Below are positions 1-64,000 of a DNA stretch of 64,000 nucleotides, piece by piece (position 1 is the stretch's first letter; every line of letters begins with the position of its first letter). The notes beneath the pieces were generated by a model. It worked only from the letters and a program-made list of their open reading frames with translations, did not search any database and was not told the DNA's origin. Both the position numbers and the translations under genes were made by a program. Origin of the DNA: Eledone cirrhosa (taxonomy: Eukaryota; Mollusca; Cephalopoda; Octopoda; Eledonidae); NCBI GenBank assembly GCA_964016885.1, contig OZ024743.1, forward strand, positions 127,505,365 through 127,569,364, given 5' to 3'.

Positions 1-189
1 AAATAAAATTTTAAAAAAATATATAATTACAACCAAATTTATCAAGAAATAACTTTAATTTAATATTATGGGAAAGTTTGAAAAGAAAAGAGAGAGAGAG
101 AGAAATTAGTTTAATGTTTGTAGGTGTAATGTACTTATTTATTTGGTTTATGCTCCATGAATATATGGAGTTTAAACAACAACAACAGC

Positions 190-348
190 AGATGTGAATA
201 TGCTGATGATGATGGTGGTGGTGATGATGTTGATGAATATATACATGTGTGCGTGTGTATATATTATATATAACATATATATATATATATGTGTGCATAT
301 ATATGTATATATATATATATATATATGCATATATGTGTGCATATATAT

Positions 349-397
<49 letters not shown>

Positions 398-470
398 ATA
401 TTATATAAAATAACATATGCTTACATATATATCATATAATATATAATGTTCATAATCTTCCATTTTTCTT
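190..470. repeat. GATGGT/TA microsatellite tract
   Basis: A short GATGATGGT trinucleotide run (about 200-236) passes into an almost pure TA/TGTA tract up to about 450. Open frames here on both strands are low-complexity artefacts of the repeat. The flanking 1-190 is AT-rich and shows no recognisable gene. Confidence 0.9.
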
Positions 471-1165
471 AATTTTATCTAAATATATATCATTTCTTCT
501 TCTCTATCTCTATCATTCCCCCACCCTCTGTCTTTACCATTGCCCCTCCTTTTCTCTCTACCATTCCTATCACTCTCTCTCTCTCTCCACGATTCTCACT
601 TCCTCTCTCTTTACCATTTCCTCTATTTCTTCATACACACACCCTCCTCTCATGTCTACTCCAATATTTTATGTCTACCATTTTTTTCTCTCATTCATCC
701 TCTGATTTTCCTTTAAATCCATCAAAAGAGCATCAAGGACCATTATTCCAAAGGCATTTATCCTGGCACAAATCTCAAAGGATTCTTTATTTTTCATAAA
801 AATACTTTTAAAAAAATATATTCATCAAAACTTCCAAAACATTTTTCTTTTCTTTTTCCCGTTTTTCCCACCATTAGTAACAGTTAAAAATTCAGGAGAA
901 AAAAAAAATTTGTTTATGTATGTATTTATCAATTAGAATAATTAGCATTTTGTTTATTTCTATTTCTTTGTTGTTTTTTTTTTGTTTTATATTCTTCTGT
1001 TTCTTTTTTGTCTGCTTCAATCATTCACTTTCAGTAAGTCAACCACAGAATCAAGGAACACTCTCAAAATTATGAGTTTGTCTATCTACACCCACTTACC
1101 TATCTATCTGCCGGTCTGTCTATGTGTCCTTATATATCATCTCTGCTTCAGTGATTTTCCACAAA
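471..1165. other. Gene-free, pyrimidine-rich stretch
   Basis: Roughly 480-690 is a CT-rich strand with repeated 'ctctctctaccatt'-type units, followed by A/T-rich sequence with homopolymer runs. I see no coding, RNA or transposon signature here. Confidence 0.6.
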
Positions 1166-1169
1166 CTAT

Positions 1170-1171
1170 AA

Positions 1172-1227
<56 letters not shown>

Positions 1228-1330
1228 CATACATACATTTCTTTATCTTTATCTCTTTATTTACCCATGCGTGTATGTATGTATGTATATATATATATAT
1301 ACATAAACATACATGTACACATAGGTAAAG
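1170..1330. repeat. (TA)n microsatellite
   Basis: About 45 bp of near-perfect TA repeat (1,175-1,221) is followed by GTAT/TATA repeats to about 1,330. Confidence 0.9.
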
Positions 1331-1439
1331 AAAGATAACTATATATGTATATGTTTCTATTTTTTTTCTGTTAGTACCATTTGATGCTTGCTCCACTGCT
1401 TTCTACTATCAAGATTTCAATATCATCGAGGTGCCCCTC

Positions 1440-1640
1440 TCACCCTAGACTTCTGGGGCCCTCAGGAGTTGTTTCTCTCATTTCTACCCCTAGGGTCCCT
1501 CTCTTATTAAAGAGTGCCCTGACTCCCATAGTTTAGTATCATCAACCCCTAGCTCTGTTTTTTCTCTCATTACTATCCAGGGGTTGACTCATCTTAAAAG
1601 ATGCCCTTGCCCTGATTCTCAGAGGATTCATGTTTTTTTT
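1440..1640. repeat. Imperfect ~105-bp direct repeat pair
   Basis: Two adjacent related units share the order 'ttctctcatt...tac/tat...agggt/ggggt...ctcttat/catctta...aaag..tgccct'. The units begin near 1,465 and 1,558. They probably represent a tandemly duplicated repeat fragment. No coding potential was seen. Confidence 0.5.
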
Positions 1641-2230
1641 TTTGTTTTTTTTTCCGGAATAAAGCTATAACTTTACATCAAGCCACAATATATCCAAGAT
1701 ATTTCTCTAGATTCACACACAGAACTCTCTTCTACCATCATGTATGTATATTAAAAGTAACCATGTTTGACCAAGTCATCAACTTCCTTAACAAAACCCG
1801 TATCTCCTTAAAAGAATACCAAAAAATTAAGTTAATCTTTTTAGATATTTGTTTGCATTTTTAAAATGTTTTTTCTATTTTATTTATTCATCTTTTTTTT
1901 ATATCTGAAACTTAATCCTCTAATAATGGAATTATTATTTTGTTTGTCTTATAATATATTTAATTATTCAACAAAGGGATGCAAGGGGTATTTTAAAATA
2001 TCCCTAAAAATGGCTGTTCTTTTTTTTTCTCACTCATTCCTCCCCCACCCCAACTCTAAAGAATTATAAGAACTGATTTACAAGAAGAAGCTGCAATGGA
2101 AGAAATTATTTTATTTAAAAGGTTTTGGGTATCATATTCAGAATTCTTGGGTATTTTATTAAATAAATGAGTCTTTAATTTCAGTTCTGAGATTATTTTC
2201 TTCGAAATACTCTTAACCAGTTTGTGTTTG
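1641..2230. other. Gene-free AT-rich stretch
   Basis: T-rich sequence with short homopolymers. I found no convincing open frame, splice context or element termini. Confidence 0.55.
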
Positions 2231-2383
2231 CGTGGCTGTGTGTTTGTGTGTATGTATGTAAGTGTGTGTGTATGTTTTCTGTGTTACCAAACTACTGAAA
2301 AACTTTTTTTCAATTTAGATATATAAATATGTATGTATGCATAATTACATACGTACATACACACACAGACACATACACACACA

Positions 2384-2432
<49 letters not shown>
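2231..2432. repeat. GT/TA microsatellites
   Basis: A TGTGTGTATG-type tract lies at 2,235-2,275, and CACACA followed by a 40-bp TA run lies at about 2,355-2,428. Confidence 0.85.
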
Positions 2433-2433
<1 letters not shown>

Positions 2434-2650
2434 CAACAAGTGTTAGCTATTTGCAGTATGAGTTTCATCTATTCAGAGCTACCAGTTGAATGAGCCCCAT
2501 GGAGTGAAACTTATATTCCAAGCAACTGCCACTCATTGATATGAAATAAACTATCCCACTCTACCCTGTGTATAGAGCTCTGTTATCATATAAAGTTTGT
2601 ATTCTGTAAAACATATTACAGTACATATCCTACAACCACATTCTGATACA

Positions 2651-2790
<140 letters not shown>

Positions 2791-3504
2791 GTGGGATCCA
2801 CATTGTTAAATGACAATTATTGTGTATATTTTCTTTCTATAGCAGCAGTGCGACATTGATGGAAGTAATTGAGTTACTTCCCCTTGAAACTTAACTTTTT
2901 AAACCACACGCAGAACGTTAGAAGCATCGAGTTACTTCCCCTGAAAACTTTTAATAACTCTCTCAAAGAAATGTGAAAAACTATTTGTTTTAAGAATTCT
3001 TATATCCGTGACAAATGTAATTTGTTATCAAAGTAGAAAGGGAAATGCCATATTCTTAATAAATATAATTTTTTTGTTATTTATTTATTTTCTTTATAAC
3101 ATTTTGAGCATTATATATTATATTTTTAACTTTTTGTATATTTGAACCAACAATGCACTGATCCGGATCATATAACACAAAATATCTTGTTCTATTCTTT
3201 AATAGTTCCACACATTCGCTAGAAATTTATAGAGCCTGAAAAGATGAAAAGCAAAGTTGATCACGGTTAGTTTTGAACTAAATGTGTAGTGAACAGGAAC
3301 AAATAGCAAAGCATTTAATTCAATGCCATAATGACTGTAATTTCTAACTCCTGCTAGGAGTTGCGATCGATCGATAGTGTCATCAATGAAGAACCAGAGG
3401 TTCTTTTATTGGTGGAGATTTGTGTAAATTGAATAGTGATGTTACAAATGGTAAATTATGGATATCGCACACACATATGCACAAATCTACTTTTGTATAT
3501 ATAT
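2791..3504. other. Gene-free stretch
   Basis: The unit 'gagttacttcccct' appears twice (about 2,870 and 2,930) and suggests an old repeat. A GATCGATCGAT run lies near 3,365. No gene is recognised. Confidence 0.5.
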
Positions 3505-3527
3505 ATATTATTATTATTATTATTATT
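3505..3527. repeat. (ATT)n flank of a Dong/R4-like insertion
   Basis: Seven ATT units directly abut the 3' end of the minus-strand LINE that follows. A second, longer ATT tract lies at the other edge of the insertion (6,029-6,076). Elements of the Dong lineage are known to target TAA repeats. Confidence 0.8.
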
Positions 3528-4320
3528 GTTCTTTGAGTCTCAGTCATTGATGTTATTTAACTGGAAAGTTTGTTGAAATGAATATCAAGCCACTACCTGC
3601 AGCCTCAGATATTCAGGACGTATCGGGGGGTTCTTGCTATTCCCAGCAAGCATGCCTTTTGAAGTGTTCCACAAAGCGGGGCGGGACCAATTTTCTTTAA
3701 CCATCCTTGGAAACTCTTTGAGATAGTACCTAGTGCGCCTATGACAATCGGGACCACTTTGACTTCATGGCAGTTCCAAATCCTTTTTACCTCCCACTTT
3801 AAGTCCTGGTATCGGTTAATTTTCTCCCTCTCCTTCTCTCTTGTGTCGAATGGGCAGGCACGATCTTTTTTCCCTTGTCCAAAACCACTAGGTCAGGTCT
3901 ATTGTGTTCCAGTTTCTTGTCCGTCGGTATCCTAAAATCCCACAGCACCTTCACCTGATCGTTTTCTATCACCGACTCTGGCTTATGCTCATACCACTTT
4001 TCAGAATGTGGTAAATTGTTTACTTTGCCTAGGTGCCAGTGGATCACCCTGCTCATCACATCATGTCTCCAGCCCTTATAGTGAGTCTGGGCTAGGTGTT
4101 TACACTCGGATACAATGTGAGCCACAGTCTCCTCTCTCTCTCCACAAATCCTACACAGTGCGCTAGCCTCCTCCTTGTAAATATGGTGTTTCAGCCACTT
4201 CGTTTTGAGGGCCTGCTCTTGCGCAGCCATTAGCATTCCTTCTGTAGCCTTTTTAAGGTATCCTCATTTCAATCAGTTCCATGTCTGTGGATCTCTGAAT
4301 TCAGTTTTCTCAAAGAAGGT
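3528..4320 (-). mobile_element. Dong/R4-like LINE, C-terminal and 3' part
   Basis: The minus-strand frame 4,236-3,799 encodes the C-terminal part of a restriction-enzyme-like-endonuclease (RLE) non-LTR retrotransposon. A CCHC knuckle is visible (CRIC..8..H..4..C), followed by a KPES...DFRIPTDK...RPDLVV stretch that resembles the RLE nuclease core. Upstream, up to about 4,320, the reading TFFEKTEFRDPQ...KKATEGMLMAAQEQALK is broken by stops. The element is dead. The clade call rests on domain order and the ATT-repeat target, and is an inference from family knowledge. Confidence 0.7.
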
Positions 4321-4531
4321 TCTGATCTTTCTTGTTTGTTGTTTCCCCATTGTCTGCTTCGGATGGTTCCTCCGTTCTCTCAACCTCTTCACCTTCATTT
4401 CCCACTGGCTCGTTTGCCTGGCATACTCCACTCTCCATTTCCAACCTAATCTCTCTGCTCAGTTCCTCCAGTTCCAGCTCGCTTATCCACCCATTAGTTC
4501 TTATTACCCGAGCCTGCCCGGCAAATTTTTG
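4321..4531 (-). mobile_element. Displaced N-terminal piece of the same LINE
   Basis: On the minus strand this 211-bp block reads KFAGQARVIRTNGWISELEL... followed by an acidic stretch, typical of the ORF N-terminus of R4/Dong-like elements. It lies between two copies of the 14-mer ttctcaaagaaggt (4,307-4,320 and 4,532-4,545), so the 5' part of the ORF has been joined to the C-terminal part with the middle missing. Confidence 0.55.
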
Positions 4532-6028
4532 TTCTCAAAGAAGGTACATTGGGAAGCTTGAGTCCCTACTGAATGGGACACTAAAAAGCATAGACACTAG
4601 AAATAGACTGGAAATAAAGTACAAAACTAGGAGGAAAAAGCTAAATATTATCATAGAGGAACTGAAGCAACGCATTGTAGCAAAGAGTGCAAAGATTAGG
4701 CGATACGAGAGCAGAGTCAGTCAGTATAGACAGAACCGCATGTTTAACAACAACCAGAAGATGTTGTTTGGACAGCTTGAAGGGAAAGAAAGAGGCAACG
4801 ACTTGATCCCTGAGGTGGAACAAACTAAGACATTCTGGAGAGGAATATGGGAGCAGGATGTTAAACATAATGATCAGGCAGTGTGAATTGAGACAGTACA
4901 AAAGGAGATTAGTGAACAGGCACACCAACAAACTGATTTGAGTATCACAGTTGAAACTCTTAACAAACATTGTGTCTGAGGAAATCTACCATCACCTCCA
5001 CATAAACAACTTGTTACCGGGCGAACAGAAAGGATGCCGAAAGAAGTCCCGTGGTACAAAGGACCAGTTACTTATTGATAAGATGGTAATGAGGAATTGC
5101 AAGAGGAGACACACTGGTCTTGCCATGGGATGAATAGACTACAAAAAGGCATTTGACATGGTACCTCATTCTTGAATCACCAAAAGCCTAGAGATCTTCA
5201 AGGTGGCAGATAACATCAGACAGTTGTTGAGCAAAAGTATGAAGTCCGGGAAAACAGAGTTAACATCAGTTGGAGAATCCTTGGGAGGCGTGAAGATCAA
5301 GAGAGGTATCTTCCAGGGAGATAGTCTGTCCCCTCTGTTGTTTGTCCTTGCCCTGATGCCCCTGACCATTATACTGCGAAAAGTGAGAGCAGGATACAAG
5401 TTGGGAAAGGGAGAGCTTACCATCAACCACCTCTTCATGGACGATCTTAAGCTCTTCGGGAAGAGTGAGAAGGAGTTGGATGTGCTTGTTGACACTGTCC
5501 GTATTTTCAACAATGATATATATATGCAATTTGGTATTAGTAAGTGTGGAGTCCTTGTGATGAAGAGGGATAAATTGAGCAGAAGCAACGGAATCCTGGT
5601 ACCAACAGGTGAGATGATAAAGGAAATTGACACTGAAGAAGGATACAAATATTTCTGAACAGTAGGAATGCCATAAGTGCAGTAAATTCCCGAGCTGTGT
5701 CTATTATTAGGTACAGTGCGGGAATTCTGAGATGGAATGTTGCTGAACAAAAAGAAATGGATAGGAAGACTAGGAAGCTATTGACTATCTACAACATGTT
5801 CCACAAGAGGAGTGATGTAGATAGACTCTACTTAAGGAGATCTGAAGGTGGAAGAGGTCTTATCAGCATAGAGGACTGTGTTCAGATGGAGAAAAACAAC
5901 CTACACAAATACGTGACTGATAGTAGGGAGTCAATGCTCAGAATTGTACTGAAGGAGAGGACAATAGACCAGGGGATGTCCAAGAAGGAAATAACAAGGA
6001 GAAAGAGCAACCTTCTTTGAAAAAACTG
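4532..6028 (+). mobile_element. Dong/R4-like LINE, inverted middle (RT) part
   Basis: On the plus strand, frames with stops and shifts cover the linker (IEELKQRIVAKSAKIRRYES...) and the reverse transcriptase. Visible are KKAFDMVPHS near 5,145, GIFQGDSLSPLLFVLALMPL at about 5,310-5,365, and FMDDLKLF (the YADD-box equivalent) near 5,435. The tail reads KKEITRRKSNLL. It stops at the same TFFEKTE sequence with which the minus-strand C-terminal part begins. Together the pieces form one rearranged insertion. Non-functional. Confidence 0.7.
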
Positions 6029-6029
6029 A

Positions 6030-6073
<44 letters not shown>

Positions 6074-6085
6074 TACTACTACGAC
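6029..6085. repeat. (ATT)n microsatellite, right flank of insertion
   Basis: About 16 ATT units followed by ACT units close the Dong/R4-like insertion on the right. Confidence 0.9.
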
Positions 6086-6552
6086 GCCATACCAGGAACG
6101 TACGTTTCGTTGGCTTGGAGGACTAACTTTTTCAACCTGTGTCAGTGGAAGTGAACCAGGATATATATATTTATTTGAGTGTGATTTCACGAAAGAATGA
6201 GCCGTCGATATGTAAGACAGATGTAATTTATGTATTCTAATAAATGGTATGAGTAATATATATCTATTTTATAGGCATTTTTGACAAAGGTAGCCAAATG
6301 TATGTATTTTCCACTATCAGGCGTTGTATATTCGTCTCATCATAGGTAATTGTTAGAACTGATGAGTAGCGCTGAGAGGATGAGCATGCAAACTCTGGAA
6401 ATGGAGAATATGTACAAGAACAAAGTATCAATATAACATCGATTCCAGATTCGGGTCCGATCACTACCGACTGTATCTTGAGCTTGTCGATTCTGAAATG
6501 CACGCCACGTGTGAATATTGGTGTTATATTGACACTTCGTTTCTGCTCTTTC
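6086..6552. other. Gene-free stretch
   Basis: No element ends or coding similarity recognised; it contains short TA runs. Confidence 0.5.
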
Positions 6553-6705
6553 CAGCATAGTTACGTCCCTTTACAGTCTGAGTTCAAATCCCGCCGAGGT
6601 TAACTTTGCCTTTCATCCTTACGGGGCCGATAAAATAAAGTACCAGTAATGTACTGGGTATTTGATGGCCTTGTGCCAAATGTAGAAACAATTATTATTA
6701 TTACT
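6553..6705 (+). mobile_element. tRNA-derived SINE, 5'-truncated
   Basis: Matches the body of the SINE family seen complete at 32,312-32,510: a B-box-like gagttcaaatcccgccgagg, then tttgcctttcatccttacgg, ataaaataaagtaccagtaa and gccttgtgccaaatgtagaa, ending in an ATT tail. The A-box region is missing. Confidence 0.85.
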
Positions 6706-6837
6706 TTGCTTCTTACGGACACCGATAATAGTGACAACCCAAACGTAGAATCCTACATAGGTAGCCAGATCCACACAGTAGCATCGAGTGCTCAAATTGG
6801 TGAACCATCAGTAAATAGATATTACAATCCAAAAACT

Positions 6838-7232
6838 ATATATATATATATATATAGTACAATGAAAGTTTTTAAAAAATATATAAAAATAAACGAATAC
6901 TAATTTAACGCTCAGAAGTGAAAATAAGGTTTCGAGAGTAATAAAAAAGGGAGACTGGAAGAGAATCGATAAAAACATGTATATATCATTTGCTAAGGCT
7001 ATTTGTATTTGGTTCCTAAAACTTTGTGTATATGATTGCTTTGATATTACTAAATAGACATGGCTGTTGTGATAAAAGAAAATGAACTGTTGGGCACCTC
7101 TGTAGCTTTTGACTAAAAAACATTCCCTCATCTCACTTTTGGTTTCGACAGTAAGTGTTCCAGGAGGAGATTTGTCTGCTGTCTCTAACAGTTCTAACTG
7201 CGTAGAGATTCCCTTATTAGACGACTTCTTCT
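6838..7232. other. Gene-free stretch with TA repeat
   Basis: A short TA repeat lies at 6,838-6,856. The rest shows no recognisable coding or repeat family. Confidence 0.5.
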
Positions 7233-7990
7233 TCTTCTTCCTGATAGGGTCATGGGGGCAGGGTCCTCAAACACACCTTCTAGCAGGTTCTATCACAAGC
7301 AACCGTTTCCAACTGATCCAGCTAGATTCCCAAGCGTGACCAGCCCAGTTCATGGATGTTCTCCAACCATCTTGTTCGAGGTCTACACCCGGGCCTCATG
7401 TCGGTTGGTTTTGCTCGTAAAATCTATCCCGCGATTCTTTCCTGAGACATTCTAACCACATTCCCATAGTATCGGAGCTGTGATTTCTCAATTCGGAAAA
7501 GCAGCAACTCTCTGATCTCCAAGCTACACGCTCGATCCAGTAACGTTACTCCAAAGCGCTTTCGGAGGAACCCCATTTCGACCGCTTATATTCGTGATCG
7601 TATTCTATCGGTCATTACCTAAGATTCATCACCATAGGTAAAGGTTGGCATGAATAGCGAGTTTGACTTTTACGCCTACCTCACTTCTTTTGATTACAGA
7701 ATGTTGAAGCTGGCGCATCATTGCTCTAGCTTCTGCAATTCTTGCACTTAGTTCAGCCTCCTGCCTACCATCACTCGTGAACACAGCCCGAGATACTTCT
7801 CTACCTGCTTCGCTGAAACTCCATTCCCATATAGAGTGCACTGCGCGGGCTTCCTTGAGAAGACGAGTGTCTCAGTTTTCGCAGCACTGATTTCCATTCC
7901 AGCCATGCAGCATCAAACATATCCAATTCAATTTGGAGATCACCTGCTGTCGAGTTAAGTAATACCATATCGTCTGCAAATTCCAGACTA
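7233..7990 (-). mobile_element. LINE reverse transcriptase 3' fragment
   Basis: Read on the minus strand from about 7,990, the sequence gives LEFADDMVLLNSTAGDLQIEL, an RT palm box (FADD) followed by the thumb region. Further on is GREVSRAVFTSDGRQEAELSAR, typical of the post-RT region of RTE-like LINEs. The 3' end near 7,239 is a GAAGAA repeat. Multiple stops and frameshifts are present. A strongly 5'-truncated dead copy. Confidence 0.65.
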
Positions 7991-8526
7991 TTTTTTTTAT
8001 TTATTTATGTTTTGAAGTTATCTCCCTTGCTTTCAAGTTCAACAATATTTATCTCCCATAGATAAAGATGTTTCGATTAATCAAAGCTATCGTACTAACT
8101 ACATTGACAATGTTAACCCTTATTTCATTAAATGCAACTCAATATATATTTTAGCCTTATTTTCTGAACTCAAATAATACTAACACGGTTTCAGTTTATC
8201 ACAAAAGGAGAGAACCGGTGATCAGAACAAAAGACAAAAGACAATCAAAAATCAGGAAGAAGAGGGGTGCTGGTGGTGCTTGTGGCACTAGTAGCCGTCT
8301 CCGTTGTATTCGATTTAAATCATGAATAAATGTTTCCAGCCGAGTGACTTCTGTTAAATACACCCTAGAATCAATGGGCGATGTTTAACGAGGAAATGTA
8401 TTGAAATGATAGTTGCGGTGGTGACATTGGTCGTGGTCGTGGTCTTCGTCGTACTCATGTTTATAGTTGTGGTGTTGTTAAACCAGGAAGTGTATTGAAC
8501 TGATCCAAACATTATAACTATGTAAT
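7991..8526. other. Gene-free stretch
   Basis: Includes a GTGGTCGTGG-type run near 8,420-8,470. I recognise no gene or element. Confidence 0.5.
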
Positions 8527-9150
8527 CATTTCAGTGGATGAAGCATGACTGAATGATTAAGGAGTTCGTGTTGCAATCATTACACCTCAGTTTCGATCCC
8601 ACTACATAACAACAACTCGTGCCTTATGAGTGAAATTGGCTAGATGGAAACTGTTTGGAAGCCCACCTGGATGGTACCTGTAATTCACACACCCTGACAC
8701 GCTGAGTCTCCTTGAGAATTACGTCATGAGTACGCATGTGTTTGGAATACTCAACTATTTAAACGTTAATTTCAGAGCAAACTGTTCTGTTAATCCAGAG
8801 GTTCTCAAACTTTTAGGACCACCGCCCCTGTCATGGTCACGTAATACCATCAGTGCCCCCACCCCTATTTCCAGAGAGACCTGCCTACATGCAAATTATG
8901 AATAATATATAATAAATAAAATCGTTAATTTATATATAATAAATAACATAATATATACCATATATAAACAAATATTATATATTTTTTATTTTACTACATT
9001 TGATATTTAATATACTATTATATCATCTCAAACCCCAGCGCCCCTTGGTCCTTCTCAATGCCCCCGGGGGAGGGGGTAGCACCCAATTTGAGGACCTCTG
9101 TTAATCAAATAACTGGAACAGTCATCACTGAAACCGACTGGGGCCCATTC
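8527..9150 (+). mobile_element. tRNA-headed SINE (second family), interrupted
   Basis: A tRNA-like head (TGACTGAATGATTAAGG, later cagtttcgatcccac as B box) is followed by a body 'gtgccttatgagtgaaattg...tggaatactcaactattt...ctgttaatc'. The body resumes at 9,107 (aaataactggaac) after a hAT MITE. Related bodies occur at 31,320, 58,910 and 60,130. It is non-coding and needs a LINE in trans to move. Confidence 0.6.
8796..9098. mobile_element. hAT-type MITE nested in the SINE
   Basis: The 303-bp insert begins cagaggttctcaaactt and ends aatttgaggacctc(tg), giving inverted termini. It is flanked by the identical 8-mer TGTTAATC (8,788-8,795 and 9,099-9,106); an 8-bp duplication is the hallmark of hAT elements. 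No transposase. The exact right boundary is ambiguous by 2 bp because the duplication overlaps the terminal CTG. Confidence 0.75.
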
Positions 9151-9216
9151 CATTCCATTCGTCCAATGACAATGACAGTACAGTGCTGAACAATAAAGTT
9201 TGTGGCATTTTTTAAA

Positions 9217-9335
9217 CCATGTTTATATCCTGAGCTCAAATCCAGCCAAGGTCAATTTTGTCTTTCACCATTCTGGAGACAATAAAATAATTAGCAACCA
9301 TGTATTAGAATAGATACCAAATCACATAAAACAAC
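9217..9335 (+). mobile_element. Old SINE remnant
   Basis: Weak match to the SINE body: gagctcaaatccagccaagg, ttttgtctttcaccattctg and agacaataaaata. Diverged and lacking a clear head. Confidence 0.5.
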
Positions 9336-9353
9336 CACTTACTCTATGATAGA

Positions 9354-9766
9354 AAGATGTTTGTCTTAAAATGTTTATATCTATCTAAAAAGCTACCATC
9401 ATAATTTTATGTAAGAATATTTTCTAAATATCAACTTAATAATTCTTTCTAACATTGGGGGTGGTGAGAAAGTTGATTAAATAAATCTCAGTACTTGACT
9501 GGTACGTTATTGTATCAACCCAGAACAATTAAAAAGCTAAGTTGACTTTAGCAGCATTTGAACTGAGAAGGTTAACAAATACTGTAACACATTTGTCTGA
9601 CAATCTAATAACTCTGCTGCCATACCATTGCCCTTACACCAACTTAATCATGAAAAAGCTGGTTATATTACTAAATACCTCTGAATTCTTGATTATTTTT
9701 AAATTATTTGAAAACTGAAGATTGTGATTTTCTTTATAAATATGGTAGTGAAAGGGTTAAAAGCTT
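9354..9766. mobile_element. ttaaccc-type MITE, interrupted
   Basis: Shares ordered blocks with 60,858-61,102: 'accatcataattttatgtaa', then 'ttatattactaaatacctct', 'gaattcttgattatttttaa' and a terminal 'atatggtagtgaaagggtta'. An old SINE in minus orientation (about 9,465-9,645) splits it. Non-coding. Confidence 0.6.
9465..9645 (-). mobile_element. Old SINE nested in MITE
   Basis: The minus-strand reading contains the SINE landmarks in reverse (tttgaactgagaaggttaac; ctaataactctgctgcca). It interrupts the MITE blocks described for 9,354-9,766. Confidence 0.45.
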
Positions 9767-9861
9767 TTGCTGTCCCAATAAAATGTATTGACTCTGTGCT
9801 AAAAATAGATAATAATATGAAAAATGGAAGAGGAACACCAATGTTTCAAGATTGGTGGAGT

Positions 9862-9995
9862 GGTTGAAATAGTACACCAGCCAGAAAATCATCTCTATAT
9901 TCTGAGTTCAAATTATGCAAAGGTAAACTGTCATTTTTCATCCTGGAGTCAATTCAATGACTATACACTCATAATAATGTGAAATGAATCAATAT
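9862..9995 (+). mobile_element. Old SINE remnant
   Basis: Contains ttggtggagtggttgaaata, gagttcaaattatgcaaagg and tttttcatcctggagtcaat, a diverged SINE-like order. Confidence 0.45.
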
Positions 9996-10017
9996 AAATG
10001 GTACTCCAGTAGACAAG

Positions 10018-10650
10018 TAATACAGTATCAAACTAAATGTTACTATACAATATTAAAGGGTACATCACTGTATTAAATGGTACAGTATTACATTAAAAAG
10101 TACAGTACTACATTAAATGGTACAGTAGTATACTAAATAGTTCAGTACTACATTAAATGGTACAGTAGCAAACTAAATAGCATAGTAGTAAACTAAATGG
10201 TACAATATTACACTAAGTAGTACAGTATTACACAAAATACTACAGTACCACATTAAATTGCACAGTACTACACTAAATGGTATAGTATCACACTAAATTG
10301 CACAGTACTACACTAAACAGCATAGTATCACACTAAATGGTATGTTACTACATTAAATAGTACAGTATTACACTAAATAGTACAGTACTTCACTAAATGG
10401 TACAGTATTACACTAAAAGGTACAGTATTACACTAAATTGCACAGTACTACACTAAACAGTATAGTATTACACTAAAAGGTACAGTATTACACTAAATAG
10501 TACAGTACTACACTAAATAGTACAGTACTACAGTAAAAGATTTAGTATCGCACTAAAATGGTATCTTTTTAGACTATCTGGTATAGAGTTTGAGTAACAG
10601 GGTTAGCGCTACACAAACTTGTACAGAACCACACTAAATAGTACAATACA
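10018..10650. repeat. 20-bp minisatellite
   Basis: Around 28 imperfect tandem copies of tacagtactacactaaatgg. Variants alternate agtacta/agtatta and aatgg/aatag/attgc. Regular from about 10,060 to 10,545, with outlying units up to 10,650. No spacers, so not a CRISPR array. Confidence 0.9.
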
Positions 10651-11776
10651 GAGAGATGAACATTTTAGCTCCTTCAAGACTGGCGAAAGGGAGTGTCAAA
10701 GTTTTCTCCAGACAGTGGTCCTGACACAAATATGTGCAAAAAAGTGGATTTCATTAAACGCATCCATGAGTTAGTGGGTGATGTAAACGGCTACAGATTA
10801 AATCTATTATCCAAAACAGGAACGCTATTTTCAGCAGGTTTCAATACGGTTGATGGGAATTGTACAATTGCTTACCTTGCCAATCTTGTCCTAAGCACCA
10901 CTGTTGTCTAGTTGCATAATCCACGAATCCTATTCACCCAAATTCTGGTCGGAAAATCAAGGTTTCGTACAGGCTCATAGACCCACGTCTGTTTGGTAAA
11001 GATCCTCATGAGGAAAGGGGTCCTGTTGTTTTTCCCTTCCATTCAAGTGATGTCGCTAGCCCTGTTACTTCCGGTGTACCACACATAACCCCATACACCA
11101 TTATGAAAATTTGAAGTTGAAAATGTAATCATCCCAACTATAACATCTGGATATTTGCACTTTTAGCAAAATGCCTCTGTCCAGTTTTCTGTCTTCAAGT
11201 TTTGTACATGTTTAGCCTATAGCTTAATCTCAGACCATATGTTGAAATGAAAGCAATTACACCACGGAAGAGTCATTTTAGTTATTAAAAACACACAAAA
11301 GCTGTTAACTTCAAATTTTCATTATGTTTCTTACGCCAACCAGATGTTCGAATTTTTAGGTACAGACTTACAGTTTTCTACATAAATGGCAACCGGTTAC
11401 CAGGAACAATTCAGCGTAATGTCTAATGCACACGCCCGGCATCCGAGAGATGCGGATTTTGATTTCTTGCGAACACCTCTGTCTACTTTTTTACATCACT
11501 GAGGGTTCTTTACCAGATTTTCTCAACTATTAATCATACAGATTGACTATTGTTACAGCAATTTACGTTGAGATGAGTACATTTCAACTTTCAAAATTCC
11601 AAAAGAACGTCTGAATTTCACAACATCAAACTTCCTACTCTTGAAAATCCAAGAGCAGGCCTCTCTTCAACATGTAAACCGGCAAATGAAAATGTTTGTC
11701 CTTGTGATTTGAACAGGTTCGGATTTGATCAATCCTATTGACTTTTGGAATGACTGGGAGAGTTTGTCTAAAACTC
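10651..11776. other. Mostly gene-free stretch
   Basis: A 72-codon open frame (10,693-10,911, plus) encodes no family I recognise and has no support beyond being open. The rest shows no repeat or gene signature. Confidence 0.4.
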
Positions 11777-11806
11777 CTCCTCCTCCTCCACCACCTCCTC
11801 CTCCTC

Positions 11807-11849
<43 letters not shown>

Positions 11850-11870
11850 CACTACTACCACAACTACTAA
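11777..11870. repeat. CTC/CTA trinucleotide repeat
   Basis: (CTC)n runs into (CTA)n and (CCA/CTA)n. The poly-Leu, poly-Ser and poly-Val frames across it are artefacts. Confidence 0.9.
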
Positions 11871-12523
11871 GAATAAGTGCTAAGAATACCAGTAAAAAGC
11901 AAAATGAAGATAGAAGGGAGATAAAAATAAAAATAGCACCTTCCTCCAGTTTCAGGAACCATTCAGACACACTACATGACCACATCTTGAGTTTATATAT
12001 ATACTTCTAGTAAATAAAATTAGTTTAGTGTTTCTGAGGAGGACAACCGATTGAACAGGAACTTCAAGACAAGTAATAGGTTGTAACTTAATCACTACCA
12101 TGTTAGTCGATACATCCATCTCCGCCGATCAATTGTTCTTCTGAAACAATCGTAAAACAATGAACTAACTATCTACCTACACCTGACTTCTCTTTGTATT
12201 GTTTTATGCATAAACACATATATGTAAATGACTGTAACCCAGATAGATTTTCTTTGGGGATACCTTAGGCAGTGACCACCTACCACAAGAATTACTGGAC
12301 ACACTGCCGATTTTCGACACAACTATCCTTTCTAGGATACATTGAGTTCTAACAACATTACCAGCCCCACCACAACCAGGTCTCCAATATAAATATTTTT
12401 ACTGATATTGAGGTATTTCAATATAGATCCTGGTAAAGATGAGAGAAGCTTGATGGTATCCAGTTTCCTTGATACAAGAGTAATCCGGAATTGGCTAATG
12501 ACTTTCTCAGATGTGGCAGATTC
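11871..12523. other. Gene-free stretch
   Basis: No coding similarity; leads into the ATA tail of the LINE fragment on the right. Confidence 0.5.
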
Positions 12524-13060
12524 TATAATAATAATAATAATAATGAAATATTGTGTACAGTGCTCAGGTGCATTACAACTCATCAAAAAGTGTATGTATA
12601 GTACATAGGGTAATGTACAAACATCAGGAAAATGAACAGTGCATGAGTCATGATACACACGTGTGCATGTGTATGGAAGGGGTACATCAGGTGTAGTTTT
12701 GGCGTATTTCGGGAAGCATGAGTGTCTTAAAGGATGCAGTGTCTCGGCAGCTAACAACTGACGCAGGCAGTTTGTTCCATGCTTCAGCAACTCTGAGCGT
12801 GAAAAAAATGTCTACGAAAGTCATGGGAGCTGTGCTGTTTTCTGATTTTGTAGGCATGTCCACGTGTATTAGACACATGGAGATCAAAAAGGTGCTCAGG
12901 GTTGCAATTGGCAAGATCGTTAATAACTTTGTGGGTATTTACCAAGTCCATTGCCAGACGTCGGAGCTTCAATGAATCCATGCCCAGGGAAGCAAGTCGT
13001 TCAGAGTATGGTAGGTGTCTGTTGTAGATGGTTATGATTTGGGCTGCAGAGTTTATGAAT
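12524..13060 (-). mobile_element. CR1-like LINE 3' fragment
   Basis: The minus-strand frames match the C-terminal end of the CR1-like RT at 28,953-29,849: LKLRRLAMDLVNTHKVIND and AEAWNKLPASVVSCRDTASF. A frameshift separates the two. The 3' end (12,524-12,542) is an ATT-type repeat tail on the minus strand. 5'-truncated and dead. Confidence 0.8.
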
Positions 13061-13174
13061 TATCAATAGAAAAAAGGACTAAGTTATACTTAAAACATAT
13101 CTTTATTCAACTTATGTTGGACTAGTTTGAAGATGCTGTTAAATATATATATATATGTATGTATGTACAGAAGA

Positions 13175-13515
13175 TCTGACTTCCCATGGGTACAAGTCGA
13201 AGCTGAAGCATATAGACAATATGCCCCCACCCCCTCCCACTGCAAAGTGGTCGTGGAGGTGTCACAACAAAAAAGCATCCAGTCTACACTGTAGAGCGGT
13301 CATATAGGTGCCACGGTAAAAAGCACCCAGAACTCACTGTAAATAAGGTTGGTGTTAGGAAGGGCATCCAACTGTAGAAATCAAGCAAAAATCAGTTCCT
13401 GTATGAGCAAGACATGGTCACCCAACCTGGCATTGCTCACAACAGGACAACCCATCTAACCGATGCAAGCATGGAAGAATGGATGTAAAACACTGATGAT
13501 GATATATATATATAT
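13175..13515 (+). mobile_element. RTE 3'-tail copy
   Basis: Carries the RTE 3' terminal sequence seen after the RTE ORFs: cttcccatgggtacaag, cactgcaaagtggtcgtgga, gttggtgttaggaagggcat, then gcaagcatggaagaatggat and a GATGAT tail. No coding sequence remains. Confidence 0.8.
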
Positions 13516-13596
13516 ATATAAAACAAAGTTTGTTTTTGCTCTTAACATGGTGGATACTTAAATGTATTTGTGAGTGAATAATGATAATATTATAAT

Positions 13597-13801
13597 TGTT
13601 TCTACTATTGGCACAAGGCCAGCATTTACCCAGTACATTACTGGTACTTTATTTTATCGACCCCGTAAGGATGAAAGGCAAAGTTAACCTCGGCAGGATT
13701 TGAACTCAGAATGGCAAGGGCCGTAACTCTATGCGTCAAAGCATGGCGTCCGACCCTCTACCGATACTGCCAATTCACCGCCCCTAAGATATAAAGCTGA
13801 G
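13597..13801 (-). mobile_element. tRNA-derived SINE, full length
   Basis: Complete minus-strand copy running from ggggcggtgaattggcagta to the ggccttgtgccaatagtaga tail. It is flanked by a 17-bp direct repeat aatgataatattataat (13,580-13,596 and 13,802-13,818), the target-site duplication. Confidence 0.85.
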
Positions 13802-14066
13802 AATGATAATATTATAATAATATCATATTATTATTAATATTCAGTTTGTTTGGAATAAAACAGCCTCATAAACACCATGTGTTAGATGATCAATGTCATC
13901 CTTTTATTCCAGTGGTAGCTGAGAGAAAAGAATCGAGAATTGTTTTGGAGTTTTTGCTCCTTATCAAGATTGTGTATTCTCATCACTACTACCCACTGGA
14001 ACTGCTGAGAATACATTGTATTCTTAAATGTATACATCGGCTGATTAGCCTCACATCGTGTTCAAC
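13802..14066. other. Gene-free stretch
   Basis: An open frame of 78 codons lies at 13,846-14,082, but it runs into a SINE fragment and matches no family I know. Confidence 0.4.
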
Positions 14067-14155
14067 CTTATGGGGTCGATAAAATAAAGTACCAGTAATA
14101 CACTGGGATAATTTCTGGCCTTGTGCCAAAAGTAGAAACAATTATATTATTGTTA
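14067..14155 (+). mobile_element. SINE 3' fragment
   Basis: Contains ttatggggtcgataaaataa, agtaccagtaatacactggg and ggccttgtgccaaaagtaga; only the 3' half of the SINE is present. Confidence 0.8.
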
Positions 14156-14500
14156 TTTACTCACGAATACATATATATATGTGTGTGTGTGTGTGTGTGT
14201 CTGTAGCCCACACACTGACCCCCGAATGACATCTAGCTTGTGAGTGCTTGTATATAACTTTATATTTTTATGATTCAGAGTAATCATATTCTTATTCCTA
14301 TTTTACTGAAGTGAAGTAAAATTATATATCTTACCAAAATTATTGTATTTGTCATGTTTATTCGTCTTCAACAACAAACAACTAATTTCACTTCATATAT
14401 ATATATATATATATATATATCAAATTAAAAAGTTGAGTTAAAGAGTCGCAATCATCCCCTATAATTTAATGAGCTCAAGGAACAGATTTCGGGCTCTTTA

Positions 14501-14610
14501 TAAATTAGCATATAGAGAGAAGTACACATTTGTGTCCCATCATAGAGGATTTAAATCCCTTATGATTGAACATGTATGTCTATGTGTACTTCTCTCTCTC
14601 TATTAATATA
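14501..14610. repeat. Small palindromic element
   Basis: The arms agagagaagtacacat (14,513-14,529) and atgtgtacttctctct (14,582-14,597) are inverted. The inner part is nearly palindromic around ggatttaaatcc (14,547-14,558). The sequence can fold into one imperfect hairpin of about 100 nt. Could be a foldback MITE. Confidence 0.6.
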
Positions 14611-14624
14611 AATATATATATCAT

Positions 14625-15290
14625 CATCATCATCATCATCATCGTTTAACGTCCATCTTCCACGCTGGCATGGGTTAGACGGTTTTGTTCCATTTGATGC
14701 GGGATGGTCGGGAGACCATGTCTCACTCGTACAGAAATGTCTCTGGCAGGTTTTCTACGGCTGGATGCCTTTCCTAACACCAACCACCTTTACAGTGTGG
14801 ACTGGGAGCCTTTTTATCGTGTCTCCTACACTACCACCTTACAGTGTGGACTGGGTGCTTTTTGTTGTTATCGACACAGCGGACGGAAATGTGAGGATGG
14901 GGTAGGGTGTGTGGAGTGGGGTGTATATTGGGTTAAGAAGTGCCTACTGACTGTAGGTTTGTATGCGAGGGAAGGCAGGTCTTCTGTACAACTGCATGGC
15001 ACCAAAGATCTCAATCCAGTGGCATTGTCTTAGAGAGGTGTAAGTGAGAAAGGTCAATTTTTGTCACCTCGTCCCAGGTTATTCTTGGTCTACCACTCCG
15101 TAGCTTCTATCAATTTTCATTGCTCTGCACTTCTTTATATAGCTGTTGTCCTTCATACGTATCACATGGCCATACCAACACAATCTCCTCTCCAGAACAC
15201 AACATTTGATACCTCTTATGCTTAGTCTCTCTCTCAATTCGCTTATCCTTCACCGTTCGCACACATTATTATTACACATCCATCATTTCA
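14625..15290 (-). mobile_element. RTE 3' fragment
   Basis: On the minus strand it begins in the C-terminal RTE coding region (CCVLERRLCWYGHVMRMKDN-like), continues through the 3' UTR-like tail (ttggtgttaggaaaggcatc) and ends in a GATGAT run at 14,626. 5'-truncated. Confidence 0.75.
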
Positions 15291-15319
15291 ATCCCTAAAT
15301 ATATATATATATATATCAT

Positions 15320-17440
15320 CATCATCATCATCATCATTTTACGTCCACTTTTCCCTGCTCGCAAGGGTGGGACGGGTCCTATCCAGCACAGCATCTCTCC
15401 ACTTGTCACGGTCCTTCGTCATCTCCACCATGAGGTTCAGCGATCTGAGGTCTGCTCTCACCACCTCCGCCCATGTTTTTCGTGGTCTTCTTCTACTATC
15501 TCTTTCTTCAACTGGCATTTCTTGGCACTTCTTCACCCATCGGTCATCCTCCATGCGCATCACATGTCCATACCACCTCAGTCTCCTCACCCGTACACTA
15601 CATTCTATCCCTCTCAGACACAGTTTCTCTCTCAACACATTCATGCTGGGTCGTTCACGCACATTTACACTGCACATCCAACGGAGCATGCTTGCCTCAT
15701 TTCTCTCCAGCCCTCGCATATTCTCTGTAGTTGCTGCCCAGGTCTCACTACCATGCAGCATCGTGCACCTCACACAGGCATCGTATAACTGGCCTTTTGT
15801 ACGCAGGGAGAAACCCTTCTTCATCATCAGTGGAAGCAGCTCCCTAAACTTCTTCCAACCCATCCTTATTCTAGATACTATGGCCTCGGAACACCCCCCA
15901 CCCATGCTAATCTGATTATCTAGGTACCGGAAGCTATCAACCACTTCTATAGCACCCACCTGCATTTGAAAAATGTGTCTAGCAATGTGACTTCTACTGT
16001 CAACTTTCCCTGTACATCTACTGCATACGTAGTTTCCCCTACCTGTTAGCTTGCCTGATTTCCCACTACATCTATTGTGTACCCAAGATCTGCATTGTGT
16101 ACATTTTATAAAATTTATGCCAGTTCCTTTTCTGCATATCGAACAAGGCCATTTCCCTGACGGAATCAGAGTTTTGTCCTCTTTTCTACTCATCAACAAT
16201 TTTGTCTTAGCTAGGTTCACTCTCAGTCCTCTTGATTCCAACTGCTGTTTCCATAGCCAGAATTTATTCTCTAGCTCCTCCACTGATTCTGCTATAAGAA
16301 CCAGATCGTCAGCATAGAGAAGTTCCAATGGACAGCCAGTCTTAAATTCCTCTGTTATGGCTTGGAGGACTATAATGAACAAGAGCACGCTGAGGACCAA
16401 ACCCTGATGTACTCCTACTTGTATCTGGAATTCCTCACTAAACTCCATTCCTACACTCACTTTACTGACATCACCTCTGTACAAAGCTTGCACTGTCCTC
16501 ACAAGCCATTCTTCAACACCTAGTTTCCTTAGGGACCACCAGATGACAGATCGGGGTACCCTATCAAAGGCCTTCTCTAGGTCAACAAAAGTTAAGTATA
16601 GTGGCTTTTTCTTCTCTAAGAACCTCTCTTGTAATTGTCTCACTAAAAAGAGGGCATCCGTTGTACTTTTCCCAGGCACAAAACCAAACTGCATCTCATC
16701 TAGTTTGACCCTTTCTCTAATTAGTTGTGCTAATATTTTCTGCTACTTTCATAACCTGATCCATCAGTTTTATGCCCCTATAGTTGCTCCTCTCCAGAGC
16801 ATCCCCTTTACTTTGTAGCAATTTATGAGAATACTGCTGCACCAGTCTTTGGGTATGACACCACCATATATAGCTTGATTGATGATGCATGCAACCAATT
16901 TAGTGCCCACTTCTGATGCCTTCAGCATCTCAGCAACTATCCCCGACGGTCCAGCGGCCTTACCATTTTTCATTTCCTTAATCGCCTCTTGGACCTTATA
17001 TTCGTCAATCTCAATAGCTGGTCCCTCTGTTGGATCTACTGAGGGTAATTTCTTTCTCTCCCATTCGTTCTCCACATTCATCAGTCTCTCATAATGACAT
17101 TTCCAGGCCTCCTTTTTCTGATCATACGTGACACTAAGTACACCGGCAACAACATCCTGATTTGCACTGACACACTGCCTTGCAACGCGGAACACCGCAC
17201 GTCTCTGATCTTCCCATCACAGAACATTGGCAAACCTCCTACTCTCAGCCGCCTTGCGTGCTAAGTACACCTGACGTCTAGCTTCTCTCTTAGTGGCTGT
17301 ATATCCTTCTCTACTCCCACCATTTTCCAAAGCATTCCATGCTAGTCTTTTGTCTCTAATGGCCCTATCTACTGTGCTGCTTCACCACTCTCTGTCTGGT
17401 TGGAGCTCTGTTCCAGCCACAAGTTTCTTCAGTAGCCTGC
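15320..17440 (-). mobile_element. RTE LINE copy A (divergent subfamily)
   Basis: The minus-strand frame 16,694-15,339 (451 codons) holds most of the RT: FGFVPGKSTTDALF, FVDLEKAFDRVPRSVIWW, LLYADDLVLI. A PHD-like C4HC3 finger follows (CSIC...CTQC..WVHNRC...CSRC), then the post-RT domain ending TWAEVVRADLRSLN. Upstream frame 17,195-16,770 covers the linker and first RT blocks and is separated by a frameshift; the remainder to about 17,440 is broken by stops. 5'-truncated. It differs clearly in sequence from copies B, D and E. It lies head to head with copy B across a 45-120 bp TA-rich junction. Confidence 0.9.
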
Positions 17441-17561
17441 AGTATATATATATATATATATAATATATATATATGGGAAAACTACCCTAAGTATCGAGTA
17501 CTCTGGTGCGTTATGGTCCATTTGGTTCCTTACCTCACTTCCTTCGTTATATATATCCTGG
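17441..17561. repeat. TA-rich junction between two RTE copies
   Basis: TA repeat at 17,443-17,475 separates the truncated 5' ends of two oppositely oriented RTE elements. Confidence 0.6.
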
Positions 17562-20500
17562 CGCTATAAAAGACAGATTCTATGAGACACTGATGCTCAC
17601 TACCTCCCAAATAACCGACAGTGACTATATAATTATTGCTGGCGACCTAAATGGCCACGTTGGACAACATTGTGACGGCTATGACGGAATCCACGGAGGC
17701 TATGGGTTTGGTACTAGAAACGAGGAAGGCTCCAGAATCCTGGAATTCTGTGATGCAAATAACCTAACTACCAGTAACACTAACTTCAAAAAACGAGACA
17801 ATCACTTGATAACCTACAGATCAGGGGAACATACCAGCCAGGTAGATTATATCCTTACCAGAAGACGTGACAGAGTGTCTGTTGTAAACACTAAATCCCT
17901 CCCCCATGAAGAATGCACCTCCCAACATAGACTGATAATTAGCGACCTCATAGTCAGGACGAGACGTACTAGACAGCAGAAGAGGACTATCCTCAGGAGA
18001 AAAATATGGAAGCTAAAGGATCCCACAGCCAGAAATAAATTTCAAAGCATATTACTTGATGCTTTCGACAGTAAGGAAGAGCAATTAGAGTCGTACAATG
18101 TAGAGGAACAGTGGGAATTCCTGAAAGCAAACCTGCTGATGGCGGCAGACGAAGTCTGTGGCTGGAGCAGGCCTGTAGGCAGGAGGAGAGTAACATGGTG
18201 GTGGAACAGTAAGGTGGAGGGGTCAATCAAAGCCAAAAAGCAGGCTTGGAAAGCATGGCGGGATGGGGGAAGTAGAGAAGACTATCAAGTGGCCAGGAGG
18301 GAAGCTAGGAGACAAGTGTACTTCGCAAGAAGGGAAACAGAGGAAAGAAAGTTCAAGCATGTTCTACAACGCGAGGACCCAAAACGTGAGGTGTTCAGGA
18401 ATGCTAGGCAATGTGTCAAGGAAACCCGTGATATTGTCGGGGAGAAGTGTGTACTTAACGATGATGGCGTACTTGCCATCACTGACGCTGATAAGAAGGT
18501 AGCTTGGAAGTGTCACTACGAAAGGCTACTAAATGAGGAGAATAAATGGCAGAAAGACAGTCTCCCCCACATCGACCCAATAGAGGGACCAGCAGTGTTA
18601 GTCGAAGGTAGTATAATAAGTAAGGCAATCAAAGATATGAAGACGGGTAAGGCGGCTGGGCCTTCGGAAATAGTTGCTGAGATGCTGAAAGTCTCTGGAA
18701 CGGTGGGACACACCATGGTCACCCGGATAGTAAACCAAGTCATACAGAATGGGGTTGTTCCGAAGGACTGGCGTAGCAGCATCATCGTTAACTGTTACAA
18801 GGGTAAAGGAGACGCCCTAGATAGGAGTAAATATAGAGGCATTAAATTAATCGACCAAGTCATGAAGGTCACGGAAAAAGTAATAGCGCAACTAATCAGA
18901 GAGAGAATTGATCTAGATGAAATGCAGCTCGGGTTTGTGTCAGGCAAAAGTACCACAGACGCTCTTTTCATTGTACGACAACTACAGGAGAAGTACCTAG
19001 CTAAAAGTAAACCCCTATACTTAGCTTTTGTCGACTTGGAGAAAGCCTTCGACAGAGTCCCCGTTCCATTATCTGGTGGGCTCTTAGAAAACTAGGTGTT
19101 GACGAATGGCTTGTGAGAGCTATACAAGCCATGTATAAAGAAACAGTCAGCAAGGTTAGAATTAACAACGAATATAGTGAAGAGTTTAGCGTAAAAGTTG
19201 GTGTCCATCAGAGCTCTGTTCTTAGCCCCCTACTATTTATTATTGCCCTTCAGGTTATAACAGAGGAGTTCAAGACCGGCTGCCCATGGGAACTCCTATA
19301 CGCAGATGATCTAACGCTCATAGCTGAATCAATGGCCGAGCTAGAGAAGAAATTCCAAACATGGAAGCACGGCCTAGAATCAAAAGGCCTTAAAATTAAC
19401 CTGGCTAAGACTAAAGTTCTAGTTTGTAGGAAAGAAAATAAGGCGCCGGTCCCTTCCGGGAAATGGCCATGCTCAGTGTGTAGGAAAGGAGTAGGTAGAA
19501 ACTCCATTTTATGTCCCAAATGCAAACTATGGGTGCATAAAAGATGTAGTGGGATCACAGGTAAGCTAACTAAGAACATAGATTTTATATGTGGCCGGTG
19601 CTCTGGTGCAATAAGTAGCAGCAAGTGCCCACAGAATACTAGCTCTTTCAATTGCGCAGAGGGTTCTATAGAAATAGTGGACAGCATCCGTTACCTGGGT
19701 GACAAAATCAGCAGTGGGGGAGGGTGCTCTGAAAGTACAGTAGCTAGAGTCAGAACTGGATGGAAAAATTTCAGAGAGCTTATACCACTATTAGCCGCTA
19801 AAGGGTTCTCCCTAAAAATGAAAGGCAGGTTGTATGATGCCTGAATACGAACAGCAATGTTGCATGGCAGTGAGACCTGGGCATTGTGTGCAGAGGATAT
19901 ACGCAGACTAGAGAGGAACGAAGCTTGCATGCTCCGCTGGATGTGTAATAGTAATATACGTGAACGGCAAAGCATAAATGAACTAAGGAAAAAATTAGAG
20001 ATAAGAGGGATCAGATGTTGTTTACTCGAGAGAAGGCTACGTTGGTATGGACACGTGATGCGCATGAAAGTCGATAGCTGTATAACAAAGTGCAGGGCAA
20101 TAAAGATAGACGGTAGCCACGGAATAGGCAGACCTAGAAAAACCTGGGACGAGCTGATAAATTCCGACCTCACACACTTACACCTCTCCAAGACAATGTC
20201 ACTGGACCGAGACCTTTGGCGGTACTCAGTAATAGAGAAGACCCGCCTTACCTAAATACAAAGTAAAACCTACTACAGTCAGTAGGCATCTCTAACAAAA
20301 TACACCCCCCCCCCCCATCCACACCGCCCCTTTCAATGTAAAGTTATGTTGGTGCCACAACATCCAGGCCGAAACAAATGAGATCGTGTAGGTGTCACGA
20401 CAAAAAAACACACAGTCCACGCTGTAATGTGGCCGTGTAGGCAACACGGTAAAAACCTCCCATCCCCACACTGTAAATGTGGTTGGTGTTAGGAAGGGCA
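17562..20500 (+). pseudogene. RTE LINE copy B (EN-RT polyprotein, broken)
   Basis: From about 17,562 the frame reads the second half of an apurinic-type endonuclease (IIIAGDLNGHVG, VDYILTRRRDRVS, SQHRLIISDL). It continues through the linker and RT to FVDLEKAFDRV, where a frameshift near 19,070 breaks it. The next frame (19,113-19,844) carries LLYADDLTLI and the PHD-like finger (CSVC...CPKC..WVHKRC...CGRC). A TGA at 19,842-19,844 replaces the Cys codon found in copy D. Frame 19,857-20,255 completes the C-terminus. A C/GAT-rich 3' tail follows to about 20,500. Very similar to copy D, so the breaks look recent. Confidence 0.9.
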
Positions 20501-21126
20501 TAGGTCTAGAGCTAAATATAGTAGAATAATCGAGTATCGAAAAATCGGCGCACGAGTTCACGATAAACAAAATTCGATATGAGCGGCAGAGGGCTCCATA
20601 ATTTAGATAAATCAGAGCTATAACTATCGTTAAAATACCGTCACACATAGAACAAGTCTATAATCAACCGTACGATCGAAAAGTTGCGATCTGGAAGATT
20701 CGGGACACTCAGATAAAAAATCAATAAATCAATAAATCAAATGAATGTAAAAAGCACGCCCGGACCCGCTAGAAAGATGTTAAATCTAGCTTCTTGGGTT
20801 TCTGTAAATCCTTAAACTGTTCTCTATCAGCTCACATAAAAATATATAAGACTTCTAGATACCAGCGGACAGGAAATTTACTTCCTCAACGAGCTTTGTC
20901 CAAACGAATGAAAAGGCATAACCCACGCTAAATACGCACATGGAATTCGGCAAGGGAGATAACCTCTATATCCGCGAAAAATATTCGGGAAAATGTGGAA
21001 ATACACATATCGAATAAGAGTGCTCAATAGACATGTTAAAATAAACAGGAGCTATTCATCATTTAATAGAATCGACAAAAAATGAACAATAAAATTAACT
21101 GGTCAATAGCTAGGTCTAGAGCTAAA
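20501..21126. other. 594-bp unclassified segment between 16-bp direct repeats
   Basis: The exact 16-mer taggtctagagctaaa occurs at 20,501-20,516 and 21,111-21,126. The 594 bp between (20,517-21,110) match none of the repeat families I recognise, encode no long frame and lack obvious inverted termini. The left side is the cut tail of RTE copy B and the right side is RTE coding sequence, so the pair may be a target-site duplication or a rearrangement scar. Confidence 0.5.
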
Positions 21127-21325
21127 AGGAAGGCGTGGTAGGGGTAGACCACGAAAAACATGGGCGGAGGTGGTGAGAACAGACCTCAGATCCCTGAAGC
21201 TCACGGTGGAGATGACGAAGGACCGTGACAAGTGGAGAGATGCTGTGCTGAATAAGACCCGTCCCACCCTTGTCAACAGGGAAGAGTGGGCGTAAAATGC
21301 TGATGATAATGACGATGATGATATA
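21111..21325 (+). mobile_element. RTE 3' fragment (subfamily A-like)
   Basis: Reads RGRPRKTWAEVVRTDLRSL and DKWRDAVLNKTRPTLVNREE, then a stop and a GATGAT-type tail. It matches the C-terminus of copy A rather than that of copy B. Confidence 0.8.
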
Positions 21326-22071
21326 TATTTATATCTTTAAACAAAATTGGGCTTTGAAACTTTAGGTAGTGGTTTTGTTCTGTGTATGACCATAAATAAA
21401 ATAATATAATATATGAGACAAGGTCCTTTATACTTTCTGCCTAACAAACTTCACCCACAAAGCTATAGTAGAATACATTTGCCCAAGCTGTTATACTTTG
21501 GGATCGAACCCGATGTCACAAGGTTGCGAAGAGAACTCTTTAATGATACAGTCACAGTCACGCCTACGTCTCCTGTTTCTGAAATGTATTTATCTATTTA
21601 TTAATTTGAAGAACGTCAGTATTCCGTCTGTCATAATTCTCGATTATCATTGGTTCATAGGTTTCAAACGACTCCGCCCACCTCAACGACGCCAAACTGA
21701 AATTAATATGCATAATGCCAATGAGGGAGTGAGAGGGGAGAGTGTGAACGCTGTATTCAATAACTATTAACATGTGTGCGTGTGTATGTACGTGCGCGTA
21801 TGTTTATGTGTGTGTGCGTGCGTGCGTGCAGCGTTCCACAGAAACTAAAAACTATCAATATGTGTGCGTGTGTAAGTTTGCGTGCGTGTGCGTGTTTCCA
21901 TGCGTGTATGTGTGTGGCGTTCCAGAATCGCCACGCAGTTTATCTGTCTGTGTGCCTGTCTGTCAGTCTAACATATACAGAGTTGTGAAGGGAGTAAATA
22001 GGGACCTTTCTTTACATTGACGGACATCTTTTATATTTATTATTGTGTCATTTTGTGACAATTGCTCGAAA
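21326..22071. other. Helitron upstream region / low complexity
   Basis: No gene recognised. A TGTGTGCGTG-rich block (21,770-21,960) with twin 'gcgttcca' units precedes the Helitron frame and probably belongs to its 5' region. The block gtaaatagggacctttcttt begins at 21,993 and returns at 27,121. Confidence 0.45.
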
Positions 22072-25000
22072 TGAATACTGATAATAAAAGCAATTCGACT
22101 TTATCAAACAGTAAACTACAGCGGCGACGCCGTACAGCCAGCAATGAAGAAAAACGGGCTGAACAGCGCCATCGGAACGCTGAACTTCTGAGGCGAAGAC
22201 GTGCCGCCATGATTGAAGAGGAGCTGGCTGAACAACTCCAACGAAACACTGGAGCCAAGCAGCGACGGCGTGCTGCGATGGTTGAAGACGAACTGGCTGA
22301 GTATCATCAGCAGATGGCCAGAATTCAGCAGCAACGGCGTGCTGCGATGTATGAAGAGGAGCTAGCTGAACAGCGCCAGCGCAATACAGAAGTTCAGAGA
22401 ATTTATCGCCAAAGTGCTCCTCTTTCCAGTAAAGAGGCTAGAAGGTGAACGAATGATATTAAAAATGGATCATGGCAACCGTGTCATTTTCAGATTGGTG
22501 GACGAGCAGAGTGGCCACAATGTGGAGCATTGCTTTGGAGGCACGAAAAGACGTGGACCACAATGTGCTGTCATAAAGGAGCAGTTCAACTAGAACCCTT
22601 GCGAATGCCGGATGAGTCACCGGAGTTTAAAATACTAAGTATGTGGGTTGATCAAGGAGACCGAGGTAGATTACTGCGCAAATATTCGCGGCAAATTAAC
22701 AATTCATTAGCTTTAGCATCGCGGAGAGTTAGTGAGATGTTTGAGAGTGGAGCATGGCAACCGTATGTAGTCATTCAAGGCCGTTTGTATCATTGTATCG
22801 GTAATTTAGAAGTTACCTCAGGAGAGAGGCCTCGATTCGCTCAAAGTTACGTTAACGATCCAGATTATAGTGAATCGGAGGGGGATATCAGGATCGGTTG
22901 GATGAAGTTGCCGGGACATATAATTGAACTTGAACGGCAAAGGTTAAGTGATTTGATCCGTGATTTGCAATCATGTCTTAGATAGTGTAATCCTTATGTT
23001 ATGGATTTCATGTTGGTGGCTGAACTGAAAAATGTTCAGCAGCAAACATTGGTGATTAAGGCTGACGCAGTGCCAAGGAATCAACACGAACGGCGATATA
23101 ATGCCCCTGAAGGATTTCGTGAAGTTGCTGTGTTGATGGACGATAAGCCTGGATCGTGAGATATCGTCCTCAATCGCAGAGATGGTGGTCTCAAGACTAT
23201 CAATGAGTCAAATAGGGCATACGATCCATTGCATTATGTTCTTTTATTCCCAAAAGGTGAAAATGGATGGAACATGTCTGTTCATTTAGATGATCATGAG
23301 AATCAGTATCAACAGGGAGGTGGCAATAGACACAATAATTTGATTCGCGACATTTACGCGTTCCATTTGAACGAGAGGAATCAACAGAGAAACGCGCTAT
23401 TTCAAGCCAGCAGATTGTTCCAGGAATACTGTTGTATGGCATTCGCAAAGATCGAAAATCAAAGGCTAAATTATATAGCTCCACATCAGCAACATATCAG
23501 AGCTGAATTGTATAATAATATACAGGATGCGATAACAGCCGATGATGCCAATTACAAGCAAATTGGTCGACGCATCATTTTGCCATCGTCATTCATCGGT
23601 GGCCCGAGATATATGAACATTCGATATCAGGATGCAATGGCTTTTGTCAGAAAGTTTGGAAAGCCAGATTTGTTTATAACGGTTACATGCAATCCTGAAT
23701 GGACTGATATTAAGGATGCACTTTTGCCAGGACAACAGCCAAACGACCGTCCTGATATTGTGGCAAGAGTATTCAAAGGATATCTGGAAAAGATAATGGA
23801 TGATGTGGAAAAAGAGGGAACCTTTGGAGGTATAGTTGCTTTTACATACGTAATTGAATTCCAAAAAAGAGGATTGCCACGTGCACATTTGCTGATCATT
23901 TTACATAGAGATTGCACATTGAGATGTGCTGAGGATGTCGACAGCATTGTGTGTGCTGAACTGCCGGAGAATGAGGCACTACGCAACTTGGTGGCAAAGT
24001 CAATGGTGCACAACCAATGCGGAGTGGCAAATCGGAAAGCGCCTTGCATGAAAAATGACCAATGCACTAAGCACTTTTCGAAATCTTTTGTCACGAACAC
24101 TTCCTGGAACGATGGGGATGCTCATCCCTCATACAGAAGACGGTAGCCTGCCGATGGCGGTTTGGTCGAAAATCTAAACGGTCGACAGGTTAGAAATCAA
24201 TGGGTTGTGCCATACAATCCATATTTGATTATGAAATATCGTTGTCATATTAATGTGGAAATTTGTAGCTCAGTGAAAGCTTGCAAATATCTATTCAAAT
24301 ATGTTTACAAAGGTCATGATCGGGAAATGATCAATGTCAGGAATGAGGAAGCGAACCAAGGAGATGAAGTTGGCAGGTTCCAGGATGTTCGCTCGATTGG
24401 ATCTAGCGAAGCTTGCTGGAGATTGTTCGATTTTGATCTCAATGAACGCAAACCCAGCGTTCAGAAACTGACGGTTCACTTAGAGAATAGGCAAATGTCC
24501 TGTTTTCAGGACACTAGAAGAGGTGTTGAAAGAATTGCTAACGCACCACCTCCTAAGACGGAATTGACTGAGTGGTTCAAGCATAATAGGGAACATGCTT
24601 TGAACCCGGATCAAAGGCAACTCTATTGCGATTTCCCTTCGCACTATACGTGGGATAAGAAGGGAAAGAAATGGAATGATAGAAAACAAAAGTTGAGATT
24701 CATGACTATTGGACGGGTTTGTAATGTCCATCCAGCATCTGGTGATGTGTTTTATCTCCGAATTCTGTTGCATAGTGATTTTTCGAGAGATAAACAGAGC
24801 TTCGCTGATTTGAAAACAATCAATGGCGTGGAGTATGAAACATACCAGGCTGTGTGTCAGCATCTGGGACTCCTTCAGGATGACGCTGAATGGAATAACG
24901 CCATGGAAGCTGCAGGAACAACACAGATGCCAGCTCAAATAGGGCAGTTGTTTGTCATAATTTTAGGATTCTGCAATCCTGCCGATCCAAGAGAGTTATT

Positions 25001-26616
25001 TGAACGCCATTGGGGAATTTATGGCTGATGATTTTAGGCATCATCATCATCAGGTCGATGATGAAAATTTGATGAAAGCTATTGTTTTGCTCAATATTGA
25101 ACAACTGCTTGAAGTTCATTTCAAATGTTTAACAGATTTCAATTTGCCAATTCCTGATGAAGAAATGCGGCAACGTGTCTTAGCATTGAACATGAGATTG
25201 CAGCTTAGACGGTTGCCACTCGATCGGAGGGAACGTATTGTGGATGAACGTATGCCAATGTTGACCCAATCTCAGAGAGAATTGGTCGATGGCGTTCTCC
25301 ACTCGATTTCCCCTAATGAGCAACTTTGTGCTTTCATAGATGCTCCAGGAGGCACCGGAAAGACATTCTGTTTCAACACTATGTTATCAGCAGTCAGAGC
25401 TCAGAGGAAGATTGCTCTCCCTGTGGCCACCAGTTGGATCGCTGTCACTTTGCTGAGTGGTGGAAGGGAAGGACCTTCCACTCATGCTTCAAGGCTCCAT
25501 TGTTGAGTGTCTGTAACATTACAGGACAAAGTGAACTCGCGGGCCTTAAACGCAATACGTCTCTGATTATTTGGGACGAGGCTCCAATGGCACACATATT
25601 TGCTGGAGGCATTGGACAGAACTTTGAGAGATATCTGCGGTAGTGACCTGCCATTCGGTGGTAAGACTATCGTTCTTGGTGGCGATTTCAGACAGGTGCT
25701 ACCAATTGTTAGGAATGCTCAAAGAGCGCAAATTGTCGATGCATGTCTGAAAAAGTCCTCGTTGTGGCGCCATTTCAGAGTTTTGCGATTACACGATAAT
25801 ATGCTACTTCGTATGTTCGGGCAAAACGAAGAGGCTGAGACATACGGCCGATGGTTGATGCAGTTGGGAAAAGATGAATTGCCACACGTTGGTGATAATC
25901 AGACTGTAAGAATCCCAGACCATTTGGTCATGCCACTGGACCGCCAAGCATTGATTGACTGGGTGTTCCCTAATTTGAATGCTTTGGGGCAGAATATCTC
26001 CTGGATATCGGAACTCGTTATTCTAACTCATACGAATGCAACGGTCGATGAAATAAATTCACAAGTAGCCGGAATGTTTCCTGGAGAGGAATGGTTGACC
26101 GTCAGTGCGGATGCAATGGAGCCTAATCAGCAGAACAATATGGATGTTCCGACTGAGTATCTGAATTCACTTCAAATACCCCCCCCCCCCCCACATATTT
26201 TGGGGTTGAAAAAGGGGTTGAAAAAGGGTATGCCGATAAAATGGGTCTTTGCAATGGTACCAGATTGATTGTTGAGAGATTGATTAACGGAAGAATTTTA
26301 GAAGCTAAACTCCCAGGCAGATAGGACTCGGTTCTCATTCCGAGGATCATGCTGAGACCAAGTGAAGATCTGCTGCCATTCATTTGGCAAAGGAGACAGT
26401 TTCCCGTCAATTTGGCCTTCTCCATGACTGTCAACAAGGCACAGGGACAGACTTTCAAGCGAGTCGGTGTTTACTTGAATGATCCAGCATTCAGCCATGG
26501 GCAACTGTATGTTGCTGCATCTCGAGTGTGCGATCCTGATGGTGTAAACTGTACAATAGATAGCATTAACAGAAGAACAACCCTGAATATTGTCTATAAT
26601 GAAGCTTTGAGCTGAT
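22072..26616 (+). pseudogene. Helitron Rep-helicase, decayed autonomous copy
   Basis: Successive plus frames encode a rolling-circle transposon protein. 22,072-22,448: a basic N-terminal region with four repeats like QRRRAAMxEEELAEQ. 22,530-22,985: conserved linker (VVIQGRLYHCIGNLEV). 23,220-24,146: Helitron-like N domain and Rep start (FGKPDLFITVTCNPEW); the HUH box reads RGLPRAHLLIIL, with Arg where the first His is usual. 24,162-25,028: the Tyr region (KYLFKYVYKGHD). 25,000-25,506: helicase Walker A (APGGTGKT). 25,500-25,640: DEAPM Walker B. 25,600-26,268 and 26,349-26,615: GGDFRQVLPIV and the C-terminal VNKAQGQTF and SHGQLYVAASR motifs. Several frameshifts and stops (near 22,449, 22,983, 23,159, 24,146, 25,506, 26,268) make it inactive. 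Confidence 0.92.
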
Positions 26617-27120
26617 GTATGCATATCTTTAATGCTATCAATAAGCGTCGTAAATGATTCGGACATTGGTCTCCTTTGATCAGTATTGTGAGCTTTGACA
26701 GAGTTATCATTTATGTTCAATGTCATTTATTGTCGATAATGAGCAATAAAAACCAACAGGTATTGGTAGAAATTGCCTTCAAATTTATCGCTTCTGATAG
26801 CGGTGGTAATAAAACCTCATCATATGCTGAGTCTGGCAAAAAGTTTGGTGCCTATGGCCGGCCAGGGCTAGAGTAATATTGAAAAACGATTCTATTTTCG
26901 AAGTAGAAGGATCCGCCATTTGGAGTTCAAACCAGGCCACCTCCCCGAGTTGAACTCTGAGCAATATTGGCTGATTATTACTCAGTGGCTAAGAGCCTTG
27001 AAATGACTGAATAAATTTTTGTGTCATATAATTTGTTGTTTTTTTATTATAGCTGACCACTTATAGATAAACATGTTATGTATATCCATATTAATTTGGC
27101 ATTTGTATAAACCATTTCAA

Positions 27121-27521
27121 GTAAATAGGGACCTTTTTTACAGACATCTTCTATATTAATTATCTATATCTATATCTACATATAATATAAAGGATTGGAA
27201 CTTCCATCATCCTTTTGAGAAACGTGGAACAACCACGTCTATGCAATGATACACGTTTTACAGTCAGGCAGAAGATTAACCATCTCCTAGAGGTACCTAT
27301 TTTAGGTGGGAGCACCTAGAATTGTTCATATACTATGCACAAACGGAACAACGAAGAATCTGGTATATCTGGAAGATTTTTTTTACTGTTTTTAGTATCA
27401 CACAGACACCACGGACTCGCCTCATACTGTAACCAGACAAATATCCAATACAGTCATTTTCTCTTTTACCTGTCTTCTCTTATTATCTGTTTACCCGGGC
27501 GAAGCTGGGTTCGTCAGCTAG
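27121..27521 (+). mobile_element. Helitron 3' terminus
   Basis: The sequence ends with a GC-rich hairpin (acccgggcgaagctgggt, 27,493-27,510) about 8 nt before a terminal CTAG (27,518-27,521) followed by T. This is the structure expected of a Helitron 3' end (hairpin plus CTRR, insertion before T). It may terminate the element at 22,072 or a small non-autonomous copy starting near 27,177. Confidence 0.7.
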
Positions 27522-27872
27522 TTGTTTTAATTTATATATGTCAATCATATTCAAGAGAGTAAAATATAAAAATAATCCAAAATTGTTTATTTTAAGTGAC
27601 AATAGAATATTCTAAGAATTCCTTATTTTTTTTTTAATTTTTGAACTTTTTTTATTTAGGAAATTCTAAAATTAGAGTTAGACGACTGTTATGACGTCAG
27701 CGAAATGACATAAACGTCATCACAAGTTGTGTGCAAGTCCGATAACTCTAAAGTTTATAGAGATAATTTTAATTTAGTTTGTCCATTTTATGGATTTTTG
27801 TTAATGTTGTCTTCTTCGCAGGAATCGATAGCTTAATAAAACAGAAGAAAGATCCGTATAACTAGTTCCCAA
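27522..27872 (+). promoter_or_regulatory. Putative NHEJ1-like promoter and 5' UTR
   Basis: Only 351 bp separate the Helitron end from the exon 1 ATG. The region holds a perfect CRE-type palindrome TGACGTCA at 27,692-27,699 and a CRE-half-like acgtcat at 27,714-27,720, about 150-180 bp before the start codon. No TATA box is obvious at a standard spacing. The assignment is by position plus the motif; no transcription start is visible from sequence. Confidence 0.4.
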
Positions 27873-28070
27873 ATGGATCTAGAGACGAAATGGAGAACCT
27901 TATGGAAACCGGACTTAAAATGCTCTCCGTGGCGAGTCCTACAAGCTGATGAATATGTATATATGATTAAAACTCGCTTTGGAGAGAATTGTTACGAATG
28001 TATGATCACAGACCTTACTAATTATTGGTTCGAATCATTAACAGAAAGCGAATTCTGCCAACGTTTTCAG
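27873..28070 (+). CDS. NHEJ1: XLF-like exon 1 (head domain start)
   Basis: 66 codons, from ATG to a gtaaag donor, phase 0. The protein begins MDLETKWRTLWKPDLKCSPW and continues with a strand-rich head: VYMIKTRFGENCYECMITDL resembles the human ...AKVFITKQGYALLVSDL... segment, and NYWFESLTESEFCQRFQ matches the VWHEQ...SQRAKE region. The ATG fits because the human protein starts at nearly the same distance from these landmarks. No upstream in-frame exon is needed. Confidence 0.85.
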
Positions 28071-31000
28071 GTAAAGATATATGTATATATATATATTTTG
28101 TCTCTTATGACTGACTTTAAAAATGTTTTATGTAAGTTAATTTATAAAAAAAAAACTCAATTATTTCCTCATTTAAATAGTCATAATGATTAATTTTTTA
28201 GGCAAACCAAATACGTAGCATTGCCGCAGGTGATAGCGAGGCTAATATGCTGGAAAACCCAGCACCTTCGTGGGCATCACCTCATACGTCGGTAGGGCGA
28301 GCCGCCAACAATGACAAGAACATCGCTGTCATCAGCCTAGTTCCTTCAAATGCCTCAAATACCACAGTCTTAAAAAACAAACAAACAAAAACAAAACATT
28401 TTACAGATAATTCCTGGTAATTTAGAATTTTATTCCGATCGGCTACGGATGCGGTGACCTTCACCGCAACATCTAGAATGTGGGAAGGAGCAAGAGTCGC
28501 TAACTGTGACGTCCCAAATGAGAGAATGTGAGTGACTTGGTGGTAAGGATGCTGTACTCATAATAATAAGGTCGCCATTCTGATTCCAGGCCCGGGCAGT
28601 GCGTTGTGTCTTTGAACAAGACTTTTTATTTCTTGTTGTTTCAGTCCACTCAGATGGCGAAAATGAGTTGTACTTATAATTCAAAAGGCCAGCGTTTTTA
28701 ATAATAATTGTTTCTACTTTTGGCACAATGCCAGCAATTATACTAGTGTATTACTGGTACTTTATTTTATCGACCCCGTAAGGATAAAAGTTTTTAATAA
28801 TAATAATAATGAAATTATTGTGTACAGTGCTTAGGTGCACTACAACTCGTCAAATGTGCATGTATAGTACATAGAATAATGTACAGATGTCAGGGAAGTG
28901 AATAGTGTATGAGTCATGATATACATGTGTGCGTGTGTATGGAGGGGGAATATTAGGTGTAGTGTTGGCGAATCTCGGGAAGCATGGAGGTTTTAAAGGA
29001 TGCAGTGTCTCGACAGCTAATAACTGATGCTGGGAGTTTGTTCCACGCTTCAGCATCTCTGAGCGTGAAAAAATATTTCCGAAAGTCATTGGAAGTGTGC
29101 TGTTTTCTGACTTTGTTGGCATGCCCATGTGTGTTAGACACATGGAAATCAAAAAGGTACTCAGGGTTAATAATTTTGTGGGTGTTTATCAAGTTAGTTG
29201 CCAGACGTCGGAGCTTCAATGTATCCATGCCCAGGGAAGCAAGGCGTTCAGAGTATGGTAGATGCCTGATAGAGAGTATTTGCTTGGTTGCACGTCTCTG
29301 AACAGTTTCCAGGCAGTCAATGTTCTGAGCAAGATAGGGGTTCCAGACTGGTGATGCAAATTCTAAGTGTGGCCGCACCACAGCTATATGCAGCTTTAAA
29401 TAGATAGCTGGAGAGCAGCTGACAAAGGTCTTGCTGAGTGATGCTAAGACCCCCTCGGCCTTCTTGACAATTTTAGAGATATGCTTTGTCCAACGCAAAT
29501 CGCTGCTGACAGTAATGCCCAGGTCACGTTCACAAGAAGACTTCTTGATATTAGTGTTGTGGAGGGAGTATGTGGACGCTGGGTTTTTACTCCCAAAATG
29601 CGTGGTGGTACACTTGTCCACAGACAGCTTGAGTTGCCAGTCTGTGATCCATTGTTGCATTGTGTCCAGGTCAGATTGCAAGCAAGATCTATAGTGTTCA
29701 AGATCAGTCCTTCTTATCTCAAGGTACAGCTTGATGTCATCTGCATATTTCAGTACTGTGGCATTCTTTAAGTTGGCATCTATGTCATTAATATATGCCA
29801 CAAACAAAAGGGGGCCAAGAACAGATCCCTGTGGTACACCATATAACATCTCATATGGTCAGGAATGCTGTCCTAGAACCGTGACTACCTCTCTTTGACT
29901 GAGAATGAAGGACTTCAACCAGATAAAAAGATCATCCTTCACACCCATTGGAGAGAGTTTTACCATAAGTGTTTTGTGTGGCACAGAATTGAAAGCTTTA
30001 GCAAAGTCAAGGTAAACAACATCCACCCATGAGCTGCCATCAATGATCCGGGTGATGTCTTCAAGAAACTCGATAAAGTGATCACAGCAGCTGGAGTTAG
30101 GGATAAATCCAAATTGTGAGGGCCGAATAAGACTGTGAGAGTTCCAGAAGTTCCAAAGTATTTCTCTGACACAGGATTCCATCAGTTAACCCATGCTAGC
30201 ATGGAAGAACGGACGTAAAACGGTGATGATGATGATGATGGCAATGTAGCTAGTAAGACTGACTGGACGATAGTTCACAGGTGATGTGCAGTCACCCTTT
30301 TTGAATAGAGGAATGACACTGGCAGTTTTCCACTGTTCTGGAGTAGCACCATTGTTCAGACAGAATTGGAAGTGATAGCTGGTGCAGAAGGAAGTACCCA
30401 CCACGTTTGAGAAGCAGGTATGTAACACGATCAAGACCTGGAGAGGCATGGTTGCGTTTATTTTTAAGGTGATGTCGCAACATTGCAGGTGTAAATTCCA
30501 TATTTGTAATAGAATCCGGTGTCAGAGGTGGTGGAGACGGTACGCTCTGGTCTTCAATAGTGAAAATTCCTGCATAGCATTCAGCAATGAGTTCTGCGCA
30601 TTCCTTGGGGTCGTCAGTAACCTGGCTTGTGTGGGGATTGTGAAGAGGACCAACTGGAGAGTGAGGCTTCTGCTTTGAGTGAACATACTTCCAGAACACC
30701 TTACTGTCAGGGCTGGTTGCTATGCGTTGCTCAAATTCAAGCACTGCCTTTTTTGTCACCTGCTTGAGATGGTTGGATGATTTATTTCGTTTTTTCCTAT
30801 TGATATCTGATTTATGCAGTTTGTACTCACATTCAGCATTACAACGTTCTTTTCTGGCAAGACAGACTGCTGCAGTCTCCTAAATTGCACTTTTGAGATG
30901 GTTTTTCTGCTTACGTGGCACAGATGCTGCACATGCTGTCCATATTGGTGTCAGGATGTTCTGGAGTACAGTGTTGACATCTCCAGAGTCGTAAAACTCA

Positions 31001-34000
31001 AGCCAGTTTAGACGTTGCAGCTCAGTGCAGTAACAGTTCCAGTCTGCTTTATTCCAGTCAAAGTGAGCAGTTTGGAGATGGTTGTGGCTTTTGTTACTGC
31101 CCATGAGGGATAGATTGGCAATGATGATAGCATGATCAGAGTCACCTAAAGGTTCCTCAGTAGTAACACTAATAACCATTTCAGGAGTAGTGGTGAAGAG
31201 CAGATCCAAAGTGTTGTCACCTCTTGTTGGGGAGGTGACTACTTGGGACCAGTTCGAGTCCAGCACTAACTCAAGGAAATCATTTGCACCTTTCCACACT
31301 GTGTCGCAATGAATCTCTACGAGAACAACGTAAAGAGTTCTCGTGTCTATGGAATGCTCAACTATTTACGTGTTAATCCCACGAGCCTTTCCGTTTGTAA
31401 AACAACTAGAACATTCGTTGTCGGAACCAACGGAGAAGGTCCAACATACACCTAACTGAGAAATTTACCTATTACCCACGGACGAGTTATTAAAGAGTTG
31501 TGTCGTTGACGTTTGTTTAATAACAATTTAAATAGAAATGTTGGTATCAGTATGTATAAACATCGTTACAGCATTTATTCAGTACTTAAATAAGTATAGT
31601 CCTATTTTGAAGATCCATTCATTTTTTATTCGGCCCAGAAGATTACTTATATTCCTTCTTAATTTCTGATGTACCAGGTGATGCTGGTAAGGGTTGGATA
31701 TTCCAGCGTCTTAGGTGTGACCACATATTACCACCTCCCTTTCTTTTCATTCTTCACCATTGTCCTCATTCCTGTGTTTAACCACCACTTAGGATAAAAG
31801 GGTTTTTTCTGGAATAGCAACCACCCTTGATAAATACTTCATTACAATAATCTTTGCATGGCTATGTATGCATCCGTAATTCTTGATGGAGTCATAGGGG
31901 CACTGTCCTGACATATGGCAGCATGTCTTGGGCACATCCAATCTGGTGGAGCCCATCTCTCCAGAAGAGAACACAGCTACACAGCTAATTTCTTCCACAG
32001 AAAGAGAGAGGAAATGAGAAAGCAATATAGAGAATGAATCAACCCCATTACTTGAATGGTTCTTTTTTTTATCGACTTTGAAAGGATGAAAGGCAGGATT
32101 TGAACTCAGAGATCACAGAAGTCCTGAAATTAATACTTTAAGGCATTCTATCCGATGTTCTAATGACTGTGCCAATTCGCTACATATAACAATGGATAGT
32201 AATTTGAATTTCTAGGACCAAAGATTTCTGAAATCTTTGGTAGGAAAAATATAAATGAAGCATTTCTGTTTCTATGGCTATCAATCTGGGGTCTATTAGT
32301 TATAGGGAACTATAATTAGGGCGGTGGATTGGCAGTATCGGTAGAGGGTCGGACGTCATGCTTTGCAGCAAAGAGTTACGACCCTTTATGATCTAAGTTC
32401 AAATCCCACTGAGGTTAACTTTGCCTTTCATCCTTACGGGGCCGATAAAATAAAGTATCAGTAATGCACTGGGTAATTGCTGGCCTTGTGCCAAAAGTAG
32501 AAACAATTAATTATAGGGAACTGATTGAATTGACTCTCACCCTCAATCTAATTACCTCTAACCCCTATCTCTAATTTGGAATATATGAGTTTAGATTATA
32601 TTATTTTCTTATGTATATTAATTTACTATAAGGAAGTGGGTCTATTCTGGAAAAGCACAAGATAAGATATCAATGACTGTTTGTAATTCACCTCTAACAG
32701 AAACAATGAGAAATTGCTGGAGATATGTAAATGAGACACACCACCTAGTTGTTGTTTAGCTCTAGGTGAATCCTGGCTGAGCAGACCTGTAAACAAAGCT
32801 GTTCCAACCATAACTACATATACCTCTTAGGCATTGTATGTCATGGACTACATTACATGAGTCCCTTATATAGTTTGCTATATCAAGGTACATCATTTGA
32901 GAATCACTACAGTAGAGTGTAGAGAGATTTGGTTACCATTTCTAGCATGTTGATTAATCATGAGTTGGGGATCTTTTTATGTATTTATCTTTGTTGAGAT
33001 AAAATGCACCCAATACACTCTGTAAAGTAGTTAGTGTTAAGAAAAAACATCCAGCTGTAGAAACAATGCCAAACAAAGTTTAGAGATGACTTTTCAGTTA
33101 CATCAGGGACACAACAAACTTCTTAGTGCTGGTGCCAGAATCAAATGCATCCAGTAGAAACTTGCTAAAATAAAAAAACAAAGGGTGGAGAGGACTTTTG
33201 AGTTGTATCTAAGACATGACAACCTTCCTAGTGCTGGGGCTACAATGAAATGCACCCAGTACACTTTGTAAAGTGGTTGGTGTTGGAAAGAGCATCCAGC
33301 CATAGAAACCATGCAAACACTGAGACATGTGTAAATGAGATGTGGTCCGCTGACTTCTGCAGGAAAACAGTAACTCAGATTGAATCATCTTCATCAGTAA
33401 TGATCTGTCCAACACATGTTAGAATGGACAAACAAATATAGCAAATCACTACAAAATCTAGTTAGTAACTAAGAAATGTTCAATTAGTATTGTCATTCTA
33501 GTAGTAAGTAAGGCAATCAAAGATATGAAGATGGAGAAGGCAACCGGTCCATCGGGTATAGCTGCCGAGATGCTGAAGGCATCTGGGTCTGTAGGTCACA
33601 CTATAACCACACGTATTGTTAACCAGGTAATACTAGAAGGTGTCATACCAAAAGATTGGTGCAGTAGCATCATTGTCAACTGCTACAAAGGTAAAGGTGA
33701 TGCACTAGATAGAGGAAACTATAGAGGTATAAAGCTGATGGACCAGGTCATGAAAGTAACAGAAAGAGTTATAGCACAGTTGATTAGGGACCGAGTGAAA
33801 CTAGATGAGATGCAATTTGGGTTTGTACCAGGAAGAGGCACCATTGATGCCCTCTTCCTTGTGAGGCAGTTACAGGAAAAGTACCTAACTAAAAGTAAGC
33901 CACTCTACCTGGCATTCGTCGATCTTGAGAAAGCCTTTGACAGTTCCACGTGCTGTAATCTGGTGGGCTCTTAGAAAACTAGTAGATGAATGGCTTGTGA

Positions 34001-37000
34001 AAGCGGTACAAGCCATGTATAGGGGAGCAGTCAGCAAAGTTAGGATTAGCAATGAGTAAAGTGAGGAATTTAGCGTACAGGTTGGGGTCCACCAGGGCTC
34101 TGTTCTTAGCCCCCTCCTGTTCATCATAATCCTGCAGGCAATAACGGAGGAGTTTAAGACCGGATGCCCATGGGAACTCCTGTATGCTGATGACCTCGCA
34201 CTTATAGCTGAATCTATGGTAGAACTAGAGAAGAAATTCCAAACTTGGAAGCAGGGACTAGAAAGAAAGGGTCTCAAAGTCAACATGACAAAGACTAAGG
34301 TCCTTGTAAGTAGACGAGAAGACAGAACCCAGATCCCCTCAGGGAAATGGCCTTGCTCAGTATGTAGGAAAGGTGTAGGTAGGAACTCCATTCTCTGCCC
34401 CAAATTTAAACAATGGGTACACAAGAGATGTAGCGGGATCTCAGGAAGCTTAATTAAGAATGTAGGCTTCACATGCAGCAGCTGTGCTGGGACAGCAAGC
34501 AGCAAACAGCCACAGGAAACAAGTACCACCAATCTCTGGGAGGGCTCTGTAGAAACAGTAGACAGCTTCTGCTACCTAGGTGACCGAATTAGCAGCGGAG
34601 GTGGGTGTTCAGAAAGTACAATAACTACGGTAAGAACGGGATGGAAGAAGTTTAGGGAACTACCACCATTGCTAGCTGCAAAAGGCTTCTCCCTCAAAAT
34701 GAAAGGCAGACTGTATGATGCGTGTATCCGAACAGCGATGTTGCATGGTAGTGAGACCTGGGCGCTGAAGGTGGAAGACTTACGTAGATTAGAGAGAAAC
34801 AAAGCCTGCATGCTCCGATGGATGTGTAATAGTAATATACACGAACGACAAAGCATAAATGAATTGAGAGAGAGACTGAGCATAAGAGGAATCAAATGCT
34901 GTGTGCAGGAGAGGCGGTTGCGTTGGTATGGACATGTGATGCGTATGAAGGATGACAGCTGCATAAAAAGGTGCAGAGCACTAGAAGTCGATGGAAACCG
35001 CAGAGTTGAGAGACCCAAGATGACCTGGGATGAGGTGATAAAAGCCGACCTTACCCAATTACACCTCTCAAAGGCGATGACACACGACCGTGACCTCTGG
35101 CGTCACGCAGTAATACAGAGTACCCGACCTCCCATGGGTACAAGCTGAAGCATATAGACAATATGTCCCCACACCCCTCACTGCAAGGTGGTCGTGGAGG
35201 TGCCACGGCAAAAAAGCACCCAGCCCACACTGTAAAGTGGACGTGTAGGCGCCACGAAAAAGCACCCAGCACTCACTGTAAATGAGGTTGGTGTTAGGAA
35301 GGGCATCCAGCTGTAGAAATCAAGCCAAAATCAGTTCCTGTATGAGCAAGGCATGGTCAGCCGACCAGACACTGCCCTCAACAGGGCAACCCGTCTAACC
35401 CATGCTAGCGTGGAAGAACGGACGTAAAACGGTGATGATGATGATGATGATGATTCTAGTGTGTTTTTTTCAAATGAAAATTTGTATTTTTTCTTTCATT
35501 GTTACTGATTAAGGCAGTGAATTAGGGTTTCAGATTGAATGCCTCAGTATTTATTCCAACTTACTGCATTTTGAGGTTGATATCTTACCTAGGTCAGTCT
35601 TGCCTTTCATCTTTTTGAGGTTGATAAAGTACCAATCCTCCCTCCCGTCTCTCTCTCTCTCAGATATTGGCGATGTTCAGACATGGCGAGGAAGACTAAC
35701 TTTTGGCAGTTCCTTGTGCATATATATGCACACATCAATTTTAGCCCTTGACACAAATATGCATATATGCGCTGGAAAAAGCTTGACAACCACTTAATAT
35801 ACTTTTGTAAATCCGGGCCATTGGAGATATAACAAGTTATAGTAAACTTTATTCTTTTCAATACGTCTTATTAAGGCAACCATACAACTTGTTAGTATAT
35901 ATTTCTATCTCGTGGATGGATTGGCACTATCGGTAGAGGGTCGGACGCCATGCTTTCAAGCATAGTTACGTCCCTTTACGATCTGAGTTCAAATCCCGCC
36001 GAGGTTGACTTTGCCTTTCATCCTTACGGGGTCGATAAAATAAAGTACCAGTAATGCACTGGGTAATTGCTGGCCTTGTGCCTAAAGTAGAAACAAGTAT
36101 ATATTTCTATCTCTAATCTTAAATAGCTATACTCCCCTTTAATTACTGTCATGGTAGACTGACTTGCCTGTTAAGTAATTCTGTGGATGACACCTTATGA
36201 GATTGTCCTGTCTTGCATCATAATTGGATGATGGAGTTGGGCCATCAAAATATGTAGAGTGAAGGCACATGGCTTAGTGGTTAGAGCATTGGGCTTGCAA
36301 TCGAAAGGTTGTGAGTTCAATTCTCAGACCGGGTGATGTGTTGTTTCCTTGAGCAAGACACTTTATTTCACATTGCTCCAGTTTACTCAGCTGTAGAAAT
36401 GAGATGATAAGGACTGGGGTCCCTATCATTCCACTGCAAAGTGGTCATGGAGGTGCCACGGCAAAAAAGCAAGTCTTTGACTAACCAATACACATTCCAA
36501 AACACGTCCACACGTGCACATACACACACACACGTATCCTTAATTGCTTGCTTGCTCATGTAAATATACACATGAATACTGGTGAATACACACCCGCATT
36601 GCCGCACCACCAAAATATAGACATACACCCACACACAAAAAAATAGAGACATTGCCTATATATATATATATATACCTTCTCAGTCCACATACCACAGCAA
36701 AAATATGTCTTTTGTCGCATCACCAGTCCGAAGAGCAGATCGATACTGGAGTCAGGTCCATAACTTCTATAGGTCACCTTGAGCCAATTCTCTGCGAAAT
36801 GCACGTAACAGGTCGATATGCAATAAATATTTTTTATATGTAAATGAAACTTCCTCATTTTTCTATTATATACACTCTGCCTGTGCATAGTGCTTGATTT
36901 GGTACTAACACCAGTATTTCACTGTACTACTTTTACCGTACTGTATATATATATATACGAGGGAGGATCAAAAAGTTCGCGGAATTTTATCGTAGTAAGA

Positions 37001-40000
37001 AAAAAATAGGTTAAAACAATATTAAACATGTCAGAACATTGTCACTGAGTGTTTACCTTGCTATTAGTCACTTGCAGTCAGTTATGCGTGGACTATTGTA
37101 CAGTACTGACACTTTAAAAAACCTCTTTTTGGAACAATGGAAAATAGTTATTTTGAGATAAGATCGAATATCAAGTTTCTGGTGAAACTCAAATGCAAAG
37201 GGACACAGATTATGGAGGCTTTAGTTAAAGTTTACGGTACTACTGCTCCAAAGAAAACTGCTGTCTACAAGTGGATTCAGCGATTCAAACAAGGGAGAGA
37301 CGACCTTGAAGACGACCATCGCAGTGGAAGACTAGGAACATCAAAAAATTACCAAACGTTGAGGCTACTCAGACTTTAATTGAAGAAGATCGAAGAATAA
37401 CAGTTAATCAGTTAGCTAAGTCCCTAGACATTTCATATGGTTCGGCAAATTCAATTCTGCACGATAATTTGGGACTAAGCAAGCTTTCAGTGCGTTGCGC
37501 CCTGATCAGCTGATTCTTCGAAGTGATCTGTCTTTGGCGATATTAAACAAAATTGAAGTTGATGAAGAGCATTTCCTGACCAGAATCATCACCGGAGATG
37601 AAACCTAGATCTACCAGTATGATCCTGAATCCAAACAGCAGTCAAAACAGTGGCTTCCACGTGGATCATCGGGGCCAATCAAGTTCAAATCTCAAAAGTT
37701 GGATAAAAAAGTGATGGCCACCATTTTCTGGGATTCAGATGGGGTGATACTAATAGATTATCTTGAAGGTCAAAGAACTGTGACAGGAGCTTATTATGCA
37801 AATGTTTTAAGGAAACTGAAAGAGGCATTAGTCAAGAAACGAAAAGGGAAACTTCATGGTGGGATCTTGTTTGACCATGACAATGCACCAGCGCATTCTG
37901 TGCGGGTTGCAAAAGAAGTTCTTTGAGAATTTCGATAGGAAGAGCTTCCTCACCCGCCTTATAGTCCAGATTTAGCCCCATCAGACTTTTTCCTCTTTCC
38001 AAAACTCAAAGAAATGCTAAAAGGAACCCGTTTTAGTGGTGTTAAAGAAGCTAAAAACACTGCCAACACATGGCTTCGAACAAGGCCTTCAACTTTCTTT
38101 AGAGACGGCTAACGAAGCTGGAAGCATCGCCTTGTGAAGTGTATTGACCTGGATGGCAACTATGTAGAAAAATAAATTGAAGGTAAATCATATTTTTTGA
38201 AAAATAGAATATTTTCTGAAAAATTCCGCAAACTTTTTGATCCCCCTTGTCATCATCATCATCATCATCATCAACGTTTAACGTCCGTGTTCCACGCTTG
38301 CATGGGTTTGGACGGGGGTAGTCCCACTTGAGGCAAGAGTGATTGTCTTGCTCGCATAGGACTGTCTGGCAGGTTTTCTACAGTTGGATGCCCTTCCTAA
38401 CACCAACCACATTTACAGTGTGGGTCTGGGAGGTTTTTACCGTGTTGCCTACACGGCCACATTACAGCGTGGACTGTGTGTTTTTTTGTCGTGACACCTA
38501 CACGATCTCATTTGTTTCGGCCTCGAAGGCGCGGCACCAACATAACTTTACATAGAACGGGGTGGTGTGGATCGGGTGGGGGTGGGGGTGGTGGGACGGG
38601 GTGTATTTTGTTAGAGATGCCTACTGGCTGGAGTAGGTTTTACTATATATTTAGGTAAGGCGGGTCTTCTCTGTTACTGAGTACCGCCAAAGGTCTCGGT
38701 CCAGTGACATTGTCTTGGAGAGGTGTAAGTGTGTGATGTCGGAGTTTATCAGCTCGTCCCAGGTTTTTCTAGGTCTGCCTATTCCGTGACTACCGTCTAT
38801 CTTTATTGCCCTGCACTTTGTTATACAGCTATCGACTTTCATGCGCATCACGTGTCCATACCAACGTAGCCTTCTCTCGAGTAAACAACATCTGATCCCT
38901 CTTATCTCTAATTTTTTCCTTAGTTCGTTTATGCTTTGCCGTTCACGTATATTACTGTTACACATCCAGCGGAGCATGCAAGCTTCGTTCCTCTCTAGTC
39001 TGCGTATATCCTCTGCACACAATGCCCAGGTCTCACTGCCATGCAGCATTGCTGTTCGTATGCAGGCATCGTACAACCTGCCTTTCATTTTTAGTGAGAA
39101 CCCTTTAGCAGCTAATAGTGGTATAAGCTCTCTGAACTTTTTCCAACCAGTTCTGACTCTAGCTACAGTACTTTCAGAGCACCCTCCCCCACTGCTGATT
39201 TTATCGCCCAGGTAACGGAAGCTGTCCACTATTTCTATAGAACCCTCTGCGCAATTGAAAGAGCTAGTAGTTTGTGGGCACTTGCTGCTACTTATTGCAC
39301 CAGAGCACCGGCCACATGTAAAATCTATGTTCTTAGTTAGCTTACCTGTGATCCCACTACATCTTTTATGCACCCATACTTTGCATTTAGGACATAAAAT
39401 GGAGTTTCTACCTACGCCTTTCCTACACACCGAGCACGACCATTTCCCAGAAGGGACCGCCGCCTTGTTTTCTTTCCTACAAACTAGCACTTTGGTCTTA
39501 GCCAGGTTAATTTTAAGTCCTTTTGACTCTAGGCCGTGCTTCCATGTTTGGAATTTCTTCTCTAGCTCGGCCATTGATTCCGCTATGAGTGTCAGGTCGT
39601 CTGCGTATAGGAGTTCCCATGGGCAGCCTGTCTTGAACTCCTCTGTTATAGCCTGAAGGGCAATAATAAATAGTAGTGGACTGAGAACAGAGCCCTGATG
39701 GACGCCAACTTTTACGCTAAACTCTTCACTATATTCGTTGTTAATTCTAACCTTGCTGACTGTTTCTTTATACATGGCTTGTATAGCCCTCACAAGCCAT
39801 TCGTCAACGCCTAGTTTTCTAAGAGCCCACCAGATAATGGAGCGGGGGACTCTGTCGAAGGCTTTCTCCAAGTCGACAAAAGCTAAGTAGAGGGGTTTAC
39901 CTTTAGCTAGGTACTTCTCCTGTAGTTGTCGTACTATGAAAAGAGCGTCTGTGGTACTTTTGCCTGACACAAACCCGAACTGCATTTCATCTAGGTCAAT

Positions 40001-43000
40001 TCTCTCTCTGATTAGTTGCGCTATTACTCTTTCCGTGACCTTCATGACCTGGTCGATTAATTTAATGCCTCTATAGTTACTCCTATCTAGGGCGTCTCCT
40101 TTACCCTTATAACAGTTAACGATGATGCTGCTATGCCAGTCCTTCGGAACAACCCCATTCTGTACGACTTGGTTAACTATGCGGGTGACCATGGTGTGTC
40201 CCACCGTGCCAGATGCCTTCAGCATCTCAGCAACTATTTCCGAAGGCCCAGCCGCCTTACCAGTCTTCATATCCTTGATTGCCTTACTTATTATACTCCC
40301 CTCGACTAACACTGCTGGTCCCTCTATTGGGTCGATATGGGGGAGACTGCCTTTCTCCCAATTATTCTCCTCATTTAGAAGCCTTTCATAGTGACACTTC
40401 CAAGCTACCTTCTTATCAGCGTCGGTGATGGCAAGTGTGCCATCGTCGTTTAGTACACACTTCTCCCCGACAATATCACGGTTTTCCTTGACGCATTGCC
40501 TAGCAATCCTGAACACCTCACGTTTTTGGTCATCGCGTTGTAGAACATGCTTGAACTTTCTTTCCTCAGCTTCCCTTCTTGCTAAGTACACTTGTCTCCT
40601 AGCTTCCCTCCTGGCCACTTGATAGTCCTCTCTACTTCCCCCATCCCGCCATACTTTCCAAGCCTGCTTTTTGGCCTTAATTGACCCCTCCACCTTACTG
40701 TTCCACCACCATGTTACTCTCCTCCTGCCTACAGGCCTGCTCCAGCCACAGACTTCGTCTGTCGCCAACAGCAGGTTTGCTTTCAGAAATTCCCACTCTC
40801 CCTCTATATTGTCCGACTCTAAATGTTCTTCCTTACTGTCGAAAGCATCAAGTAATATGCTTTGAAATTTATTCCTGGCTGTGGGGTCCTTTAGCTTCCA
40901 TATTTTCCTCCTGAGGATAGTCCTCTTCTGTTGTCGAGTACGTCTCGTCCTGACTATGAGGTCGCTAATTATCAGTCTATGTTGGGAGGTGCATTCTTCA
41001 TGGGGGAGGGATTTAGTGTTAACAACAGACACTCTGTCACGTCTTCTGGTAAGGATATAATCTACCTGGCTTGTGTGTTCCCCGGATCTATAGGTGATCA
41101 GGTGATTGTCACGTTTTTTGAAGTTAGTGTTACAGATAGTTAGGTTATTTGCATCACAGAATTCCAGGATTCTGGAGCCTTCCTCATTTCTAGTACCAAA
41201 CCCATAGTATATATATATATATATATATGTATGTATATATTCCTCCTCATCTAGTACCGGGCCCCAAAACTGTGACTACACTGTGAAGATGGGTTAGGCT
41301 CCTTGTATCAGTGCTATCCAGTACCAGTACTAAACTATGGTTCTGCTGTGAGATGGGTTGGGCTCCAAAATTGTGGTTCCTTTGTGAGATGGGTTTGGCA
41401 CAGCCCACTGGCCTGTCCCTCCTCAAGACAGAGCCATCCAGTCCCACACTGTAAATGTGGTTGGTGTGAGGAAGGGCATCCAGCTGTAGAATACCTGGCC
41501 AAATTTAGAGTCCTTGCCGGAGCAAGGTACAGCATGGTCAGACTTGCCTCAAGGCATGGATGACCTGTCTAACACATGCAAGCATGGAAAAATTGATGCT
41601 AAACAAAAATGATGAGGATATATATATATATCTACTAATATATAATACCTTTCTGTATTTGTTCGTCACAAGACAGGACTGAGGAAGGAAGGGGTGGCAG
41701 CACCTAATATTCTCTACACCTGTGTGTGTCTAAGAATAACGAATTGGCTACACACATTGGCTGTTATGATTGTGTGTGTATGTGTGTTTGTGTAAATTAT
41801 GTTTATATATAATTGTTTCTGCTTTTGGCACAAGGCCAGCAATTATACCAGTGTATTACTGGTACTTTATTTTATCGACCTCGTAAGGATGAAAGGCAAA
41901 GTTAACCTCGGCGGGATTTGAACTCAGACCATAAAGGGCCGTAACTCTTTGCTGCAAAGCATGGCGTCCGAGCCTCTACCGATACTGCCAATCCACCACC
42001 AAATTATGTTTATATATATAAAACTGAGGATGTCTGTCTGTGTGTGTGTGTGAGTTTGAATCCCTAAAACTCGAGAAGCACCCAACCGACTGTTTTCAAA
42101 CTTTACACATGTAATACTTATGTTTCAGGGAGTGAAAAAAATTTCAAATTTTCAATGCTCTAGGGACCGCATTAGGCGATTTAGCGATCTATAATTCTTA
42201 GTCTTTCTCTTTTTAGATAGATACATACATATAACGTTGTGCCCTTATAATATCTGTCTGTATGTCTGACTGTCTGAATTATGTCACTTCCCTGAGAATG
42301 TCTGTCTGTGTGTGTGTGTCTGTGAGTTTGAATCTCTAAAACTCGAGAAGTACCCAACCGACTTTTTTCAAACTTTACATGTGTATTACTTATGTTTCAG
42401 GGAGTGTTATGCACATAAAATTCAACTTTTTGATCCTCTGGGGCCTGCATTAAGTGAAAAACTGCGTTTTTTCAGGTCTTCAGGGCTTGAGGCGTTAAAT
42501 CAGACTGATTTCCTTGAAATTGTAACTATGTATTAGTTAGTCTCTTCTTCATACCGTGAGCAAAGAAAATCCAACTTTTTTATGGCCTAGGGCCTGCATT
42601 AGGTGAAAAACTTCATTTTTTCAGCTTTTTAGGGCTTTTTTGAGGCGTTACGTCTAGCTGATTTTCCTGAAATTTCAAGGCATATTATGCACATAAAAAA
42701 AATTCATTTTCTTGATCTCCTAGGGCCCGCATTAGGTGAAAACCTGCATTTTTCCTGCTTCATCGAGGAAATCATCATCACCATCATCATCACCGTTTTA
42801 CGTCCGTTCTTCCATGCTAGCATGGGTTAGACGGGTTGTCCTGTTGTGAGCAGTGTCTGGTCGGCTGACCATGCCTTGCTCATACAGGAACTGATTTGGC
42901 TTGATTTCTACAGCTGGATGCCCTTCCTAACACCAACCTCATTTACAGTGAGTGTTGGGTGCTTTTTCCGTGGCGCCTACACGTCCACTTTACAGTGTGG

Positions 43001-44817
43001 GCTGAGTGCATTTTTGCCATGGCACCTCCACGACCACCTTGCAGTGGGAGGGTGAGGGGGCATATTGTCTATATGCTTCAGCTTATACCCATGGGAGGTC
43101 GGATACTCTGTATTACTGCGTGACGCCAGAGGTCACGGTCGTGTGTCATCGCCTTTGAGAGGTGTAATTGGATAAGGTCGGCTTTTATCACCTCATCCCA
43201 GGTCATCTTGGGTCTCCCCACTCCGCGGTCTCCATTGACTTCTAGTGCTTAAAGATTATCCAGCCATCAGAGTATTTTGGTTTATTTTCTTTACATATTC
43301 TCCAGGCATGCAGTTTTTCCACGACTAGGTCTGTTGGCGGCCCGCATTCCAAAATACCTTATCCCTTGCAACACTGGGTACCACTGCTAGTATATAATAT
43401 TTGTGTGAGTGTATATGTGTTTGTGTGTGTTTATTTAGAAAGATACATCGACAATAGAATTACAAACACACACGAATCTACATATATAAACAAGCACACT
43501 TAAAAAAATAATTATTACATGCACAAACATCTATGTGATGACTGAGAAAGGAGGTGGGCATGAGAAACTATAGAAGTCCAGCGTTCTAAGATTCATCACA
43601 GCTGTGTGTGTGTGTATGTGTAGCGATTTACCTACACACATTGACTGTGTGTTTGTATGTTTGTATCACTTGTGTGAGTGAGCATGAAGGAACCAACCAA
43701 CAAACAAACAAACATCTCTTTTTTATATTATGTATACATATTACAATTATCCATCATCTTTGACGACATGGGGCTAGCATGGAAGATGATGATGAGATGA
43801 TGATAAATGTATATATATATATATATATGGGGTGTATTCAAAATGTTCATGGAAAAATGGAATGAAAAGAAAACTCTCCACATAAGCATCATCAACATCA
43901 AGGCACTTTTGTAAGTTATGATACCAGCCATTATACTGTCCTAATAGAACTGAGGATTCTGAGAATTTAACCATATCAAACTAGCTATTTTAAAATTATT
44001 AATGGTCTCAAATTGGGTTTAGGAAATAAAAAAAAATCAGAAAGTGCTAAATCAGGATTAAAGGGTGGATGTCTAATAATTTCCCATTAAAATTCCCACA
44101 AGGTCCCCCTTGTTTGACAAAGGAATGGGGAGGGGCATTGTCTTGTTTGAAAAGAACTCTCTCAAGAAGTTTTTCAGGGTGCTTTTCTGCTAAATTTCTG
44201 GCAAATCTCAAAACTTTTTCATAATAAGCAGATGTTACTGTTTTTCTTCCCTCTAAGAAGTCAACTAACAAAAGCCCTCAGCATCCCAAAAGACTGTTGC
44301 CATAATGGTTCATTCTTGCTTTAACTGGACCCTTTCCACCTTTGGGTAACCATTGCTTTAACTGAGTTCTATCTTTAGGATTGGACTGGTAAAGCCACGT
44401 TTCATCTCCAGTCAACAATTTGCCTCAGAAAACCTTCTGGATTTTGACCCCATTTGTTTAAACTTTCAAAGAAAGCTCTGCTCTTGTTTGTAAATTTTGA
44501 TTTTTAAGGGAAGTATCTCTATAAACAATTCTCAAAGTTTCAACCATATCCTTTTTCTTCCAACCAATTTTTACCATAAATTTGATGTTGGTTTTTGCTT
44601 CAGTTTTAACAGAACTCATGTTGCTTTAAGGTTAGTTGCTTTTAAAATGGCATAAATTTCAATTTATAACTTCAAATTACTTCCGGATAATACAGGTTAG
44701 AACATGTATGTACACGTTTAAGTTGCTACAAGCAAGTAGCAAAATGTTTTAATAGTGTTTCTATAAAAGACATTTTCCACAAACTTTTTTAATTTCCCTT
44801 GTTGATGTGTGTGTGTA

Positions 44818-44872
<55 letters not shown>

Positions 44873-47800
44873 GAGAGAGATGAGATTTAAAAATAAAATT
44901 GTTATTGATTAACAAATGATGAAATGATTTCTAATATATTTTGCTATGTTCCAGGAACTGAACCCTAACATAGAAGCACCGATTTCTAAAATCCTGGAAC
45001 ATATTAAATTGAATGTAGATAAAAGCCCTTCTGACAACCTGAGAATATCCAAAGATGACAAAGGAACCATGCATATCTGGATTAATTCCGAACTTTCTGA
45101 TTACCCATTTACCTGGGAGTTAATTGGGGAACCAGCACATGAAGAAATGGTAATTCCACGTTTTTTATATCTTTATATCTTTTTGTTGGTGCAGGCATGG
45201 CTGGGTATTAAGAGATTTGCTTTTCAATTTCATAATTGAGTTCTATAGTTGAGTTCTATCCCACTGTGGCACCATGGGCAAGTTTCTTCAGGTTGACCAA
45301 TGTCTGCTAAGAGAATGTGATTGAAGGAAACTTTACGAAGCCTGGATGGGAGGCATCATGTCTTCCTATAGAGATAAGTGTCAGAGGATTTGTTGATAAC
45401 AGAGTTACCTTACTGGACAGCTGTATATATTTTCCATTATGCTCTGACTCTCCAGTAGCAAGGAATCCATAATGACATTCTAACAAGATCTTCGATCTGT
45501 CATTGCCAAAGTCCCAAAAACAGACAAGATTCTTCTCCTTGGTTATTTTAATGTCAGGGCTGGTAAGGATCACGAGACTTGGGAAGCATTGGGGAAGTAC
45601 GGTCTTGGAAACGTGAATGGCAATGGGTTGCACCTTCTTCAGCTCTGCACTGAATTTGAACTAGCCATTTGCAACTTCTTTTTCCACTAGAAGGACGTTC
45701 ATAAGGTTATTTGTATTCACCCAAGATCCAAACATGGGCATATTCTTCATTATGTCATTTGTCTAAAATGAGTTGTTCAGGATGTCTGCACTGTCTGGGC
45801 TTTGCATGGTTCTGAGTGTGGGACAGACCATGCACTAGTACGTGGAAAAAGGAAATTTCGCATCAAACGTAATATAAGATCTAATGGGACAAGGCTTCCT
45901 TGACACATAAATATGTCAAGATTGCAGGACATGGTAGTTGGTAAGGATCTGAGGAGGGATTTTGAAGAAACAGAATTTGACGGCTCATGGGATCAGTTTA
46001 AGACGGTGGTCTACAATAATAGTGTTTAAGTCCTAGGTCTCAGGAAAAAGAAACATCGGGATTGGTTTGATGAAAATGATTCTCAGATCAACCAGTTATT
46101 GAGGGCAAAATATGATGCTCATCAAGTTTTTGAGTGTTTCAGATAAAATCTTTGCTCCAGCATGGATGAAAAATAAATAGTGGTCAGACATTTCAATATA
46201 GATTCAGAGTGCCCATGATGGAAAGGACTCCACCAGATCAATTATGCCTTTGGCCCTCAATCCATGTTCATGGTACCATTCAGGTCCAAAGATGGGTTTG
46301 TTCTTTTCAAAGACTCAAACAGTATAATGGAATGCTGGAGCAAGCATTTTACTGATCACTTTTTATAATTCCTCAGCGTTTAATGTAGATATCATCAATA
46401 ATTTGCCTCAGTTGGATATGATTCATGAGATGACAGATCATCCTACTTTGGTAGACGTCCAACACACTAGGGAAGATTAATACTGGGAATGCCCCAGGTT
46501 TGATAGTTCCTGTCGAGATCTTGCTTCATGGGTGTGACAGAATAGCTGTGGAGATTTACCATTTGATTTCTGATATTTGGTTGGGTGCTACTGTTCCTCA
46601 AGACTGGATTGATATGATCATTATTTTCTTCAAGGGAAAGGTGTCAAAGTTGGTGTGTGGCAACTATTGGAGAATAGGCCTTCTTGAAGCAGTGGGTAAA
46701 GATTTTGAAAAACTTCTCCTTAATAGGCTTACCAAGTCGATTTGCCCTCAAGTGATTCCGGTGACACAGTATGGCTTTAGGTTGGGCAGGGGCACAATAG
46801 ACATGATCTTGGCCTGCCAGCTGCAGGAGAAATGTTAAGAACATTGCGTGGCTTTGTACCAGGTTTTTGTTGACCTTACTAAAACTTTTGATTCCGTAAA
46901 AAGGGATGCCCTGTAGACCATACTTAGTAAGGTGGCATGCCTTCCAGATTTCATGAAATTGTTCAAACAGTTACATGGAGTATGAAAGGGAGGCTTGACT
47001 TCGATGGTTCTCTGGCTGAACCCATATCTATTGACAATGGAGTTAAACAAGGAGACATCCCAGCACCAACTCTGTTCTCTATCATCTTTGCCGTGACTCT
47101 CACAAATGCATTTCAGATTTGTGACGTCAGTGTGTATCTGCGTTTCAGGGCTTTAGGGTACAATTTAGGGTTGAATCAAAGACTTTCCATATATTGTTTG
47201 AGAAACACATAGTATTTTGTACACACTCAAAGCACATAATATTTAGGCAAAATATGTACTTCAAAGCGTAAAAAGTTCTTCTTTCCTAATAGTGCCATTT
47301 CATGGCTCTAGGAAGTATATGTATATATAATAATACTGAAACAAAGTCATCGGATATGACCGAATAATCTTTGATCGTTTTCCCCACTCACTTGATGTTT
47401 TAATTAAGCTAGTATTTTTAAGATACCAACCCAAATGAAAACAGTGCACACTAATACGTTAAATAGTGAGAAGAACGTTTTCGTGTGGGTAGGGAATTAG
47501 ATTCTCTCTTTCCAGACTAATTAATTAGTTTCCACTACTATGTATATATATGTATATATATATATCAGCCCCACACTGTAAATGTGGTTGGTGTTAGGAA
47601 GGGCATCCAGCTGTAGAAAACCCGCCAGACAGTCCTATGCGAGCAAGACAACCACTCTTGCCTCAAGTGGGAAAACCCCCGTCCAAACCCATGCAAGCGT
47701 GGAACACGGACGCTAAACCTTGATGATGATGATGATGATGTATATATATATATTTCGTTTCTGAATTTGTTTAGCAAGATTCTTTATCTGAAAACGTGTG

Positions 47801-50800
47801 TTGAAACCGATATTGTTATACTTTGGGAGGGTCATGTTGCCAATAAGAAACACACGCACCAGTTGCTTTCACTTCAATTTATTATAATAAATTTATAAAT
47901 TTAGGAATTTATAAATTTCCAGTTGGTTGGTTGGTTCCACAACCAGATGGTTGTTTATATATTGTCAAAGTTCTTTCATCACACATTCTGTGACCTCTTC
48001 AGTGACTGGGGATTCTTTTCTTTGCTTTTGTGCCTCTCCTTTGTTCTGTCCTCTGTACAGTAGCTAGAGTCAGAACTGGATGGAAAAAGTTCAGAGAGCT
48101 TATACCACTATTAGCCACTAAAGGGTTCTCCCTAAAAATGAAAGGCAGGTTGTATGATGCCTGCATACGAACAGCAATGTTGCATGGCAGTGAGACCTGG
48201 GCATTGTGTGCAGAGGATATACGCAGACTAGAGAGGAACGAAGCTTGCATGCTCTGCTGGATGTGTAATAGTAACATACGTGAACGGCAAAGCATAAGCG
48301 AACTAAGGAAAAAATTAGAAATAAAAGGGATCAGATGTTGTTTACTCGAGAAAAGGCTATGTTGGTATGGTCACGTGATGCGCATGAAAGATGACAGCTG
48401 TATAACAAAGTGCAGGGCAATAAAGATAGACGGTAGCTACGGAGTAGGCAGACCCAGAAAAACCTGGGACGAGCTGATAAATTCCGACCTCACACACTTA
48501 CACCTCTCCAAGACAATGTCACTGGACCGAGACCTTTGGTGGTACTCAGTAATAGAGAAGACCCGCCTTATCTAAATACAAAGTAAAACCTACTACAGTC
48601 AGTAGGCATCTCTAACAAAATACCCCCCCCCCCCGTCCCACCACCCCCACCCCATCCACACCGCCCCTTTCAATGTAAAGTTATGTTGGTGCCACAACAT
48701 CCAGGCCGAAACAAATGAGATCGTGTAGGTGTCACGACAAAAAAACACACAGTCCACGCTGTAATGTGGTCGTGTAGGCAACACGGTAAAAACCTCCCAG
48801 CCCCACACTGTAAATGTGGTTGGTGTTAGGAAGGGCATCCAGCTGTAGAAAACCCGCCAGACAGTCCACGCTGTAATGTGGCCGTGTAGGCAACACGGTA
48901 AAAACCTCCCAGCCCCACACTGTAAATGTGGTTGGTGTTAGGAAGGGCATCCAGCTGTAGAAAACCCGCCAGACAGTCCTATGCGAGCAAGACAATCACT
49001 CTTGCCTCAAGTGGGAAAACCCCCGTCCAAACCCATGCAAGCGTGGAACACGGACGTTAAACGTTGATGATGATGATGTATATAGATGTATATATATATG
49101 TGAATGTATGTATATGAGGTGTTTCTGAAAAGTAACAGGACTTAGTGTGCTGTGTGAGCTATGAATGGGGTAGGGATTAGTGGGTTGTGTCATGGTGTGA
49201 TGTAATATCCAGGGAGTATATAACTGTGATCTCAACTCTCTGCAGCCATTGTATGTTTTTTGGCGTGCTTTTGTTAAAAGCTACTTAGTTTTAGGCTGTC
49301 AACTGATTGTTACAGAGCAACAAACCAACCTGAAGTTTCTGGTCCAGCTGGGGATAACTCTATCAGAAGTACTTGGAATACAGCAGCAAGTGTACATAGA
49401 GATGATGATGTTGTGCTCATGAATTTTCAAGTGGCACAAAAGGTTTAAAGGGATGCGAGTACATGGAAGATGACCCTAGGAGCAGGAGGTCTTCAGCGAG
49501 TAAGACTGAGGCCAACGTTGAGTGCATGAGGCAGGTGGTGTGTGGCAATCTTCGGCTGACTGTTTGACTGATCGGAAGTGAGATGGACATGAACTGCGAC
49601 AGCGTTTGGAAGATTATCACCAAAGATTTGGGCATGTGGAAGGTCACCGGCTTACAACGCACTGAGCATCTGTCAGTTCCTGGCCAAGAAGAACATCACC
49701 GAACTGGAACAACCTCCTTATTCAACTGATCTTACTCCGTGTGATATTTTTTTCTTTTCCCTTAGCTCAAGAGGTTATCAAGGGGACCCGTTTTGAAGGC
49801 ATGGAGGCCATCAAGAGGGCCATCTCGAAGGAGCTGAGGGGCATCCCAAAAGAATCCTTCCAGCAGTGCATAGAAACATGGTAGAGAAAGATTTGGGAAT
49901 TACTTTGAAGGGGAAACCATGTAGTTTCTCGGTTGGAATTGAATTGAATTGTTTGTGACACCAGTCCCGTTACTTTTCAGACAAATATCGTATATATATC
50001 ATCATCATTCATCATTTCATTTTACGTCCACTTTTCTCTGCTTGCAAGGGTGGGACGGGAACTGATTCTGGCTTGATTTCTACAGCTGGATGCCCTTCCT
50101 AACACCAACCTCATTTACAGTGAGTGCTGGGTGCTCTTTTGTCGTGGCACCTCCACGACCACTTTGCAGTGGAATGATATGGACCTCAGTCCCTATCATC
50201 TCATTTGTAAAGCTGAGTAAACTGGAGCAATGTGAAATAAAGTGTCTTGCTCAAGGAAACAACACATCACCCGGTCTGAGAATTGAACTCACAACCTTTC
50301 GATTGCAAGGCCAATGCTGTAACCACTAAGCCATGTGCCTATATATATATATATTTATAAGTAATTTCAAGAATTACTTCACTCATGGATATCAATAAAT
50401 GGTGAAAAAAAAAAATATATATATATATATATATCTGTCTCCGTGGCCTAATGGTAGGTATTAGAGACGGTGGAGAACCTGCTCTGGGTTTCGATCTCAG
50501 TCAAAGTCTATAGATAATAATTTCATTTTCAAGGGCGGTGCCCCAGCATGGCCTCAGCCCGATGGCTGAAACAGGTAAAAGAGTAAAAGAGTATATATAC
50601 ATATCCTCTTGGTCGAGAAAAAATCTGGTCATTCTGACTGCTGCTAGTTATAGTGGTAGTAGACTGACCTCCCTGCCTTTGCTTCTATCTTTACACACGG
50701 CACTGGACGGAATTGATTCCACATCATTTATTCTCATCTCGGGAACAATTTTGAATAGCGCCAGTTCGTAATTTGAACTCGGGAATTTTATATTCTCCGA

Positions 50801-50963
50801 GTGAAAAGATCCTTCTGACGAGAGTTTATCTTTGCAATGGACGGCCGTAAGGACTGTCCATTTGTTTTTGAGACTCGAAACCAATTCGGTAACGGTAACC
50901 ATAGTGAGTACAGTTAATTTTTTAAAATTTATTTTGAAACTTTTTCTTATTTGCTAAACCTTG

Positions 50964-51010
<47 letters not shown>

Positions 51011-53356
51011 ATAATAATAAATTTGAAGACTAAAATCCAAAGAGGGCTCGATAAGGATAAATATATATCAAATATATAAGAACCGTAGAGCAAATATTTA
51101 TTAAAATAACAGATTAAAGTTTAAGCAAAGAATCGCTGCTTTCACCCTTAACGGGATCTTCTGAAACTAACAAAGTCAATCTGTAAACGCAGAAGTGGAT
51201 ATTTCAAAAAACGTTGCAACCGGAGGAAGACAGGAAGACGATACTTTGGTTCGTGGAAACGTTCCCTATGCAAATAAGTAATGGTATAAACAAAACATAT
51301 ACTTAGCTACCACATCAAGACGTAAACAATCCACGTATAGATCGTACTATCCGTTAGGGTATAATGTAGGGCTGTAATACAGGAAAGTTTTGTGCAATTT
51401 ATGTTTACAAGCCGAAATTGCCTCAGATTTTTTGTTTAAGATGTAGTCTGTGGTGTAGAGTATTTCCAGGGCCTCAGCGGCTCAGAGGTCACATGGTCTT
51501 TTATTTCCGTTATACGATCTAGCCCTAGCTAGGATCTCACAGTGTAACTTAAATTGGGTGTGGTTGTCTTTTAGACTCCAGATATAAGCTGAAAGTGACG
51601 TCATATTCCTTCTAAGAGGGTAACAAAAAGAATGGGTATGCATGTAAAGACGCTGCTTGAATCTATTGGCGGTTAACCCTATGTAGGCCCTACGGGACGT
51701 GGGTGTTTCAACCTTACATTTGTAGACAATGTTACTAGAGAGGCATTTCCCGGATAGGGGGCAATCAACCCGATTCCTACAATTACAGTTAGTACTAACA
51801 GGATGTAGTTATACAAATACAAATGATACAAATGTAGTTATACAAATGATCAAAGACAATACACGTTGCAAATCTGTAAAAAAACAAGCAGTTTTGCTAA
51901 AGTACAAAAAGTTGTAATGAAAGCAGAGTTGTATACAAACAAAAAAACAATGAGAGTAGAATAAGACAAAATCTATTCTTTGAGAGCATCCTTTGCTGTG
52001 TATGGTTAAATTTTGAACTTATAATCCAAAATATCCTGCATGACATATTCATTGGTATGTTTTATAATGAGTAAGGTGAAGTCAAGGCAGAGCTGTAAGT
52101 TTTTTTGATAACACTAAAGCACTTCAGGATAGACGATATTCTTTGTTTTTCTTTTCGGAACAAATGCAAAGAGATTATCTCGACTGCCAACTCGTGAGCA
52201 GGCAACGTAGAATTGTCCGTGTGAAAAGCAAGGTTCATCCAAGTGAATTCCAGCAACGGACAGAGTTTGACCTTGCGACTTGTTTATGGACATCGCAAAG
52301 GCAACGCGAAGGGGAAATTGGGTTCGGTGAAAGGGGAAGGGAGTATCCACGCCTGATGTAGTCAGGCTAATTTTTGTTATTATTACATCCTCGCCTTTTC
52401 CACATCCGGATAGAATGGTAGCGTCAATACTAAGTGGAGACAGTTTTTTAACCACAAAGCGTGTACCATTGCATAGTTTTGGAGGAGTGATATTTCTCAG
52501 CAAAATAACTGGTGTTCCCTCTTTCAGAACCAATGTATTAGGAGGTAAACCAGGAGGATTTAAAGAATTTAGAAATTCAACTGGATAATTGACCGCATCC
52601 TGTGGATCACATACAGTATCAATAGATTTATATATCCATGGACATCCAGGAAGAAGCTGAAGAAGCTGATCGTTAATACAGCTAACCGTGATACTTTTGG
52701 GTGCAAGAATGACTCTTTCGCATAGCCAATCAAGATTTGTATAGTTATCACGCAAGTTCGGGAATACACTTGCCTTGAGATCATTGACAGTTTCAACTAC
52801 ATTGCAGATGTGATCAATTGCTATGTGTCCATCTGTATCCGGAGGTAGGTTACCATCTCCTATTGTAAGAATGTCTCCAGAAAATGTTGATGACATAGGG
52901 TCCCCATGTAACCTTGCACGCGTGTTGGTAGTTAGTCTTAATGATGTCACTTGTCGCCACAATGGTGAAGACTTAAGACATGCATTTACCGCATCTGCTC
53001 TTGTTCCTTTCGGTATTATAGGAAGAGTCTGTCTGAAGTCTCCTGATAGCAGAAGGGTGACAACCCCCCCATAACATCACTGCAATACCGTATGTCTTGC
53101 AAAGGTTATCTCCCTTTTTTATAAGGATTGTCAAAGTTTGTTATCTCCCTTACATCAATTTTTCTACCGATAATTTTGATATCGATTTTTTATTGCTCAA
53201 CGTAGGTCGATTTGAAAAATGTTCGTGATGTGACAATCTTAGCGACCAGTGCAACGTGCACAGAAAATTTGGTCAAATTCAGTTGGTAATTGTGAAAGCC
53301 TTAAGCATGCAAAGTTGTACACAGACACACACACATCCTCGCTTTTATATATATAA

Positions 53357-53390
<34 letters not shown>

Positions 53391-56300
53391 TTTGGTGGAT
53401 ATTTGCATGAATTTAAAACAAGATGCATAGCGCATCAAAGAAATGCTGTATTTAGATACAGATTAGTACAAATATTATTTACAATACATTTATTATATCT
53501 ATTTAATGTAACCTTTATTAGCTTCAATGACCTCTATCAATACTGGACATTGTGCTGGTAATGGCAGACTTTAGAGATTCTATAGTGTTGTGGGGGTTAT
53601 GATTGACCTCTCTTTCAACTATGCCCCATAAATAATAGTCCAGGGGATTGAGGTGAGCTAGGAGGCCATGTCTGGAAGAACGTGGTTATATAGATTGTCA
53701 GGCATCCATGCTTGTGTCATTCTGGCCTTATGAGAGGGCACGAAGCCTTGGAAGACAAATCGTCTTCTGTTGCTTGCCCTGTTTATCCAGGGCTTCACAA
53801 CTGTCTCCAACACCTCTTCGTAGACAGCAGCATTGACTCTGAAGCCCTGAGTAAAAAAATGAGAAGGCATGACATCTCCTTCATTACTGATGACACTCAG
53901 AGCCTCTACAGTCACTGGAAATTTGATGTGCATGACTGTTGGATCCTCATTTGGGTTTCTGCATAGCCATCTATCGTTCCTTTGGTTTACATTTTGGTCC
54001 TGATCAAAGTTTTTCTCATCAAAAAAGAACCAAAGCATTCAAACTTCTTAATGTTTTATTTCATTTAGTAAGTGCTTTGCACGGACCAAATGATTTTCTT
54101 TTGTCACATCCAACATAAACTGGCCTCTCCGCATCACTTACGACTTGTATTGAATGTTTTCATGGACAACTCTTCTGATGGTGTATTCTGAAAGCTTAAG
54201 ATCCTTTGTGATGTACATTAAACAGTGATGATGACAATGATAAGGCTGTGTGTGTATGCCAGTCACCACAAACATTATATCAACATCTCTTATAAAGCCT
54301 GTGGTGACAATTGTTTATGTCTTCCATAAGCAATACATCTAGCAGCATAGCAGTTCAATAAACACCAGCAGCAGTACACTCTGCAAACTGGCTGTTGCCA
54401 GGAAAGGCATACAGATGAGAAAAACATGCTAAAAAAAGATTTCATCCAAACCATACAAATGTGGAAAAACTGACGTAAAAATGATGATGACGCTTTTCTT
54501 GGAAACATCTTTGAAACTCTATTTGGTGGAGTAGATAAGAAATTCATTTACCAGAGCTGCAGAGATTTTGTTGTGTATTTTAGCTTACACCTGCTTCTAA
54601 ATTGCTCTTATATATATTTCTGATGAAAGATATTCTCTAAGTAACTTTAATCCTATCATTACCATATTTCTAATGAAAGGCACTACTATTATTTTCAAAT
54701 CATTTTGAAAGTAGTCATGATTTTGGAAGGATTTAGTAATATAACTAACTAACTTGTTATATAACTGGTGTTTGGCACATAATGGTTCTTATATAAAATT
54801 ATGATGGAAGGTTTTTAGATAGATATAACACTTTAATATATACATTTTTTTTTAATAATAAACCACAGACAGTTTGGAATAATAGGGTTGATTCTAAACG
54901 TTTTCACCTATTGTGTATTTCTTTCTTTTCAACTAGATCTCTGAGAACATGACTATTCCACTTTTGTTGATGGTGTCCGAATTGTATCACCGACAAAGAG
55001 AACTAATTCATATTATTTCCAAAAAGGATTCAGAAATTGAAGACTACAGATCCCAATCAGTTAAACTTACTCAAAGTAAAGCATTTTCAATATTATTTAT
55101 TAATTTTGTAAAATTGAGAAAGAAAAGGGCCACAGGTCCTCCATTTCTGCTGATAGTCATATGCTTTTCTCAAATTTAAGTTATGATGTAAATTTTTTTT
55201 TGTTTAGTCATGGAAAAGAGGGCAAGGCAGTACCCATGACCCTCATCTGGGTTTCCAAAACTGTTGGGAGGGAAGATGGTATCCTCAAACTGAAGATCTG
55301 ATCTGAATGCATGCAGCAGAATGAACTCTGCTAAAGGCACCCAAGGACTGGATGGTAATGTTAGCCCAGGCAATGGCATAAGGTGGATAAAATGAGGTGC
55401 ATGACTGATAGGTGCAGTTATTTTGCACTATTGTAGTACAGAACAAATTAATGAATGAAACAATTTGTATTGTAAACGTGTAAGATTTGTACTTCTGATT
55501 AAATGACATTCAATTTTGCAAATTATGGCATCGAATGTTATTGCTCTTTATATATCTTTTTCACCCTAACATGTAATATATATGTGTGAGTGTGTTTAAA
55601 ACCATACCAATTTATATTGGTGAAGGTTTTAAACATTATTGAGAAAAGCAAACAAGCAGTACTTTTCATACAAAGTTCCTTGTGATATTTATTCTGCACT
55701 AAATTACACTGACACTCCCTTGTCACTCTAGCCATTGACAGTACAAGGAACTAGTAATTGGCATGTTATAAAACTGTAATCAACAAAACTATTGGTTACC
55801 AATTGTGATGTAAAATACATAATCTTCACCTGCTAACATTATCTGTTCTGTGATTTCAGAACAACTAGCGACTGTCTGCTTTGATAAAACAACTTTTGAA
55901 AACAATATGGTGTTATCTAAGGTGAGTGGTATCATCATTATCATCCTCCTCATCCTCATATATCCACTTTCCCTGCTGTCATGGGTTGGATTGGTCACCA
56001 CAGACCAAGATTGTATTTAACTCTTAACATGAAATAACATTAGCAAATCTTTCTTAAAGCTTACAAAATAGTACTATCATTACAGCATATTAAAAATTAA
56101 AACCTTTAGTTTAACACTGTTCCAATGATCTGACCAGTAGTAATGATACTATAAACATTTGAACTAACAAACCTGTTTTTAGATGTTTTCTGCAACCAGA
56201 AGAGGGCACTTTTAATGCCTGTGAGGTAACATAGTAATCTGGGGTTTTGTGTGGGGTTTCTTCCTAGAATTACCCTAAAGTATAGTCCCCCAATATTGGT

Positions 56301-59300
56301 GAACTTGTCCTTGTTGACATTTGTTATTGTTTTCTCATGTTATGTATATATATTACAGTTTCTATTATTGTTATTTCTTCCGTTTTCTCTTTGGTGATGT
56401 TCCCTTTCCTTTACTCTGTGTTGTTTTTGTCCTTGTGGCCAATAAAAGAAATTATTTTTTGCTGGCCTTGTGCCTAAATCAGAAACCATTATTATTATGT
56501 TTGGATTTTGCTTTGTGTTTGTACGAGCTCACTCCAAGTCCTATTCAGAGACTGCAAGAGACATCATACTATAAGTTCAAGTAGACATTATAACTAGGAT
56601 AGTTGATAACTGCCATGTTTTTGGGAAGAATGTAGTTTAGTGATAGGGATTTGTGTTTCAATTGTTTTAGAAAATGTCTGTCAAAATATAAGAAAATTAA
56701 AAGTTTATTTAAAACAGTCATGGGCAAACTATGGCCTATGCTCCACATGCAGCCCATTTGGCTTTCTGAATGGCACACCTAATTTAAAACTGCCTTGAAT
56801 TTTTTAATAGTGCGGTCCGCCATATGATGAGCCACATCCTATGCGGCCCACTGCTTGAAAAAGGTTGCCCATGCCTGATTTAAAAGTAGTTGTGTGGTGC
56901 TAAAATAATAGTATGACTTTGAAAAAAATTGTTTTGGAGTTACATAGACAATGTTTCATAGGATATGAGCTGTCCCCATGAGTACTATTTTCTGAATTTC
57001 CTCTATTTTTTTGATTTCCTGGTATTTGGGATAGGTAATGTTTAGCCCCTTTCACTATTATTCCTAAAGCAACTACTACATGTAGCCAATTTCTATTTCA
57101 AGATCTTTGCACTTGCTCAATTTTTGGTAGGTCATTATATCAATTGGGCTGTTATATCAAACATGTGCTGAGGCTATGACATCTCCAATGTTAACTTGAC
57201 AGTGAACAGGTGTGCCAAGCAAGTATTTCCACAGCTCATCTTCTTGACAGAGCTGCTGTCCTGGGTTAAGCGAAGACCAGGAGGGAGCGCTTGGAAACTG
57301 GAATGTCTTTGAGTGTTTACAGCCCTCAGTCAATCAGGCAGTATGATCAGTGGAAACTCCACCTTGCCTTTCTATAGAGGGTTAGTGGTGGGTAACTCTT
57401 TTCCAGAGGTTTTTCAGTCCAGGATTCATAGATAACATCCAGAAATCCCTGGCCTGGAAAGTGCCACTGTGGTGCTTTGCTAGTTTTAGATAAACTCTAC
57501 AGGGATGGAAGTGCTGTCAGCCGACCCTGTCCGAGATGTGTGCAGGGCAAAGAAACTATCCTACATGCACTCGTCGAGTGTCCAAGTATTACTGACTTGT
57601 AGGTATATATTGAACACCTGCTGTCACATGTGGGACACATCCAGCTATTAACTGAATCCATTGTGAAGATCGCCCCACCACCTTTATTTTGCTAGAAAGG
57701 GCATGCTGTTTTTATCTGTTTGGCTGGAAGAGGAAAATCAGAGTACAGAGGGAAGTGCTGCCTTTCAGCCATTTTGTTGAAATGTGGACGAGAGTGACAA
57801 GCATGGTCTAAATGAATGGACCAGCTCTAAGTATACACCCATAAATCAGAACTGAAGAACTGAGAGGGCACTTGCCTTAGCGGTCAGAGCAACTGTGGTT
57901 TATGGGATTTTTCCACAAGCAGCCTTTGGATATCTCCTCCCTATTGAGGAATACTTATTGTTGAAATTATAATAATTACCTCCCTTATTATATTAAACCA
58001 GTTTACACACTCAATATTTTGTCCTTAATATTTTTCTTGATGTAAACCCTTTGTGGTTAATAAAGAAATCATAATCTTTATTATTATCATTATTTCTTTT
58101 GTTACGGCGGTGAATTGGCAGTATCGGTAGAGGGTCGGACGTCATGCTTTGACGTATAGAGTTACGGCCCTTGCCATTCTGAGTTCAAATCCCGCCGAGG
58201 TTAACTTTGCCTTTCATCCTTATGGGGTCGATAAAATAAATTACCAGTAATCTTCTGGGTAATTGCTGGCTTTGTGCCAAAAGTAGAAACAATTATTTCT
58301 TTTGTTACTTGTTCTCATATTTCCTTTTTTTTTGCTTTCGTTTTTAAAAACTGTATAACTAGGAATTTGAGGACAGAGTGAAATTGTTGGGGACAACTGC
58401 TTTTGACAGTTTTGGGCAGGATCTTTACCAACAAATCATGACAAAGTATACATGGCTGCACAAATGTAGCAAAGCTGATCCAGGTAGAGTTGCCTAATTT
58501 ATTTTGTACAATGTTGTCATCACTTCCTGCTATTATCTCTTTCATCACCATCATCATCCTCACTATTATCATCATTACCATCACCATCTGTTATTATCAT
58601 CATTATCATTACCACTGCAATCTTCATCACAAACATTATCATCATCATCCTCTATCACCATTGCCACTACCACCTTGGTTACCATTTTTACCACCATCAC
58701 TATGCTCATTCTCACCATCACTACCTGTTACTGTCATCATCATCATCACCATCATCATAGTCTATCACTATCAACATCACAATAATCATGGTCACCATCA
58801 TCATCATAGCCATCTGTATTTCAGCTCCATGTTGGTGACTTCTGTTACTTTTGTTATGTCACATTATTTCTGTCTACCATTGTATGATGTTTTATGACCA
58901 TTGACATGGCCAAGTAGTGAAGTTTACTTCACAATCACAAATTTCTTGGTTCAATCTCACTGTACATCTTAAAGAAGTGTCTTCCAAGTCATGTTGGATA
59001 AATGACAGGTGTTATATGCTATGTCACACTGACTCTGCTTTATGTGGGATTACATTAAGGATACAAGTGTGTGGAATACTTAACCATTACTTTGTTATTC
59101 AATGAGTAGGTAGTTCTGTTGATCTAATGAGAAATTTGTCCCTGCTTTCTGAAAAAGTCTCTTCTATACAAAAGAAAATATTATCCTCAGCTTTATCTAC
59201 ATTGTTTACCATTTACCTGTGTTACCATTGCACATACATACATGCTTACATATACATATACTCCAGTATACATTGTAAATTGGTTGGTGTTAGGAAGAGC

Positions 59301-60549
59301 ATCCAGCATTAAAAATCATGCTCCCAGTACATGCAGTAAAGTGAATGGTATTAGGAAAGGCATCCAGCCATAGAAACCAAGCCAAAACAAAGTGTACTAG
59401 CAGGACCTAATCACCTGACCAGTCAGGCCTCAGTATGCATCAGCTGTCTAACCCATGCAAGCATGGAAAATAGATGTTAAACGGTGATGATGATGATGAT
59501 ATACATCATCATCTCCATTTAACATCCACTTTCTCAGCTAGCAAGAGTTGAACAGACCTTCATAGACAGAGTCAGTACTGAAGTGGGGCTCACATCTTGT
59601 ATACATACAGTTCCATGTTCTACCATGTGCATTTTATTGTGGCCCCAGCACTAGAGAAGTTATCATGTCCTTGACACAACTGAAGGGTGCTCCCAACCCT
59701 TTGTTTGGCAAGCGTTCTATAGCTGAATGTCCTTCCTGTCACTAACCACTTTACAGTGTGTACTGGGTTCATTTATCGTATAGATCACTAGCACTAGGAG
59801 AGGTTGTCATGTCTTTAACACAATTGAAGAGTCCTCCCAACCTTTTTAAGCATGATTTCTACAGCTGGGTGCCTTTCTTCTCGCCAACCACCTTCCAGAG
59901 TGTACTGGCTGCATTTTCATGGCAAAGTCACTTGAGAAGTTGTTGGTCATAGTCCTTACTTAAGAGCCCTCCCTGCTTTGTGGGATTTAGAGGTGGGGGA
60001 GGGCAGAAGAGAAGAGAAATAGGTATGATGCTATGGGTGTATGATGAGTGTGGTGATGTGACTAGATGATGAGTAGGGAGAATGGGTGACTAGTATAGTA
60101 TGTTAATCCCAGGCTATAGTAAACGTGTAATTTTCTATAACCTGAGGTTGACCTATGCCTTGTGAGGTAAATTTGGGTAGATGGCAATTGTCTAATGAAA
60201 TGTACTTATAATTCAAAGGGCTAGCCTTGCTGTACATGTGTCTGGGGAATGCTCATCCACTTGCATGTTGATTTTTTGAGCAGCCTATTCTGTTAGTCAA
60301 AACAATGGTAGCACTCATTATCAAAACTGATGGAGTTCCGCTCTCTTTGTCTGTTGTTTTGTGAGATGAATTATTTGTATTGAGGTGTAGATATGGCTGT
60401 GGGATTAAGAAGTTTACTTCAGAAGCTTTGGACTTCAAGTTCAGTCTAACTGCATAGCATATTGGGCAAGTCTTTCATTATAGCCTTCCATTAATCAGTG
60501 TCTTGTGAGTGATTTTGATAGACGGAAAATGTAAAGCCCATTTGTATGA

Positions 60550-60599
<50 letters not shown>

Positions 60600-62471
60600 T
60601 CAGTATTTAATCAGATCTACTATCTTCCCAGGAACCATGTCCCATTTATATATATATATGTGTGTGTGCGCGCGTACTAGTTGCCAAGAACATCATTTTG
60701 ACTTCATTATGAAATCTGTAGTGACAGTTGTTTATGTCATCCATAAATAATACATTGGGCAGCATTTGACCACAGTATGGGTTGACATCAGGAATAACAT
60801 TCATCTCAGATTGTTATTATCTCTGATGGTGACTCAATGTTTTAACCAATATTGTCTTAACCCTTTTGATACCAAGCCACTTGAAACCACTTTTGATTCT
60901 ATGATACAAAACTGTTTGTTTTAAAGTGTTTTTCTTTATTTAAAAACCTTCCATCATAATTTTATGTAATAGCTTTTGTTAAGTTCCAAACTCCAGCTTA
61001 ATAATGAGATATTACTAAATTCCTCTAAATTCTTGATTACTTTCAAAATTATTTTACAATTATGCTCAGTCTTTCATTAGAAATATGGCAATGAAAGGAT
61101 TAATTGTCATCTTATGATATATGTTTATTACTTAACCAAGGAAGAAAATGAACCTGTAACATCATTACTCTACTCCTCTAACATTGATTTTTATGAAATA
61201 TTTTTGCAGTTTAGCCTCAAGTCAGGCCAGACCAAGTAGACATATGATCAAAGGTACCCAAGCAGTAACCATTTAGTCTTATTTACTAGAACTACATTAG
61301 AATATGGCAGTTGAATATGGCTCAGTCTTTAGTTATATAGCAGTGGAACGTGATTCAAAGTCTTTAGCAATATTACAGTTGAATGTGGCTTAAAGACTTT
61401 GGTAATATGACAATAGAATGTGAATCCATCTTTAGTTATATGACAGTGTTTTAATAAGAATATGATTCAAAGTCTTTTAGTAGGATATTAATAAAATAAC
61501 TAATATTGTGGTGTTAATTCAAATGACTTTACTCACTCCCTCTCCATAAAAATTAGCCTCGTGATTAGTAAAAGAAAGCAACGCTGTTATAATATTTTAA
61601 TTGAATAGTTAATTATCTGTTTGTTTTTTTGGCTAATATCCTTTCATATTTTGGAATAATTAATATTTATATTCCATCTCACATTTCATTTCCCATTCCA
61701 GAAACCTTTGAAATTACAAAACCTTTAGAAGAATCTTCCAATGTGTTTACAGAGCTTGCAGAACTGTCAACTGCTGTGGAAGAACATGAGCAGAAGGTTA
61801 ACATTAGCCCTGACATCTATGATTGCAACCAGTGCATATTTTCAACAAGTTCCCAAGAACTTCTGCTCCATCATATCAGCATGTACCATGAAGACTCTGC
61901 TCTAACTATCAATGCCAACTTTGCTGGCCAGCTCCAGCAAACAGTTCTAGCTGATCCATTGCCTTTGTTTAATGCTGGTAATATCGCCTGTCCACAGTGT
62001 GGTCAACACTATAAGACTCAATATGGATTGCAGAGTCATATGAACTCTAAACACCTTGGAAAGTTTCTGTTTAACTGCTCAATATGTGGTCGTGGTTTTG
62101 ATAGTTTCTGGACGTACAAATCCCACATCGACAAGCATCACATACTAGAAGAAAAATGTGACCGATGTAATTTGACGTTTCGTTTTAAAAAAAGCTTGTT
62201 ATCTCATAAACGTTTTTGTGGTCGTACAAAACACCATGGTGGGGAGTTGTTTCGTTGTAACATCTGTGAACAGACTTGTTCATCAAAAGACTCTCTTTCC
62301 ACCCACATGCGTGGGCAACATGGCAGCCAACACTATCGATGTAGACGCTGCAACAAAATCTATAAATGGCGTTCATCATTGAGGTATCACACTGAGAAAT
62401 GTTTTAATCAGCCGGTTATTCTCAATACAGACAATCCGGAACCACAATCTATGTTGTTGATGGCTGTTTAA
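27873..62471 (+). CDS. NHEJ1: XLF (NHEJ1)-like protein with C-terminal zinc fingers, six-exon model
   Basis: Model: 27,873-28,070; 44,955-45,149; 54,937-55,075; 55,860-55,921; 58,363-58,483; 61,702-62,471. It sums to 1,485 nt, 494 residues plus stop. Residues 1-238 follow the order of human XLF: head domain with W10/W20-region aromatics, SELSDYPFTW (111-120, human SELSGLPFYW), then the coiled coil RELIHIISKKDSEIEDY and a short fold-back region. XLF bridges DNA ends with XRCC4-ligase IV and Ku in non-homologous end joining in the nucleus. Residues 239-494 carry six zinc fingers instead of the usual disordered tail with a basic Ku-binding end. All five introns are GT-AG and phases match (0,0,1,0,1). 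XLF identity is strong for exons 1-5; joining exon 6 is inference from phase, strand and order. Intron sizes are about 16.9, 9.8, 0.8, 2.4 and 3.2 kb. Confidence 0.65.
28202..28423 (+). other. Possible alternative exon or read-through frame after exon 1
   Basis: After an acceptor-like attttttag (AG at 28,200-28,201) a frame in phase with exon 1 stays open for about 73 codons (ANQIRSIAAGDSEANMLENP...) to a TAA at 28,421-28,423. It has no counterpart in XLF and the normal alignment jumps directly to exon 2. It could be a cryptic terminal exon or chance. Confidence 0.2.
28528..28702 (+). mobile_element. tRNA-headed SINE
   Basis: A-box-like TGACTTGGTGGTAAGGATGC is followed by a B-box-like ctgattccaggcccg and the body 'tgcgttgtgtctttgaacaa...gtccactcagatggcgaaaa'. 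A relative of the SINE at 36,258. Confidence 0.55.
28703..28792 (-). mobile_element. SINE 3' fragment
   Basis: Reverse-oriented SINE 3' half: aattgtttctacttttggca, gtgtattactggtactttat and atcgaccccgtaaggataaa. Confidence 0.8.
28793..31310 (-). pseudogene. CR1-like LINE, 5'-truncated
   Basis: Minus strand, from the end of an apurinic endonuclease (31,299-30,880; TSPTRGDNTLDLLF, GDSDHAIIIANLSL) through a linker (30,759-30,292; ASPGLDRVTYLLLKR) to RT (30,182-29,859, FGFIPNSSCCDHFIE, VYLDFAKAFNSVPHK; 29,849-28,953, GVPQGSVLGPLLF, VLKYADDIKLY). One TGA near 29,861 separates the last two frames; the rest of the RT and the C-terminal region (AEAWNKLPASVISCRD) is open. The 3' tail is ATT-type. It is interrupted at 30,182-30,240 by an RTE tail. 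Within intron 1 of the XLF-like gene, antisense to it. Confidence 0.88.
30184..30240 (+). mobile_element. Tiny RTE tail insertion in the CR1-like LINE
   Basis: A 55-bp RTE 3' end (cccatgctagcatggaagaa, cggacgtaaaacggtgatga with GATGAT tail) interrupts the RT frame between PVNYRPVSLTSY and VREILWNF. An extreme 5' truncation. Confidence 0.75.
31320..31470 (+). mobile_element. SINE fragment (second family)
   Basis: Contains tctatggaatgctcaactat, ttacgtgttaatcccacgag, matching the body of the SINE at 8,527. Confidence 0.45.
31471..32030. other. Gene-free intronic stretch
   Basis: No coding similarity recognised. Confidence 0.5.
32040..32205 (-). mobile_element. Old SINE
   Basis: Reverse SINE landmarks: tcgactttgaaaggatgaaa, gcaggatttgaactcagaga and a degraded head near ctgtgccaattcgctac. 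Confidence 0.55.
32312..32510 (+). mobile_element. tRNA-derived SINE, full length
   Basis: Complete copy: gcggtggattggcagtatcg with A box, aagttcaaatcccactgagg with B box, body and ccaaaagtagaaacaatt tail. An exact 12-bp target-site duplication TTATAGGGAACT flanks it (32,300-32,311; 32,511-32,522). Confidence 0.9.
32523..32990. other. Gene-free intronic stretch
   Basis: No element or coding signal recognised. Confidence 0.5.
32990..33330 (+). mobile_element. Degenerate, repeated RTE tail pieces
   Basis: Three diverged partial copies of the RTE tail motif follow one another: 'aaaatgcacccaatacactc...gttagtgttaagaaaaaaca', 'atgcatccagtagaaactt', and 'tgcacccagtacactttgta...ggtgttggaaagagcatcca'. 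Confidence 0.55.
33497..35455 (+). pseudogene. RTE LINE copy C, 5'-truncated
   Basis: The frame 33,525-33,974 covers RT blocks (GPSGIAAEMLKASG, FGFVPGRGTIDALF, FVDLEKAFDSS), then a frameshift near 33,945. The next frame has a TAA near 34,059 and then runs through LLYADDLALIAES, the PHD-like finger (CSVC...CPKF..WVHKRC...CSSC) and the post-RT region (LRWYGHVMRMKDD) to 35,148. In the finger, one Cys of the second CxxC pair reads Phe. The 3' UTR-like tail ends in a GATGAT run at 35,452. Within intron 1. Confidence 0.9.
35505..35640 (+). mobile_element. Old SINE
   Basis: Contains attaaggcagtgaattaggg, ttgcctttcatctttttgag and gttgataaagtaccaat in SINE order; diverged. Confidence 0.5.
35912..36095 (+). 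mobile_element. tRNA-derived SINE, full length
   Basis: Complete copy from gtggatggattggcactatc to the gcctaaagtagaaaca tail, flanked by an exact 18-bp duplication agtatatatttctatctc (35,894-35,911; 36,096-36,113). Confidence 0.92.
36258..36475 (+). mobile_element. tRNA-headed SINE carrying an RTE tail
   Basis: Head: TGGCTTAGTGGTTAGAGC (good A box) and ggttgtgagttcaattctca (B box). Body: gtttccttgagcaagacact. The 3' part (ccactgcaaagtggtcatgg, aggtgccacggcaaaaaagc) is the RTE 3'-tail sequence. The copy is cut before the GATGAT end; a fuller copy lies at 50,000-50,342. Confidence 0.8.
36476..36957. other. Gene-free intronic stretch with microsatellites
   Basis: CA-rich run near 36,515-36,535 and TA runs at 36,657-36,673 and 36,943-36,957. 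Confidence 0.5.
36958..38250 (+). pseudogene. mariner transposon with broken transposase
   Basis: Imperfect terminal inverted repeats: gggaggatcaaaaagttcgc at the left and, reversed, gggggatcaaaaagtttgcg at the right end. The transposase is read in pieces: helix-turn-helix region 37,137-37,379 (YKWIQRFKQGRDDLEDDHRS), then TRIITGDET with an in-frame stop, then 37,699-37,926 (ATIFWDSDGVILIDYLEG, FDHDNAPAHS) and YSPDLAPSDFFLFPK after a further stop. The three catalytic Asp positions (GDET, HDNAPAH, PDLAPSDF) are recognisable. Cut-and-paste element, inactive here. Confidence 0.88.
38251..41207 (-). mobile_element. RTE LINE copy D with a long open ORF
   Basis: The minus-strand frame is open from about 41,206 to a stop at 38,651 (about 850 codons). 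It starts inside the endonuclease (YGFGTRNEEGSRILEF, VDYILTRRRDR), so the element is 5'-truncated. Counting from residue 1 at 41,032 (a GTG codon, so not a real start): RT FVDLEKAFDRV at 385, LLYADDLTLI at 474, a C4HC3 PHD-like finger at 533-576 (C533, C536, C547, C550, H555, C558, C573, C576), and post-RT LRWYGHVMRMK at about 722. The 3' tail runs to a GATGAT-type end at about 38,252, directly beside the mariner. Antisense to the XLF-like gene, in intron 1. Confidence 0.92.
41208..41434. other. TA repeat and gene-free stretch
   Basis: TA repeat at 41,206-41,230, then two 'gtgagatgggttgggctcc'-like units; no gene. Confidence 0.5.
41435..41622 (+). mobile_element. RTE 3'-tail copy
   Basis: tcccacactgtaaatgtggt, aggaagggcatccagctgta and gcaagcatggaaaaattgat, ending in a GATGAT-like stretch. 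Confidence 0.75.
41812..42000 (-). mobile_element. tRNA-derived SINE, full length
   Basis: Complete reverse copy bounded by an exact 18-bp duplication aaattatgtttatatata (41,794-41,811; 42,001-42,018). Confidence 0.92.
42008..43390 (+). mobile_element. Non-autonomous Helitron with internal repeats
   Basis: The left part (tatatataaaactgaggatg, tctgtctgtgtgtgtg) resembles Helitron 5' regions. Block 42,029-42,200 is repeated at 42,297-42,470 (agtttgaatccctaaaactc, cccaaccgac, tatgtttcagggagtg). A ~145-bp unit (gggcctgcattaggtgaaaa...) recurs at about 42,440, 42,589 and 42,723. The right end shows a hairpin (atcccttgcaacactgggta) and terminal CTAG (43,387-43,390) before T. An RTE tail splits it at 42,768-43,255. 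No coding sequence. Confidence 0.65.
42768..43255 (-). mobile_element. RTE 3' fragment nested in the Helitron
   Basis: Minus orientation: starts in the last RTE codons (KMTWDEVIKADLIQLHLSKA-like), continues through the tail and ends in a GATGAT run at about 42,770. Closest to copy C. Confidence 0.8.
43391..43825. other. Gene-free stretch, repeat remnants
   Basis: The block near 43,535-43,680 resembles 41,650-41,790 (gaggaagg/gagaaaggagg, cagcgttctaag, ctacacacattg) and may be a piece of another Helitron-like repeat. Confidence 0.4.
43828..44797 (-). pseudogene. mariner transposon, decayed, minus strand
   Basis: The termini are imperfect inverted repeats (ttcaaaatgttcatggaaaa at left; reversed right end attaaaaaagtttgtggaaa). 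The minus-strand coding reads VFWDAEGLLLVDFLEGRK-like, YYEKVLRFARNLAEKHPEK and FKQDNAPPHS, with further pieces towards 44,620. Several stops and shifts. Confidence 0.8.
44805..44880. repeat. (TA)n microsatellite
   Basis: About 50 bp of TA repeat, 75 bp before the exon 2 acceptor. Confidence 0.9.
44955..45149 (+). CDS. NHEJ1: XLF-like exon 2 (rest of head domain)
   Basis: 65 codons between an acceptor (gttccag) and a gtaatt donor, phases 0 and 0. Starts ELNPNIEAPISKILEHIKL, aligning with human [20 protein letters not shown]. Contains IWINSELSDYPFTWELIGEP, aligning with the last head-domain strands of XLF. The position of human Leu115, needed for XRCC4 binding, is occupied by Tyr in this alignment (residue 115 of the model). 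Confidence 0.88.
45300..47215 (+). pseudogene. Decayed LINE with endonuclease and RT
   Basis: On the plus strand, endonuclease traces (KILLLGYFNVRAGKDHETWE, GNGLHLLQLCTEFELAICN, IHPRSKHGH) at 45,510-45,760. RT traces follow: 46,500-46,838 (FFKGKVSKLVCGNYWRIGLL, QYGFRLGRGTIDMIL) and 46,937-47,160 (LSEPISIDNGVKQGD-like, PAPTLFSIIF). Many stops. A different lineage from the RTE copies; exact clade not assigned. It lies in intron 2, sense to the host gene. Confidence 0.75.
47216..47565. other. Gene-free intronic stretch
   Basis: No recognisable element. Confidence 0.5.
47568..47740 (+). mobile_element. RTE 3'-tail copy
   Basis: ccccacactgtaaatgtggt, ggaagggcatccagctgtag, aaacccgccagacagtccta and a GATGAT end. 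Confidence 0.85.
47741..48052. other. Unclassified repeat-like stretch
   Basis: No coding frame; contains aattataataaatttataaattt-like palindromic AT sequence and 'ttggttggttggttcc'. It joins copy E abruptly. Confidence 0.4.
48053..49075 (+). mobile_element. RTE LINE copy E, C-terminal part and tail
   Basis: Starts within the post-RT domain (VARVRTGWKKFRELIPLL) and is open to the native stop at 48,575 (LWWYSVIEKTRLI). The tail contains a duplicated block: 'ctgtaatgtggccgtgtagg...aagggcatccagctgtagaa' occurs twice (about 48,760-48,860 and 48,869-48,968). GATGAT end. Nearly identical to copies B and D. Confidence 0.9.
49116..49992 (+). mobile_element. mariner-like element, internally deleted
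   Basis: Terminal inverted repeats: aggtgtttctgaaaagtaac at the left, and reversed right end tttgtctgaaaagtaacggg. Internal coding traces: EQQTNLKFLVQLGITLSEVL near 49,316, IKWHKRFKG-like near 49,430, then a jump to LAKKNITELEQPPYSTDLTP near 49,685 (the PYSPDLAP box). The catalytic middle is missing. Confidence 0.8.
49995..50342 (-). mobile_element. tRNA-headed SINE with RTE tail, fuller copy
   Basis: Minus orientation. Head at 50,275-50,342 (A box in tggcttagtggttacagc-like order, B box in gttgtgagttcaattctcag). Body: gtttccttgagcaagacact. The 3' half is the RTE tail (ccactgcaaagtggtcgtgg, gttggtgttaggaagggcat) ending in a GATGAT-type run near 50,000. Same family as 36,258-36,475. Confidence 0.85.
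50430..50535 (+). mobile_element. tRNA-like SINE head
   Basis: Has A-box-like gtggcctaatggtaggtatt and B-box-like gggtttcgatctcag with about 35 nt between. No closed acceptor stem, so a SINE head or tRNA pseudogene rather than a tRNA gene. Confidence 0.4.
50536..51007. other. Gene-free stretch with TA repeat
   Basis: TA repeat at 50,970-51,007; an open frame at 50,538-50,771 has no recognisable similarity. Confidence 0.5.
51008..51790 (-). pseudogene. Penelope-like element, GIY-YIG endonuclease fragment
   Basis: The minus strand from about 51,787 reads NRVDCPLSGKCLSSNIVYKC, then RRAYIGLTANRFKQRLYMHT, a GIY-YIG-type nuclease as found at the C-terminus of Penelope-like retroelements (the pattern IVYKC...AYIG, with Arg in ANRFKQR). 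It continues SLSAYIWSLKDNHTQFKLHC to a TGA (51,482-51,484), then AAEALEILYTTDYILNKKSE. The RT part is absent. Non-coding 3' sequence extends to about 51,010. Confidence 0.78.
51791..52113. other. Gene-free stretch
   Basis: No recognisable coding or repeat family. Confidence 0.45.
52114..53075 (-). pseudogene. Helitron helicase C-terminal part
   Basis: The minus-strand frame is open from about 53,075 to its stop near 52,114. It reads LLLSGDFRQTLPIIPKGTR, LWRQVTSLRLTTNTRARL, LPPNTLVLKEGTPVILLRN, AFAMSINKSQGQTLSVAGI and SHGQFYVACSRVGSRDN: motifs II-VI of a PIF1-family helicase as in Helitrons. Walker A and the Rep domain are missing because the frame joins directly to the 5' sequence at about 53,076. 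Confidence 0.88.
53076..53370 (-). mobile_element. Helitron 5' region joined to the helicase remnant
   Basis: Read on the minus strand, it starts ctttatatatataaaagcga and ggatgtgtgtgtgtctgtgt, typical of the 5' ends of the Helitrons in this window. Internal deletion has fused it to the helicase end. Confidence 0.6.
53520..54222 (-). pseudogene. Tc1/mariner-superfamily transposase remnant
   Basis: The minus-strand frame 54,038-53,658 reads LWFFFDEKNFDQDQNVNQRN (first catalytic Asp box) and HFFTQGFRVNAAVYEEVLET, then RRRFVFQGFVPSHKARMTQA, where the usual second-Asp box (QDxAPxH) is altered. Upstream to about 54,222 is a helix-turn-helix-like piece (KDLKLSEYTIRRVVHENIQY). Downstream traces of the DYYxWG box follow a frameshift. 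Inactive. Confidence 0.72.
54355..54495 (+). mobile_element. Degenerate RTE tail
   Basis: acactctgcaaactggctgt, gccaggaaaggcatacagat, acaaatgtggaaaaactgac and a GATGATGAC end. Confidence 0.6.
54645..54840. mobile_element. ttaaccc-type MITE copy
   Basis: Reverse-orientation copy of the MITE at 60,858: ctttaatcctatcattacca, tatttctaatgaaaggcact and ataaaattatgatggaaggt in order. Confidence 0.6.
54937..55075 (+). CDS. NHEJ1: XLF-like exon 3 (coiled coil)
   Basis: 139 nt, acceptor caactag, donor aaa|gtaaag; enters phase 0, leaves phase 1. Encodes ISENMTIPLLLMVSELYHRQ, then RELIHIISKKDSEIEDYRSQ, aligning with human [20 protein letters not shown]... and MKDLEIQDYQES. This is the long helix through which XLF dimerises. 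Confidence 0.88.
55860..55921 (+). CDS. NHEJ1: XLF-like exon 4 (fold-back helix start)
   Basis: 62 nt, acceptor gatttcag, donor aag|gtgagt; enters phase 1, leaves phase 0. Encodes (K)QLATVCFDKTTFENNMVLSK, aligning with human RLKTEPFEENSFLEQF. Too short to be seen as an open frame by itself; placed by splice sites, phase and similarity. Confidence 0.82.
55930..56015 (-). mobile_element. Short RTE tail
   Basis: Reverse-oriented tail: a catcatcattatcatcctcc run and atatccactttccctgctgt followed by catgggttggattggtcacc. Confidence 0.5.
56250..56500 (+). mobile_element. Old SINE 3' pieces
   Basis: ccttgtggccaataaaagaa (a cephalopod SINE 3' end) is followed by tgctggccttgtgcctaaat with an ATT tail. 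Confidence 0.5.
56715..56877. mobile_element. hAT MITE, 163 bp
   Basis: Begins cagtcatgggcaaactatgg and ends, reversed, caggcatgggcaaccttttt: about 14-16 bp inverted repeats. Exact 8-bp target-site duplication ATTTAAAA at 56,707-56,714 and 56,878-56,885. The inside contains gcggcccactgcttgaaaaa. No coding capacity. Confidence 0.9.
57185..57720 (+). mobile_element. LINE C-terminal fragment with zinc knuckle
   Basis: The plus strand reads LDKLYRDGSAVSRPCPRCVQ and GKETILHALVECPSITDL: a CCHC knuckle (C-2-C-8-H-4-C) of the kind found at the C-terminus of several LINE lineages. Interrupted by stops. Clade not assigned. Confidence 0.55.
57960..58088 (+). mobile_element. Old SINE 3' end
   Basis: aaaccctttgtggttaataa, agaaatcataatctttatta: a SINE-type AATAAAGAAAT end with ATT tail. 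Confidence 0.45.
58106..58291 (+). mobile_element. tRNA-derived SINE, full length
   Basis: Complete copy between exact 17-bp duplications attatttcttttgttac (58,089-58,105; 58,292-58,308). It inserted only about 55 bp upstream of the exon 5 acceptor, just outside the polypyrimidine tract. Confidence 0.92.
58363..58483 (+). CDS. NHEJ1: XLF-like exon 5 (end of XLF core)
   Basis: 121 nt, acceptor ataactag, donor cag|gtagag; enters phase 0, leaves phase 1. Encodes EFEDRVKLLGTTAFDSFGQD and LYQQIMTKYTWLHKCSKADP. FGQDLYQQIMTK resembles the human NLQDLYMAVTTQ segment at the end of the structured core. Read-through of the donor would end after GRVA at a TAA (58,496-58,498), an alternative short C-terminus. 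Confidence 0.8.
58520..58815. repeat. CAT/ATC trinucleotide-rich tract
   Basis: Long imperfect (ATC)n and (CAT)n sequence; poly-His and poly-Ile frames are artefacts. Confidence 0.85.
58910..59140 (+). mobile_element. SINE (second family) copy
   Basis: aagtagtgaagtttacttca head, then gtgtggaatacttaaccatt and agttctgttgatctaatg, the body seen at 8,527. Confidence 0.5.
59265..59505 (+). mobile_element. RTE tail with duplicated unit
   Basis: 'cattgtaaattggttggtgttagg...' and 'gcagtaaagtgaatggtattagg...' are two tandem tail units; ends tgcaagcatggaaaatagat with a GATGAT run. Confidence 0.7.
59506..59960 (-). mobile_element. RTE tail, reverse, degenerate
   Basis: Begins with catcatctccatttaacatc and continues with two inverted tail units (gctgaatgtccttcctgtca; gctgggtgcctttcttctcg). 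Adjacent head-to-tail to the previous tail as an inverted pair. Confidence 0.65.
60090..60540 (+). mobile_element. Diverged SINE copies
   Basis: tatgccttgtgaggtaaatt, tacttataattcaaagggct, then at 60,395 a second head (gattaagaagtttacttcag) and aatcagtgtcttgtgagtga. Confidence 0.45.
60550..60675. repeat. TA/GA/TG microsatellites
   Basis: Compound GTGTGTATATA...GAGAGAGA (60,550-60,600) and TATATG/TGTGTGCGCG (60,645-60,675). Confidence 0.85.
60858..61102 (+). mobile_element. ttaaccc-type MITE, best copy
   Basis: 245 bp with imperfect inverted ends: ttaacccttttgataccaag at left and, reversed, ttaatcctttcattgccata at right. Interior: ccatcataattttatgtaat, gatattactaaattcctcta. Relatives at 9,354, 54,645 and 63,321. 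No coding capacity; superfamily not assigned. Confidence 0.7.
61103..61680. other. Intronic stretch with short tandem-like repeats
   Basis: From about 61,300 to 61,490 'aatatggcagttgaatatgg' and 'ctcaaagtctttagtaatat'-like units recur four to five times, a degenerate minisatellite of about 45 bp. No gene. Confidence 0.45.
61702..62471 (+). CDS. Terminal exon: six C2H2/C2HC zinc fingers
   Basis: Acceptor tcatttcccattccag, then 770 nt to a TAA stop. It completes the split codon left by exon 5 (G + AA = Glu). An acidic linker (ETFEITKPLEESSNVFTELA...) leads to fingers at model residues 280-301, 335-356, 364-385, 391-411, 424-445 and 452-472; fingers 4 and 6 end in Cys (C2HC). Spacing C-2-C-12-H-3/4-H/C is regular, so the fold is intact. 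The linkers are not the TGEKP type. Clean coding sequence with no TE similarity. It has no start codon in a convincing context, so it needs an upstream phase-1 donor; exon 5 is the nearest. Likely nucleic-acid binding; target unknown. Alternatively it belongs to a separate gene or is an alternative last exon. Confidence 0.85.
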
Positions 62472-62519
62472 TTAGTTAACATTCTAGAGTCACATTGTAT
62501 ATATAATATATATATATAT

Positions 62520-62600
62520 ATATCACCATCATCATCATTTAAAATCCATTTTCCCTGCTAACCAAGGCTGGGCAGGTCATCACAGACCATGTTAGTACTT
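62520..62600 (-). mobile_element. RTE tail remnant
   Basis: caccatcatcatcatttaaa and atccattttccctgctaacc: reverse-oriented tail end, 50 bp past the stop codon, possibly inside the 3' UTR. Confidence 0.55.
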
Positions 62601-62609
62601 AGTTGGAGC

Positions 62610-63130
62610 TAGTAGTGGGTTGGTAGAATCATTAGAAATTCAGATAAAATGCATTGCAGCATTTAGTTATATGTTCAAATCCTGCTGAGGTCAATTTTTG
62701 CCTTTCAACCCTTTGGGGCTGATAAAATAAAGTACCAGTTAAGTATTGGGATTGATATATTTCTTCTCATTCTTTGTGTTCTGAGTTCAAATCCCACTGA
62801 GGTCAACTTTGCCTTTCATGTTTCCTAGGTTGATAAAATACCAATTAAGTTATGGGGTCAATTTCATCGACTAACCTCATCTCTCAAAATTGCTGGACTT
62901 TTGCCTAAATTGGAAACTATTATTAGTTAAGAAAATAGTAGTAAGGTGGCAGAAATAATATTTTGTTAGGTATAAGTTTAACTCCTGTCAAAGTTAACAT
63001 TGATTTTCATCCCTCTGGGGTTGATAAATATAAATACTAATCAAATACTAAGAGTCAGTTCAGTTGACTATTTTCCCTGTTTCCTACAAATTTGTGGACT
63101 TGTGCTAAAGTTAGAAATTATTATTAGTTA
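62610..63130 (+). mobile_element. Three diverged SINE copies
   Basis: Successive bodies: gttcaaatcctgctgaggtc (62,673), gagttcaaatcccactgagg (62,782) and tgattttcatccctctgggg (63,000), each followed by a gataaaata/gataaatata box and a gtgctaaa/tgcctaaattggaaa end. Confidence 0.65.
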
Positions 63131-63159
63131 AAGGACGAAGCTGAAACTATATGTCACAC

Positions 63160-63320
63160 TGTTTGTCTTGACATATCATCTGTTTCACACCTTGAGCATA
63201 ACATGATCCACCAACCCTTCTAGGAGGGCTGTAACTCTGAATAAAAACTAACTTGGATTGTGATGACCCCCTCCAACTCATGCCTGTGTGGAAAGTGGAC
63301 ATAAAATGATGACTAGGATT
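63160..63320 (+). mobile_element. Degenerate RTE tail
   Basis: tcatgcctgtgtggaaagtg, gacataaaatgatgactagg. An AATAAA (63,240-63,245) lies here and could serve as poly(A) signal, weakly supported. Confidence 0.4.
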
Positions 63321-63482
63321 AACCTCTTCATTACCATATTTCTGCTTATGTTTTCAAATTAATTTTGTGAATAAAAATTAAATTGGAAGGAATTTAATTA
63401 AGTGTTGATAGTAAGCTGGTGTTTAGGGCTTACTTTAACAAAATATTCTTTGATAAAATTATGAAGGATGGTTTTATGTAAT
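63321..63482. mobile_element. ttaaccc-type MITE copy
   Basis: ttaacctcttcattaccata, ttctttgataaaattatgaa, ggatggttttatgtaattga: reverse orientation relative to 60,858. Confidence 0.55.
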
Positions 63483-63487
63483 TGAAA

Positions 63488-63658
63488 AATTGGTGGATGG
63501 CATTAGGAAGGGGGCATCCAGTCATAGAAACCAGGCCAGAAACAGTTCTGTATGAGGAAGACATCTGATCTGATTTGTCTCACAACAGGACAACTTGTCT
63601 TACCCATGCTAGTGGAGAAAATGGACATTAAACGCTGATGATGATGATAATGATGGTA
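63488..63658 (+). mobile_element. RTE tail copy
   Basis: ggtggatggcattaggaagg, gcatccagtcatagaaacca, cccatgctagtggagaaaat and a GATGATGAT end. Confidence 0.7.
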
Positions 63659-64000
63659 TCAAAAGCATTGAACTTATTCTTAAGATTCACTTTATCTGTT
63701 ATTCCAGTGGAAAAATATTGATTTTTCCTTTCTAAAACTGGCTCTCTTTTACGGAAATACCACCATCTGAAGACATACACAACACTCATTCTTCAGCCGA
63801 CAGAGCCTCTTAAATTTGTTTTCAAATAAATCCTACTATTCCTTATATAAATCCAGTTACAAGAAAAGTTAAACTCCTTAACTTTGTAGCTATTTATTCA
63901 AGATATAAAATGATTATTTATTTTTTCTTAGAGAAATGATTTGGTTCTTAATTTAAAAAAAAAATTTCCTTCCAGGTAAAAAGTATATTTTCAAACTAAT
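63659..64000. other. Gene-free right end
   Basis: No exon or element recognised; a tccttccaggtaaaaag stretch at 63,968-63,984 resembles splice signals but has no supporting frame. Confidence 0.45.

Follow-up and report, generated by a model that had tools for sequence, protein, structure and literature searches.

The stretch of Eledone cirrhosa DNA analysed in this study (64,000 nucleotides, hereafter the window) very probably contains the octopod gene for the end-joining factor XLF (NHEJ1) with an alternative 3' end, in the structure modelled below. The best reading of this gene, which appears likely from comparisons with other cephalopod sequences, is that a cephalopod XLF isoform exchanges its Ku-binding tail for a constrained array of zinc fingers with a putative nucleic-acid or chromatin target.

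The NHEJ1 gene and its alternative endings

Six exons between positions 27873 and 62471 of the window, all on the forward strand, were joined in phase into a reading of 1,485 nt that encodes 494 amino acids plus a stop. Exon 1 (27873..28070) begins at an ATG and encodes the XLF head together with exon 2 (44955..45149), each assignment being supported by a PF09302 match, splice borders and 88% identity to Octopus vulgaris; these two exons are also the only two places in the whole genome with matches to PF09302. The coiled coil (XLF_CC) is encoded by exon 3 (54937..55075), on the evidence of splice borders, Pfam and an O. vulgaris match. Exon 4 (55860..55921, donor GTGAGT) was picked from six in-phase candidates of 62 bp (146 candidates if all lengths up to 257 bp are counted), and the choice is backed by its splice borders and by the O. 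vulgaris match, with 76% identity over 21 residues. Exon 5 (58363..58483) ends at a phase-1 donor (CCAG/gtagag) and is the point at which the isoforms diverge. Exons 1 to 5 are bordered by AG acceptors and GT donors, apart from the ATG start of exon 1. The preliminary description had proposed that these five exons give an XLF-like protein of 238 residues ending in phase 1, and the borders and the Pfam matches agree with this.

Across intron 5 (58484..61701), which was delimited by its borders and whose junction is common to three homologues (P0001, P0002 and P0005), lies the alternative 3' exon (61702..62471, 770 bases, hereafter the finger exon). This exon has the acceptor ttcatttcccattccag, requires phase 1, and is open through an acidic linker and six C2H2 fingers until a TAA stop, an assignment likewise backed by the joined homologues. 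The in-frame continuation to an exact multiple of three, claimed previously, was reproduced in the computed 1,485 nt. Additionally, the first AATAAA 3' of the stop (62726..62731, forward strand) is a candidate poly(A) signal by motif match only, and further AATAAA motifs start at 63240, 63370 and 63825.

Two exons encoding the canonical XLF tail were found in the 40 kb downstream of the window, at 88272-88435 and 88923-89015 in continued window coordinates (C4:127593636-127593799 and C4:127594287-127594379). The tail exons lie 26 kb downstream of the finger exon, which is thus inside NHEJ1, and exon 5 and the tail exons join in phase into 972 nt. A search of the whole genome with the tail as query found only these two places significant, the third match (E 9.7) being at chance level. 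The first tail exon is followed by a GC donor (GAGAAG/GCAAGT at 88435/88436, continued coordinates). The XLF half of the octopod gene spans 30 kb by itself, and the gene including its alternative 3' end is about 61 kb long. The earlier exon model of XLF plus fingers was right, but its picture of the gene was incomplete.

The 29.8 kb from exon 5 to the canonical tail exon were scanned, in any phase, for runs of at least 150 open codons preceded by a pyrimidine-rich AG, and five places were found: the start of the finger exon, one place within it, and three at 82435-82973, where the reading resembles, by eye, the antisense LINE frames of the window. The finger exon (61702-62471) is one possible gene end among others.

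The same parting of two endings was seen in sequences from other sources. P0002 and P0008 are identical over 272 residues and then part exactly at the junction, P0002 going to the fingers and P0008 to a tail ending in KKKRKLAL; P0005 and P0006 likewise have 241 identical residues in an unbroken run and separate at that same place, one to the fingers and one to a tail. Both splits fit alternative splicing at exon 5, which would give two endings of one gene from one junction, and both endings are encoded in the E. cirrhosa genome. Basic tails with no fingers were also found in O. sinensis isoform X4 (P0003) and Argonauta hians isoform X2 (P0004).

Three products can be read from this arrangement: (a) the XLF core with the canonical tail (972 nt); (b) the core with six fingers, ending at the stop at 62471 and lacking the Ku-binding tail; and (c) the core with four fingers and the tail, as in the O. 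vulgaris record P0001. The finger exon may accordingly act as a composite terminal exon: if polyadenylated, it would yield the XLF core and six fingers with no Ku-binding tail, and splicing from a donor inside it, the situation of the O. vulgaris record, would give the core, four fingers and the basic tail. A candidate internal donor at 62238..62239 (CCATG/GTGGGG, forward strand) is in frame and would give 1,509 nt with four fingers and the canonical tail; the exit point of P0001 is one codon 3' of this donor, at a position with no GT in the window. Product (c) is therefore possible in this species, as judged from the reading frame.

The hydrophobic end of the vertebrate XLF tail enters a pocket of Ku80. 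The octopod tails end in RKRMV, RKRAA or RKRVA, lacking the hydrophobic end of the decapod-like KLAL and of the bivalve MAF or IAF, and their Ku binding may be weakened.

Transposon-like sequence is present in the NHEJ1 introns and upstream of the gene. LINE-type reverse transcriptase frames were observed at 17491-20255 (+), 33462-35148 (+), 38651-41275 (-) and 28953-31365 (-), including one intact-looking frame of 874 aa with RVT_1 and a PHD finger. Frames of Helitron-like N-terminal and PIF1 helicase type occur at 22449-26615 (+) and 52114-53076 (-), and Mariner-like transposase pieces at 37110-37926 (+), with a Mos1 HTH domain, and at 53658-54038 (-), the latter named by eye with no Pfam match.

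Joined homologues and distribution of the fingers

The joined 494-aa query retrieved 22 proteins, and the junction between XLF and fingers recurred in P0001, P0002 and P0005; a search of other cephalopod NHEJ1 predictions for C2H2 fingers had been suggested in the preliminary description. P0002 (552 residues, six fingers) aligns to 100% of the window model at 58% identity. It stands nearer to P0005, from a cuttlefish (66%), than to P0001 (55%) and is therefore called decapod-like. Its longest contig has 1,916 bases and the source label 'lgn', presumably denoting assembled public sequencing reads; because a contig of this size reads from XLF into the fingers, compared with 30 kb for the XLF half in the octopod, spliced RNA or a retrocopy is implied. 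The RNA origin of P0002 and P0008 rests on the contig size and on this reading of the label, and a retrocopy is formally possible.

P0001, an Octopus vulgaris NHEJ1-like record, runs from XLF through four fingers into a basic tail. Exon 5 is joined to the finger exon just as in the window, with 95% identity over 183 residues of the finger exon, but P0001 exits this exon after four fingers to the basic tail, whereas the window model keeps six. The Acanthosepion pharaonis NHEJ1 gene model (P0005) passes at the same junction residue into the finger exon and stops after one finger. Ahead of finger 2, the C-terminal end of P0005 departs from the finger frame, as after a frame change, and its remaining, unrelated letters mismatch P0007; this break could be an assembly error or a real loss. 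P0007 (source 'ena'), from a contig of 195,913 bases, covers the finger exon as an open frame with six fingers and lacks the XLF part. Both P0001 and P0005 are gene models from databases, possibly predictions. That P0002 spans the whole joined query and P0001 joins at the same residue takes the phase match beyond the one-in-three accident allowed for at first. The original claim of a fusion thus stands as to the junction, common to three homologues; XLF has nevertheless kept its ordinary tail, which other isoforms use, so that the finger end is an alternative.

The finger exon could instead be a separate C2H2 gene whose phase matches by accident. The genome does hold many C2H2 exons (at least 151 matches at E<=1e-5), and agreement of phase alone would be expected once in three; the exon nevertheless sits between NHEJ1 exons, the join recurs in P0001, P0002 and P0005, and the only other matches to the C2H2 motif in 104 kb are at 92139 (+) and 13562 (-). 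Moreover, the first methionine of the exon is residue 61, within finger 1, and the 41 residues upstream of finger 1 are conserved at 41-50% identity; this conserved stretch before the first methionine is therefore read from upstream exons. Since the exon is flanked by NHEJ1 exons and joined in other sources, the reading as a separate gene was rejected as very improbable.

Altogether, the protein searches gave 29 proteins, in which clusters stand for several sequences and none is named Nautilus. Eight are cephalopod or cephalopod-like (P0001-P0008, of which P0002, P0006, P0007 and P0008 were placed by similarity), and four of these eight carry fingers of this exon: P0001 with four, P0002 with six, P0005 with one and P0007 with six. 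The other four end in tails. Fingers were found in none of the 17 non-cephalopod XLF proteins retrieved (P0009-P0018 and P0023-P0029, from bivalves, gastropods, Amphiura and one other), consistent with the earlier statement that animal XLF is not known to have zinc fingers, and the remaining four (P0019-P0022) are generic finger proteins. One of the 17, P0018 from Amphiura filiformis, carries a PF13565 helix-turn-helix before the XLF head that resembles, by eye, the N-terminus of a transposase; this is possibly a second XLF fusion or a model error.

The search of the E. cirrhosa genome with the finger array (148 of 7,101 candidates scored) gave at least 151 matches at E<=1e-5: a single full match, followed by a short fragment, with the other arrays listed being 27-38% identical. 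No second full-length copy of the fingers was present among these matches. Additionally, residues 268-552 of P0002, used as a query, retrieved four proteins, all of them known NHEJ1 or finger-exon sequences; because this search covers proteins about 304-966 aa long with short words in common, it may miss a distant source. Neither search yielded a donor gene for the fingers. The short fragment, an 84% match from finger 6 to the end, corresponds to a stretch of about 173 bases at C4:220365336-220365464, 93 Mb distant, that is 94% identical to 62351-62523 (finger 6 to the 3' UTR). It contains one stop. It ends in a TA microsatellite with no poly(A), and was therefore dropped as proof of a retrocopied finger transcript.

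Conservation, domains and fold

Profile searches of the joined protein matched XLF (PF09302, 7.3e-26, 91.2 bits against a cut-off of 24.6), XLF_CC (PF21928, 8.7e-9, 35.6 bits against 27) and zf-C2H2 (3.4e-16, 59.1 bits against 25.2). The head and coiled coil resemble human XLF/NHEJ1 (Cernunnos; structures 2r9a and 7lsy) by profile, sequence and fold, and the canonical tail isoform is encoded in the same gene; the difference from human XLF is the added alternative C-terminus of six C2H2 fingers. The alignment of P0003 with human XLF stops at residue 241 (human 238), three residues beyond the junction at 238, and the fingers therefore occupy the place of the disordered tail. The proposed structure prediction of the joined form was carried out on the homologue P0002 (AlphaFold2, 21 sequences; mean pLDDT 56.3, pTM 0.36), which gave a confident model mainly of the XLF head. 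In a Foldseek search, ranks 1-22 (best 7.0e-14) were taken by XLF chains from NHEJ structures, and finger chains of CTCF appeared from rank 23. By sequence, the nearest solved relatives of the finger exon are ZNF568 and CTCF, and by fold, CTCF and other solved finger arrays are the top finger structures after the XLF chains; the resemblance is generic, and the linkers and contact residues differ.

The six motifs of the finger exon follow the pattern CxxC-x12-H-x3-5-H/C on the forward strand: finger 1 (61824..61889), finger 2 (61989..62054), finger 3 (62076..62141), finger 4 (62157..62219), finger 5 (62256..62321) and finger 6 (62340..62402), with fingers 4 and 6 (two of the six) of the C2HC type. 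Between the window and P0002, fingers 2-6 are identical at 115/139 positions (83%) and finger 1 at 16/22, as compared with 72/131 (55%) for the XLF head, 65/107 (61%) for the coiled-coil part, 16/39 and 12/30 for the two linkers, and 8/22 for the C-terminal end. Against P0007, fingers 2-6 are identical at 118/139 positions (85%). The contact positions of fingers 2-6 are the same in the window, P0002 and P0007 in 18 of 20 cases, and those of finger 1 in two of four. These identities suggest that the finger block is under constraint; in the comparison of the window with decapod-like sequences, it is more conserved than the XLF core. That the join is mere splicing noise with no function is very improbable, because octopod and decapod-like sequences agree at 83-85% of positions in fingers 2-6, more than in the XLF core.

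Fingers 2-6 carry 26 K+R against 9 D+E in 138 residues, a basic charge that plausibly favours nucleic-acid binding as a predicted role. At the helix positions through which nucleic acid is commonly contacted, fingers 2-6 have the sets TYGS, SWTS, FKSS, SDST and WSSY, mostly S, T, Y, W and F, and TGEKP-type linkers are absent from the array. To our knowledge, these contact sets are unlike those of known base-reading fingers, so that the partner may instead be structured DNA, RNA or protein, and classical base reading by the array is not evident from its residues. The nucleic-acid-binding array of the preliminary description is plausible from the charge of fingers 2-6, but their contact residues and linkers are not classical. 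As in the C2H2 proteins of the cephalopod expansion described in the portion of PMC12513265 considered here, the fingers follow one another within a single long exon; the window array differs from them in being fused to XLF.

Possible roles of the finger form

In the sections of PMC7744095 drawn on here, the tail of vertebrate XLF and its Ku-binding motif are needed for efficient joining, and in frog extract and mouse cells the length of the tail matters more than its sequence. One Ku-binding motif per XLF dimer suffices according to the same sections, XLF with no such motif supports little joining in frog extract, and a heterodimer with one full tail rescues joining, if less well. In the octopod isoform, the head and coiled coil are kept whole, so the finger form should dimerise and bind XRCC4, and its basic fingers could provide a tether other than Ku, most likely to nucleic acid or chromatin. 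Because one motif per dimer suffices in vertebrate systems, a Ku tail on one subunit and a finger array on the other could be combined in a mixed dimer, with the fingers as a second tether; the finger form alone would be poorly recruited by Ku, but a mixed dimer could work. This tether mechanism, drawn by analogy with vertebrates, is tentative, with somewhat less than an even chance of being correct. Slightly more doubtful is the broader proposal of a coleoid, Ku-independent placement of XLF, in which the tail is swapped for a finger array more constrained than XLF itself and end-joining synapsis would be aimed at nucleic-acid structures or chromatin.

The finger form may also have left repair altogether and become an XLF-dimerised chromatin, transcription or RNA-binding factor, its coiled coil pairing two finger arrays. 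Such a role would suit a six-finger product lacking the Ku-binding tail that vertebrate XLF requires for joining (PMC7744095, in the sections used), and a finger block better conserved than the XLF part. However, the XLF head is whole in the same open frame, and the O. vulgaris record holds fingers and tail in one protein, so that Ku binding and fingers are seemingly compatible; a departure from repair appears rather unlikely. Less likely again is that the finger form is an inhibitor, which would dimerise with canonical XLF or occupy XRCC4 and thereby lower joining. The poor joining by XLF lacking the motif in frog extract agrees with inhibition, but the rescue, less efficient as it is, by heterodimers with one full tail (both in the same sections of PMC7744095) does not, and an inhibitor would not require five finely conserved fingers with 18 of 20 contact positions kept.

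No description of XLF or NHEJ1 with zinc fingers in cephalopods or molluscs was found in open-licence PubMed Central, and the terms NHEJ, XLF, end joining and DNA repair are absent from the main text of the 2025 paper on cephalopod C2H2 genes (PMC12513265). The fusion is already in databases under the ordinary NHEJ1 name. From the comparisons made here, it appears to be an XLF variant with an alternative, strongly conserved finger ending common to octopod and decapod-like sequences. Overall, a core factor of non-homologous end joining would have a natural isoform in which the tail is replaced by a finger array, pointing to another tether or another use of the scaffold. With both endings in one gene, cephalopod cells allow a direct test of the role of the XLF tail.
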